Source: Trissonchulus latispiculum
Taxonomy: Eukaryota > Nematoda > Enoplea > Enoplida > Ironidae
DNA: 64,000 bases
Direction of reading: 5' to 3'
Assembly (NCBI GenBank): GCA_030248195.1
Contig: JASAND010028375.1
Location: 1 to 64,000 of the forward strand
Part shown: one piece after another, positions 1 through 64,000 of the stretch
Layout: every line of letters begins with the position of its first letter
How positions within the stretch are numbered: position 1 is the first letter of the stretch
The notes under the pieces: generated by a model
What the model was told of the DNA's origin: nothing
The model's input: the letters and a program-made list of their open reading frames with translations, nothing else
Databases searched by the model: none
Made by a program: the position numbers and the translations under genes

Positions 1-42
1 TTATTATTGTTATGATTATTATTATTAGTAGTAGTATTATTA

Positions 43-75
<33 letters not shown>
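1..75. repeat. (TTA)n microsatellite
   Basis: Imperfect trinucleotide tract of TTA/ATT units with scattered TTG and TAG variants, running off the left edge of the window. From here to about 850 I see no gene: only AT-rich DNA with a short direct repeat around 110-155. Confidence 0.9.
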
Positions 76-76
<1 letters not shown>

Positions 77-850
77 CTGATCTTATTTTTATCATTTGTT
101 TTTCTTCTGACTATATTACGATTAATGTTTTCTTCTGACTATATTACGATTAATGTTATCCATTACGGTACCATTTGACTTCCCGTGAGCCCACTCATTG
201 AAGGGCCATTTTCGTATTATCTCCCGTTCTCTGATTTGCCACTTTGAAGAAACGGTAACTTTAATAAAGGTTATTTGGTGTTTAGTGTTCAGCAAACGGT
301 AATTTTACAAAATTATTAATTTCTTTGGTCCTACTAACTGTCACTTTGAATGACTTTGAATTTTTAATTCATATTTCTTCAACATGCCCACATTCATAAC
401 TTAAAAGTTATTTGTCAAACAATCAAATATTAGGGGTAGGGGAATAACACAAGATATATAAAAAATTTGCCATGTTTCTGGAATATGAATTGTTTCGTTG
501 GTTCGTTGGTTGGTTAGTTTCAGGCTCGTTTTTTCTTTTTTCTACCTGTAACACTTTAAAATTGTTTACACAATTTTAAAGGCCGAGATAAACATTCTCT
601 TCTCTACAGATCGCCTAATAGGCCGAGAAAGCGAGTAGTCTAGAGTTCAACACATATCTGATCTTCGGCGTTTCGAGTTCCACAGCCCCGAAACCTTCCC
701 AAATCCCTTCGAGCAAGGAACTAAACTTATGTCGTTTCTCCATGAGCTCTAGCCAACCCAACTATCTACCTCTAAGGAGTGGATGCGACAAAATTTTTGC
801 CCCAACGTTCTTGGATCGGCTTCATTTATTGCATGAATATGCACAATGAC

Positions 851-1733
851 AAGCCATATTGGGTACGCATACCATTACATAGCTTTGGTGCAACCCTAAC
901 AGTTAGAGAGCAACGCTATCCTATACTTGAAGTAGAAAATTTTGAAAATTTTGGCGGCCGCATCCAATAATTTAATTCTGGTGTTACATTGGAAGCTAAA
1001 ATTTGGTGCCAATTAAATGAACATTACATGAAAAAATGTCACATTAGGTCACGTTTAAACATTTCAAGATTGGCCTTTGTCCCTATTTCGTTTTCGTTTT
1101 AAAAGATTAGTATAAAACTAATCCGCATGTACAGAATTAACTTTTACCTAAGGTTAACACGTATTAACGTTTTTTCCGGCAAAGTAAAACTAGTTAAACT
1201 GATTCAATTCAATCCTTTTGCATTGATTTTCAGCATTTTTTTTTCATTTTAATCCCAAAGCTGAAATTTGGTGTGAGCATTCGTCCCATAGGTTTACAAA
1301 ATTGTGCCAAATTTTAAAGAATTCTGCCTGTGTCATTATAGTTTTAATCCAATCTGAATCATATAAAAGTTTCATAAAGCTGCTTCTTAAAGCGAATTTT
1401 TGAAGATTGTCCAGTATACAAAATATGTGTATCAATCGATAGCTTTCAGGTTCCTAAACAACTTTATCTTCTCTTGGCTCAGTAGCATTTTTGCCATATA
1501 TTTCAAGTTATTTTCGAAAAACAAAAAATTTATCGTTTGAAAGGACTACTGAATTGAGGTTTTCTTATACAAAAATGCTCACAGAAAATTTCAGCTTTCG
1601 TGGTTGCACTAGTATTAAATCATTTGAATCAGCGGCCAAAATTTTTCATATTTTTGATGTCAAGTTAGGATAGCATTGCTCTCTAACTGTTAGGGTTAAG
1701 ACAAAGCTCATGTGTACGTTACCCAATATAGCT
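851..1733. mobile_element. Foldback element (inverted arms around an AT-rich centre)
   Basis: The segment at about 853-930, which contains CCTAACAGTTAGAGAGCAA, returns in reverse complement at about 1660-1733 with a few substitutions; both arms also carry ATATTGGGTA near their outer ends. Short ORFs across it are repeat sequence. No transposase is seen, so this is a non-autonomous foldback or MITE. Confidence 0.6.
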
Positions 1734-2127
1734 TCTCTCACTGTGCCAACGAACAGACGTTTTCATTCAACCAAGCAGCAAGGAGCAGTTTTTTAGTATT
1801 ATAGTGAGTGTCATGAAAAGCGGGGGTCGGACCGGTTGTCGGGTGCCTGGCGAGCTACTGAAAGACAGCCAAGTACCAACGATCAAGTATTTTCTTGGCC
1901 ACGCACATGGTGTATATTCGTGCAGAAAATCAAACAGATGACTTTTTAATCCGATGTGTGATTAAAGAAACAGGATAAGATTAAAATTTTAATCCTTGGC
2001 GCATTAATTAACGCAATCGGATTGAATTTAATCTGTTTAACTAGTTTTACTCGCCGGATTAAATTTTAATCTGTTTAATCCGAGGTGTTAACTCTGTAAT
2101 GCGTATTAGTTTTAAACTGATCTTTTT
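1079..2127. mobile_element. Decayed element of the CCCTATTTC / GGATTAAA family
   Basis: Left end reads GTCCCTATTTC followed by AAAAGATTAG, close to the intact copies at 24900 and 25532. About 1103-1220 matches the reverse complement of about 1985-2127, including TAAAACTAGTTAAAC and AACTAATNCGCAT. The centre is interleaved with the arm of the 851-1733 foldback. Confidence 0.5.
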
Positions 2128-2791
2128 ATTCCTGCTGGAGCAGGAATGTATAAATTGGAAACTTGTATGTTTAGTATAGTGTGAGTCATTTCTCCTTTCA
2201 GAAGCCCTATCTTCAACGCAGGGCTAGCTTAGGTCAGACTTTTTTGCATTCGGATTATTCAAATTAGGTTTTAGATCCTATTTAAGCAGCAGAATTGAGA
2301 GCTTCGCACAGCCAATGTGTTAGCAATCTAAACGGTAGCACATTTTTGAGCACCAGTGTAGCTTAGGAGCTACACAGCGGTACATTAGAAACTTGGATAA
2401 GGACTAACTTGTCCTGGACATAACAAGTTCAAGCCGACATGGCAGGCACCTGCTGTCCTTGATGAGGGAAGTTAAGTGAAATTATAAACTAAGCCTGGAG
2501 CTTCTAACGCTTGCTTCCAACAAAACAAATTTCGCAGTTTAGTAAAGAGAAGGTCTACAAAGGAATATTGGCCCTTTTGGGGCCTACTTGTTATTCTTTA
2601 ACGAAATAGAACCAAGGGCAATTTTCTATTTTCTTCCCTTTAAAAAAGGAATTTTCAGGAAACTGTAGTAAAACATGAAGAATGAAGAGAAGAGAACCTA
2701 GCAAAAGGAGCTCTGAAATTCTGTACTTGAACTCAGTTAGTAATCAAATTGCAAATCAAAAGGACATCAAATACTAATTTTTATTATATTA

Positions 2792-2793
<2 letters not shown>

Positions 2794-2877
<84 letters not shown>

Positions 2878-2896
2878 TTTTTTTCTTTTTTTTTTT
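2794..2896. repeat. Poly(T) tract
   Basis: About 100 bases of almost pure T with two single interruptions. It may be the tail of a minus-strand retroposon, but no upstream body is recognised. Confidence 0.85.
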
Positions 2897-3027
2897 CGAA
2901 CTCTTTTGAAACGAGATTCCCCTAAGTTCGCTCCTAAGCAGGACTTTGGAACGCTCGTAACCTTTGGAGCATCTTTTGAAACTCCCCCCTGGTTGCGCCG
3001 TAATTTAGTTTACGTAATTTCTAATCT

Positions 3028-3343
<316 letters not shown>

Positions 3344-3910
3344 TTTTTGTAATTTAATAGTAATGCATTACTGTTGCTAGTGATGACGCATTTCTGCTAA
3401 TAACTTAACATACCTGTGCCAGATACCATAAAGAAAATGCCCGAGGCAAAGCACAAAGAAGCAGCAAGATAAAATAGAGCACCCCATTCTTTTGGGCTAG
3501 CATGCTGGAACAATAAACAAAGAAGCATGGGATTAAAGTTCGTATAAATTAAGAGTTGTCGAGTAAAGGTCTTCGGTCACTGTCACTCTACACGCAACAA
3601 GAAACACAAGGACTCTCGCATGCCAAAGTATGGCAATCAAAAGTCAGGACAAACTAAACCTAAAACCTTAATTTGCCCTTTTAGGTTTGCCGAAATGAAC
3701 TAAAATTAACTTGGACGGGATTGTAAGACGACTAAGAATGCACAAGGTTTTAGAAGAAGCTTTAGTTAGTTACAGGTACTTTTAAAGGCGTAATTAAATA
3801 AAAGTCATACGTTTAGAGATTCCTAAAATTAGTGGACCCTCGGTTGAAAAATTTAGAATGCTAACTGCTTTTTCATTGGCGTCTGTTAGTATAGATTTCA
3901 GATATGACGG

Positions 3911-3984
3911 TTTTTTTCTTTTTTTTTTTTTTTTTTTGTTCTCTCTTTTTTTTTTTTTTTTTTTTTTTTTTTGTTTTTTTTTTT

Positions 3985-4028
<44 letters not shown>
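3911..4028. repeat. Poly(T) tract, interrupted
   Basis: T homopolymer runs separated by single G or C bases. Lysine and phenylalanine ORFs here are artefacts. Position 3718-3755 just upstream shares GTAAGACGACTAAGAAT with the reverse complement of 7060-7094, so a dispersed repeat lies on both sides of the gypsy remnant. Confidence 0.85.
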
Positions 4029-4208
4029 CAAAGATATACTGATAATCCGTAGTACTGAAGTTATAACATCTACTGCTCTTTCATTCTCTCTTGTCCAAGA
4101 ATTCAAGAGCTTCCTTCAAGAAAGAAACGTTCAGCTGAGTTGACACAAAATTATGTTCTGTTCCAGCCCGTTAGCGGTGAATCTTTCTCACAAGCAACTC
4201 AACTCCGC

Positions 4209-4451
4209 TAGTTGCTAATTGTAGCTGGTGATGTGGAATTAAATCAGGGTCCGATCAATTTTCGAACTCTGAATAAGTTGGTCGTAAGGAAAGCCCTGGA
4301 ATTGTTGAAAGAAGAAGACGAACATTTTCAACTGCCAACCTCAAAAGATAGCATCATCACGATTTTCGAGACAGTTAATGAAGAAGTTGTCAGCAGCAAT
4401 CAATTCAGCAAAAAATCAACCGACCGAGAAACAAAATCCATCAAAATCTAA
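4209..4451 (+). mobile_element. Short ORF with a 2A-like motif, probable retroelement remnant
   Basis: Just after a TAG stop the frame reads LLIVAGDVELNQGP and stays open for about 80 codons, ending at 4451. 2A-like ribosome-skipping motifs (DxExNPGP, usually preceded by LLxxxG) are known near the N-termini of non-LTR retroelements in marine invertebrates. Here the NPG proline is glutamine, so activity is doubtful. No reverse transcriptase follows in frame. The link to the gypsy remnant about 1 kb downstream is unproven. The assignment rests on the motif alone. Confidence 0.4.
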
Positions 4452-4680
4452 ACTACTCAAGCTCCCGGAATTCTACGAAAGGAATCCCCGAATATGAATA
4501 AGCAAAGAACTACGGAATTTACAAAGTCAGCGACCACAAGCGCCTAAAGCAACTGCTACAACATCAAACCCTTGGCGATAGAAGGGCAAGTATCGCCTTG
4601 AAGCAGATGCTGCGGTTAGTCCCAAAAAACGAAGACTTAGAATGCTGTTTATGGAAATTTTGCCAGAACAAATAAGACTA

Positions 4681-5390
4681 AAGTCTGACCAAAAAATGTA
4701 GAAAGCGAAATTGTTTTCTTTATATCTCAAAAACGCTTCAAGATAGCTACCGAAGCTAGCTTTTTCGAAAAATACCACTTTTTGACACAAAATTTCGGTA
4801 AAGCGATTCTAGCAAAAGTGAGTAAAAATAGCATAATCATAAAGTTCAATCTGAGGCGACTCCAACGATATAAAGCTTTCGTGGCTACGACTTATATTAC
4901 GTCCGCAATGATTTTTCAAACAATTTCCCTATTTCAGGTGGTTTTTGGCCGTCTTTGATGTTCCCGCCTTGATTTGCATGAGCCAGTGTCAACTGGCAAA
5001 AACCACCTGAAATAGGGGAAATTGTTTGAAAAATCATTGCGGACGTAATATAAGTCGTAGCCACGAAAGCTTTATATCGTTGGAGTCACCTCAGACTGAA
5101 CTCTATGATTATGCTATTTTTACTCACTTTTGCTAGAATCGCTATACCGAAATTTTGGGTCAAAAAGTGGTATTTTTCGAAAAAATCTACTTTCAAATTT
5201 TGAAATACCACTTATATCAGGTCAAGGGTGATGCCTAGGCGGTCCTGAAGATCTAATCGAAAAAGTTTTCCACTGAGCGAGTCACGAGTAATAGCCAGTC
5301 AAAGTCGAAAAAGTGGCAAAGATCAAAGGATTTTGAAAATCGAAAAAATTGAATAACTCATACAATTTTCAATCAAAAAAGTTAAAATTT
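4681..5390. mobile_element. Foldback element, TAAAGTCTGACC family, copy 1 (3' truncated)
   Basis: Starts at AAGTCTGACCAAAAAATGTA after TA. The left arm, up to about 4945, is repeated inverted from about 4995: the shared stretch runs from a CACCTGAAATAGG motif through CGTAGCCACGAAAGC to a TTTGCTAGAATCG motif. The right arm stops near 5390, where gypsy sequence begins, so one end is lost. The intact relative is at 42846-44177. Confidence 0.75.
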
Positions 5391-5404
5391 TGTGTATAGG
5401 AGTT

Positions 5405-7013
5405 TCAGGCAAGGTTAAATTTTCCTGAAAAAATCGCGGCATTACCATGTACCAATCTTTCTGGACATATAAAAGCGGCGCCCTTTGAAAGGATTATGCC
5501 GTTTGGATTGACAAAAGCTTTCATACCTTTGAAAGGTTGATGGACGTAGCTTTTCAAGAAATGCCATTTGTCAAGGCTTACATCGACGACGTCATAGTTT
5601 CCAGCAAAAGTCAAGAAGAACACTTACAGCATCTTAAGACTGTATTCAAAAAGCTAGACGAATTTGGACTCAAACTTAAACCAGCAAAGTGCTTGTTCTT
5701 TCAACCCAAAGTTCAATTTGTCGGCATGGAGCTAAGATCTGAAGGCTTCAGGCCGAACTCTGAACTCCGAACTCAAAGCTATCTAAAATAAAAAACTTTA
5801 AAATGTCTGACACTGTTAAAAGTTTGAAGACATTTCTAAGTATGACAGGATATCACCATTGATTCATACTTCACTTCTCTCATCTAGCCGCACCTTAAAT
5901 GATTGAACAGGTACACAATCCAGCAAAAACAGAAGACAGTATGGTCATGAAAGGCAGAAGAAGCGTTTTCAAAACTAAAAGACGCCCATCACAAAACAAT
6001 TGCTCTGGTATATCCAATTTCAACAATACCACTATCATTGACTACAGATGCTAGTTTTTCAGCTACCGTCAGCAGTGTTACAACAGGCAGTGGTAACCAA
6101 TCGCTGGCAGTTTTCCTCAAGAAAGTTCACCGAATTGGAAAGCAAGAAACCTGCCTTTGACAGAGAACCTTTGGCGATTATTCTAGATTTAAAACATTTT
6201 TCTTGGTTGTTAGGTGTGATACTTACCATAAAATCTTAGCCAACGCGCTTGCCATGAAGAATCCCATGCCTCAACAAACAAGGTGGTTATTGTTCATATC
6301 AGGATTCAACTGCTGCATTAAATACATAGCTGGGGGAGAAGACATTGTCGCAGACGCCCTGGTCTCGACCGGTCTGCGGGATCACAACGGTTTACGACGG
6401 CGAATTTGCAAGAGAGCACAGAGTGAAGATGAACTGTTACAAGCATTTCTCAAAGAGACTAAACTACCGATACAAAACATTGCTGTTTTGCAAAATTCTT
6501 CAATGCAAAACAAACTAGATTGCCCTGGCCTTATTCACTGTGAAGCCAGTGTACCCACATTAAGACCACTAGTTCGGCTGATGTATCGGAAATGGATTTT
6601 TGATGAAATTCATGTCCTAGCCCACCATGGTCCACGACTGACTGCTAAAATGGTTCAAGAAAGATTTTTCTGGCCAGGTGTACAAAGAGATGTAAGCTTA
6701 TGGGCAAGAACCTGTACGCTTTGCTAAGCATCAAATGTTACGAGACTCACAAAGAGTCCAACTGGTACAATTCCCACAAATTCACGATTTGATATATGCA
6801 ATTCATGTGGATATAGTTGGACCATTTCCGCCATGTAAAGGATACAAGTATTTGTTTACAGCAATAGACAGGTTTAAGAGTTGGGTTGAAGCTGTTCCAT
6901 TCTCGCCCGCGGACACCGAATCTGTGGCCCTACCGTTATTGACCCACTGGATATCAAGGTTTGGTATTCCAACTACAATCATTTCTGACAGGGAACCACT
7001 GTTTGAATAATTT
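5405..7013 (+). pseudogene. Decayed Ty3/gypsy pol (RT, RNase H, integrase)
   Basis: Reverse transcriptase remnant: MPFGLTKA near 5490, then after a one-base frame slip a block with the catalytic motif YIDDVIVSS and the thumb-side KCLFFQPKVQFVGMEL (about 5537-5790). Several frameshifts and stops follow through a connection region and an RNase H remnant (LTTDASF near 6040). The frame is open again at about 6203-6727 with the integrase zinc-finger part (HHGPRLTAK and TCTLC), and 6735-7010 holds the integrase core start (HVDIVGPFP, then ISDRE). The core's final Glu, the C-terminus and both LTRs are missing. A stop separates the two integrase pieces. This is a dead copy about 0.5 kb from, and convergent with, the SLC17 gene. 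Confidence 0.85.
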
Positions 7014-7282
7014 CTTTGGTCATCGATAATGGTGCCACGGGTGAGGAATGAAAGGTGCTAAAAGCTTGTGTATTCTTAGTCGTCTTACAGAAGGAACGTT
7101 TAGGCAAGCTTCAGCAAAGCTAACCAATAGTTTTCTTTTAGGTTTACGTAGTTCATTTTGTCTTTCAAATAGGAATTCTTTGACCAGTTGGTTAGTGCGT
7201 TGAACCTGAGAATGTTTCTTTGATATCAAGACTTCGGAGTACTTTTGAACGTTGTGCGGTTCGATCCGTGCCAACATTTTCA

Positions 7283-7426
7283 TTAGGAAAATCTTACTGG
7301 AACCGATGACTTGGGATGCCTCACTGTTTGAATGTCAGGAGGAGCTTCTGGCTGGCCACCAAGGATAACCAAAAACAGGGATAACCCCTTTTTGCTTGCA
7401 AGGGATTTTATATCTGTGCTTCCAGC
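7283..7426 (-). other. Possible last exon of the SLC17 gene
   Basis: After a GCTGTAG acceptor this frame is open for 47 codons to TAA and joins the 7526-7650 exon in phase 0. It carries LFLVILGGQPEAPPD, loosely like the FxxFGSGExQPW end of SLC17 proteins, but has no clear twelfth helix. It may instead be chance sequence beside a degraded true exon. Confidence 0.25.
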
Positions 7427-7525
7427 CTACAGCCATATAAGTTATAAGGAAAATATGGCGGCACCGCAAAACAATCGACAAAAGAAAGATAGTTTCTAAT
7501 GTTGCTGGGATCCTATCTTACTTAC

Positions 7526-10500
7526 CTTATCTACGATCGCTGCAACTATGTAAGGTGCTGCTGCAACCCATGCGCTGGCAGCGGTATTCGATAAGCCCGT
7601 AATGGCTCCTGTGTAAGTTGGTGCAATGCTGACCATGCTTGCCAACAGACCTGAAATGACAAAACATGACGAAACAAAAATTACAAAGAGCCACTCCTTA
7701 CACTCCCGTTGAAAGACTCCCTAAATGTTCAATGATCACAAGCGTAGCGGAAGTCAAATTGCATGATATTTCTCGAAATTTCGACCATAATATGAAAAAT
7801 GCCGTAAAAATATTACCGGGCGAATTAAAGCCGGCAAAAGCAAAAGCAATGCACACAAGAGCAACTGCGAGATTCCTTTGGTCGCAACTAAGCAGCGTTA
7901 CAGGAATAAAGAATGCTCCCAAACCGAACATGCCTGAAATAGTTGAAATAAAACTGACGCAAATATTTGAATAATACTTTCGCAATGCGTTTGAGTAGTA
8001 TATTAAGAGTACTCTGAAAGAATATTTAAGCGGTGTGCACCAACATGTGGGTTTAACAAGCAATGTTTTATTCTGCAACTGGATCTAAACGCCCTGCTTA
8101 CAGAAGGTATTAAATATTTTGCAAATAATTTCATCCGACAAATGAAGGCGCGTTTTGTTCTTCCGTACCAGATCAGCAATCACACCACAAAACTGTCTTG
8201 AAACGAATTGACATAATGTGGGAAGAGCTGAATCCAAAAGATTCTGAAAATAAAATGCTTGTTTAGAGTAAAATCTGAAATATTAATTCGCGTACATTTC
8301 ATGGAATATACAAGTTCTGCACAAATTTAGAAACCTGAATAGAGTTAAAATGGAATAGAAAATTTCGAATTTCAATTTTCACAACTGACTTCATTTCTGC
8401 ACTGCTAAGGAGGTACTTGTCCGGTCTGTGGTGACTTTCCAGAAAGCATTTCTAGTAAAGAATTTGTTAACATCTAATGTGAAAAGCAGTACATGAAATA
8501 ATTCCAAACAACTCTGGCAAACTTATACAGGTGATATTCATGCATTCATACCGACTCCAGAGATATGTGCAAAACTTCTTTCCAGTAAGTAGGCAGGAAC
8601 ATTTTCATTGTATTGATAATAAAGGTATATGCCATAAACGTTGTCACTACTGCCCACAATGGTAGAGAAACCAAAGCTTTTTTCAGTGGCATTTCTTGTA
8701 TTGTTTTCTGAAATGTTTTCTGTTGATTGAATCAATTCATTGACAACAACCAGGACGTCACTGACATGTTCGTTGAAGATTTACACACGGAAAACAGTGT
8801 GTATATTAAGACAGACTCGTAAGTGACTGACTTTAGTAGTTTCTAAAGAAGTAAGTTTTATGGAACTCAGTTTAAACTCAGTTACCCTGAGTTCGCATAG
8901 AAAGTATCCTCCCCTTGTGTTTACTGAGGGAAATATCCCGACCCACATCTACAAAATAGGTTGCATTGTGCTCAACTGCAACGTACACAAATCCTTGCAT
9001 AAGCGCTTAATGTGAGATCATGTATATGTGGTTGCTTGCTCCTGGAGCCTATACGCAAGTTTTGATAACTTGTAGTAGATTACAAAAAAATTACAATAAT
9101 TACTGCATCATAAGCATACTGACGATGATTGGTACTCGCAAACATCTTGTAGACAAAAGAAAACTACCTTGTGCTTTTTCGGGACTGAACCAAGTATGTA
9201 GTCTTTTTCTGTCTGAGATATAAAATGGTGAGTTGCAGGACTTGCGCTGCCCAATAAGGCCCACAATATACACCATATGCCACCGATAATGCCTAAAAGG
9301 CAGAGGATACTTGATTGAAGAGTTGGTAATTAAAGTTGTCTACCTGATTCGAAATATCGAACGATATAATTAAATGGGAGTAAACACCAAAAATCCGCGT
9401 TACCAGAAATATAGAATACAGACGGCCAGCCGCCACTGAAGCCATTTTTGCAAAGATATCCGAACAGTGGCATTGCTATTACAAAGCTCAGCTGATTCCC
9501 TTAAATAAAGACAAAACAACAGTTAGATAGCTGCATGACGACAAGGATTGTAGATGACTAATCGCAGGATATGGCATATACGTGAAAATGAGTAAATTGG
9601 TAAAACAGAGTTTAATAGCAAAACCAACAAAATACATTTGCCCACCGCAGGTCGTAAGCGCAATAAACATGCTCTTTTCAGGAGCAGGCGCCCATCGGGA
9701 ATTAACAATTTGTATGCCAGGCCATCGAATCGCCTATAAATACTCTCCGCAATGAATCTGTGAATTTTATTCGAGTAATGGAAACGGGAATAGGAAATCG
9801 TACGACTGTGTTGTCACGAATATGTGCGTAGGTCGTAGTGACACTCGTGTACATTGGTACCCGAACTCAGACAAATCTCGTTTAGTCTGTTTCTCTGTTG
9901 CTCAGTTGGTAGAGCGGTTGCCGGGTGAGAAAACGATGTGGGTTAGATCCTAACCGGTTTTCGATTTTCTTTGACCTCCAGTGGCACTTCTTCGTCGCTT
10001 ATTATTCCCGCTGCGCTTTGGTGCAGCAGGTCTAGTATAGTTGGTACGAAAGCATATTTCACATTTAACACATGTAGAATGATATACATACTCCTTCATA
10101 TAAAATAAAATACACAAGCTTTTAGTAAACTCAGCAAATGTAGATGTTATTCAAATTAGTTTCTCATAGAAGAGCATAAGTAGCTATAAATTCTGCACCA
10201 ACTACGGCCTCGTTGGCACAAACTCTTGCGTGTTTACATAACACTTGCAGTTCATTAAGAAATATTGTATTGTCACTGTAAACGTGGTGATTCCTTTTGG
10301 GCACATATTATTGATTGTCGGTTCAAATCAAGATGAAATTTGATGAAACTTTCCAAAATAAGTTCTTTTAGCATTCTAACAGCCTCCGTGCAATCCCGGT
10401 TCAAAAATGCGACGTCTCCGTTTAGGGTAGTTTTCGCCGATTTGTGACAGTTAGGCAGTCGCAGCACAGCTATGATTATACTCATTCGAAAGATCTTGTT

Positions 10501-12399
10501 GAGCTCTACATCTTTGCTTTTAAAGCACCTTCCCAGCTTTTCTCTATAGTGAGATACAGCTGATTTTCTTATTTTGGCGTTGAAAACTTGTAATTTTTGC
10601 AGAAATCAAATAATCCGCCACATCTTGAGCTATGCAAGCCGTAAAATTAAACTAAGGGTGTCAATTTGAAGGTCTCGTCTGGGCCGATTATTCATGGCAT
10701 TGTAATTTTCTAAATGCTATCCTGTACGCTGCTGTCATAAAAATGTAGTTTTGCAAAACCATGACCAAATTTTTTCCAGCGATTGTGCAGCATTTACTGT
10801 GCAAGCTAGAGGGTTGCCACTTACTGGACTTGTTTTACACAAAATACTCAGGGACCCTTTTTAGTTGCCCCGATTGCTGCTTTCGAGCTAAAGTGGTTGC
10901 TTGCCAAAGTTGGGAAAAGTAGGCAAAATCCAGGTTGCGCATACATTTTAGTTAATTTCTTTATAACGAACTGCGGTTTCATAATAATTAAAAAAGTGTC
11001 CCCAGCTATTTGATAGTGGAATCAAATTATACGCCTCACGAAAAAATTTACTTTAGTCTGCAAAAAATCTGGAAAATTAAATTACTTCGAAAATGCAGTA
11101 AAGTAATTTCCAAGAATTCATGTTAGTTTCGCTGTATTCATTAGAAAGACCAAACGTTAAGCTGCATTTTGGCATAAAAATGTCTTTTTAACTCCACGTA
11201 ATGGTTGAGTAATAACAGTTCAAAGTTGATGTCTCCAAATGGAATCACCACCTTAAGAGCACGCTCTAGATAATGTAAGAGCACATTTGTTGCACCTTTT
11301 CTATACTGATAATTAATTTTATTCATAACTTACCTGAACAATACCAATAATCAGTCGAATAGCTATTACATAGCCATATCCATTTTGAGCTGCAATAGGA
11401 ATGAGAAAAGTTAGAAGAACGCTGATTGCTACAGCGATAAATAGCGGCCATTTTGGTCCAAATTTATCCACAAGGATTCCAGCTGGAATGGCCATTACCG
11501 CTGTGCCGATGAATAGTGCGGCAAAAATGTGGGCTTGAATCCAGCGATCCCAGACAAAACTACCCTAAAACAAATTACTGGAGTTGATACAGATGACAGG
11601 ACTGAATAATGATCTTATGACGAATACTGAATAATGGGAGCAGTTTAACGACAAATATGGCTTTAAGTTCACATAAACAATTTGCGCTTTCAAACAGTTA
11701 CTTATGGAGGGCATACGCATAGTCAATAAATGTATATTGATTCGATATCACATCTTCCAAAGTCTACAATTATTTACAGTTTATATTTACGTTATAATCA
11801 GAATCCTCAGTGCTATTGTTGGAAACGACACATGAACCAGTGTTGACAGCTGCATTGTCATCTCTTCCTTCGATGGCTGTGGTATTTACCATACACACCA
11901 TGGCCATGTTCATATTCACTGTTAGCAGCTGAAAACAGTTAAAGCAATTAAGAAACAATTAACAAATCAACATTTTCAGGCACCTTTCGAAAACTGTTCA
12001 AAACAAATTGTGACCTTCTTAGTTATGTGCAAGAGCGGACAAAACGTCATATGCTGAACCAAAAGCAGTATCTGGTCGTTTCGACATGGTTCACACGAGC
12101 TGAATCTAATCCGAATAGGAATATTCCTGCCATAACAACTTTTGCACAATAGTCGAACATAAAGGTTATTACAGTTGTTTCCAGTCGAGTTTTCCATCAT
12201 TAGAAAAGTTGCAATTTATTCACCATATGTGGTACTTAAGGCTGATAAAACCTGCAACTTAGCAAAATATGCCTAACACCAGTGCCAAAACCAATGACAT
12301 AGCTTGCATTACCTGACAAACTACCAGACCAAAACAAGTCAGCAGACCCACCATGAATCGAACAGAGATCAGTACTTTGGTCCATTTCAGTACGGACAT
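7526..12399 (-). CDS. SLC17-type anion transporter (major facilitator superfamily)
   Basis: Ten exons join in phase to 435 residues: 12313-12399, 11791-11928, 11334-11564, 9646-9733, 9404-9499, 9168-9292, 8552-8707, 8102-8243, 7817-7933, 7526-7650. Family marks: VNMNMAMVCMVNTT at the end of TM1; a luminal loop with NNST; FVWDRWIQAHIFAALFIGT; PAGILVDKFGPK; SRWAPAPEKS; GGWPSVFYISG; MFLPTYWKEVL; and SIAPTYTGAITGLSNT near TM11. SLC17 proteins (sialin, vesicular glutamate and phosphate transporters) move organic or inorganic anions across lysosomal, vesicle or plasma membranes; which anion is not readable here. The last helix is not placed: candidates are an ORF at 7283-7426 in matching phase, or a short GAAIF-containing stretch near 7460-7490. 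The Met at 12399 opens straight into TM1, so the cytoplasmic N-terminus is short. The genomic 3' side abuts the gypsy remnant. Confidence 0.88.
9890..9966 (+). repeat. tRNA-like sequence (tRNA pseudogene or SINE head)
   Basis: GCTCAGTTGGTAGAGCGG fits a tRNA D-arm (box A), and about 30 bases later GGTTAGATCC resembles box B. The stems do not close into a clean cloverleaf and there is no CCA. It lies in an SLC17 intron. It is best read as a tRNA-derived repeat rather than a working tRNA. Confidence 0.4.
10281..11253. mobile_element. MITE, AGGTGGTGATTCC family, copy 1
   Basis: Left end ACGTGGTGATTCCTTTTGG and right end CCAAATGGAATCACCACCT are inverted. TA lies on both sides. The body is about 1 kb, shared with copies at 14824 and 30898, and has no transposase ORF. 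It is inserted in the SLC17 intron between exons 3 and 4. TA targets are typical of Tc1/mariner-type elements. Confidence 0.8.
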
Positions 12400-14823
12400 A
12401 ATAAGTCAAGGTACCCTTAAACTACACACACGGATAAAATAATCTCAGGCATTAAGCGTTACCAATTTACGAATCAAAATCAATATTGTAGAATTTCTAA
12501 GGTTAGATGGTTGGCCTATTCATGGCATGGCAGCTGTTAAATTCAAGATCGCGAAGTTGTTTTGCGTTTCGAGGCTGATAGCCTTTATTTGGCCGCGTTT
12601 CCCTTGCATACATAATGCATACACTCTACTTGCATGCAAAATTATTGCTTTTAAAAGTTATAAATTGAGCCACATATCCGTTAAAATCTCTGCCTACATC
12701 TTCAGCGTTGTTAAAGGATACGAGGAGATACGATCGCGCGCTTGCAGCGACTGGCTGCACTAAAGTTACTTTACAATTATTTCACTAATTTTGTTTTTTG
12801 TTTCAGATAATCATCCATGGATATGGAGAATAATGGCTTGTTGGGCCTCTGTATTTCACTGGATTGCGAAATAGGATATCAATATACAGCATTGGGGCTC
12901 TGTAAGCCTGCTGCAACGGATCACAATGGATCTGTATCCAAAGGAAGGCAAAGAGCCTCTCCTTCCAAAGAAAGATAAGTTCCCTTAAATTTAGGAATTT
13001 TCCAGCGAGTCTGGAAAGTATTATTTAGTTACATTCATTAATTAATTAATCATGAATACAATAATTTCATTTCTTTCAAGTTTCGGTTTGTTTAGGTGCA
13101 GCGATAGGCATGGGGGTGGAAAATTTCTAGGAATCTAGGCCCTTCTCAAAAAATTTTAGATCAAACAAGTGGACTTTTCTTCTTTCCTATCTTCAGACTC
13201 GGCTCTAACCTTGCTTCTGCAGCCTCTTTTTTTGTCCTCAAGCTTTCCGACTAGGCTTACCATTTTACCTTTACCTTTTTAGTCACTTGAGGTATGCGAG
13301 GGGCAAACGGTGTTGCTGACAGTCAACGTCGTTTGCCTTGGGTGTGACTGCGGCCACTGGCCAATAACCGTACACCGACTTGACTTGGGGATCACATTTT
13401 CTTCCTGGTCTTCGCTTCTCCGCTTCTTGTCCACTTTCTAAGGACTGCGGAGAGCAACACCATATAGGCCTCATGTAGTGCCTTGGTGGTGGATGATTCC
13501 GTAGCAAAAAAATAAGATTATGAGCAATCTTTGGCCAGAACTATATGCTCCATGCGGATGCAAAGCTCCAATTAACCCAATTTGTGTATCTTTCAAAGCT
13601 CTTTAAGTTCAGGTTGCCTATGTTTGTGGTGTAGTATTCTGGTACCAATTTTGATTACACCTGCAAGATAACATCGCAATTTGTTCCGTGACGACGGAGT
13701 TAAGTTGTTCAACTGAGGATTCGATAGTTCGAAATTCGAATCCCCGCTGCCACAAGGCTTTCACTAATGGAAGCACCACTCACCCTTGCGCAATGGACTA
13801 AGCTCATATAGGTTCGGGGATGAGAGTGAGCCACAATTTTCGAATTTAAAAAAATCATATGATAAAAGCTGGAGATTTATGTTTGAAAGCAACTTGTGGA
13901 ATGTGGAGCACTTATTGGTCACTAAAATGAGCATTGTCGCCGGGCTCGGGCATAACTTTCTAGGGTTTTAGAACTTCAAAGTTTCGTTTCACAGTTTAGG
14001 TTATGAAGCAGGGGTTTTTACAAAAATGTTATCATCATATCGGATATATTTTCTTAAAGTTTGAAGAAAATAGCCCCATAATGTGGCATGCGCACATATG
14101 CACTTAGTGGGGCACGATCTTAAGGTGCTTTTTCAAGTATTTTCACCAAATTTTGGGGGACTGTAATTTAGTCAATTCTTGGAATTCAACGATGATTATT
14201 ACGTCATCTTAAAGCATATTAAAGTTTGCTACAACTAGGCAGAGTGTAGCTGCGTCAGTTCAACTTTTCGACTTGGACATGCGGTAACACCAAAACAATT
14301 TTTGAACATGGATTTCTCGAAGTATGAAAAAGCTAAGGATTACTTGATTAACAGACTAGTGCTGTTGAAGCTGTTTAAATCCTCCAATATATTTATATTT
14401 TATTTTATTTTTTCGAAAAATTGTCAGTTTTGGACCTCGAACATCAATTTCAGATGTATCTCTTAAACCGTGAGGAATCGAAAAATACTGACAAGTGCAA
14501 AGTTGTAGGTCTTGACGAGAACATTCGACTGACCATAAATCTGTCGGTCCAGAGTGACCATACTAAACGTTCTGCTGAATGAAACTAATTTTTCTTAAAC
14601 TTAAATTTTCACGCAGCGACTATTTTAAAATATTTCCTAGACTGAATGATGCTATGTGCACAATTTAAACTCATTTGAACACAATTTCAACTCAATTTTA
14701 ATAAATTCGAACGATTAATCGCTTTTCAAGCCAAAAATATGCGAATCCGAAACAGCACTTTCAGAAGAAGAAAGCTTGGCAATGTAAAGTTATTACTATC
14801 CGTCCACCTTAACGCCTTATGTA
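12400..14823. other. No gene seen; repeats
   Basis: Upstream flank of the SLC17 gene, where its promoter should lie; I recognise no specific element. 13329-13460 (minus) resembles 26145-26300 (plus) at about three bases in four, including GATCCCCAAG and GTACGGTTATT, so it is a dispersed repeat. The rest is AT-rich with no convincing exon. Confidence 0.5.
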
Positions 14824-16124
14824 AGGTGGTGATTCCTTTTGGAAATATAAATGTTGAACCATTATTACTCATTCATTGTATACTTGATTTGAGGCTGGAG
14901 CATATTTCTGCCAAAATATACCTTAACATTCCGTCTTTTAATTGCATACCTTAAAACGAATTATGCCTTTCTAGAATTGTTAACAAATCTTAGCAGTGCA
15001 ACTGTCCAGATTTTTTGTAGACTGAAATAATTCTCTTTCTTCAGACACCTGTTGCATACCACTGTCAAATAGCTGAGAAGCCTTAGAGTCATTTCGGCGT
15101 TATTCTTCGTTGTGGAGAAATTAACTAAGATATATTCGTATTAACCTGGATTTGCCTACTTTTCCCAAATTTGGCAAGCAACAACTTTAGCTACATAGTA
15201 AGCAGCCGTAAGCAGCAATCAAAAAAGGGTCCTCCTGCGGGTATTTTTGTGTAGAACACAATAGCAACTCTTCCGTTTTTCATAAACCGCTCCAAAAATT
15301 GGTAGTGTTTAACTTAACTTTAACTTAACTTAACTTTTTCGTTAGCTCAGTATGTTTACATCTTAAGCTTATATCTTTAGCTTATACTAGCTAACGAAAA
15401 GCTGAATCGAAAAACGGACTTTAGATTCGTGTTCTACGACCCCGAAACCCCTATATACATCTTTTCAGCAAAATCGAAGACAAAAATTTTTCGGTTTCCC
15501 TTGGTCCCACCTTAGAAATCGAAAAATCGAATTTCGCGAAATCGAAAAATTTCGCGATATTTGAACTCAGCGTGGTTGAAAACATACACACACCAAATTT
15601 TAGCTCATTTGGTCAAGTTTTAAAGATTATGAGTGGTGGGGGGTACTCGAGATAAGACCCTACATTTTATATGATAAGCTTTGGGATAGCAGTTGAGAAA
15701 TGACCATCCCTCCGATAGGCCTTTGTCTATGTGAGACATTCAAATTGACAGAGACCGGAGACACCTTTTGTTTAATTTCAAGCTTGCGTATCTCAAAAAT
15801 ATTTGATTTCTGCAAAATACGTTTTTGAAGATACAGTTGGTAATATCTCACGATAAGGAAACGCAAGAAAGATACCTTCAAAAGCACAAATTTAGAGCTC
15901 AAAGAAATCTATCGAGCAGAATATATGTAGTCAATACTATGCAGCAGCTGCCCAAGTGCGAAAAACTGGCAAAACTGCCTTGATCAGCAGAAATATCGCC
16001 TCTTAGGCGCGATTACGCGGAATGGGTTTAAACAATAAAAGATCTTAGTTTGGAAAGTTTCGTTAAGTTTCCTCATCATTTGAGCCGCCAACCAACAATA
16101 TGTGGCGAAAAGAAATCACCACCT
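14824..16124. mobile_element. MITE, AGGTGGTGATTCC family, copy 2, with an internal insertion
   Basis: TA, then AGGTGGTGATTCCTTTTGG, and on the right GAAATCACCACCT followed by TA. The outer parts match the reverse complement of copies 1 and 3. About 15300-15660 is foreign: it carries ATCGAAGACAAAAATTTTTC and GGTTTCCCTTGGTCCCACC, which recur near 22880-22950 and 27480-27520. Confidence 0.75.
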
Positions 16125-16819
16125 TAACTAAAAGGTTTGAATAAATGTTGATTTCGGAAGCGACTATTTTCTCAAAATGTCGGAGTATGTTTACACGGTG
16201 TGAATTCACTTCCAAGCCCCATATACATCGGTTGGTGTGACCGATGACAGTGAAAGATTTAGTCTGCAAATCATTCTGATAACTGCACTCCTGCTATAAG
16301 TAAGTGGTTATTAGAAATGAGTGCCATGATAATGAATTCGCTTTCAAGAGAAATTAAAAGAATAAAAAGGAATATTTACTTCGTAACAAAACAGCACAAA
16401 CGGCAATAAAACCCCTTTATAAAAACTGTCATACAATATTTCGAATCCAAAACAACAAGAGTCGGAATACAAGCAAAACTTTTAGGACTCCAGACATTTG
16501 TTTTTGGGGTAAAAACTACAAATCAACTTTACGTTCACGCACAGTATTTGGTTAAAACTTTTTTCAGATAAAACAACCCAACTAAATAAACATCCAAGGT
16601 TACAGATTACTGATAAAAAGACATTTGCATTTTTCGTAACAATGCTGTACAGCTGCCTATATTACAAAACAAAAAACATAATACTAACAATAAATACAAA
16701 AACTATCTACATCACAGCCGAAACAGCATGAAACGAAAATCGAGAATAAAGTTCGATAAATCAAAAGTTTCACAGAGCTTCGTCAACTGGCTTGGCCTTA
16801 GTTCTTCGTGCAGTCGCAT

Positions 16820-19811
16820 TCAGGCAATAGGTCTCAGAAACTTGACCTTGGTTATGCAGGCTATGCTATGGTAAAGTGATATGCATTCTTCGGCACAGAT
16901 CTAAAACATTAAAAATAAAATAAGGATTTAAAAATATAGTAAAAATAAGCTTCAACTCTCCTCCACTTTTCAGAACCAACTCTAAATTGTATCCAGAACT
17001 ACGAGTATAAACAGTTCATCAAATTTATGTTGGACAAGTTGCTTCATTGTTGCTTAATAGTATATAACATTTCGATTTAGTTAACCTTAAAGCATCACTG
17101 TTATGTGCTAGTTAATAAATTATGGCAAAACAAGGTTTATGATCTGCAGAAACTGCTTTCTCTGCATTTTCGGAAAATGCTAACTAATTTGACAGCCTCA
17201 CCTTCTCATAAACTCTTGGTCTTTGAATGGGCCCAAAGACAGACTGAGGGATTTGAATTTCTTTTATATCATCAGGGGTGATGTTCTTCAGTCCCACAAT
17301 CGTTGCAGTAACCTCTTCCAAACCTAAACACAAAAATGCATGGACACTTAAACTAAACGGCGTCAACATAGAACTGCCATTGCAATTCGATAATTGCAAT
17401 GTTGTTAGTTTCAAAAAATAGTTTGATATTAGCAAGAGTACATAATACATATGTATTTGTATAATACGTATAATAATGATATAATATAATATAATAATAT
17501 AATAATAATAAAGTATAATAATGTATGTATAATATGTATTATGTACTCTTGATATTAGGAGCAAATAGTGACAAACGTTATGAGCAGTCACAAGTGAGTG
17601 TGGTTGATAAGGCGGTCACTTTCAATGCTAGACGTTGGTATTTTGAACGACCACTGCCTGCAGTGGCGAAAATGTCCGAATTTCTTCTAAATAACCACAT
17701 AATCTACCTTTTCGCAATTTTTCCATTTACAGATTAAATCTAAACATTTTAAATTTTATTTTAATAAAAATTTATTTTTGCTAAAGCTAACCATTCGATC
17801 CCTTGACAGGTCCACAGCTATCGATGTGAGTGACAGACGAAATGAGATCTCCACGGTTAACTCTGTTCAAATTGACAGATTCTTGGATATGCCATTGGAC
17901 AATTTCGCCGAAATCCAACATTAAATTGGCCAATGATCCTGTGACAACTGTTGGACCAGAGGCTAATAAATCTTCCCATCGATACTAAAAATAATAGTGG
18001 TTACTTCCTTAAAACTAAAATGTGTTAATGACATCCAAAATGATATTTATAAAATTGATTTAGATAATAAAATGGAGAAAGTAAAATAGAAAATCAGAAA
18101 ATTGGATCATTGATTCGTGAGCATTAATCTCCAGTTTTTGTAGGTGATATTTTCACCGAACAAATATGTAGGCAGCGCAAACCAATTATTGCAAATGGAA
18201 ATAGAAGTTCAGAAATCTTATGTCTTCAAAAAATCTTAATAACCAAATTTCATGCCATCATTAAAAATTAAACCTGATTTATACCTGAACATGATTTGTG
18301 TGATGAGAATTGACGACCTTCAGGAGAGTGAACAGTGGTCCAAATTCGAAGGCATCGTAAACTTTAACCATTCTATGAGAATACACCTGAAATGGGGACG
18401 TGTCAAATATAAACTAGTATTTCATAGACCAAAAATGGTGTAATTTGATATGATATAACAGAACTTATACGATAGCTATTAATTCACAAACTTTGTTATC
18501 TGTTATTGTTTCTTGTTATTATTTAGCTTATACGAAAAATACAAGCTCTGAGATTTGTGTACTAAATACATGCCGTAATAAAAATGTTAAATGTTGGTCT
18601 AAGCCAAGCCAACATTCTAAGACAAAAGATAGCAAGATTATCTTACTTCGCTCTGTTTCAGCGGCTGATTTTTGATCAATAGCTCGGGCTTGATATTTTT
18701 AACGACAGATTCTTGAAAGCTGGATGTTGACGGAAGATTCAAATTGTTGCACTGAAATAATAAAATAATTGCAGTAAAATATTGAAGAATAGAACTTACA
18801 AACTATAAGAACTTATGATCTTTAGAACGGCACACGAATAATAAGGTTTAATAATTTAATTTAATTTAATTTAGCTTAATAATAATAGGTTTATAATAAG
18901 GTTTAAATAACTCCAGCTTCAGTGCACTGCTGCAAGGAACCATAGAATAATTACAAATGATCGCAAAGGATAAAAATGAGCAATTTTCTTACAGTTTCAG
19001 AGCTGTCAGGAAAAGATCCTTCAGGGAACATCGTTTTCTTCAGTAGGGAAAACACAATCTTCCCATCGGAAACTCGCTTCAGCAGATGTCGAGTGGAGGC
19101 TACATCGTGCTTGCCTTCTAAAACAAAAAATCGAAAAATAAAATAAGAATTTTATAGACAAGTTTATGAATCAAGACAAATAGTCTGAATCCGAGTGGAT
19201 AGAAAAACGTTTCTGCTTCCACTTTTCCGATTTTAGTTCCAGATTTATTAAAATGGTTTTAACCACAACTATATAACTACTGCTGACAGATTTATCAAAA
19301 TCTTAAAATCGAAAATCTAAAAAAATCAAAAATCAAAATTGATACTAAAATAGACATTTAACCTTTTCTCTTGACTTCCTCAATGATCGTTTCTCCAGCC
19401 AGGGTGTCGCCGTAGTAGACTGATTCCAGCTGGCGAGCATCATAAATTCCCAAATGGGCCGTGGCGGGATCAGTAACCCTAAAACAACGATAAAATATAA
19501 ACATGAAATATCCGACAAATAAATAAATAACTACCCATAAACAAACACAAAATATTTTGCAAATGAACAAATTCAAATAAACAGAACAACTAATAACTTA
19601 AACTAACGTAACGTAATAGCACCAGTATGTGTAACGCAAAGGTTCAAAGCATATGCATAAGTTTAGGTTAACCTTATGTAACACCAGTTCGTTTTAAAAA
19701 CTGAACTTACTTGATTACAGAGTAAGCCATAGCAAGATTCATTAGGAGATTGTAGGGGACCAGAACATCATCAAATCCTTGGGCTCTGGCAAATGGACTG
19801 CTGGAGTTCAT
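16820..19811 (-). CDS. MaoC/double-hotdog protein, 2-methylfumaryl-CoA (mesaconyl-CoA) hydratase-like
   Basis: Seven exons join in phase to 280 residues: 19711-19811, 19363-19478, 18993-19117, 18647-18751, 17792-17984, 17202-17323, 16820-16900. Residues 3-9 read SSSPFAR and 54-60 VYYGDTL, the order seen in bacterial Mch-type hydratases (SSxPFA, then VYPGDTL); 152-254 fits the second hotdog domain, with TVVTGSLANLML and NRGDLISSVTHI. Known family members add water to mesaconyl-C1-CoA or related acyl-CoAs, with the active site built from both hotdog halves. The first part of hotdog 1 is missing: the Met used here lies at its middle and the frame stays open upstream until a truncated GTTTCAG transposon at about 19865. 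Either a 5' exon lies further away or the gene lost its start. The C-terminal CAEEC tail is not a family mark I know. No expression evidence. Confidence 0.6.
17433..17551. mobile_element. MITE, CAAGAGTACATAAT family (119 bp)
   Basis: Ends CAAGAGTACATAATACATATG and its inverse. The flanks ATATTAG at 17426-17432 and 17552-17558 form a perfect 7-bp target duplication. The interior is only AT-rich sequence. It lies in an intron of the MaoC gene. Confidence 0.85.
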
Positions 19812-19864
19812 CTTTGAAACGGAGCAAAAGGTCGAATCCCAGATTCCACGGACCTTTCGGACAG

Positions 19865-20160
19865 AGACTGAAACTACTTTCAGTCTACTCTCAAAACATG
19901 AAGATTTGAAGGTTTAAAGCGGTTTCTTCGTTAATACTCTGCAGTGGAAGTATAAATAATCATAAATTTATGCGTTATATTATGTCTGAAGGCGAGAATC
20001 TGCAGTTTTTCGAACGAACTGAAACTGAAACTGAAACTCCGACTGAAACTAAAACTGAAACTGAAACTATTTTGGGAGGAGATCTGAAACTGAAACTGAA
20101 ACTGAAACCGTCTTGGACCGCCGACCGAAACTGAAACTAAAATCGGTTACTGAAACAACA
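19865..20160. mobile_element. Truncated GTTTCAG-family hAT-like element
   Basis: Runs of GAAACT plus a unique core (CATGAAGATTTGAAGG, then ACTCTGCAGT) shared with the copy at 26519. The right end reads GGTTACTGAAACAACATTA. The left TAGTG end is missing, so sequence was lost exactly beside the 5' end of the MaoC gene. Confidence 0.7.
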
Positions 20161-20999
20161 TTATTTCCAGGCTCCGATTTTTGTGAAAGAGGATGAAACT
20201 TTACAAATAAAATTGTTTTTGGTACACTTTAACGACGGCATCAAACATTTGCTTATACCATCTCTCAACTCACTCTGTTGGAATAATATAAGCCAAAGGA
20301 CAATTTTGGGGGTGAAACATTTACTATTTTCGAGGAAATCAGTTTTTTCAAAATTGCCGCCACAGCTTAGCGACAATTTTGGTTTACTTAACGCGATTGA
20401 TTCGATTCGATTCACAGTGTATATAATTGCACATTTTATCAATGCCTATCGAAACTAAAAGATTTGGCTGAAAAAATATTTTGGAAAAACGGAGATGATT
20501 TTGCTTTGAACAACGATTTCTCAGAGGTTCTCGATTTCCCAATGGATTCGGCAATTTTTGGCAGAATGAAAGCTCGCACTATTGCGGAGAGTCATTTTTC
20601 TTGGTTTGTGCTAAAATGTCTCTGTAGTTACGAGAAAACTCAAAGCTAAGTTGCGTATTTCGTGTCATCACAAATTTTGGCAGGTTTTCAGGAGCATTAA
20701 GACCTGTTGAGCCAAAACAAATTTCCCTCGGCCCACACACGCGTCCTTCATATCATGACGCAAATAGAAACTTTGGTCGGTTCTCCAGGTTTGTTTTATA
20801 GACAATCTTTGCTAGTTTCGTAAACTCATGTGAATGTATAATCTAATCTAATCTAATCTAATGTACTGACTGATTATAAGCTTTAAAACGATGATTAAAG
20901 CTCTTTCCAACACCCAAAATTACCTTTCTAAAATAACTATACAAGAGACTACCACCACCTTAAAACTCATTTTCCTAAAATCAGCTTTGCACTTCGCCA
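20161..20999. repeat. No gene seen; dispersed repeat
   Basis: About 20500-20650 matches the reverse complement of about 37390-37560 (shared GGCAGAATGAAA, then GTCATTTTTC). Short ORFs on both strands at 20160-20460 overlay each other and show no family motif. Confidence 0.5.
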
Positions 21000-22308
21000 T
21001 AGTGATGTTTCAGCAGCTGAAACTGAAACTGAAACCTAGTTTCAGCTTGTACATGTTTCAGTTTCAGTTGCTGAAACTGAAACTGAAACTGAAACTATTA
21101 CGGGTTTGGAGCTGAAACTGAAACTGAAACCTGAAACTTAGTCGAAGTGAAAGCTGAAACTGAAACTGAAACTGAAACTGAAACTAAAATAAATTTTGAA
21201 CTGAAACTGAAACTGAAACTAGAACAATTCTGGAGCTGAAACTGAAACTGAAACAGTTTCAGCTCTACACTAAAGACTGAAACTGGTTTCAGCTCTCGCT
21301 GAAGCTGAAATAGGTTTCAGCTCTCGCTGAAGCTGAAATAGGTTTCAGCTCCAGCGTACGCATGCTTAGCGTAAACGAGTGTATCAAAAACTGGGTCACG
21401 TTCCCAGCACGTAATATTCCAGCCTTAGAATAAATATAAATTTTGACTAGTGCTTTTACTGTTTAAATCAACAGAGGTTTGAAGTAAATATAATGCTGCA
21501 TTAAAACGTTTGTGCATAAGTTTAACTTAGTGTATTAGAATGTCAAAATACAATTGTATGGCAGTGTTTATTTGATCGGATTCCAACTAATTTGCTTTTT
21601 TCAGAATAATTCTTCATTGAACAGAAGATTAAGCTTAGCCCGACGTAATTAACAACATTTTTGTAAAATAAATACATAATAACTAGGACCCCAGCTCCAG
21701 CAACTAAAAAGAAAACCAAATTTAGGGTTAATACATATTATTGCTATGAATTCTTTCATTTTAGATTGCTGCAACTTAATTTTTTAGTAAAGTCGCAGTT
21801 ACATACATAAGTGTTCACTGGGAAATATAATGGTTGTAATTGATCATTTGTGCTTCATGCTGTTGATTTTTCCATGGATTAAATTCGCCTATATACCGAC
21901 AATTATACCGCAGTGATCTGCCGCCACAAACATGATATTATGTGAAAGTTCAGAATTAGGAATGGAAGCTAAATTAGGGTTATTAGTTAATAAATTTATT
22001 AGCATAACATAAAAACAAAATAGAGGAAAACAAAAAGCTGAAATTCATTTTAGTCAGAGCTGAAACTGAAACTGAAACTGAAACTCATTTTAATCAGAGC
22101 TGAAACTGAAACTGAAACTGAAACTATAACAGATTTGGAGCTGAAACTGAAACTGAAACTAAGCTAAACCAAGAGCTGAAACTGAAACTGAAACTGAAAC
22201 TGAAACTAGAACCGACTTTGAGCTGAAACTGAAACTGAAACCTGTCTGAAAGTGGAGCTGAAACTGAAACTGAAACTGAAACTAAACAGGCCAGCGTAAA
22301 CATCACTA
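21000..22308. mobile_element. hAT-like non-autonomous element with GTTTCAG/CTGAAAC arrays
   Basis: Left end TAGTGATGTTTCAGCAGCTG, right end inverse of TAGTGATGTTTACGC. TCGCCA occurs on both sides (20994-20999, 22309-22314). Both flanks of the element are tandem CTGAAA units in blocks broken by short unique spacers; the centre (about 21350-22040) is AT-rich and unique. No transposase ORF. Confidence 0.8.
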
Positions 22309-22745
22309 TCGCCACAGAGAGGATTTGAATCTTAAAGTCCTTCCTGAGAAAAATTGAAAAACTTCAGCAGATGGATGCTGGCGATTGGAACAAAGTTCTA
22401 CATAAATCGTTGAACAGCGCATGGCTTGCTGTGTCTGAAGCAAAGAAACTTTTTGCTCTAGCGTACTGCTGTAAATTTTTTGTTGAAGTTTTATCAGAGC
22501 AACCAGAACAACAATTTTTCTCAAATTTTTCCAAATAAATAGCATGGTTTATAAAATAAATGGTTTGCAATACCAGCAGTTGAACGTTAGGTCATGGGTT
22601 TCCCTACGATATAAAGTTAAAACACTAATATTGTTCCCGCCCCCAGCACTAGCCTGCTGAGGCTGTTCGAATTTCTTAGGGGACACAATTTTGACCGAGA
22701 ATTAATGGTTTAAAGCTAAATGGATTTTGGGCTATATTAAACATT

Positions 22746-23060
22746 CCTGGGTCTTTTCCAGATTACCCCACCCCTGAAATTCTTAAAACTTGACCAAATG
22801 AGCTAAAATTTGGCATAGGTATGTTGTCGACCTCGCTGACTTCAAATATCGCAAAACTTTTCCATTTCGCGAATTAGATTTTTCGATTCGCAAGGGGGAG
22901 ACCAGGGGAACAGAAAATTTTTTGTCTTCGATTTGATTTTGATAAAAAGCTGCATACAACGGTTGTCTGAGGCGCTGAGCACGAATCTGACATTTGTTTT
23001 TCGATTCAGCCTTAAGACTTTTAGGGGTGGAGGGGTAATCTGGAAAAGACCAACATTCTC
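22746..23060. mobile_element. Foldback element
   Basis: GGTCTTTTCCAGATTACCCC near the left end is inverted as GGGGTAATCTGGAAAAGACC at about 23034. Internal arms with the ATTTTTTGTCTTCGAT motif also occur in the insertion at 15300-15660. Overlapping ORFs on both strands are arm sequence. Confidence 0.7.
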
Positions 23061-23506
23061 CTTGCAGCTGGGTAGTCGGTGCATATTCGCACTTATGTTT
23101 ACTTTAAAACGATGTCTCTGAAGTGTATTCAACATTCCATTTATACCAAGTGCTTTACATGCACTGTGTCACGTTGTAACATGGCTCAGTGTAACCGAAC
23201 CATGCTACAACCGCCTGCGTACAGTTGAATTACACGCTACAAGTACACGCTACAAGTACAATTGTACTGCACGGTAAGCCTTCGCTGCTCTCCTGTCGGA
23301 GTGTGCAGCGAGACTGCTGACAGCCAGCAGGACTGACTGCTCTAATCTAGAATTTCTCCTCCTTCCTATACTTTCCGCCAACATAAATCTGCAAATTAGG
23401 TTGAACAGCATTTAAACAACTGAAAATTAGAATAAAAGTCAGTCCTTCAAGACATGACATTCCAGAAGACGAAAGTCTTCTGGCTTTTTGAGCCCTATTA
23501 CAAGCC

Positions 23507-23670
23507 AGTTGTAGCACTGCTTGCTGTGCTCACAGAAATTTGTGAGCTCACTTGTAGGCGAAGCCCTCGTGAAGGACACTCGTGCCCTTCACTCGGAGCT
23601 TCGCCTGCTAGTGTGTGTATACAAATCTCTGAGAGCACTCCTGGCAGTGCTACAACTTACACTTATAGAG
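23507..23670. mobile_element. Short foldback element
   Basis: GTTGTAGCACTGC on the left is inverted as GCAGTGCTACAAC on the right, and the arms continue through AGGCGAAGC / GCTTCGCCT. The 101-codon ORF across it is a by-product of the arms. 23670-24197 holds no gene I can support. Confidence 0.6.
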
Positions 23671-24197
23671 TCACAAAAGGACATCTCTTCATTGCATTGC
23701 ATAAACGAAGCTCTGACCAGAATACACGGCAAGATATATCGTGTTTTCTGATTTACTGATTAGTGAATCTGATTAACTGTTGGCAACCTCACCCCAGCTG
23801 CTGCCCCAAGGGGGGGCAGTTTTATGAATTAATTAAAGCTACCGTAATCCCTTACTAGAACTTTTTGGAAGATGTTTCTGCAATCTCATTCGCTGCTGGC
23901 TTCACACCCACACCGAACGGGGAGAGGGTACGCATTGTTGGTAGACCCCCCGTTACGTTACCTTTAGGCAATGCAATGAAGAGAAGTCCTATAGCGGCTG
24001 GCTGGCTTATACTTTTCCTAAGGGCATTATGAACTGTGGTTTAGGACGATTTGGAAGCAACTTTCCCACTTTTCGCACTGTGCTCTTCGTATTTTGACTT
24101 TGAAGTTAAGAAGTCAAATAAAGAAGAAGAAGGAAACAAGACTACAGTTGAATCATCCACTATTTGTTAAGCTATCGAGATAGCACAAATGGTGTTG

Positions 24198-24368
24198 TTA
24201 AGGTGCATTCATAGTCGCGAACGCATAGAGATGCGCGTCGACGCCTCAGATTGTAACATGCCGTTTTAACCGTTCAAAATCAGTTGTAACAAATTCATGC
24301 TCACGAACGCATGCAGACGCTTCCATATTCGCGTCTGCTTGCGACAGGAACTATGAACGCACTTTTAA
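24198..24368. mobile_element. MITE with TTAA flanks (171 bp)
   Basis: TTAA, then GGTGCATTCATAGTCGCGAA; right side inverse of AGTGCGTTCATAGT, then TTAA. Inverted ends and a TTAA on each side fit piggyBac- or Kolobok-type target choice; the terminal bases do not settle which. Confidence 0.65.
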
Positions 24369-24899
24369 TTTGAATGTGATTTAATAATTCGCTTTATGGA
24401 TTCGGATGCACGCAAACTTGTATCTGCGTAAAACTTCTTCTGTGCAGAGTCTTTGAGCAGCCGTAGCATTCTGCTGTTTTGATGTTGCAAAGAGATCTTT
24501 ACAAACCAGTAGTCATTGGACATGGATATCTCAAAACTGTAGAATCATCCCAAAAGTTTCGATTGTGAAATGACATAGAGGGCCTGTTGGTGAAGAAAAG
24601 CCTGTTTTTGGATCTGACAAAGCGATTTTTAATGCTCAAAGAATCCTGCAAGGATATCACAAAAGTGAGTTTCGCACTGCCTGTTCCCCGATTATATAAA
24701 GTTCGCCTTTCGCGTTAAAGTGCTTTGACTGCCCGATGGAGAGATGTAGCCGAGAAGCGTAGGAATTTCTAACGGTGGTTCTTTTGGTCTCTGGACATCA
24801 AAATTCATTGATATGCTTGATCAGGAATTTAGGAAAGCGCTAGTCGTTGTTTCCTCCTAACAGTCATGCCTAGTTGACCATCAGTCAGGATCGACTAAG

Positions 24900-25469
24900 G
24901 CCCTATTTCTTTAAAGATTAAACGGATTAGATTAAAATTAATCCGCATTAAAAAATAAAACACAGCACCTCGGATTAAACGGATTAAAATTTAATCCAGT
25001 GAGTTAAACTAGTTAAACGGATTAAATTTAATCCTATTTCTTTATGCACCTAGGATTAAAATTTTAATCTAATCCTGTTTCTTTATTCACACTTCGGATT
25101 AAAAACTCAACGAGATTATTTTAATCCGACTGGCTTAATCGCTGTTTCGTTAAAGATTAATTTCAATCCGTTTAATCCGCCGCCTGCATTTTCTTTCAAC
25201 TAGTTTTTAATCCTCGTGCAGCTACGCGGATTAAACGGATTAAAAGCTGGCGGATTAAAATTTTTAATCGCTATTTCTTTAATGGCGGATTAAACGGATT
25301 AAAATCAACTCGTTTAACCCGCGGATTAAAAATGGTCGGATTAAACGAGTTAATTTTAATCCGTTTAATCCGTTTAATCCAGCATTAAAGAAATAGCAAT
25401 TAAAATTTTAATCCGGCTAATTTTTAATCCGTTTAATCCGACCATTTTAATCTTTAAAGAAATAGGCCC
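24900..25469. mobile_element. MITE, GCCCTATTTCTTTAAAG family, copy 1
   Basis: Terminal GCCCTATTTCTTTAAAGATT and its near inverse. TAAG on both sides (24896-24899, 25470-25473) is a likely 4-bp target duplication. The interior is built from GGATTAAA and TTTAATCC units in both orientations. No ORF. Confidence 0.8.
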
Positions 25470-25531
25470 TAAGTGCTGCACCACAGTAGGAAGTTTGAGT
25501 TAGACAACCTTTTGGTCTTAGTTTAACTATG

Positions 25532-26082
25532 GCCCTATTTCTTTAAAGATTAAAGGGACTAGATTAAAATTAATCCACATTAAAGAAATAGCACCTCGGA
25601 TTAAACGGATTAAAATTTAAGCCAGCGAGTTAAACAAGTTAAGCGGATTAAATTTAATCCTATTTCTTTAATGCACCTAGGATTAAAATTTTAATCTAAT
25701 CCTGTTTCTTTATTCACACTGCGGATTAAAAAATCAACGAGTTAATTTTAATCCGACCTGCTTAATCGCTGTTTTAATCCGTTTAATCCGTCGCCTGTAG
25801 TTTCAACTAGTTTTTAAACCTCGTGCAGTTACGCTAATTAAACGGATTAAAAGTAGGCGGATTAAAATGTTTACTTTAATCGCTGTTTCTTTAATGTCGC
25901 TTCTTTAATGGATTAAAATTAACTCGTTTAATCCGCGGATTTAAAACGTCCGGATTAAACGAGTTAATTTTAATCCGTTTAATCCGTTTAATCCAGTATT
26001 AAAGAAATAGCAATTAAAATTTTAATGCGGCTGATCTTTAATCTGTTTAATCCGACCATTTTAATCTTTAAAAAATAGGCCC
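25532..26082. mobile_element. MITE, GCCCTATTTCTTTAAAG family, copy 2
   Basis: Same ends and interior as the copy about 60 bp to the left, in the same orientation. TATG flanks both ends (25528-25531, 26083-26086). Different duplications show two separate insertions rather than a tandem copy. Confidence 0.8.
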
Positions 26083-26518
26083 TATGTATCACATTTTCTT
26101 TGTCAGCCCTTACGGTAGCTTTCGTTTAGTCAGTATGTTCGTAGTTCGTTCAGAAAAATGGACAAGAGACGGAGAGGCGAAGGTCAAGGAAAGAAAACTT
26201 GATCCCCAAGCAGTTCTGACGTACGGTTATTTCAGTCACCCTCAGAGGGCAGCAAATGTTGTTCCTGCCAACAGAGGCCGCCCTCTCAGATCTACATAGG
26301 CACTATTTTTCTGGCTGACTTTTGAGGTATCGGTGCTGAGATCGCTGGAATCCTTGAGAGATAATCCCTTTTGATCATCTTTTCTGGTAGCCTTTTTTGA
26401 AGTTTCGCCACAACAGTGAAATGCTGATATTGATTTTTGGAGCTGACAGGTTTTTTAGTTACTGGCCAGGCGAGTAGACTTCCTGAATGTCGACCTCAGG
26501 CCGGAATAAACTTCAATG

Positions 26519-27805
26519 TAGTGATGTTTCAAGCACTGAAACTGAAACTGAAACTATTTTGGGATGAGACCTGAAATTGAAACTGAAACTAAAACTGTTT
26601 TTATGCGGCCGACAGAAACTGAAAATAAAACTGAAACTAGATGGGGTGAAGACCTGAAATTCGGACTCAGTCTTTTTTCAAAACTTGAAGATTTGAAGGT
26701 TTTAAAAGGGGTTTTCGTTAATACTCTGCAGTAGGAGTAGAAATAATCATAAATTTATGCATTTTAGTATGTCTCAGGGCTGGAAACTGCAGTTTTCCGA
26801 ATGAACTGAAACTGAAACTGAAACACCGACTGAAACTAAAACTGAAACTATTCTGGAACTAGCGAAGTTGCGAGAAAGGGTTGCCGCGGCATTTTCCCTT
26901 TGGGGGGACGGATTTTCAGAAGAATGCAACAGTATTTTGGTCGTAATTTTCGCTACACGCATTTCCCGAAAATGCCGCAAGCAGAAAAGTTGTTCAGCTC
27001 GACGAGCTCTTTCATTTGAGTACCATATTGACCACATTTGAAGAAATTTTTTAAAATCCGGGTTTTCGTGAATTCCCGGAGTTTCAGTTTTTCGGCTGTA
27101 ACTTTCGCTAGACGCATTTCCGGAAAATGCCGCAAGCAGAAAAGTTGTTCAGCTCGATGAGCTCTTTCATTTGAGTACCATATTGACCACTTTTGAAGAA
27201 CTTTTTTAAAATCCGGGTTTTCGTGAATTCCCGGATTTTCAGTTTTTCGGCTGTAACTTTCGCTAGACGCATTTCCGGAAAATGTCGCAAGAAGGAAAGT
27301 TGCTCAGCTCGACGAGCTCTTTCATTTAAGTACCATATCGACCACTTTCGTAAAAATTTTTCAAAATCCGGAATTTTCCGGGTCCAATATCTCGAAATCC
27401 GTAAATTTTCCGGAAATTTCGATTTCAGTTTCGAAATCAGCGTTATCGAATTACCCTATGCCCAACTTTTAAGCGAAATCGGGGACAAAAAATTTTTACG
27501 TTTCCCTTGGTCCCCCCTTACCATTTTAAAAAATTCCGGGAGCCGCCATTCCCGGAATCCGGGAAATACTGGACTGTCCGCGCTTCAGTCAACACTTCAC
27601 CCCACCCCAAACCTCCACTGAAAATTTCAGCCCAATCGGTCCACCCAATCAAAAGTTAGAGGGGGGGGGAGGGGGTGGTAACGAGATGAATAATAATAAT
27701 AATAAAGGGACATACCCAGATGAAAGGGTTGCCTTTTTGTGAAAAAGCGGCAACCCAATAAGACCTGAAACTGAAACGAAAATCGGTTACTGAAACAGCA
27801 CTATT
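26519..27805. mobile_element. GTTTCAG-family hAT-like element, interrupted
   Basis: Starts TAGTGATGTTTCAAGCACTG and ends with the inverse of TAGTGCTGTTTCAGTAACCG. CTGAAA arrays surround a core shared with the truncated copy at 19865. About 26870-27755 is a later insertion containing 155-bp tandem repeats. I find no clear target duplication. Confidence 0.7.
26943..27360. repeat. 155-bp tandem repeat, about 2.7 units
   Basis: CGCTANACGCATTTCC recurs at about 26952, 27107 and 27262. Units share AAGTTGNTCAGCTCGA and TTTCATTTNAGTACCATAT. The host insertion has GGGTTGCCGC at about 26878 and its inverse at about 27745, so it is itself a foldback. ORFs of 60 and 142 codons are repeat translation. 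Confidence 0.8.
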
Positions 27806-28047
27806 GAATAGAATGACAATTGACTTGACAAACAACAAAAACTTGTAATACCTTATCCATTGTACTCACTATTGTACAATAATTTTCTTGGTTTTGGTTT
27901 CAGGAAAATGTCCATTTGGATCCCAACCGGATACGGACACTCCATTCGATCCGAACTCTGACCCAAGTACTGCCCCTGTTGCGACTTCTAGCTCAGCTAC
28001 TGATTCTGAACCAGGCAAATATCATTTAGTGTTAGCACAGTGTGCGG

Positions 28048-28197
28048 TAGTGTTGTTTCAGCAGCCGATTCTAGTTTCAGTTTCAGTTTCAGTTTCAGTT
28101 GTCAACGTAAAATAATTTCATTTTAAGTTTAAGTTTCAGTCGGAGTTTCATGTTTCTTCTCAAAATAGTTTCAGTTTCAGTGACTGAAAAATCAGTA
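28048..28197. mobile_element. hAT-like MITE, GTTTCAG family (150 bp)
   Basis: TAGTGTTGTTTCAGCAG at the left, inverse of TACTGATTTTTCAGTCACTG at the right. GTGTGCGG at 28040-28047 and 28198-28205 is a perfect 8-bp target duplication, the hAT hallmark. The interior is nearly all GTTTCA units. Confidence 0.9.
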
Positions 28198-28335
28198 GTG
28201 TGCGGTAAATTATTTACACTTTGAATCGTGAAGCATCAAAGACAGAGAACCACCAGAACAATTCAAAATGTTGTATGTTTAGTGACAATAAATAAGTGTA
28301 GTAAGTGTATACAATGTATATCTTCCACATACTGG

Positions 28336-29015
28336 CAAGAGTGCATAATTGCACTATACATAAGAAGAAGAGTAAGCCACTAGAGGGCTTTTCTTCTTGG
28401 CATTGCGTAACGGTGCTCCGACCACAATACGCGAATGTTCCCCCGTTTGGTGGGGGGGTAGCTCTCTTCGACAAAGCATACCCCCCCTCCGTTTGGTGGG
28501 GGGGTAGCAGAAAAGAGGTCCCCGTTTGGTGGGGGGTAGCCAACAGCCAATCAGATTGCAGAGACCCCCTCCCCGTTTGGTGGGGGGGTAGAGCAGAGGA
28601 TTACGGTAGTTTTTGTTCTATTCGAAAATGGGTCCCCGTTTGGTGGGGGGGGTATGCAAAAGGGGTCCCCGTTTTGTGGGGGTATGCAAAGGGGTCCCCG
28701 TTTGGGGGGGGGGGTCGCCAACAGCCAATCAAGCCATTCCTAGCCTGACTTGGCGACCCCCCCCCAAACGGGGACCTCCTTCTGCCTACCGCCCCACCAA
28801 ACGGGGACCCCTTTTACATACCCCCCACCAAACGGGGACCTGTTTTTGCTAGCCCCCCCACCAAACGGGAAGGGGGTATGCTTGCCGACCCCCCCACCGA
28901 ACGGGGGAACATTCGCGTATTGTGGTCGGAGCACCGTTACGCAATGCCAAGAAGAGAAGCCCTCTAGTGGCTTACTCTTCTTCTATAATATAAAGGAATT
29001 AATTATGGACTCTTG
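28336..29015. mobile_element. Foldback of the CAAGAGT family with G-rich internal repeats
   Basis: Ends CAAGAGTGCATAATT and the inverse of CAAGAGTCCATAATT. ATACTGG at 28329-28335 and 29016-29022 is a perfect 7-bp target duplication. Long arms (28363-28455 against 28890-28983) are almost identical. The centre holds repeated GTCCCCGTTTGGTGGGGGGG on the left half and its inverse on the right. ORFs on both strands are these repeats. 29016-29830 shows no gene. Confidence 0.85.
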
Positions 29016-29830
29016 ATACTGGGTATAGTCCTTTCATTTGCTTGTACCCAAAATGTATGGAATTGAAGACGGAGTTTAACCTGCATCTTTTTCTGAGCTT
29101 TCGGATGGAAATTTTTTTACAAAAAATCCAAATACTAAGTGTTAGCTAAGCTGCTGCTAATCAGATTTTGTCCGATTTAAACCGGCAAGAAGCCAATCAT
29201 CTTCGATTAGTTCATTCACTCATGTATTTGCGTAGCTTGCCTGGTAACCATCAGGTGTGGCCTAATGTTGCCAATACATACTTCTGGTGTAGTCGTAGTC
29301 CATAGGAAAGTGTTGAGAAGCGGGGATGAAAACAAATATGAAAATTAGTTCTGATCCAGTTAGCATAATTGCAGAGTTTTCGTTGACTTCTTGCCATACC
29401 ATTTCTGAAGTCATAATTAATGTCAATATTATCGTGTGTGGTCTTAAGCAGTCCATTTTCTAATCAAGTGTGAAGAAAGGTGTTACATAAACCGTGAAAG
29501 TGTCAAAACAGCACAACTGACAAACTCACTTTTAGGAGTTTTTCTTTTGTATTGGTGGACAAAAATGTAACCTATTGTCTTCCTGTTTACGTAAACAAGT
29601 AGTATTTAGTAATATGTTATTTTAGTAGTCTAATGACTGACTGGCATTAAATTACTACTACTGCTACTAGTAGCAGGTGCTCCTCTTATTCTTAGCCAAA
29701 GCTTTAGTTTATGTTTTAGCACTGCTTGTACTGTTCATGGTATATAAAATACTAAACATTAATCATTGCTTGAATAACACTGTTTTGCTGCAGCTTTTGA
29801 GCTTATAAAATTCAATCTAATACACTCTAA

Positions 29831-29867
29831 TTATGCCCACTTCAATATGAAGTGGGCATAAATGTCT

Positions 29868-29916
<49 letters not shown>
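29831..29916. repeat. Perfect 14-bp hairpin beside a (TA)n tract
   Basis: TTATGCCCACTTCA, three bases, then its exact inverse (29831-29861), followed by AT dinucleotides from about 29868. The hairpin has no T-run after it; in a eukaryotic context it is a structural oddity rather than a terminator. Confidence 0.75.
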
Positions 29917-29918
<2 letters not shown>

Positions 29919-30055
29919 TCGTCGCTGTACTAAATTAAAGTCCATTTCTACTGTGATAGTACTACTAATTACAGGCTCTGGTCTATTGCTTCTGTATACA
30001 CAATTAGTCATACTTTGTTTGCTTCAGTTTTACCATTATCATATCCAAACTCAAT

Positions 30056-33000
30056 ATGCACATTGCAAGTTTTGCATTCTTGGTCCTTTGTGCAATGTTC
30101 TCAGCAAGTAACCTGAAGGTATGCAGAGAAAATTTATTCGTCTAGAATTTCCTTGACTGCATGAAAATATATTATGCTTTCTTGGTGAACACTAACACTG
30201 CGTAATAGTTAATAACCAAGTTTTGAAACTTGAAAGCACCAACGTAAAATCATTTGGTTGTTGTTTCAATTGCTGAAGCCTCACACAGAAATGCACACAC
30301 ACGGACGTACACAAACGTTTTTTCTCCGGCGCAGCTTTAAGTGTATATATGGAATTAATTTCTTACAAGAAACCATAGGTCCCACTTTTCAAACGATAGC
30401 ATAAGGTTAGATTAAGAGTACATAATAACTATAAGTGTGACAAGCGTCAAGCTCTTAGTTATTAGGCTTGGGGACATAGTCTGCACGATAATGGCTGACC
30501 CCCCCCCCACAAATTAGACCCACCACTTCAAAGAAATTCGCACGCTATGCTTGTGTGCTGAAGTTCGCAACAGACGCACATTGAACTAACTGAGTAGTTG
30601 TGTTTTCGAGCTTTAGAACGTAGGCATAGCGTGCGAATTTCTTTGAAGTGATGGGTCTAATTTGTGGGGGGGGGGTCAGCCGTTATCGTGCAGATCATGT
30701 CCCAAGTCGTAACAACTAAGAGCTTGCTTGACGCTTGTCACACTCTTAGCTATTATGTACTCGATTAATTCTCCATGTTTATATTTAGGTCGCAGCTGAA
30801 GAAGCCAGTTCAAAAATGCGCACCAACTTTTATTGTTTACGAAGAGCCAGTCTTGCTTGCACAAGAAGGTAGGTAGAGAAAAGTTGCGAAGTTGTTAAGG
30901 TGGTGATTCCTTTTGGGCACATATTGTTATTTGGCGGCACAAATCAAGATGAAATTTGATGAAACTTTCCGAAATAAGTTCTCTTAGCGTTCTAACACCC
31001 TCCGCGCAATCCCGATTCAAAAATTCGAGATTTCCGGTCAGAGTGGTTTTTCCCAATTTCTGAACGTTCGGCAGCAGCTATACAGTTATGACTATATTCA
31101 TTCGAAAGATCTCATTGAGCTTCACATTTTTGCTTTTTAAAGCAAGTTTCTAGCTTTTCTGTACCGTGAGACATAGCCGATTTTCTTGTTTTGGCTTCTA
31201 AAACTTGTCATTTTTGCAGAAATCAAATAATCCAACATTTCTTGAACTACACAAGCCGTAAAATCAAACTAAGGGCGTCGATCCGAAGGTCCCACAGGGA
31301 CAAATTATCCGAAGCATGATCGTCTTCCAACTGCTATCCTGTAGGCTACTATCATAAAAAAAGTAGTTTTTGCAAAAACACGACCAATGTTTTTCTAAGG
31401 ATTGTGGAGCATTCACCATGCAAGCTGGAGGGCTGTTACTGAACAAATGTGTTCTGCACAAATATACCCAGGGACGATTTTTTAGTTGCCCCGATTGCTG
31501 CTTTCTAGCTAAAGTAATCGCTTGACATATTTGGAAAAAGTATGCGAAATACAGGTTATGCACACATTTCAGCTTATTTCTCTATAACGAAGAGCGATTT
31601 CACAATAAATAAAAAATCGACCCCAGCCATTTGATGGAGGTATTGAATGATATAACCGATGTCTCGCGAAAAATTTACTGGAGTCTGCAAAAAATCTGGA
31701 AAATTATACTTCTTCTAAAATGTGTTAAAAATATTTTAGAAATGTAACATTAGTTTCATGGTATGCATTAAAAAGAGAAAATGTCAAGCTACATTTTGAT
31801 ATAAAAATGGCTTCTTAACTCCAAGTAATGAATGAGTAATAATGGTGCAAACTTTATGTGACCAAAGGGAATCACCACCTTACGATATTGTTTAATATTA
31901 CAATTACTTATACAGCTATTAGAGAAAGGAATTCTCGGTCAAGCAAAGTTAGCCGTTAACACATTGAAAGGTTTTGGACTGAGCTTACGTAACTTCATAA
32001 ACATGCCAAATACTTCAACTCAAATCCTACTGGTTTAACCCGTACTAAACAAACTCCCTATCATAAACACACAGATCTTCTATCTAAATGGTTTCATATA
32101 ATGCAACTCTTTGCTTTAGCTGCCGTAAGGAATCACGTGCCACGCTCTCATTAACAGGCACGAAATGGGCAAGTCGAAAATGCTATCGAAACGGCAAGAA
32201 GCAAACAAGGCGATTGTTTAAGGAAAGCAGAAAATGCTATAAAAATGTGAACCAACGGTAATTTCATTGTTAAATTTTGTTAGCCAGATAATAATTGTTC
32301 TTTATTTCTAAGCATTATGTTAATATAGAAAGCCTCGCTTTAACTTAGCTTAACAGTAGGACTGTTTCCTGAATCATGAGTTGGTTAGATTTTAAGATTT
32401 ACGCAGGTGAACACACTGTTTTTGTTTCGACTTGTTACAAGCAGCTTTGTCACAAACTATCTGAAATATAATTTTGATGGTAATTCTTTCCGGCTTTACA
32501 GCTGTGTAGTTTGGAATCCGTTAGAATTCATAAGAACTCTTCCTGACAACTGCCCATTTCTGTCAAAGTGCTTTAACCGTCAAGCCTGTCAGCAAGCTTT
32601 TGACCGGTGCCAGAAGAAACACAGGTAAGAAATGTAATCGAAAAATGCGTGCAAATTTCTTTGAAATGATGGGTTCAATTTGTGGATGGTCAACAGAGCA
32701 TAGTTTTTGCTCTGATAACAGAGACTAGGCTTAGTGTCATACTCCTATCATTATGTACTCTTGACATTAGTAATAACGTGGAAGTTCAAGGAAACCTTTA
32801 AAATACTTTCTAAAATATTCACAAATGTATGCTTATATCTGGAACATTTGAAAAAACAGATGCAGTACAAATCAAGAAAATTCATTGACCATTGATCACT
32901 GCTTCCAATCTGTGGAGTCTGCATTTCAACGGAGCGAAAGCTGCACAAAGATTGCCGAAATTATTGAAAGCGAAGACACCTGCAAGCGTGATGTTTCAAC

Positions 33001-35532
33001 AACTGCAGAAAACACAACAACAGGTATCAACCAGCATGTCTAACTAAACAGATAGCAATTTGATTTTCATACAAAAATAAAACTTTATAAGTGCTGTATA
33101 GTACGTCAATTTCTTGATAATTGGCAGACTGATTAATGAGTTCTATTGATTAATCACAATAGGAGGGGATAATAGCTGAGAATAGGAATAAGATCCTGAT
33201 GGTATAATAGGCCATAGCTGGGTAAAACATAATGTTTTAGAATCGAGCTGGCCAAAGTCAAGGCCACTGCGAACAAGCACCATGCGCAAACCAACTGAAA
33301 CATCACTTCCAACAACGACAATGTGTCCACTGGCACTGGCACTCTATCACAAGATGGCTAATGTGTCCGGGTTCATTGATAATTTGTACACAACTGCCAA
33401 AGATGAAGGAACAATTCACACCTTTGAAGGAACTCAAGGTTATTGTTCGTCGGCAGAAATTCCTGGAGTCCAAATGGCACCTGCTAGCCGGCTGTATTTT
33501 CCCAATACTTACGATCACCTTGTAACTGTAAGAGAAGGTAGGCGGCTTCTGCAGCTTCACGTAAATGTGCTTTAGAATATTGTCCCCAATTTAGAGTGTT
33601 TTAACACTAGCTTCTAACATTCAGCATTTCTTATTTTTCTATATTTTTTGCTCGCAGTAGTGAAGCTTTTCCCACGATAATTTGTAGAATGAGGTTGTGT
33701 GTATATTAAATGCTTCAACTAGTGCAACAAGTGACGTGTTTCTTTTTGCTTCAATCATAATAACATGCACTAGCGGTCATAGATGGACTAACAAGGGTAA
33801 GAAAAACCATAAGCTGGACTACTATAAAGCTTAAAAGTTTACTTGCTAGAAGGAGGTAATTTGGCTAAGTGTTTGGAAAATTTCCTAATTAAGATTGTTC
33901 CAGAATCAGGTGCTATGTATTTAAAAACGTCTTCAGTCATTTGCTATAGAGATCGCAAGAAATCGCTAAGTTCTTCAAATAGAAATACTTTAAAAGATTA
34001 TTTACCTAGAATTTTGAAGACAAAGCAACTTTGCTGAGTCAAAACGAATAAAAATGTGCACCGGTTCCCAACGTCGCTGAACATATGGATGCTGAAATGA
34101 TTTTCCATATTAACCAACAATCACACTCAACCGGAACAGCAAAGCAAATCACTTTTCAGATATTTTGAATGCAGCACTAAGCAATGGCTACGTTCTGGAA
34201 CCAACACTCTGCTACGTCATATCTAATCCCAAACGCCTAGATCCCGAAAAGTACAGAGCTACGCATCTTATGACGAGAGATGATTCACACAGACTAGCCA
34301 GTTCCGACCAAATTGGCGACCTGGTCGCTGAAGGATGGGTTGATCTGGGGATTGATCATTACTTGTTCACCCAACCCGTATGTGACTCATCCGAGATTCA
34401 TCGTACTGACTGAAAATGCATTGACTTGCAAGTGGCTACGGAGCTCGATAGCAATTTTTAAATTAAAGTTGTGTCTACGATGTACTGGTTGCAACAAAGT
34501 ACTAACTAACCGAATTAAAAGCTTTCATAATAACAACTTACATATACAAATACAAGGGTTGTTAATCAATTAATTTAATCAACCTGTTAATCAATTCCCC
34601 AGTAAGTGAACTAAAATTCTAAAATTAGAGTTGTGGAGTTGTTAAATTAATTAAAGCCAATCAATTACTGTTTGAAACTAAAACAACACGTTTGGCCAAA
34701 CTGGTTTGTTAAATTTTGTTAAATTTTTTGGAAAAATTAAAATACTTGTCTAATAAATAATTTAGATTTTAGATTTAGATAAGTATTTAGATCATATAAA
34801 AGTAAATTCATCATAGTATCCATCCTAACAAAATTGGAAAAACTTCCGAAACAAAGTCAGAAATTGGATACTGTAGATTTTAGGCGTATGTAGGAATCAG
34901 AGATTTGCGAAAACATTCTTTAGGCGTAAGTAGGAATGTGAGTTTTGACAGAAATAATTAGGAATGTAGAAATTGGAGTGTTGAAAGCTATTAGGTATAA
35001 GTAGGATAGTCGTAATTAGGAGTAAGCATTATAATAGTAAATTCATTAGAGGCATTGAAACTGTCCCCATAAGCATTAATAACGTGGGCGGGGAATCAAG
35101 GGGTGCAGACCCCCCAGACCGGCAAAAAACGGGTAGACCCCCTCGTCCGTGAAAGGAAAAAAGGCTAAACCCCTCAGCGATTTTTACCAAAAACTGGTAA
35201 TTTTTTAGCAAATTTTAGCAATTTTTTCAAAAACTTTTTTAAAATCGCTAAAACTTCTTTACTAATTTTTGTCAAAAACGTTAAAAATTCGCAATATTTA
35301 CTAATTTCGGGACAGAACACCTTAAAATATGGAATTTTTCAGGGGTAGAGCCTTCCCCGAGGTCGGGGTAGAAGACCCCCCAGAATCGGACCCCGTGTTA
35401 ATGTATGCCCAGCAGTTCACCAAAACCTCATGTGGAAATTCAACTACCGAATCAGTCACATACCCAGCAACCGATCTTTTCAAGTTTCCATATTTAGTTG
35501 AATACGAAGGCGCAAGTCAGTGTAGCGTTTAA
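30056..35532 (+). CDS. Secreted Cys-rich protein with DUF5648-like C-terminal repeats
   Basis: Eight exons join in phase to 400 residues: 30056-30118, 30789-30868, 32120-32257, 32502-32624, 32860-33023, 33241-33537, 34160-34377, 35413-35532. Exon 1 is a signal peptide (MHIASFAFLVLCAMFSAS). Residues 36-178 hold many Cys in CxxxxxxxC and CxxxC spacings and many Arg/Lys; I do not recognise the fold. Residues 182-216 are a Thr/Ser/Pro linker. Residues 218-361 fit the DUF5648 pattern, in which LYR, DHFYTT, E and GY-E-GYV recur: here ALYHK with NLYTTAKDE, then SRLYFPNTYDHLVTVRE with GYVLEPTLCYV, then KYRATHLMTRDDSHRLAS with GWVDLGIDHYLF. DUF5648 modules occur in secreted and cell-surface proteins; function is not established. 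The last exon is the least certain; without the GTATGT donor at 34378 the frame would stop at about 34413. Confidence 0.68.
30413..30766. mobile_element. Foldback, CAAGAGTACATAAT family
   Basis: TAAGAGTACATAATAACTA at the left, inverse at the right, with GATTA repeated at both outer edges. Arms run inward through GACAAGCGTCAAGC and a C-run/G-run pair (about 30496 and 30666) to the shared CGCACGCTATGC motif. It lies in intron 1 of the secreted-protein gene. Confidence 0.8.
30898..31880. mobile_element. MITE, AGGTGGTGATTCC family, copy 3
   Basis: TA, AGGTGGTGATTCCTTTTGG at the left; CCAAAGGGAATCACCACCT then TA at the right. It is the best preserved copy, 983 bp, in intron 2 of the secreted-protein gene, in the same orientation as copy 1 and opposite to copy 2. 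Confidence 0.85.
32637..32763. mobile_element. Partial CAAGAGTACATAAT-family element
   Basis: Right half only: TTTCTTTGAAATGATGGGTT, then AGCATAGTTTTTGCTCTGAT, ending ATTATGTACTCTTG. It matches the right arm of the 38315 copy. It lies in an intron of the secreted-protein gene. Confidence 0.7.
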
Positions 35533-35781
35533 GCTATCAGGTAAACTTAGAGACAAACCATCAACGAAAAGATGACAAAGATATTAAATACAACATGGCC
35601 CCTGAAGAGCCATGTTTCATGTCTGCTTGCTTATTTCATAGCATAATCCTTGGTACCACAAAAGTAGCGCTCGTAGGTACGTAGCTTATCACACGTTATT
35701 AACCTATGGGAGCGGCAATTCATATTTCGTTAACAACTTAAAAGTCAAGAGATAAACATCGTATATTAATAATCTTCTAGT

Positions 35782-38700
35782 TTATTTCATAAATCTGCAA
35801 ATTAAATGTTTCCATATCATAAAAATAAGTTTTGTAATAATCCATGTTATTATTTCTACGATACTGATGACAGATGCACCACTGAGTATATCTAGAAGTC
35901 CAGCGATGTCTGATAACAAAGCTGTCATCTGAAAATGTTAACATCAATTTTTCGATCATAACTTAAATTTAGCTAATCATTTAATTAACCTTAGTAAATA
36001 AATTAAGTTTTTAGCCAAGCTGCTGCTGCAGTGCAACAGCCTCAAGAAGGGTAACATACAAGCAAATTGAGAAATGCTTCCGTATTCGTTTTATGCGATT
36101 CAAGAGACATGATTGTTATTCTGATTGTTTGGATTCTCAATGACAGTATTTAAAACATACTTACCGGATAGGCATAAACTTCAACAAATGTCAAGCTGTA
36201 GGGTTGCTGCAGATATACACGAATTTCCGTTAATTCATCAGTTTCTAGTCTAAAACGGTTCAGACGGAATTCACTGAAATTCGTTGAAATTTCAGTGCAT
36301 TAATAGTTTATTAAAAACACTAATTGGATGTTTAAGCAATAACCGAAAGAGACCAGGAGCACATTATATTTACCATTAAATTATTTCTTGCAGAAACACG
36401 TCTACAACGAGAACACTGAACAGTGTGCTAATTTACCAGCTTTTTTAAATTAGGGTTTGCCTACTTAGGATAAACAAAACGGTGTAATGGACTTTGCGAA
36501 GAGCGAATAAATAATTTAAATAAATTTAAATTGTAGTTTTAGGAAATCGATATTTGAGACGGTTTATATTTAGCTGGTATGTCAAAAAAGAAAGTTGTTT
36601 GCCAGTTACGCATATCGAGCATATTATACCAAGATTTTAAGTAATGCATAAATGTATTTATCAAGTCTAAATAAATTTAAACAGAATTTTTATTAATATT
36701 TTATTACTATAAGTAATCCTCATTTCGCTGAGCCACATCATTGATGTGACCAATGTAGAGGCTATCTCATATGTATGCCAGAATTATGCATTTTGCAAGC
36801 CAGTTTGTCCATTCTAATGTAGTATTCATTCATTCAGTATGCCACTATGCATGCTCTCTTTTATCAGAGAAAAAACTGTGTTCTGTTCGCCACACTTACT
36901 CCCAGAAATCAGGCGTATTACTTCAAAGAAATTCGCTCGCCAAATATGCTAGCTGTACCTCTACTGGTTTGTGGGGCTTGCAAAGGGTAGAATTTTCGGG
37001 GGGGGAGGTGTGGTTTCAGTAGTTCAGATCATACTTTGCATTCACAGAAAGCATGCCTGGCGGTATACTTTTATTATTGCGCACACTTGATAAAAGGACT
37101 AGCAACTAGCTTAATCCTTGTTTAAGGTGCTGGTTTCACATTGTGCAGCAATCTTTAAATAATTGCAAATTTCTTAATTTTTTGGTATTGGAAAGTGATT
37201 TATATGCATTATTTCAAATCTTTGTGCATTCTACTCGCTATGCAACTGGCAAAATAACTTACTTTTCTAACACACTAGCTAAATATAGATCGTCGATCTT
37301 CAAACGTCGATTTCTCAAAACGGCAAGATTTGTTTTGTGCAGATAAGAAGGACATTGGAGAAGAGGTCTATGGTTCTGAACATCCACAGGATGCACGGCG
37401 ACACTAAATTTTTCATCTTTGCATTGAGTTTTCTAGGGACTGGAAACGTTTTAGCCAAAACCACGAAAAATGACCCTCCTCGAAAGCGCGAATTTTCATT
37501 CTGCCAAAGGTCTTTCGAATTTGTCCAGAAGTTTTTGAGAAATCAATGTTTATATAAAAAACTAATCGCAGTTTTACAAAATGAGTTTTCATCAAATCTC
37601 TAACGTAAGGCAGTAAACTCCAGCAGATAGGCGTTGGTAATTGACGCATTTAGACGGTGTATGCATTGTATGCATGTCCTTAATATATGGCAGTAAATTC
37701 GAATAAACTGATTTCCACAAAAATGGTAACTTCTAGACCTCGAAAATATTATTTGGCTATACTGACTTAACCGTTAAAAATAGTTCAATGGTTGCAAAAC
37801 CAAAAATGTTAACTTTATAGCTTTGTGCTCTCTTCTAACCATTACAACCAAATGGGTGTCTCTCGTGCCTACTGAGAGAACAAAGCTAAAAACCAGACCC
37901 GTGAGAGTGAAAAAATACTCGGAAGGAAACCAGCACTTTAAACTTTGTGAATATGAGTATTTTGTACTGGGTACCAAAAACACGAGTTTTATTAAGGAAT
38001 TATTATATACCTGAATCTACATCCATTCATATCCACTAATATTTTGAAGAAATATTTCAGTAGTAATTTACTGTTTAGCATTCGGGTAAAAGCATTTATC
38101 AGTGTAATTTCAAAAGGATGGTTTAACAAAAAGCCACTTTCAATAATCAATCGAATTTTGTTTCGGCCACCTCGATTAACTTATTTCTGTTTAAGTTTTC
38201 AATTCAGGTAAATTACTTACGCCATTGATTTGTTATGCTGTTCCTGAAATTGCAAAGAATTACCTCATTCCTTTTAGCAATTAAAAGTCAAGATTTTATA
38301 TAATTACATTTCAACAAGAGTACATAATGACAAGAGTATGACACTAAGCGTAGTCTAGCGTTATCAGAGCCAAAACTATGCTCTGTTCGCTAACGGCTGA
38401 TTTCTGCCCAAAAGTTGAACCCATAAGTACAACAAAATTCGCACGATATGTTTATGTCCTAAAGCTCGCAACAGACCCATATTGAACCAACAGAGTAGTT
38501 GTGTTATCGAGCTTCAACATACAAGAGTAGCGGTCACATTTGTTAGTCAAATTAAGTCATGGGCCCAATTTATGGGGGTTAGCTGTTAGCGAACAGTGCA
38601 TAGTTTTTGCTCTGATACCAGGGACTAGGCTTAGTGTGATACTCTTATCATTATGTACTCTTGATTTCAGTAATTACACACGCAATTGAAACATTTAAAC

Positions 38701-41700
38701 AGTTTACTCAAATTCAGTTGCTAAACTAAGCAGCTATTCGAAGCACTCCTTGTGAATATAAAAAGCAAAGTATCAATCAGTGAATTGATCTTAAGTGCTA
38801 CATTGGAAGTAAGTAAATTGAAAGTATCTCACACTGCTTCGCTTAACCTTCGGCGTCGTTGTTCTGGTTACTTCATATATTATTTCTCTGCAATGACAGA
38901 TTCAAATCTAGACTCTTAGAACATGTTAATCAGTTTTTATTTCATTTGTTTACACTCATTTATTATGCTGTTTTCGGCGTACAATTTCCATTCTGATCTT
39001 ACTGTTTTCAGTAGCATCAAATATAAAACAATTTTACCAACTGTAAGAAGATACAACCTACTTGCAGAATGTAACGCATGAACAGGAATGTCTCCAGGTC
39101 CCATTGACTGACAAATATGTTCCGACTTGATTGGATACGCAGTCTGCTAAAAAGAAAGATAAAATTACCAAGACATAACAGGTTGAAATAGAAGCTCCAA
39201 ACACAGTTGGTATTAAATCTGGAATTATTTCTTAATTGGCCCCTAATTAAGCTTCAAGCAGCAGGATGACAGTTCAATGCCCATAAATGTTCCAAGTAGG
39301 TGAAATATGAAACAGTCACGGCAGGCCAGTTCTGGCTTTAATCGCAGAATATCTGAGTGAAACTTGTTCCAATCCTAAAAGCTTTACCGACAATTTTTTA
39401 TCTACTGGTGTATTTAATACAGGTTGGAGTGAACTCATGCAACCCCCTGAAAATTGTGATGCTTAAGCTATTATTCTGAGTTTTTTACCGCGTAGGTGCA
39501 GGAAAACTTTGGTATAACAATCTTGAAGCTTTATGAATTTCGAAAACATTGTTGAACCGTCGTAAATGAAGACGTTATGTCATTCATATTAATGATTTCG
39601 AAATGTTCTAGGAAAATTCACTAATTTTGCCTAGCTGAAAATTATAGTAATGACGCACAATTTAACCTGATATCCGTTGACGTTGACCGCTGACGGTTAA
39701 ATGATAAATATTAAATGACTACTGCTTAATTCGGCTGCATTGGGTACCTTTTCATTTCAGGCGTGATACAGTACCGAAACACCTGCCCAGTCAAACATTT
39801 TCAGACTTGATACTCAATTCTGTTGTACGTGACGTGACTACGGATTTATGCAACAATTATTGCATATATTGAAGAATAGAGCACTAAAATTGTGCCTGTA
39901 GGCAAGTTTCGTTGAGTGAAGTCTGTCATTCCTTAGTTTTCTGATATTTCCTCCTGCGAGTTTCAGTACAATTTTACGATTATAAATGTATTATAACAAA
40001 CAGTTCAGCAGAACCTACTATAGTTGAAATTAGAATGACAATAGGGCAAATCAGCTGTGATGTCAGAAATATGCTGGCGCGGGTTATTTATTCTTGAATC
40101 CTTACATTGGCAAATTTTTGCTATAGTGACTTGATAGCATTCCAGGAGGCAATGCTGAAAGACACAATAACGATTAAAACGCAACGGCAGTAGGGACCAT
40201 CTGTCGTTATTACAATTTAAACTTGAAAGCTTTCCTTTCGCTATCTTGAAAACAAGACTGTTTGTTTATTAAAATATCTCCGTTGAGTTCAGAATTGGAA
40301 TGTTAAGACGGTGGAGTTAGCACAAAACTTAAAATATCGAAATTGAAAAAAGGTCCTAAAATATTGACTCAAGAGGCAAAACAGGTTTTTAATTAAATTT
40401 TTATACCCTTCTGTATATTATAAGTGAATTCTGATGGCTCGTGCAAGAGTGTCGTACTTACGTTTTTACTGTAGGCATCGCTTTCGTTTGATAATCTGCA
40501 TGGTTCATGAGGGCGTTGAAGACGAGTCTGAGTTGTCTATTAATAATCAAACAATAAATATATAGTATTTACTGTTAATGTGTTAATCGGTTGAAATTAA
40601 CACACTATTTACAATTATGTCACCGACCCCTTTGCTTCCCTAAGTTGCCTCAAAATATTATCTGGTTTATAGTAAACGAAGTCTGAAGACAAGTGTTAAT
40701 TACTAATTGCCAAATTATAGTTATCAAAGCTAATCACTATACCTGAATTACTCCGAAACTGGAGGTAAAGTCGGAAGATATCAAATGGCCCTCCATAAAG
40801 GGAAGCGGTTTACTGCTGAAATGATGCAATATTATTTTTGAACCAGATGGTCTGTACTGGTCACCAAACAGCATTGTAGTTGATGAAAAGTTGGCCAGTA
40901 TCTTTAGTCCTAGGAATGATACGATGAAATACTTTAAAGCTTCAATTCATCCATTGCAACACCGTGACATTATTGAAATTTCTTGAAAATCTCTAATCTT
41001 TTATCTTTCTGGGTTGTTTCCTGGACTTTCTACAAATCATGTTTACACATGCAGGGGAAACGTCATTCATTTTCTCTTTCGTATAATATTTTCCCCCGTG
41101 ATATTCACCCCCATAGGATATAATATTGCCCCCGTGATATTTTCGCCTCTTTCAGCTTTAATATTTTCACCCGGATAAATGAAATCTAGCCAAACAATGC
41201 AGCAGATTTGACATGGTCAAAACAGCAACAACTTTGAAATGTTGGTACTTTGGTTTACATTCATTACAGAGAATTGCTTAAGGGAGAATTTGCGTTATCG
41301 AGAATTTGCTTAACTGAGAAAATGTCTAAAAACGCATGCGATGAGTAGAAAAATACAGGAATGTTGTAAAGGCTGCGGAATATTATAAAACTAATGTCCT
41401 ACCAGCATACAGAATGACTTTCTCACAATGCTATGTTGACTGAAGCAATATTTCTAAGAGACAATTCGTGATAGTGCGTGACAAAATTTCGTTTCTATAT
41501 AAAAATTAGAAAAAACATAAAAACAGTAATAAGTTAAATTTTAAGCTTAGTTTAAATTATATATAGTCGGTACAGGCAAGAAACAAGGGCAGAGTAAGGA
41601 AAGATCGGTTAAGAAGCTAAACTGGTTTGAAATTTTTGATTAATTTGTTAGTAATTGTCTTGTAAATAAGTTAATTTTGGAACTGTTAATAACTGTAAAA

Positions 41701-44700
41701 TTTTTGCTTTTCCTATAATTTAGAAATCTAATTGTTACAGTTATTACGAGTTGTAAAATGTCAGATATTTAACAGGATCTTTAGCCATTTTTTCCAGCTT
41801 CGCCTCAGCGTAGCTGGCTATTATACATTATTCTGTACAGCTTCCTTTCTCGGCTGCACGTTAAAACTTTGTTGTCAACTTTTGACATGTGTTGAACATA
41901 CAGAGGGGTTTGTGAATATATCGGGACACATTGCATTAGACGTTTCAAGTTCCTGACTGCCTGCTGAACTTCAACGCGTATTCTGTTTTAATATGCAAAT
42001 TAAGAAGCTGCCAACGTTAGAAAATCTCAGGTCGTTGGAATAAGGGGTTGCTTTCAAACTTTCTCAAATTGTAAAGTCAGCTGCGTATAAGTAACACCTG
42101 TGATAAGGAATATAACTGGAGAAAATGTGCAAAGTTCTAATTTTCGTGGCTAATATTGAGCAATTTCTAGATTTGTGTCTTCCTTTCTAGTTTGAGCATT
42201 TGTTTTCGCCTAAGTTATTGAGAAACAGATATTTAGTCTATGGCTTTTCGCTATCAATTTTATATGCTTTTTGCAATCAATTTCAAATCAAGTAGCATAG
42301 GAGTGTAAAAGAAAGTTTAAGTTGGAATGCGACAATGGTCGAAAATACAATGACGTAATAGCTAATCATTGTATGAGCTAGTTTTAGTTGAATTTACTGT
42401 AATTCAAGGCAGAAACATCATGCTGCACAAGAACTTCTACTAGTGTTGCGCATCGGCCTTGTCTACAACGGCCGGACGAGAACTGGTTGGCCGGTCAAAT
42501 ACAGGCCGGCCGATAACAGGCCGGGCGACCAGATACAGGCCGGACGGCCGGCGTCGCGAGTTGGGCCGGCCGGCCCACGAAAAATTGGGCCGGTGAACAA
42601 TACTAACTTCTACAACCACCTCTAAACTATAAATGCACGATAAATACAACAATCAACTATCAATCAGATAAAACTTTTCTGCGTAGCCGGCACACAACTT
42701 TTCAAAAAATTTAGCTCCAGTCCTTCCAACAACACTTTTGCTCAGAACTTCTGCTTGTTACACCACTGTTTCTTATTTCCACACTTGTCACAGCTGAATT
42801 TTCATAAAATTCCGCACTGCAAATTATAGACAACGGTTGCTTCTAAAGTCTGACCAAAAAATGTAGGGAGCGAAATTGCTTTGTTTATACTGAACTACCG
42901 GTTCATTTTTGCTGCAGCAATGTATATATTTTCTGAACCGTCATGGCAAGAACTTTCTTTTGGCTGAAAAAATTTTTTAAAAAAATTAAAATTCATCAAA
43001 AGAAGCCGATTTTTTAAGTTTTGAAAGATCAGTAGAAGCCAGAAACTAGCCGTTCGGTAGAAAATTAGCCCATGTCCCAGACATATTGAATCCCGAATAT
43101 CAGCTGATTTCGTCAAAAATTGCGATAGTTATTGAATTTTTTCGATTTTCAAAATCCTTTGATCTTTGCCGCTTTTCCAACTTTGACTGGCCATTACTCG
43201 CGACTCACTCAGTACAAAAATTTTTTAATTGGATTTTCAGGACCGCTTACGTGTCAGCTTTCATGTGATATATGTGGTTTTTCAAAATTTGAAAATAGAT
43301 TTTTTCGAAAAATACCACTTTTTGGCCCAAAATTTCGACAATGCGAATCCAGCAAAAGTGGGCAAAAATAACATTATCATAAAGTTTAATGTGAGCTGAA
43401 TCCAACGATATAAAGTTTTTGTGGCTACGGCTAAAATTGCCCCAGCAACGAATTTTTAAACAATTTCCTATTTCAGCTGATTTCTGACAAGTTGTGCTAT
43501 ATTGTGCATTGATTTGCCGCAAATAGTGTAAACTAGCCAAAAGCCGGCTAATAAGCGAAATTGTTTAAAAATTCGTTGCGGATGCAATATAAGTCGTAGC
43601 CACGAAAACTTTATATCGTTGGATTCAGCTCAGTTTAAACTTTATGATAATTGTATTTTTATCCACTTTTGCTGGATTCGCATTGTCGAAATTTTGGGCC
43701 AAAAAGTGGTATTTTTCGAAAAAATCGATTTTCAAATTTTGAAAAACCACATATATCACATGAAAGCTGACACGTAAGCGGTCCTGAAAATCCAATTAAA
43801 AAATTTTTGTACTTAGTGAGTCGCGAGTAATGGCCAGTCAAAGTTGGAAAACGGCAAAGATCAAAGGATTTTGAAAATCGAAAAAATTGAATAACTATCG
43901 CAATTTTTGACGAAATCAGCTGATATTCGGGATTCAATATGTCTGGGACATGGGCTAATTTTCCACCGAACGGCTAGTTCCTGGTTTCTACTGATCTTTC
44001 AAAACTTAAAAAATCGGCTTCTTTTGATGAATTTTAATTTTTTAAAAAAATTTTTTCAACCAAAAGAAAGTTCATGCCATGACGGTTCATAAAATATATA
44101 CATTGCTGCAGCAAAAATGTACCGGTAGTTCAGTATAAACAAAACAATTTCGCTCCCTACATTTTTTGGTCAGACTTTAATGTTTAACTAATGCTGTTTC
44201 TTTCTTCTGAAACTTCTGATTTTTTCAAGATGAATATTTTGATCCTTCCAGTCAAAAAACTTAAAATACAGCTTGCAATTTTTCCGAACCATGATGAATT
44301 TTTGTTTTTAGTTTATTTTTCCAGCTGTTATTAAACACAGCTCATCACATCACAATATGATCCTCATAAATTTAACTTTATTACGAGAAAATAGTACAAT
44401 TATTTATTAACCGCAACTGTATATTTACACAAATCAAAAATTAAAGCAATTTTGCTAATATTAATGAACATTAAATAGTAAATTAGTAAACATTTAATCG
44501 CCGCTGAAGTAGAATTTCATTATTTCTTTAATCAAACTTCACATTGCAATTTGTATAATTATATATACAGTTATCAATGGTAAAATTTTCCAAAAGTAAA
44601 TAAAAATTTTTGAATATCAACCTGTAATGTGATGAACAGTGTTTGAAAGCAGCTAGAAACATAAACTAAAAACTAAATTTTGGTTCGGAAAAAATTGCAA

Positions 44701-47700
44701 GTTCTACGTTTTACGTTTCTTGGATGGAAGGATTCAAATATTCCATCTTGAAAAAATCAGAAGTTTCAGACGAAAGAAACAGCATTTATACTAGAAGCAA
44801 CAGTGGTTTACAATTTGCAGTGCGGAATTTTATGAATATTCAGCGGTGACAAGTGTAGAAATAAAGAAACAGCGATGTAAAAATGACAAAAGAGCCTGTT
44901 AAAAACCCGAAATTTTGCACCTCGCAATAACTGTAAAAATTAGGGTTCCAAATTATAAGAAAATCAAAAGTCTGAAAAAACCATTTTTACAGTTATTAAC
45001 AGTTGCAAGCTTAACGTATTAACAAAACAATTAGTAACAAATTAATCGAAAATCACCAATTTTTTACAAGTTTCCCACAAATTTTTTACACTTTTTAAAG
45101 TGTTAAAACAGTGTAAAAATTATTCACTTTTTACCTGTGAATTAACATTACTTTAATAATTATATAATAACAGAAACCAACATGTAAAATTTATTTCAGC
45201 ATTTTACTTGCAGATTACCAACTTTTCCAAAGCGTTGCTGTTTGGACCCTGTCAAATTTCCTGCATTGTATGGCTAGGTTTTATTTAGAAGGGGAAAATT
45301 GTAGCTGATTGGGGGAATATAACGGGGGGGGGAGTATTATACCCTATAGGGAAAATATTACGGGGGAATATTATACGACACCGGTTCTACAGTAGCTCTT
45401 CAATAAAATTAGACGCAAAAACGCATTACCATTAATTTCACCAGGAGGGTGTGTAGATTTTGGTAAGGTAACCGTAACGCAATCTCCCTGGTATGGATCA
45501 TAAAAATATTGGAAGTTGTTTCTAAAAGTCAGTTTAAATACCTTATTGCTGTTTAGAACTGAAAATGCAACATTTCTTGTGGTACCAGTAAACAAAATCT
45601 TTGTCAGCTAAATTAATAGGGATGGAAAACAGTGGAGACTTTGGACATGACATTAAATATGCGCACGTTACTAGTCGTGTATCTGTTATTTGTTTTGCAT
45701 TTTACTATTTACTTTATTACTTTTTGCAACTGGAATCCGCAAAAAGGCATTTTTTGATGATGTCACTGAAAGAGTTTGCCTTTGGCCGTAGTGTTCTGTC
45801 GTCCGTGTTATGCACATTAGACAGGTATGCCTGCACTCCATTTAGTAAATTCAGGGCTTGCTGCTGTTGGTCACCATCTTTAAAGTTAGCTTGAGCTTGC
45901 TGAAATTATTTAGTTCAGATAACAACAGTTTACAATATCAAAATATATGCATGGAAAGAATTTAGTATTACAAGTAATGCTGAGGATACGTACGAGTTTG
46001 TTCCCCATTAAAAATTGTGCTTGGACGCTGTTGTCCCTTAACCTTAAGTATTCTTTAAGAAACCTAAGAATAACTTCCACTACATTATTCAACTAAAATC
46101 TTCGGCTAAGCCTTAAGCTTACTAGGTTTCTGTTATTCAAAGAGTCAATTCGCTTGACCAAAGAAAGGCCGATCATTTATCTAGCCATTACAAACATATA
46201 GATTAAGATATTTAAGCTGTTTAAAATTAATTCCTATTTTTAGGATGGCATGTAAAATAACTTAAGCATCCACAGCAAAACCTGAAAAGATGCGCTCCAC
46301 TGTTTAGAGAAAAGCTGAATTTCTAAACTTAGTGTTATCAATGTCAATGCTTTTAAACCAAGATAAAGTTTATCAAAGGGCTATAGGTTTTTTGAATATT
46401 AGCCCCGGTCTTAAAGCTAATTTCTAAAAATTAGGACAGAAGCATACACGAGTTACACAACGTCAACAGTTCTACGGGTTGCAAGTACACCACTTACCAG
46501 GTTTCTGAACACAGCCACTGTGCTATCAATCGGAGTTTCATGCATTGTCGATAATGCCTCGTAAACAATGTCGCTTGATTCAGACATTACGTCTAGGTTA
46601 AGCCAAACGTGCCTTCCACCTCCTCTAATGTTAGCTGTTTCATCTAAATTACTCACCTAGACACGACAAATGTATATATTATGGTAAATATGGTAAGCTG
46701 ATAAAGCATAGTAGGACTGCATCAAAAGTAAGAAGAAATGTTTCCACACTGAACACATTTTAGATTCTGATTCGGTCCGGAGGTGGTGAGATTTGCTAAG
46801 CATCCAGATTCCTTATCAAATAATATATAAAGCTTTTCCTTGATGTCAATGTTTACTACACATGAATTGAGCTTTCACTTTCATTGCGATTTTAACTTGA
46901 ATTCAGAAATGAACTTTTGTTTTACAATATAGTCTGTTGAAATAGCACATAAAACTATAAGTATCTACGAACATTGAGAGTCCAGACTAGAAATTTTTCA
47001 AAAACTTTCTAAAAATTTCATAAATAGTGCCAGAATTTTCAGGTTATACACTCACTACGGTTGCTTTGATTTTCGATTAGAATCGAATCAAAATTGTTTT
47101 GATGCGACTTTTGATTTTTGATTAATCGAACTGAATCAAATCATTTAATTTTTCACAGCAACAAATCGAACTGAATCAAATCTAACTGAATTTTCAGAAG
47201 CCAAAATCGAACTGAATCAAGTCAAAACGTTTGTCCATGAATCATAATTTTGATTTTGATGCGATTTTGATTCACATTTTGATGCAGCAGAATATATGCT
47301 AAAAGCTTTCACTTAGTCTCATTGCACAATGATAAATACTTTTCCATGTATGCATCTTTTTCAGTACAGTTGATCCCATTATATACAGTGTACATTTAAG
47401 GTTTGTTTGTGGTCTTCACTATGGCAGTGCTCACTGTAGATGTACCAGCAAAATCTTAATAAGGGAATTTTTAGTTTGGAATACAGTATTAGCAGGCATT
47501 TGCTAGAATAGGTTTATTGCTTTAATGTAGCCAGCCTTTCGCGTTTCGCGAGACTGTTAGTATTCTTACATTAGCTCTAACTTTGATCAAGATTAGCATG
47601 CAAAGATTTCATTAAAGTCGAGAAGTCTAAGTTATATTAAGAATCTCTACTTCAGCAATGGGCATTTAATATTATGAAAAGTGAATATTTTATGTTCTCA

Positions 47701-50700
47701 AAATGTCCTGCAATTTTTATGTTCTGACTACAACAATCTCTGGTGATTAGGTTGGTTTAAATTTAGGTAAAATTTTCAGAAACGCAAATTTTAATAATCA
47801 AAAGTCGCATCAAAATTTAGTTTTCATAAAAACTGCATCAAAATCAAAAGTCTTTCAAATTGAAAAAATCGAACTGAATCAAATCAATTCATTTTTCGGG
47901 CCTAGAAAATCGAACTGAATCAAATCTGATGATTTTCATGGCGAAAATCGAACTGAACCAAATCAAAACTTCTGAGGTCGCATCAATACAACCGTTCACT
48001 CAACTCCAATATTTCGGTCGAAATGACTAACATGTTCAAAGTATCGCAAAGTTTTGCAAGTTATTACAATTTGATAAAACAATAACATTTAATGCGCGGC
48101 AATAAATTGTATACTAAGTCTTAGGCATACCTTTGTCTTGTATACAGACTGAGACAGTATCATCTTGTATTTGGCAAACGATCGTTGCGGGCATATGACA
48201 AGAGTGCAATTTTACTCCATCACTATCGTAAAACAGATCTGTGGTAAGGCATTGAGTTTCTTCAATGCTTTTGCGCCAAAATGCACTGCCAAACTGTAGA
48301 TACCTAAACTTCAGGTTCAGTTTGATAATGTTTTAGTTATACGAAACGCTACAGCTTAATTGGGTATTGAGCAGTTTTATTAACAATTAACTAGGGAGGT
48401 GGGTCAAATTTTTTTTAACAAAGCCGAATAGTTATTTCGTCTCAAACTGAAATACCGACAAAATCTAATATTATTGTGTCTTGCACCACTTCTCATGGAG
48501 GCGAAAGCAAATGAAATATATAAGCTAAAAATCTCAAGCTGAAAGCTGAGACTGCTGCCTTCAAGCACCGATTTTTATTAAGCCGGCTTCACACTGGAGT
48601 CCTAAGACATTTGTTTTAAAGTAAATGAATTTCCCAGAATGATTCACAATTAAGTATTTAGTTCTTAGTCGAATGGATTAAGTCATGGGAGATGAATTTA
48701 TTAATATCTAGTCTCAAGATCTTAACAAGGTTAAAACCTTTAGACTAGCGATTTAATCAATTAAGATTAGTTTTAGGCTTTTGTAAATGTAAATCCTTTA
48801 GTTTGAATCAACAGACTTAACATTTGAGTTGTTATAAATTCAAGCACACCTGAGTGTACAATTAGGTGGCCAAAGCGCATTCCACTTTCCGTCCTGAAAT
48901 CTTGCCCCCAATAGCACTTCTGCCTCCTGTCCTTTGCGTTCAATCATTTGTCGACCGTAAATTGAGTTGTTTTTTCTAAACGATTTCATGAAATTAGACA
49001 AATCAGAAACCTACACCAAGTTATACTATGTTATATTATGGTTAAAAATTATTAAAAATTATTAAAATTATTAATTGTTATTAAAACGGACCAACCACTT
49101 GTTCAGCGCTTTCACTATTGACATTTTCCGAGTTAAATGTTTAGTCGTAAGCAAATTTGCAGTTGGTTACAGCTTCAGGAACGACGAAAACACATCATTT
49201 GATCCGCGTCCACATAAACGTGCCTTTAACTGATGTACTTTTTGTCTAGCGTAAATTGAGGTTTAGATTTTTGTTTAACCAACTTGACCTTGTAACGGCG
49301 CAAATTTGTCAACTACCATATATTATGGTAAAAAGAAATTTTCATCTTTACTATGTGACACAGAAAAAATACATATGAGCCCCTTTCTGCTAGAACCGAC
49401 CAAAGCCACCTCTGTATGGCCGACTTCTGTGTAGCACTCGTTAAATTTTATTTGTCTCTAAATTTTGTCGAGCACATGTGGGGATATTAGACACACCGAC
49501 GTCCTGAGTTATAAACAGTTTTCTCTCTGTGGATTCTGTGAAGTGGCTTGTGGATTCTGCTCGCGTTTGTTTCAAATACTGTCTCTGTTTTAGGATGCTG
49601 GTTTTGTAGTTTTTTGCCCATAATTCTAGCTGCAGTTTCGAAGGAAGGGTAAATAGTGCATCAAAATATTTATCCAGGATAGCAATAACTTGGTGCAAGT
49701 ACCAGCTTTCCCTGTGGCATGGTACATTTGTAAACTTCAGCACGCACTGGTGCTGGTTCAGTATTTTTGTTTGCTCGTGGGCTTCTCCCTGAAAAATGGA
49801 AAAAATTTGCTAGAATTGGCTAATTCTGTGTACCGAAAATTGCAGTGGTTAGATAAGTTATGTGCCAAGTGCAGTAGGGGTAAAATTTCCTATTTTCTAG
49901 TTTTATTGCAAAATAGGACTTTTCTGCTGGTTATGTCTGTCCTGATACCTCCCAAAAATTGTGTGTGGGGGGTGTGGGTGTGTGTTATGCCACCTCTAGG
50001 TTCAACGTCTGAGAAATGTTTAAGTCAAATCGAGCACTTAAAATCATGAAAAAATGAAAGTACTCGGATTTGGCTTAAACTTTCCGAGATGTTGACACTA
50101 ACGGTGGTATATTAACACACACAAAGTTTTAGGGCGGTATTTGTTGTTTTTCGAGAGATATTGCAGGTCAAATTCCGAGCGATGGGTCTACGACAAGCCA
50201 GGATAGGACATATTTTGCGATAAAGTCAAAAATAGGACATTGTTAGGCTAACTGCTGTCTGCACATAACTAATCTAACCGCAGTAATCAGCAACCACTTC
50301 AGGTTAAATTTACACATATCCCATATCATAGAGAAAGCTGGCTTTTGCACCAAGTTAGCTCTATTCTAGACTAATATTTTGAAGCAATGTTTGCCCTTCA
50401 TCATGTGTTGCAGAAAAACTACTAAATCAACATTTTAAGACAGAGATCGCGTTTGAAACATAAACACGGCCAGAATCCCTAAACCTTGAAAAAATTCTTC
50501 AAACTCAGTGTATGTCCATTACCCTTGTGTGCTCTGCAAAAACTAGAGGCAAAAGTTATTTAACGGGTGCGACACATCTGTTGGAAGGCGCCAAACCAGC
50601 CCCAATTGAGTCAACTTACAGAACCTATAGCTCGAGCTAGGAGCCATTTCCAGCGCTTGGAATTGAACCATTACGATTCTTCTGACTTCTATTTCTGCAT

Positions 50701-53700
50701 ATGTGAAAATGGAGAAATCAAACAAGGTCGAATTTTTCGGACGCATGGTGGTCGATTCTTACAAACAGCGACTCAAGTAAATGATTATTTTATATATTAT
50801 AAAATATATTTACAAAAAATTTTCCAGAAAATCCTTCCATTGTTCAGCATCTTTAAATGTTGGCAAACTACTGTTCGGATGCAGGAAATTGCATGCCTTG
50901 TCAGCAGCAGACATACTAAAATATATCTAGCATTATGAACTTTGGTAAACAACTTACAAAACCATCGTGTGAGAAGTGACGCGTTTGTTGCATCCCGGGG
51001 CCTGTTTCATAAAACTTACATTTTCAAGAAAAGCGATGCGTTTGTTGCAAGCAGGGGCATATTCATAAACCTTATATTTAGTACAATGTAGCGTTTTAGA
51101 ACGGCCGGGTGGAACCGGCCGGCGGCCGGCCGCCGGCCGCCGCAAAATGTCAGTGGCCGGCCGGCGGCCAACGGCCGGCCGGCCGGCCGTTGGCCGTTCG
51201 TGGCCGGCGGCCAACGGCCGGCCGGCCGCCGGCTGGCCGGTGGCTAGCAGCACATATTTTTGAGTGTTTGAGCCAGAAAATTACTAAATATTTAAATTAT
51301 GCATTACAAAGACAATGAAAATAATTTTTACCTGATCTACTTGGATAAAGTTCCCCTTCAGTCTTCAATTTGTTTTGTAAATATTCGTAGCTCTGTTCAA
51401 ATTGCAGTGTTAGCTACAAATATTTGTGATAGGCCGGCGGCCAGCCGCCGGCCAACGGCCAGCCGGCGGCTGAACGGCCGAACGGCCAACGGCGGGCCGC
51501 CGGCCCGAGGGCCAGACGCACTGCCGGGCGGGCGGCCGGCCTAAAAGCCGCCGGCCGGCCGGCGGCCGGCCGCCGGCTGCCCGGCCGTTCTAAAACACTA
51601 GTACAATGTAGCTACATTTCTACATTGACAGCAGTTCTGTTTCGTAAAATATTTTAGACACTAATGTAACTACTATGTAACTGGATGCATTGCAATGAGG
51701 TAAAAATGAAGTAATTGCTGTATTGAAAATATAGGACCTCTGCCATGTAATAAAATTGAGTCGGTTTTATAAAGTTATTTTCAGGACAATGTAATCTATC
51801 ATGTAGCTACATTTACTGCTGTGTTAAGACTGCTGTGAAAAGGTTAACTTTTTGCCATTTTCAACAGAAAAATGAAGGAGTACAGAAGTTAAAGTTATGG
51901 AAAGTGTTGAGCAACGTTGAGAAGCTGCCTGCAATACTGATTATTGAAATTTTCAATGCATACATTGCTGTAAACTTAGAAAACAATTAACATCTGACTA
52001 AACAAAGGAATAAAAACTTAAAAATGTTTCCTAATTTTATTAATTAATTAATTAATTTATGTTAATACTTTAATTTTTCCAAGCGGGTGAACTTCTGTAG
52101 TATTGTAACTACATTGTGCACTTCATTATTGATATGTCAGGACTAAAAGGCTAATAATACATCGCCTCTTTACTAACCATAGAATTTGTTAACTAAACAA
52201 TACTTGATACTATGTAGTTCATTACTGGATTAAATCCTCTATTAAGATTTATATTTACTCAATAGCTAGGCGTTGACACCTCAATAATTACAATGTAGAA
52301 TACGGCTTTCCAACATGAAACTTCAAAGGAGTCGAATGTAATGTAACATTACATTGTAAAATCTACATTTGTTTTATGAAGCAGAGAAATGTACAAATTT
52401 AGAAGGTTACATTGTAATGTACTAAGTCTAATGTACCCAATGCAGTTTTATGAAATAGGCCCCAGGAGTGTAGGCCTTGACTGTGAAAACATCTGAAAAC
52501 ACTTGATATTCTAGTGATTGACCAATGGCATGTATCAATTTCTCTCGATAAAGGATAAAATCTAGCACAAAAAATCCGTTTGCGACGGCATTAAAGCTAT
52601 GCACTTGTACTCTAATCGAATATTTACTTTTCGGAAGCTTATTAGGTTTAAATGTCTTCGACGCCGGCAATACCTATGCTTAGCACGCAAAGCTAGCAGT
52701 TGATTTCTTTGAAATCAGAATCATTACCACTACAGAAATATAGATATAAAAATTTGGGTCACTGAAGTCACTGAAAACGGCAGACTAGTACATCTTTTAC
52801 AGTTATTCAAAGATTAATATCTTCACAAAAACTAAACACTTGCTATTCTAAAATAAAAGAACGAAACTAACAGCCACTTTCGGATGGAGTTAGCTTAGAG
52901 AAATCTTTCCACTGTGTGGTAATTTGTTAGTTTTTATACTTTATTATTCATTACTTTTGTATTTATATTATATGGTTATTGCATCTACTTATATTTGCTT
53001 AATATCTCAACTAGGAACTTTTACCACCACTGAATGTTTTTAGTGATTATAGGTTTTTATATTCATAGGTGATTCTCACAAAACTACCGGTTGCCATTTT
53101 GAACTTTTGCAAACGAAACAAAAATAACTTTCATAACCTTAAAAAATCGAAAATGACAAAACCTACAAAACAAAAAAGTTGCCAGCATTACCGATAGCTT
53201 GCATGAGAGTTAATTGTTCTGTAGCAGGCATTGAGGCCACGAATCCAGTCCGCAGGGCAATCCAAGGTCGATATAGGTTCTTCTGAAACATGGTTTGCAA
53301 TCCATTCCATTAGACTCTGGTTCTCTTCTTGTACTTGGCCTTCGCCTTTAATAAAGTAGAGCTGTATTACAACTGCTCTAAGGTTCAGTTTAGTTTAGTA
53401 TACGGCACAACTCAAGTAGAAATTTTATGATACATTCATAAATTACGTTTTCCGTCCTACACTTACTTTTTAAGCTCACGTTTTTAAATGTCGCCAAGTC
53501 TGTTTTTGAGGATTATCTACATATCTGGAAATGGCTAGTCACTGAATGGTTATAATTATTCGTTCGAAAGATCTTGATAAGTTGATCATTTGTGCGTTCC
53601 ATAAGTATTTTTATACTTCTTGCTTACAGCCAATTGTTTATTTTGATTTTAACACAGTCTTTTCATATAGGATATTATTATCGTTTTTTTCAATTGCGTA

Positions 53701-56700
53701 AACCTTAAGCCTAAACCTAGGGTGTTAATTATAGGCCACTAAAAATATAGTTCGTGCCAAAATGCAACAAATACTTCATCAGCAATTGTCGAGAAATCCA
53801 AGCTGGACTGTTGCTGTTTGACAGCTGGACTCTGCGCAAGATCACCCTTTTAGCAACTCCGATTGTTGGTGTTAATAGTGGTGGCCTAACAAATTTAATA
53901 CAAATATTTGTCTGACGAAAACTTCACATTCGTTTCCAAGAAAAATTGCGTTCTAAACTTGGTGAGCAAATCCTAGAAAGCCAAAATTAGTTTCAGTACA
54001 TCTATTGAAAGGAGAAAATGTTGAGCTACATTTGTATTTACATTTTCTAGCTTTAAGGGGGGGCTACTTGTGTAAAAAGTTCGGCCCTCAGTGATTTCGC
54101 GTAAATTGTGCCCATTGATACTCCCTAGGGCCGTAAGCAAATCTTTGAAATTTTAGATGATTTCGTCCAGGAATAAAACAAGTAGGCCGCTAAACGGGGC
54201 ATTATCTCGTAGTTGAACTCAAATTAGCATGTTGAAAAATCAGAACTCGTATACCATTTAATTAACCGTAGACAAAACTTCTTCTGAATTCTTAACTGCG
54301 CAGGCATGATCTTTGGATGCCATGCTCCAGCTTCACGGTGACTTCAGACGGCACAGCGCGTTTACCGGGGTGGGGGAGGGCACTTAACAATGGTATGCTT
54401 TGCTCATTCTGCATGTTTGTACTCTCTACGCCCCTTCAGAACAAGACTAGAGCGATTCAATTTGTTTTGTGCCTACCACCCTCTTCTCTAGTCGTCATCA
54501 AAGCTCATTCGACATTTTGTTCGTAGGAAAAAGTAAACGAATCTGCCCCCGGCAAATTACAGTCTTCCGCTGCTCACTCATTTGGATATAGATTACAAAT
54601 CAGTCATTTCCAAAATTCATATTTTTCAAGTTGTTTATATGCCATCCCTTTTCAAGCTAAAGTTTGTTTCATGGTTTAACCAATTTAAGATTCCTCAAAC
54701 CTTCTTATTTTGTGACATGCGGAAAACCTGACAATTTACATAGCTTTCAAAAACTTCCTGAATCTGTGGTCATCTGTGGTGAATTGGATCTTTTGGTGGC
54801 ATAACGCATATGCCGCTTTCAGTTAAAGCCAGTTTCGCATTCGCAGTTAATCAACTCAAAGCTCAGCGTATCAAATAATCCTTCTGAAGAAATTTAAGTA
54901 ATTATGACCAGCTGTTGAACTCATTGAGGTTATTGATGCGGCCGGCTGATGTTTTGACCACACTGACCACGAAACCACCTGAACTCCTGCGGTAAACATT
55001 TCTTAGTTAATTTGAGGTCATTAGCTTGTCCTCAACAAAATTTGCTTTCTTCAAAATTCTGTATAATGGATCCTATGAACTGCCATTCAGTATCGCAAAA
55101 TTAAGAGACTTAAATAGTCGACAGAAGGTACAGGGTTTTGTACGTTAGGCAAAAATAAGTTGGGGACGCTCCCCCACTAGTAGGGAAAGGTCCAAAAAAG
55201 TGGGGGGACAGGAACAAAATGGGTTAAAATACGGCAAAATAACTTGTTTTATACATGCACTGCTATAGCTAAAGCTAATAAGTGTTCAACAATAAAGTTT
55301 TAGCACCAAAACAGACGATTTTTAACTAGAAAGTTCCGGCGAAGCCACTACATTTTTGAAGTACACACATGGTAACCACTTTAATGCTGCTATATATTAA
55401 TGCTAATAATTCTGCTATATATTATTCATGTTGCTGAGGTTTGGACTTGTAAATGGCTATGTCAATGTAGATGGAGGAATGTGTGCACCACTGTTCACCA
55501 CAGAATAACGCATAATAATGGTCTAAAATTCGAAGAAACTAATTTGCATATTCTAGCAACTCCATTTTCCTACAATTATCTTGTCAACCAAGAGTGGCAG
55601 AGTTCAAACGAATTATTCTATAGAAAACAAAAATAAATGAGCAAAGGGGGGGGGGTTGCTAGTGTTGTGCATTGGTCGGTGCGGCCAATGGCTGGCCAAT
55701 GGCCGGCCAATCATTGGCCGTTGGCCGAGAAAATCTCGGCCAGTTGGCTTGGCCAACGGCCAATGGCCAACGGCCAACTGGCTGGCCGTTGGACGTTGGC
55801 TGGCCAATGGCCGAGTGCTGGCCAAGCTCAAATTTACTGATCTTGTGCGTTACCTGTGTTGAAAAATTTAATTATATTTGCTAATTGCATGCAAATTTTA
55901 AGTGTGCTAACAACGCAGTTTCTAAATTTGTCTGGCGGTGAACGACTCATCACTTTAATGCGGTCCTCCAGCAAAATTAAAACAGAGTTATCTAAACCTA
56001 AATCTAAACGGAGCTAAATGTTTGGAAAAACTATTTTACAAATATTGTAATTTGTATATACTATTGAAATAAAGTTTAATTAAGTTGACGCCTAATTAAG
56101 CACGGTAGACGAATAAAAATAGTAATTTCCAGCTGGCCAACGTTGATAGATAGCAAAAGAACGGCCAATAGCTTACGGCCAAGAAACAGCCAACGGCCAA
56201 CGAGCGGCCAACGGCCAACCAGTTGGCCGTTGGCCATTGGCCATTGGCCGGCCAACGGCCATTGGTCGGCCATCGGCCATCGGCCAACGGCCAGCCAACT
56301 GGCCAGCCAATTGGCCGGCCAACTTCAAACTCCGGCCAAGCCAAGCCAAGCCAACCTTGGAAATTTTCGGCCAATCCCAACACAAGGGGTTGCCAAAAAT
56401 TTAAATAAGTTTACTTTCAGGAACCTCATTCAATCTTCGATATGAGCAGAATGAAAACTTTGATTTCAAAAACATCCCGTGGCAAACTTTTTAATATGCC
56501 TCCTGCTTGCAGAAACAGCCACCTAGTGAGCTACGTGTTAAGGATAAAGCAAATTTCATGACTTAAGACGATTCAGTTCAAAAAGAGACTCAAACGATTG
56601 CAAGTATCCCGCCTCCAGGCGAGATAAAAAGTTACTGCCATTCACAATTCCCAATTCCTAATGGCAAATGGTCTAAAACCGGAAACTTACATTTTCTGCT

Positions 56701-59700
56701 TCAGACAACGATTACTTTCCAAATCAATACCGTTCGAAACGGTCTATAGCTCGTTTTGTAGCTACATACAATATTTTACATCAATACATCACAATACATC
56801 AAAATTTTATTTCTAACTTTTACAGTAATCGTTTCCGTGAGGCAATCCCAAAAATTTGTGAAAACATGGCATTTTTCGAAAATTTTCGAACTCTACAAAT
56901 ATACACAGTACCTATATCAGTCGATAGCTCCTTTAATTTTAAAAACTTTTCTTCCTGGCGCAAACGTTCATTTTGCAGCTGTTTACAGTTATCGGTCAAA
57001 AACCGTATCTCCGTGATGTTTCAATTTCTGAGCTTTGGGAGTGCTTTCGCGAAAAGGACTACTAGAAAAGTTAGAAACTGGTTTTTGAAAAACGCTCTTC
57101 GACAAATTTTAGATATTGTATTTAGCTACAAAGTGAGTTATTGAACGTTTCCAACAGTTTTGATTTGAATAAGTTATTGTTGTCAGAAGCGAAACATCTA
57201 AAGTTCCGGTTTTAGGCCATTTTCAATAGGAATTGGAAATGTTGAACGGCTGTAACTGTTCTATTTCTTGACGAAATGATCTCAAATTTCAATGGATTCC
57301 GTACGGCTCTAGAACGCATCAATGGCAGAATTTGAGCGAAATCCGCGAGGGCCGAATTTTTGATCCAAGCGGCCCTCCCTTAAGAAATGAATGAGTACTA
57401 ATTGTTCAGGTAATGCCCCTAAGAGAAATCACCACCTTAGCAACATCTATCTGTACGTCCTAAAATCAAAGCTAAAATTTTTGTGTAAGAATAACTATTT
57501 TCGAATACAATTTTGAGTTGTTTCAAGCAAAGTAATAATTCTTGTTTCCCAGCCACTACTGTTTTGTTATACTTAAGTGATAAAGATTAGGGCCAACTGC
57601 TAGTTGACAACATAGCTTTAAGCTGAAGATAAATAAAATATAATTATATATTCATAACTTGCAAATTAATTGTTCCACAGTCGGTTTTTCCAATCTAACA
57701 GTTAAAACGGTTCAATCTCGTTTTTGTATGTGTAGTCTTTCAGCTAGTGCTGGGATCGGTTCCAAAAGAAACCTGTAGAAACGGAACGGGAACCGGAACC
57801 GGTGGCTTTTGGAACCGGACCGACTCTAGTGTTAATTTTGGTTGTTTGAAGCTACAATCAAGGTTTATTTTGTAGAATTTTAAAATTTTATTAGAATGTA
57901 GCATTTGGAATTTATATGTAGACTGAAATTTTGATGACGGCTAAGTTTTTGTGTGAATGGTAGCTTATTTGATATCTGTTTTATGATATGTCTTTAATAA
58001 CAGTTTTTAGTCAATGTTTTAAGTCTTCTGGAAAGGGTATAACAAAAAAGAATAACTAACGTGTATTCCAAGTTAGGTGTTTATTTCAGCTACATAAATT
58101 AAAACAATATCTTTTTACAATAAAAACTTAATAGATTGATTTCATTTAATGCACACACAGTTCTGTTGTTTTAACTATTAAGTTAACTTTGTACATGCCT
58201 ATGTTCTGTAGAAGTGTTCGAAATGTATAATTCTCGTTGAACAATTTGCCCTATTTTTTGCTATTCTTTTCGATCTCGAAGAAAATCATCGGCCCCGAGA
58301 TAGCTGCATTTTCGAAGATTATTCTTTGGAATAGTTGAGCATATACTGTTGAATAGATGAGCAAATTTTATTGGACCGGTTGAAATTGGTCGAGGAAAGT
58401 TGTAGCTAGAACCGGAACCGGAACCGATAATCAAGAACCGGAACAGGTTTCAAAAATTGGAACCGGTCCCAGCACTACTTTCAGTTACTGGCTTATTGGT
58501 GGTCCATCTGAAAACCTTACCAGAGCAAATAGCAAAACATCCCTCAGTTCGTACAGAGCCACTCATGGTATAGCACCAAGGACCCGATGCACTGAAGTCA
58601 GGATTTCTGCAGTGGTTGTGACTCCCTAGGCGTTTATTGTTATGCCAATGGGGTTCCGTGGAATTCCAGTGTTGACACGTCTTATTTGATATTGTTCTGT
58701 TGGCGGTGCCAAAATAGACATCTCCAAGACATCTGGATATCCAGCCTTCCCAGCAGTTTAACTTTTTATTGTAGCAGGTATTCGCTAAGTTTTCTCGTGG
58801 CTTGTCTGTAAAAAACTTTTAACTCGCAACAACGTCGTACATACTTCTAGACTTATAGATGCGAACATTATTTGTACTAAAAAGGTGTTGCAATTGCATC
58901 CATCTTTTTATAAACGCACAGACAACCTTTCACTGAACTATCGGCCTGCTTTAATCTTCTATTATATGTGTCAATCTGATAATTCATGTTTGTATTGTTA
59001 TGATTTAATCTGCAGATTCAATCTCCAATAATAACCTTCAAAGTTTGATAGCTAAGCACCTCATCTGAAAAAGCAGGATACGTATATGTTGGCCAAAATA
59101 ACTTCATGACTGCACATATTAAAAATTTGGATGGTATTCGATGTTTTCAAGATCGCTGGCCATAGGGCACCAGTTAATGGGCCTGTACCTGTATCTATCC
59201 TATCAACGGCTATTAGTTATCACTGTTGATTTTGACCAGAATTTGATATCAGAGTCGGGTCGTCATTTTAAAGCGTTTTAGTAAGTTACTATTGACACTT
59301 TCAGTAAGTTTCTACCTAGTGCTTAACTAAGACTTGACACAAATTGACGCAAAAGCCATGGAAAATTTCGATTTCTAGCATTTAACTGGATTTTCAGGTA
59401 AGTTTGCCTTCCAAATCTTATGGGGAGTTTTCTAAAACAGAAAGATTTTAGCCAAAATTTGTCAAAATCTACAGTCCCCAGCTTGATTCATTATTGTATT
59501 CCTACCAGAAAATGGCTTGGGATACTGATTGCACCGTTATTTTCTACGCAAGTGCTTAAAATAATTTTTAGGAAACTAAGAAAGCAACAGCTAAACATTG
59601 CAGTTAGACATTTTAACATGGAATCAGCATCAAGAACTTTAAAGTGAGGTCATCAAATCTTTTAAATTTCTAACTCACCATGATTTAGATTTCAAACTTA

Positions 59701-61643
59701 CCATGGTCTGCATTTGCAAGAATATCATCTAGATCCATCGCTAGCTGTTTCTGAAAACATACTGTTTTCCGAGACTGTTGCATTGGTTCTCGCTAATAAC
59801 TGTGCTCTTGATGTCACAAGAGATTAACAAAGTCGATGATAATAGGTTTATGAAATTGGCCGCTTTGAATGAACCAGGTTATCAGTCATTGTAACAATCT
59901 TGCGAATTGGTAAAAATTTGTAATAACAACGTGTAATAATTTTTGTATCATTAACAGCTCGTAAAATTACTGTATTTATCAGGATTTCATCAGCCTTCAG
60001 TAGCATTAACAGGAACTGAGATTACAGTTGACAGATGACAGATTTGCGTAAGACTACAATTAACTCCTAATCAAACTAAAAATCAATAATTTTTTGTACA
60101 CTGAAACCTAGATCAGCCCGTTCTTGTTTCGTACCATTTTCTTTCCAGCTGCCGAAAGGAAGTAAGCCATCTTATAAAACGGATTCATATTACATACAGT
60201 CACTGACGGAAATATGCTATTATGGTTGATCTAAAGAAAAAGTTGCTCGTAAAAGCATGGAGAATTTATTGACGGTTAAATTATTTATATGTCCACGTGC
60301 ATGACTATCATTAACTGTGAACTACAGTGGCACAAAATTTCGCGTTAGCTTAAATTCAATAGTTAGAGTAAAATAGCTTAACTTATCGAACAATTGGTTT
60401 AAGTTTTCGAATCATACGATTTTTACAAATTAGTTTCGCTGTCAAATTCACTTTTGTCTGTCCTTACTTACGCCGGATTTATGGATATTTTGCTTCCTTG
60501 CGCCGGACTTGTGGATATTTTGCTCATTTGTCCAGACAGAATGTGATAAATGAAAGAATTAATCTATCAGAAAGTTTCATAAAATCGAAGCAGTATTAAT
60601 GATGGATTCTTAGCGGAACAGCGAATAGATGATATGACAATATGAATTCAAGTTATGTATTTAAACTTAAACTGGTGAAAATGCAGGTTTAAATATTGTA
60701 AAATGTTTAGTTCAGTACCTGCTTTTTTACAGTCACCGGATCTTTGGCAAACTCCTGAACAAAATTATGTAGACACCAAACGGTTAGCGTAGTGATAATA
60801 AGGGATAAGCAGAATCCAGCTAATTGTGTCTTGCCGCGTCGACCGTATGTAAACGTTATAAGATCAAGCTAAACTAGAAGTACTGCCACTGTATTAAACT
60901 CTGTAATCTAATAAAGGATAAAGCAAAAATATTATCAATCCGTTTACGCATTTATGCGTAGAAAGCGGAGGGCAAGGAAAGGTATGTTTCTGCTTACTTC
61001 AGTGCTGTGGACAAAATGGATTGGGATGCGTTTCAAAAGATTCTCCAAAGTCGGAGAAAGAGGCATGGGAGCGTATTTAGGAGCTTCTTCGGAGCTGATG
61101 ATACACGGGTTCAAATGAATTGTATTCTGCAGAGAATTGTTAGGAACAGTGATGGACCAGACATCTAAAGGAAGCAATGTTGGAGGGAAGGCGGCGGCCG
61201 CCAAAAATAAAAAAATCCGTATTCTGTGTAGCCGTTCTCATGGTGAGCATCAGGTCAAGGGAGGTGTATGAAACCCCCATAAAACCCCACTAAGGGTACG
61301 TATGTACCGGATGCAAGTTTTTTGTTTCTTACTGATATTTATATAAATAAATGGATAAACCTTCGACTTCATAATTGCTTGAAACTGTGAACCTGAAAAC
61401 TCTGTTTCAAAAGTATTTGCTATAAAAAATTGGTAGCTCAAATAGATTTTCCAACGCTCTATCTTTTTCAGGTTTGTTGGGATTTGCAGTGCTTGCTTGC
61501 TGTGCTTAATTATATAGTTAGTTCCAACCAAGGGACATCCACTTTCTTACATTTCAGTTGCTTAAAAGTCAGGGACTTACCGAATTTAATGAATTTAAAA
61601 TACTGGATTTTGCAACAAGGGATTTTGCTGGAGCAGTCTCCAT
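35782..61643 (-). CDS. DEG/ENaC-family ion channel with extracellular kringle and C-type lectin-like domains
   Basis: Twenty exons join in continuous phase to 755 residues: 61581-61643, 60719-60868, 60135-60230, 59702-59750, 58521-58805, 53192-53345, 50814-50915, 48850-48975, 48131-48303, 46498-46643, 45721-45899, 45430-45548, 40743-40909, 40462-40536, 40106-40154, 39062-39146, 38221-38243, 36165-36244, 35782-35928 and a Met start at 61643 (21 codons in exon 1). Short cytoplasmic N-terminus with TYGRRG where the family has His-Gly; TM1 about 36-56; FPSVTVCNMNPF at 78-89; kringle 130-213; CTLD 244-386; then the usual extracellular part: CLFADSSC (499-506), YQGDC, TRLQRPHEPC (607-616), CxxxC, CSCVTFC; TM2 with LLSDIAG and the GAS selectivity-filter motif (724-726). 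DEG/ENaC subunits are trimeric, mostly Na+-selective channels. The extra modules may bind a ligand or matrix. The exon at 38221 is only 23 nt. Count note: nineteen intervals are listed because I find no need for a further exon; treat the exon number as 19. Confidence 0.87.
36838..36965. mobile_element. Relic of the CAAGAGTACATAAT family
   Basis: Shares CTCTNTTATCAGAG, TGTTCGCCA and TTCAAAGAAATTCGC with the arms of the 30413 and 38315 copies, but lacks both ends. It lies in the last large intron region of the channel gene. Confidence 0.5.
37390..37600. repeat. Dispersed repeat shared with 20500-20650
   Basis: Reverse complement carries GGCAGAATGAAA and GGTCATTTTTC in the same order and spacing as the 20.5-kb copy. 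ORFs on both strands are probably repeat translation. Confidence 0.55.
38315..38663. mobile_element. Foldback, CAAGAGTACATAAT family
   Basis: CAAGAGTACATAATGACAAG at the left and its near inverse at the right. ATTTCAA (38308-38314) and ATTTCAG (38664-38670) form a 7-bp target duplication with one change. Arms are shared with the 30413 copy. It is in an intron of the channel gene, about 70 bp from the 23-nt microexon. Confidence 0.85.
42441..42605. mobile_element. hAT-like MITE with GGCC arrays (165 bp)
   Basis: TAGTGTTGCGCATCGGCC at the left, inverse of TAGTATTGTTCACCGGCCC at the right. ACTTCTAC at 42433-42440 and 42606-42613 is a perfect 8-bp target duplication. The interior is GGCCGG-rich, unlike the AT-rich host. 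Confidence 0.9.
42755..44880. mobile_element. Foldback element A, split by element B
   Basis: The right arm (about 44630-44880) is the inverse of a left arm that is now in two parts, 42755-42843 and 44180-44345. Shared text includes AAAATTCCGCACTGCAAATT and CTGATTTTTTCAAGATG. The two left parts join when element B is removed. Confidence 0.8.
42846..44177. mobile_element. Foldback element B, TAAAGTCTGACC family, copy 2 (1332 bp)
   Basis: AAGTCTGACCAAAAAATGTA at the left, its exact inverse at the right, TA on both sides. The two halves are nearly perfect inverses of about 640 bp. The intact opposite arm of element A shows the empty site GCTTCTAGTATAAATG, which proves insertion at TA. Confidence 0.9.
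47055..47996. mobile_element. hAT-like element with GAATCAAA arrays
   Basis: CTACGGTTGCTTTGATTTTC at the left and the inverse of AACGGTTGTATTGATGCGAC at the right; CACTCA on both sides (47049-47054, 47997-48002). Both flanks are made of GAACTGAATCAAATC units, and the centre is unique AT-rich DNA. It is in the channel intron between the CTLD and the next exon. Confidence 0.6.
50999..52461. mobile_element. Element with GGCCTRTTTCATAAAACT ends
   Basis: Inverted ends GGCCTGTTTCATAAAACTTA and GGCCTATTTCATAAAACTGC. CCCGG and CCAGG flank it (50994-50998, 52462-52466), a 5-bp duplication with one change. The interior has many ACAATGTAG / CTACATTGT motifs. A hAT-like element is nested at 51089-51600. 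A partial direct repeat of the left junction lies at about 51038-51082. Confidence 0.75.
51089..51600. mobile_element. hAT-like MITE with CCGGCCGG arrays, nested
   Basis: TAGCGTTTTAGAACGGCC at the left, inverse of TAGTGTTTTAGAACGGCCGG at the right; GTACAATG at 51081-51088 and 51601-51608 is a perfect 8-bp duplication. Two GC-only arrays of GGCCGGCC surround an AT-rich centre. Confidence 0.9.
52468..52670 (-). other. Open frame of unknown status inside a channel intron
   Basis: Open from a CATAG acceptor-like site, with VQVHSFNAVANGFFVLDF and SDVFTVKAYTPG, then cut by the transposon at 50999-52461; past the transposon the frame would go on as CNKRVTSHTMV to a GTAAGT donor at about 50954. The channel exons on either side already join in phase without it. 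It may be a cassette exon, a dead exon or chance. Confidence 0.25.
53500..54060. mobile_element. Old relic of the AGGTGGTGATTCC family
   Basis: Without clear ends, but TTCGAAAGATCTTGATAAG and later ATTGAAAGGAGAAAATGTTG match the body of copies 1 and 3 in order. Another right end, GAAATCACCACCT, stands at about 57424-57436. Confidence 0.45.
55660..56385. mobile_element. hAT-like element with GGCCAATGGCC arrays
   Basis: TAGTGTTGTGCATTGGTCGG at the left, inverse of TTGTGTTGGGATTGGCCG at the right; GGGGTTGC at 55652-55659 and 56386-56393 is a perfect 8-bp duplication. Two arrays of GGCCAAC/GGCCAAT surround an AT-rich centre. All ORFs here are array translation. Confidence 0.88.
57745..58477. mobile_element. 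hAT-like element with GGAACC arrays
   Basis: TAGTGCTGGGATCGGTTCC at the left and inverse of TAGTGCTGGGACCGGTTCC at the right; CTTTCAGC (57737-57744) and CTTTCAGT (58478-58485) match at 7 of 8. GGAACCGGAACC runs stand next to both ends. It ends only about 45 bp from the kringle exon. Confidence 0.88.
58521..58805 (-). other. Kringle-domain exon of the DEG/ENaC gene
   Basis: One exon encodes the whole kringle, bounded by phase-1 introns on both sides, the usual form of a shuffled extracellular module. Signature: TCQHWNSTEPHWH, then HCRNPDFSASGPWCYT, ending EGCFAICS. The first Asp of the lysine-binding pair is kept (NPD) but the second position is Ser, so lysine binding may be weak. It has eight Cys against the usual six. 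Confidence 0.93.
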
Positions 61644-62046
61644 AGATATATAATGATTGTAGCAGCGTTATCAATCCATATTTTCTGGACAGAGTAACAT
61701 AACCTCCACCATACTATAAGTATTAACCATTTACCAGAATTGATTAGATCAATTGTATGTGTCTACAATTCAATTAAACCTCATTAAATTTCTATATGCT
61801 GTGGATATGACTAGTTTTTTCCCAGTAAATAATTTTAAATGAACGAAAAGATTGCAGATTTCGTGATCATATGTATGTCCGAAAACTACCTGTACGCTTT
61901 AGGACAACTACGAAGTAAAGCGGAGACAACTTGAAGTTACGAGAGTTTACTGTAATTCAACAAAGAGTATCTTAGCACTACACTGCATTTCTATTTTACC
62001 CCTCAGGCACCAGGCAATTTCAATACAAAAGATGGACAAACTGAAC
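61644..62046. other. Upstream flank of the channel gene; nothing specific seen
   Basis: The promoter should lie here. AT-rich, no CpG-rich patch and no clear TATA placement that I would defend. Confidence 0.4.
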
Positions 62047-62769
62047 TTAAGGCCAGTTCACACATCAAATTTTCGTCAAATAAATTTGATCAAATTTTTT
62101 GACAGCAAAATATTTGATCAAATTGCCTGTGTACACTGTCAAATTAGCATCAAATAAATTGACCAAATTTTGATCAAATTGGGCGCCAGTTTGAATTTGC
62201 ACGTGTAGAAAATGGCCAGTCAAAAGCGCAAACTAGCGTTTTTCTTGTTATCTCAATGTGATTCTGAACCGAAACCTAAACATCCGTGGGTCAAAGGTTG
62301 GTAAAAAGATCTAAAACAATTTACAGTTTTAAAAACTTTTCATTGGCGATTTTTAAATATAAAGTATTTCATCAACTTGTTCGAACATTGGCAAAATTTT
62401 AAATTATTAATTCGTTTAAATTAAATTCAAAGTATGTTTAATGAAAGTGTATGCTATTATAGTCCTGAGATGTTGCACATTGTATTGAAAGACTGTAGAG
62501 AAACTGCATGTGTGAAGAAAACAAAAAGCTATGCTTCATACTGATTTACGCTCACGCGATACACGTGGTGAAACGTAATTGGACAAGGCGTCAAATATTT
62601 GATGGTTTTTGCGCACTGACCAAACCAATTTGATAGTTTGACAGCAATTTGATGGCAAATTTGATGGAATTTGATGCCCGTTCAAACCATCATATTTGTC
62701 AAAGTGAAAGTTTGGTCGAATTTGATCAAATTTATTTGACGAGAATTTGATCATGTGAATCGGCCTTTA
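62047..62769. mobile_element. Foldback with TTAA-like flanks and TTTGATCAAA arrays
   Basis: TTAA then GGCCAGTTCACACATCAAAT; right side inverse of GGCCGATTCACATGATCAAA then TTTA. Arms are dense in TTTGATNAAATTTG. The TTAA/TTTA pair would fit a TTAA target with one change. 62770-63740 shows no gene. Confidence 0.65.
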
Positions 62770-63745
62770 GGCTCAACTTTCAAAAACAGCAATTATCGCA
62801 AAAACTAATGGTCCATAAAAATGGCGCAACCCCAAAACAGCAGCCTTCCAGAACACTCAAAGTAGCATTGAACTTGCGCACCAAATTATTGATAATACTA
62901 GTTATCTCCGGCCTTGAACTGTAGGACACTTTATTTCGAATGTTTGTCGAGATAACACCAACTTGATAATAACCATAACACCAACATAAATAAATATAAA
63001 TAAATAACTAAACATAAATTTCAAAACAGAAATGCATTATGTTGTGACACCGCTGTTGGTGCTCAGTTGTTGCAGATCTGCCTTGTTTCTTTGCAGTGCT
63101 GGAGTACCAGATTAAGCTTAAGTTTAGTGCTGTAAACACACAAAGCAAATTGTTTGCAGGATTTGGAGGCCTATTGCTGTTTCTCGGACTATTTTTGAGA
63201 CAATTCGAAATGTTACATGTTTAATCACATCAAAGTTAAAACTAGTGTAACTACAACGGTCAATTGTGAGACTTATTAGTGGTGTCTACTGCAAATAAGC
63301 AAATACAAATGTCAAAATTAAATGGGCCTTTCTTATGTGCTGTTAAATTCATTTAATGCACATCAAAACTCTTTTAAGAACATCTACGAAATGGAACTGA
63401 GTTAAATTGCCAACATTTGCACGATATAGATACTTTCACATCGTTCAATCAGGCTATCACTATAAGTCCGAGAGGTTAGCACAGTTACCTCATGGAACTC
63501 ATGACGTGACTTCAGTTTCTAAGTAGCCAGAATCAGGAGTTGATAATTCCCTTGAAATATCCAGTCATAGTCAGTGTTCCGTGTTTTTCGAAAGAACAGT
63601 GTGCGATATGATTCAGTGAACAGGAAACGTATGGCTCAGGAAGGACTGCGCTAACTCCACTTCCTGATTATTGGAAATTAGTAGCTTGTCACAAATAGTT
63701 GGATGAGATGATCAACATGCCTTCCAACCCAGTTAGTATAAGCAA

Positions 63746-64000
63746 GAGTACAGTATAAGCAAGAGTACATAATAACTATGAGTGTGATAAGCATCACTCT
63801 TTTAGTCAGCTGGCAGACGCCAGCACAATAACCGAGCGCTTAGTGACGCCCCAAAGCTGAGTAATCAGTACACAATTGTGAACGCTCACTCGCTCAATGT
63901 TTGCGTGTTAAAGTTCGCAAGCAGTACTACCAAGAGTACATAATATAAGAGTGTGCCACTAGGCACACTCTATTTTATCAAAGCAAAACCTATGCTCTGC
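63746..64000. mobile_element. CAAGAGTACATAAT-family element, running off the window
   Basis: CAAGAGTACATAATAACTA at about 63760 follows a partial end CAAGAGTACA, and both are preceded by GTATAAG. A third end occurs at about 63933. Interior motifs (CACTAGGCACACTC, CAAAGCAAAACCTATGCTCTG) match the family arms. The right end lies outside. Confidence 0.6.

Follow-up and report, generated by a model that had tools for sequence, protein, structure and literature searches.

A DEG/ENaC channel gene of the nematode Trissonchulus latispiculum with a predicted kringle and C-type-lectin-like domain in its extracellular loop

The window analyzed here, a 64,000-nucleotide stretch of the Trissonchulus latispiculum genome, carries a gene that, judged from its sequence and that of related loci, probably encodes a channel subunit of the DEG/ENaC type that bears a kringle and a C-type-lectin-like domain (CTLD) in its extracellular loop, as two symmetric phase-1 cassettes at the alpha1/alpha2 corner, with gating or tethering acting through this module. 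The architecture is real and conserved; it belongs to a known superfamily, in which it is apparently undescribed, and to a family of such genes, and the proposed mechanism is plausible.

Results

An 18-exon gene model

The open frames and splice sites visible on the minus strand were assembled into a spliced model of 18 exons from 61643 to 35782, with the ATG at 61643-61641, a stop codon ending at 35782 and a predicted protein of 777 amino acids plus stop (Table 1). The exons named in the original prediction (TM1 and FPSVTVCN, a kringle, four CTLD exons, the rest of the channel ectodomain and TM2) are all present, in order and on one strand; all model introns are GT-AG and the exon phases are consistent. 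As the splice sites of the window model were picked to fit, phase agreement alone is weak evidence, and independent copies were therefore sought. Exon 15 of the model extends beyond the first donor-like site and takes in ADLPYC, which is part of the usual DEG/ENaC cysteine pattern.

Table 1. Exons of the predicted channel gene, with positions in the window
Exon and content	Positions	Strand	Evidence
Exon 1, start codon and N-terminal cytosolic segment	61581..61643	-	C12317 allele-like copy, 61/63 nt identical
Exon 2, TM1	60719..60868	-	Hydropathy; copies in C12317 and C20490
Exon 3, FPSVTVCN, start of palm and helix alpha1	60135..60230	-	Copies in C12317 and C20490
Exon 4, remainder of helix alpha1, phase 0 in/1 out	59702..59750	-	Copy in C12317
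Exon 5, kringle domain, symmetric phase 1-1	58521..58805	-	PF00051 4.7e-13; PDB plasminogen 4.5e-46
Exon 6, CTLD part 1 (DCPADWIRGLNACY), phase 1-2	53192..53345	-	Model; C20490 counterpart
Exon 7, CTLD part 2, phase 2-2	50814..50915	-	Model; C20490 counterpart
Exon 8, CTLD part 3, phase 2-2	48850..48975	-	Model; C20490 counterpart
Exon 9, CTLD part 4, phase 2-1	48131..48303	-	Model; C20490 counterpart
Exon 10, finger helix alpha2 region, phase 1 in	46498..46643	-	Counterparts in C20490 and C13881
Exon 11, finger alpha3 and first channel cysteines past insert	45721..45899	-	C20490 counterpart
Exon 12, beta-ball/palm (FYDPYQGDC)	45430..45521	-	C20490 counterpart
Exon 13, palm	40743..40909	-	Counterparts in C20490 and C13881
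Exon 14, palm to thumb	40462..40536	-	C20490 counterpart
Exon 15, thumb, cysteine-rich (ADLPYC)	40019..40154	-	C20490 counterpart
Exon 16, thumb, CxC	39062..39146	-	C20490 counterpart
Exon 17, palm before TM2	36165..36273	-	C20490 counterpart
Exon 18, TM2 with GAS filter, stop	35782..35928	-	C20490 counterpart; hydropathy

The intron between exons 12 and 13 contains nested inverted repeats at 42844-44179, with arms of 332 nt (97% complementary) and 321 nt (92% complementary), and GGCC-rich repeats that are open on both strands lie at 51100-51600 and 55640-56440, with related sequence in contig C20490 near 8-9 kb. Outside the gene, a minus-strand open frame at 11322-11564 matches the Major Facilitator family (6.1e-9), with other hydrophobic frames nearby on the same strand; plus-strand frames at 5489-7007 resemble, by eye, the reverse transcriptase and integrase of a gypsy-type retroelement. 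At 4212-4448 on the plus strand, GDVELNQGP near the start of a frame looks by eye like a degenerate 2A peptide, and this frame has no Pfam match.

Channel, kringle and CTLD

Searching the joined protein against Pfam bore out the channel and the kringle of the original prediction, while its CTLD stayed below the cut-offs. The channel family (ASC, PF00858) was matched at 5.9e-36, with 124.9 bits against a cut-off of 23.6, in one stretch (residues 40-756) that reaches from TM1 to TM2 across the insert; the protein read from C20490 scored higher, at 139.9 bits, but in three separate stretches. Hydropathy finds only two hydrophobic segments in each of these proteins. DEG/ENaC channels share a post-TM1 motif, FPxxTxCN, and a GxS filter in TM2, which the window protein matches with FPSVTVCN and SGAS. 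The family also has an N-terminal His-Gly gating motif, not taken here as invariant, which is without a match: Tyr-Gly stands at its position in the window protein and Phe-Gly in C20490. A two-sequence channel profile matched ENaC gamma, FaNaC and ASIC structures in the PDB, with ENaC gamma the best (2.4e-20), and its coverage includes the ENaC/ASIC ectodomains. An amiloride-sensitive Na+ current and trimeric assembly are further traits of the DEG/ENaC family; by analogy with these relatives, we infer that the protein would assemble as a trimeric cation channel.

The kringle match (PF00051) spans residues 145-209 and reaches 49.7 bits against a cut-off of 34.3, and the corresponding kringles of C20490 and C13881 score 35.4 and 53.7 bits. 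Lysine-binding kringles carry a DxD anionic pair after NP (NPDxD). This pattern, searched as NPD.D, is found in none of 40 distinct kringles of this genome, the window's included; the window kringle, like the other kringles of this set, is without the second Asp of the plasminogen lysine site. The likeness to the kringles of ROR1/2, HGF and plasminogen is one of kringle sequence; those proteins are secreted or are receptor kinases, unlike the window channel. When the 40 distinct kringles (from 49 read) were placed in a tree, the window, C20490, C13881 and C21714 sequences clustered, with weak support (0.64). The kringle repertoire of the genome is rich, with at least 150 matches scored out of 239 candidates, several of them in tandem on one contig, a count in which alleles are not separated.

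The second module is taken as a divergent CTLD on the strength of profile comparisons and of its cysteines. No match to the Pfam lectin family (PF00059) was found in the window CTLD, and two relatives' CTLDs matched no Pfam family. The viral, C-type-lectin-like family UL45 (PF05473) was hit at 0.0005 with the module alone and at 0.013 with the whole protein, both below the cut-off (20.2 bits against 27), and the first CTLD exon of C8024 hit it at 0.18. In a single-sequence search of the PDB, snake-venom CTLDs came first (best 0.021) and CTLDs made up 6 of the 12 matches at E<=10. With a two-sequence CTLD profile, this rose to 23 of 24 at E<=10, LY75 being matched at 6e-7, and with a three-sequence profile all 32 matches at E<=1 were CTLD-type as judged by name. 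The best of these stands at 8.6e-8 summed over domains and the best short chain at 1.5e-5, with most alignments spanning only the first half of the CTLD. Long-form CTLDs have the cysteine pattern C0, C0', C1-C4, and the spacing of the module's cysteines (29, 40, 59, 145, 162 and 170) suits it; all except C162 are aligned in all three sequences.

Calcium-dependent C-type lectins carry EPN or QPD together with WND. Scanning two CTLDs, those of the window and C20490, showed no EPN/QPD plus WND in the window CTLD and a single WND in C20490, within QWNDFL and off the sugar site. As the sugar motifs (EPN/QPD, WND) and the lysine motif (NPDxD) are missing at their sites, a textbook glycan or lysine ligand is unlikely, and a protein is the more likely ligand of the CTLD than a sugar.

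Independent copies of the gene

Strong evidence against a chance arrangement comes from three other contigs, C12317, C20490 and C13881. Contig C12317 carries exons 1-5 (start, TM1, FPSVTVCN, alpha1 and kringle) in the same order and with the same splice sites. Over 643 coding nucleotides it differs from the window by no indels, exons being 96.8-100% identical and introns 82.6-98.8% with gaps; the intron between exons 4 and 5 (98.8%) is as conserved as the exons there. C12317 is probably the other haplotype. Thirteen of 214 codons differ, 10 of them changing the amino acid (NG86 dN 0.020, dS 0.030), a pattern indicative of little constraint between the allele-like copies, or of rapid change. 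That the locus is a pseudogene or decaying, as the dN/dS of about 0.66 from 14 nucleotide differences might suggest, is nonetheless very improbable, given a frame that stays open through all 18 exons, intact splice sites for exons 1-5 in both copies, and extracellular cysteines that are all retained against a paralogue at 40% identity.

This paralogue, on C20490, has 17 of the 18 exons, in order and on one strand; a counterpart of exon 1 was not found in it, and exon 4 is weakly conserved (5/16 residues). The exon search there demanded the same phases and GT-AG introns, so the phases were in part bound to agree. The two proteins are identical at 37% of kringle positions, 40% of CTLD positions, 39% of those in exons 12-17 (palm/thumb) and 53% of those in TM2. 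C20490 retains every one of the 30 cysteines in the extracellular part of the window protein, and the three unshared cysteines lie in or beside membrane segments or in the cytosolic tail. At codon positions 1, 2 and 3, nucleotide identity is 0.47, 0.58 and 0.27 in the kringle, 0.54, 0.64 and 0.38 in the CTLD, and 0.50, 0.64 and 0.34 in the remainder of the channel, where chance gives about 0.26. Positions 1 and 2 thus lie far above position 3, which argues that the kringle and the CTLD have both been kept as protein, like the channel.

On one strand and in order, C13881 reads FPAVTVCN, kringle, CTLD parts 1, 3 and 4, an exon-13 equivalent and TM2, with an exon-10 match also in its place. C11271 looks like an allele of C13881 for FPAVTVCN, the kringle and CTLD part 1.

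These copies bear on whether two or three separate genes are present, with a same-strand kringle/CTLD gene nested in a DEG/ENaC intron. Reading through the exon 9 donor reaches a stop within six codons, which makes a terminal CTLD exon conceivable, and a kringle gene next to a distinct ENaC gene is seen on C2047. However, the read-through end differs in C20490, the interleaved order recurs in C20490 and C13881 at about 40% identity, and on six contigs the CTLD lies between FPSVTVCN-type and later channel matches on one strand. Moreover, when 940 open reading frames of the window were compared with C20490, 13 of 17 model exons were matched and collinear, the other matches were mostly repeats or short and weak, and no conserved signal-peptide exon was seen among them. 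We therefore consider separate genes very unlikely. The single channel gene with both modules in its loop, as originally predicted, is instead supported by the shared order in C20490 and C13881 and by the presence of only two hydrophobic segments.

A wider CTLD-DEG/ENaC family

Matches were tallied across the genome (734 Mb, 21,732 contigs) at a threshold of 10, at which many single matches are weak and some loci will be alleles of one gene. The cross-tabulated rows were 86 of 86, 79 of 93 (without 14 self rows of C20490 and C19246), 146 of 150 (without four window rows) and 149 of 150 (without the window row); contig tallies omit the window contig and C12317, and all counts are lower bounds. 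ENaC-type matches occur on at least 109 contigs, CTLD matches on at least 117 and kringle matches on at least 100. At least 37 contigs have both ENaC and CTLD matches, where about 0.6 would be expected if all contigs were equal, and somewhat more since long contigs were matched more often. In these, the strands agree in 37 of 37 and the order FPSVTVCN - (kringle) - CTLD - palm - TM2 is seen by eye in 35, C8430 and C21359 deviating. Three or more different segments stand in one run in 16 of the 37, and the CTLD is flanked by channel matches on both sides in six (C739, C955, C3959, C8024, C13881 and C20490); the remaining contigs have the CTLD with an upstream or downstream channel part only. 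The kringle list serves as an internal control, as 3 of its 100 contigs meet ENaC matches without gene-like order. Because 37 contigs are shared, with matching strands and 35 in gene order, the sequences support placing the window gene in a CTLD-DEG/ENaC family of which a subset also carries the kringle, the CTLD being the wider module. Dozens of DEG/ENaC matches with intact long single frames also occur in the genome, beside this intron-rich family.

ENaC and kringle matches share at least seven contigs, in gene order in C20490, C13881, C11271 and C21714 and not in C2047, C21229 and C19893; in all, at least four genes (window, C20490, C13881 and C21714) have the kringle in gene order. The simplest history would be that the CTLD came first and the kringle was added once, in a subgroup.

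A large kringle-ENaC family was also considered and is unsupported: the C2047 kringle belongs to a gene distinct from the intronless ENaC there, the kringle is on the opposite strand in C21229 and C19893, and around the C2016 kringle the 10 kb examined show no clear channel exon. In C2047 (2401-7400), the kringle shares one frame with FYRYWNPGSLDHFYT-type tandem repeats, and the adjoining intronless ENaC has an acidic run.

Class 1-1 symmetric modules are the pattern expected from module shuffling. Here the kringle exon and the four-exon CTLD cassette are each 1-1, exon 4 ends and exon 10 starts in phase 1, and each skipped form would therefore stay in frame, which predicts optional isoforms. 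Alternative splicing could in this way yield channel-only and module-bearing subunits, with the module as an optional cassette. CTLD genes without a detected kringle fit this idea: in C9216, FPSITVCN is followed by a possible alpha1 exon and four CTLD exons, and no kringle match falls between them (the remainder of the channel was not found within the 9 kb examined), and C8024 has FPSVTVC, CTLD pieces and an exon-13 equivalent, in exon-sized pieces, with no kringle among the matches listed. The cassettes are, however, conserved about as much as the channel and do not look disposable, and we regard an optional module as a possibility on the unlikely side.

Discussion

By analogy with known channels, the insert would sit between finger helices alpha1 and alpha2, as it comes after the alpha1 helix that succeeds FPSVTVCN and before the segment running up to the next cysteines of the channel. 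In ENaC, the GRIP domain lies between alpha1 and alpha2 and its proteolytic removal relieves inhibition, according to the accessible part of PMC6197857. The alpha, beta and gamma subunits of ENaC would share with the window channel both the DEG/ENaC fold and a gating-control segment at this place, but GRIP is a beta-strand segment, described in that part as ENaC-unique and acted on by proteases, where the window protein has a kringle and a CTLD. In the FMRFamide-gated FaNaC, which the channel profile matches at 8.3e-17 (PDB 8on7), the accessible part of PMC11026163 places the peptide pocket at alpha1-alpha3, where ligand binding drives gating and gating begins with finger closure. The FaNaC ligand is a small peptide, and no added globular domain, such as the window protein has, is described there.

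A folded module at the alpha1/alpha2 corner would be well placed to couple binding to gating. In the mechanism we propose, the module would lie on the outer rim of the trimer, at the site of ENaC GRIP and the FaNaC peptide; a ligand protein, or a partner in the matrix or on a cell surface, would engage the CTLD, with the kringle as a second contact or spacer; and the engaged CTLD would shift the finger against the thumb, so that the channel opens, closes or is tethered. A quite different role, which we think rather improbable, would make the module a structural element, or an anchor that ties the channel to the matrix for mechanosensing, with no soluble ligand. Such a role would accord with sugar- and lysine-binding motifs being absent where they would be expected, and with the finger corner, which the accessible part of PMC11026163 calls important across the superfamily and names as a proposed matrix-tethering site for mechanosensitive DEG/ENaCs; a large CTLD-ENaC family would, however, suit varied recognition better than one fixed anchor.

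Our reading of the module as a gating or tethering element could be extended to the family as a whole. We suggest, tentatively and with considerable doubt, that the CTLD-DEG/ENaC loci (at least 30 or so, the kringle subset included) are ionotropic recognition receptors, in which a protein or microbial surface ligand at a lectin-fold module in the GRIP position would directly open or close a sodium channel.

Polycystin-1, a membrane protein associated with channels, likewise has an ectodomain CTLD, and differs from the window channel in an unrelated membrane part and architecture. The nearest precedent found is C. elegans EGAS-1 to -4, described in the accessible part of PMC10424705 as channels with EGF and ASC domains that gave no currents in oocytes; their added domain is EGF, not kringle or CTLD. 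No kringle- or CTLD-bearing DEG/ENaC was found in the literature searched, of which coverage was partial and in which some queries miss the slash spelling, and the words kringle and lectin are absent from the main text of PMC10148893, PMC10507113, PMC9822975 and PMC9949801. A homologue search of protein databases returned one Hypothenemus hampei kringle protein and no fusion; other such searches returned nothing at E up to 10, a weak negative because even ordinary DEG/ENaCs were missed.

The known gating inputs of DEG/ENaC channels are protons, peptides, proteases and force. The extra binding-type domains in the predicted ectodomain suggest that these channels sense ligands that the usual ones do not. 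If this is true, a recognition domain of globular fold at the corner that controls gating would be a new input route for DEG/ENaC channels, and the family would clearly show exon shuffling giving rise to a set of ion-channel receptors.
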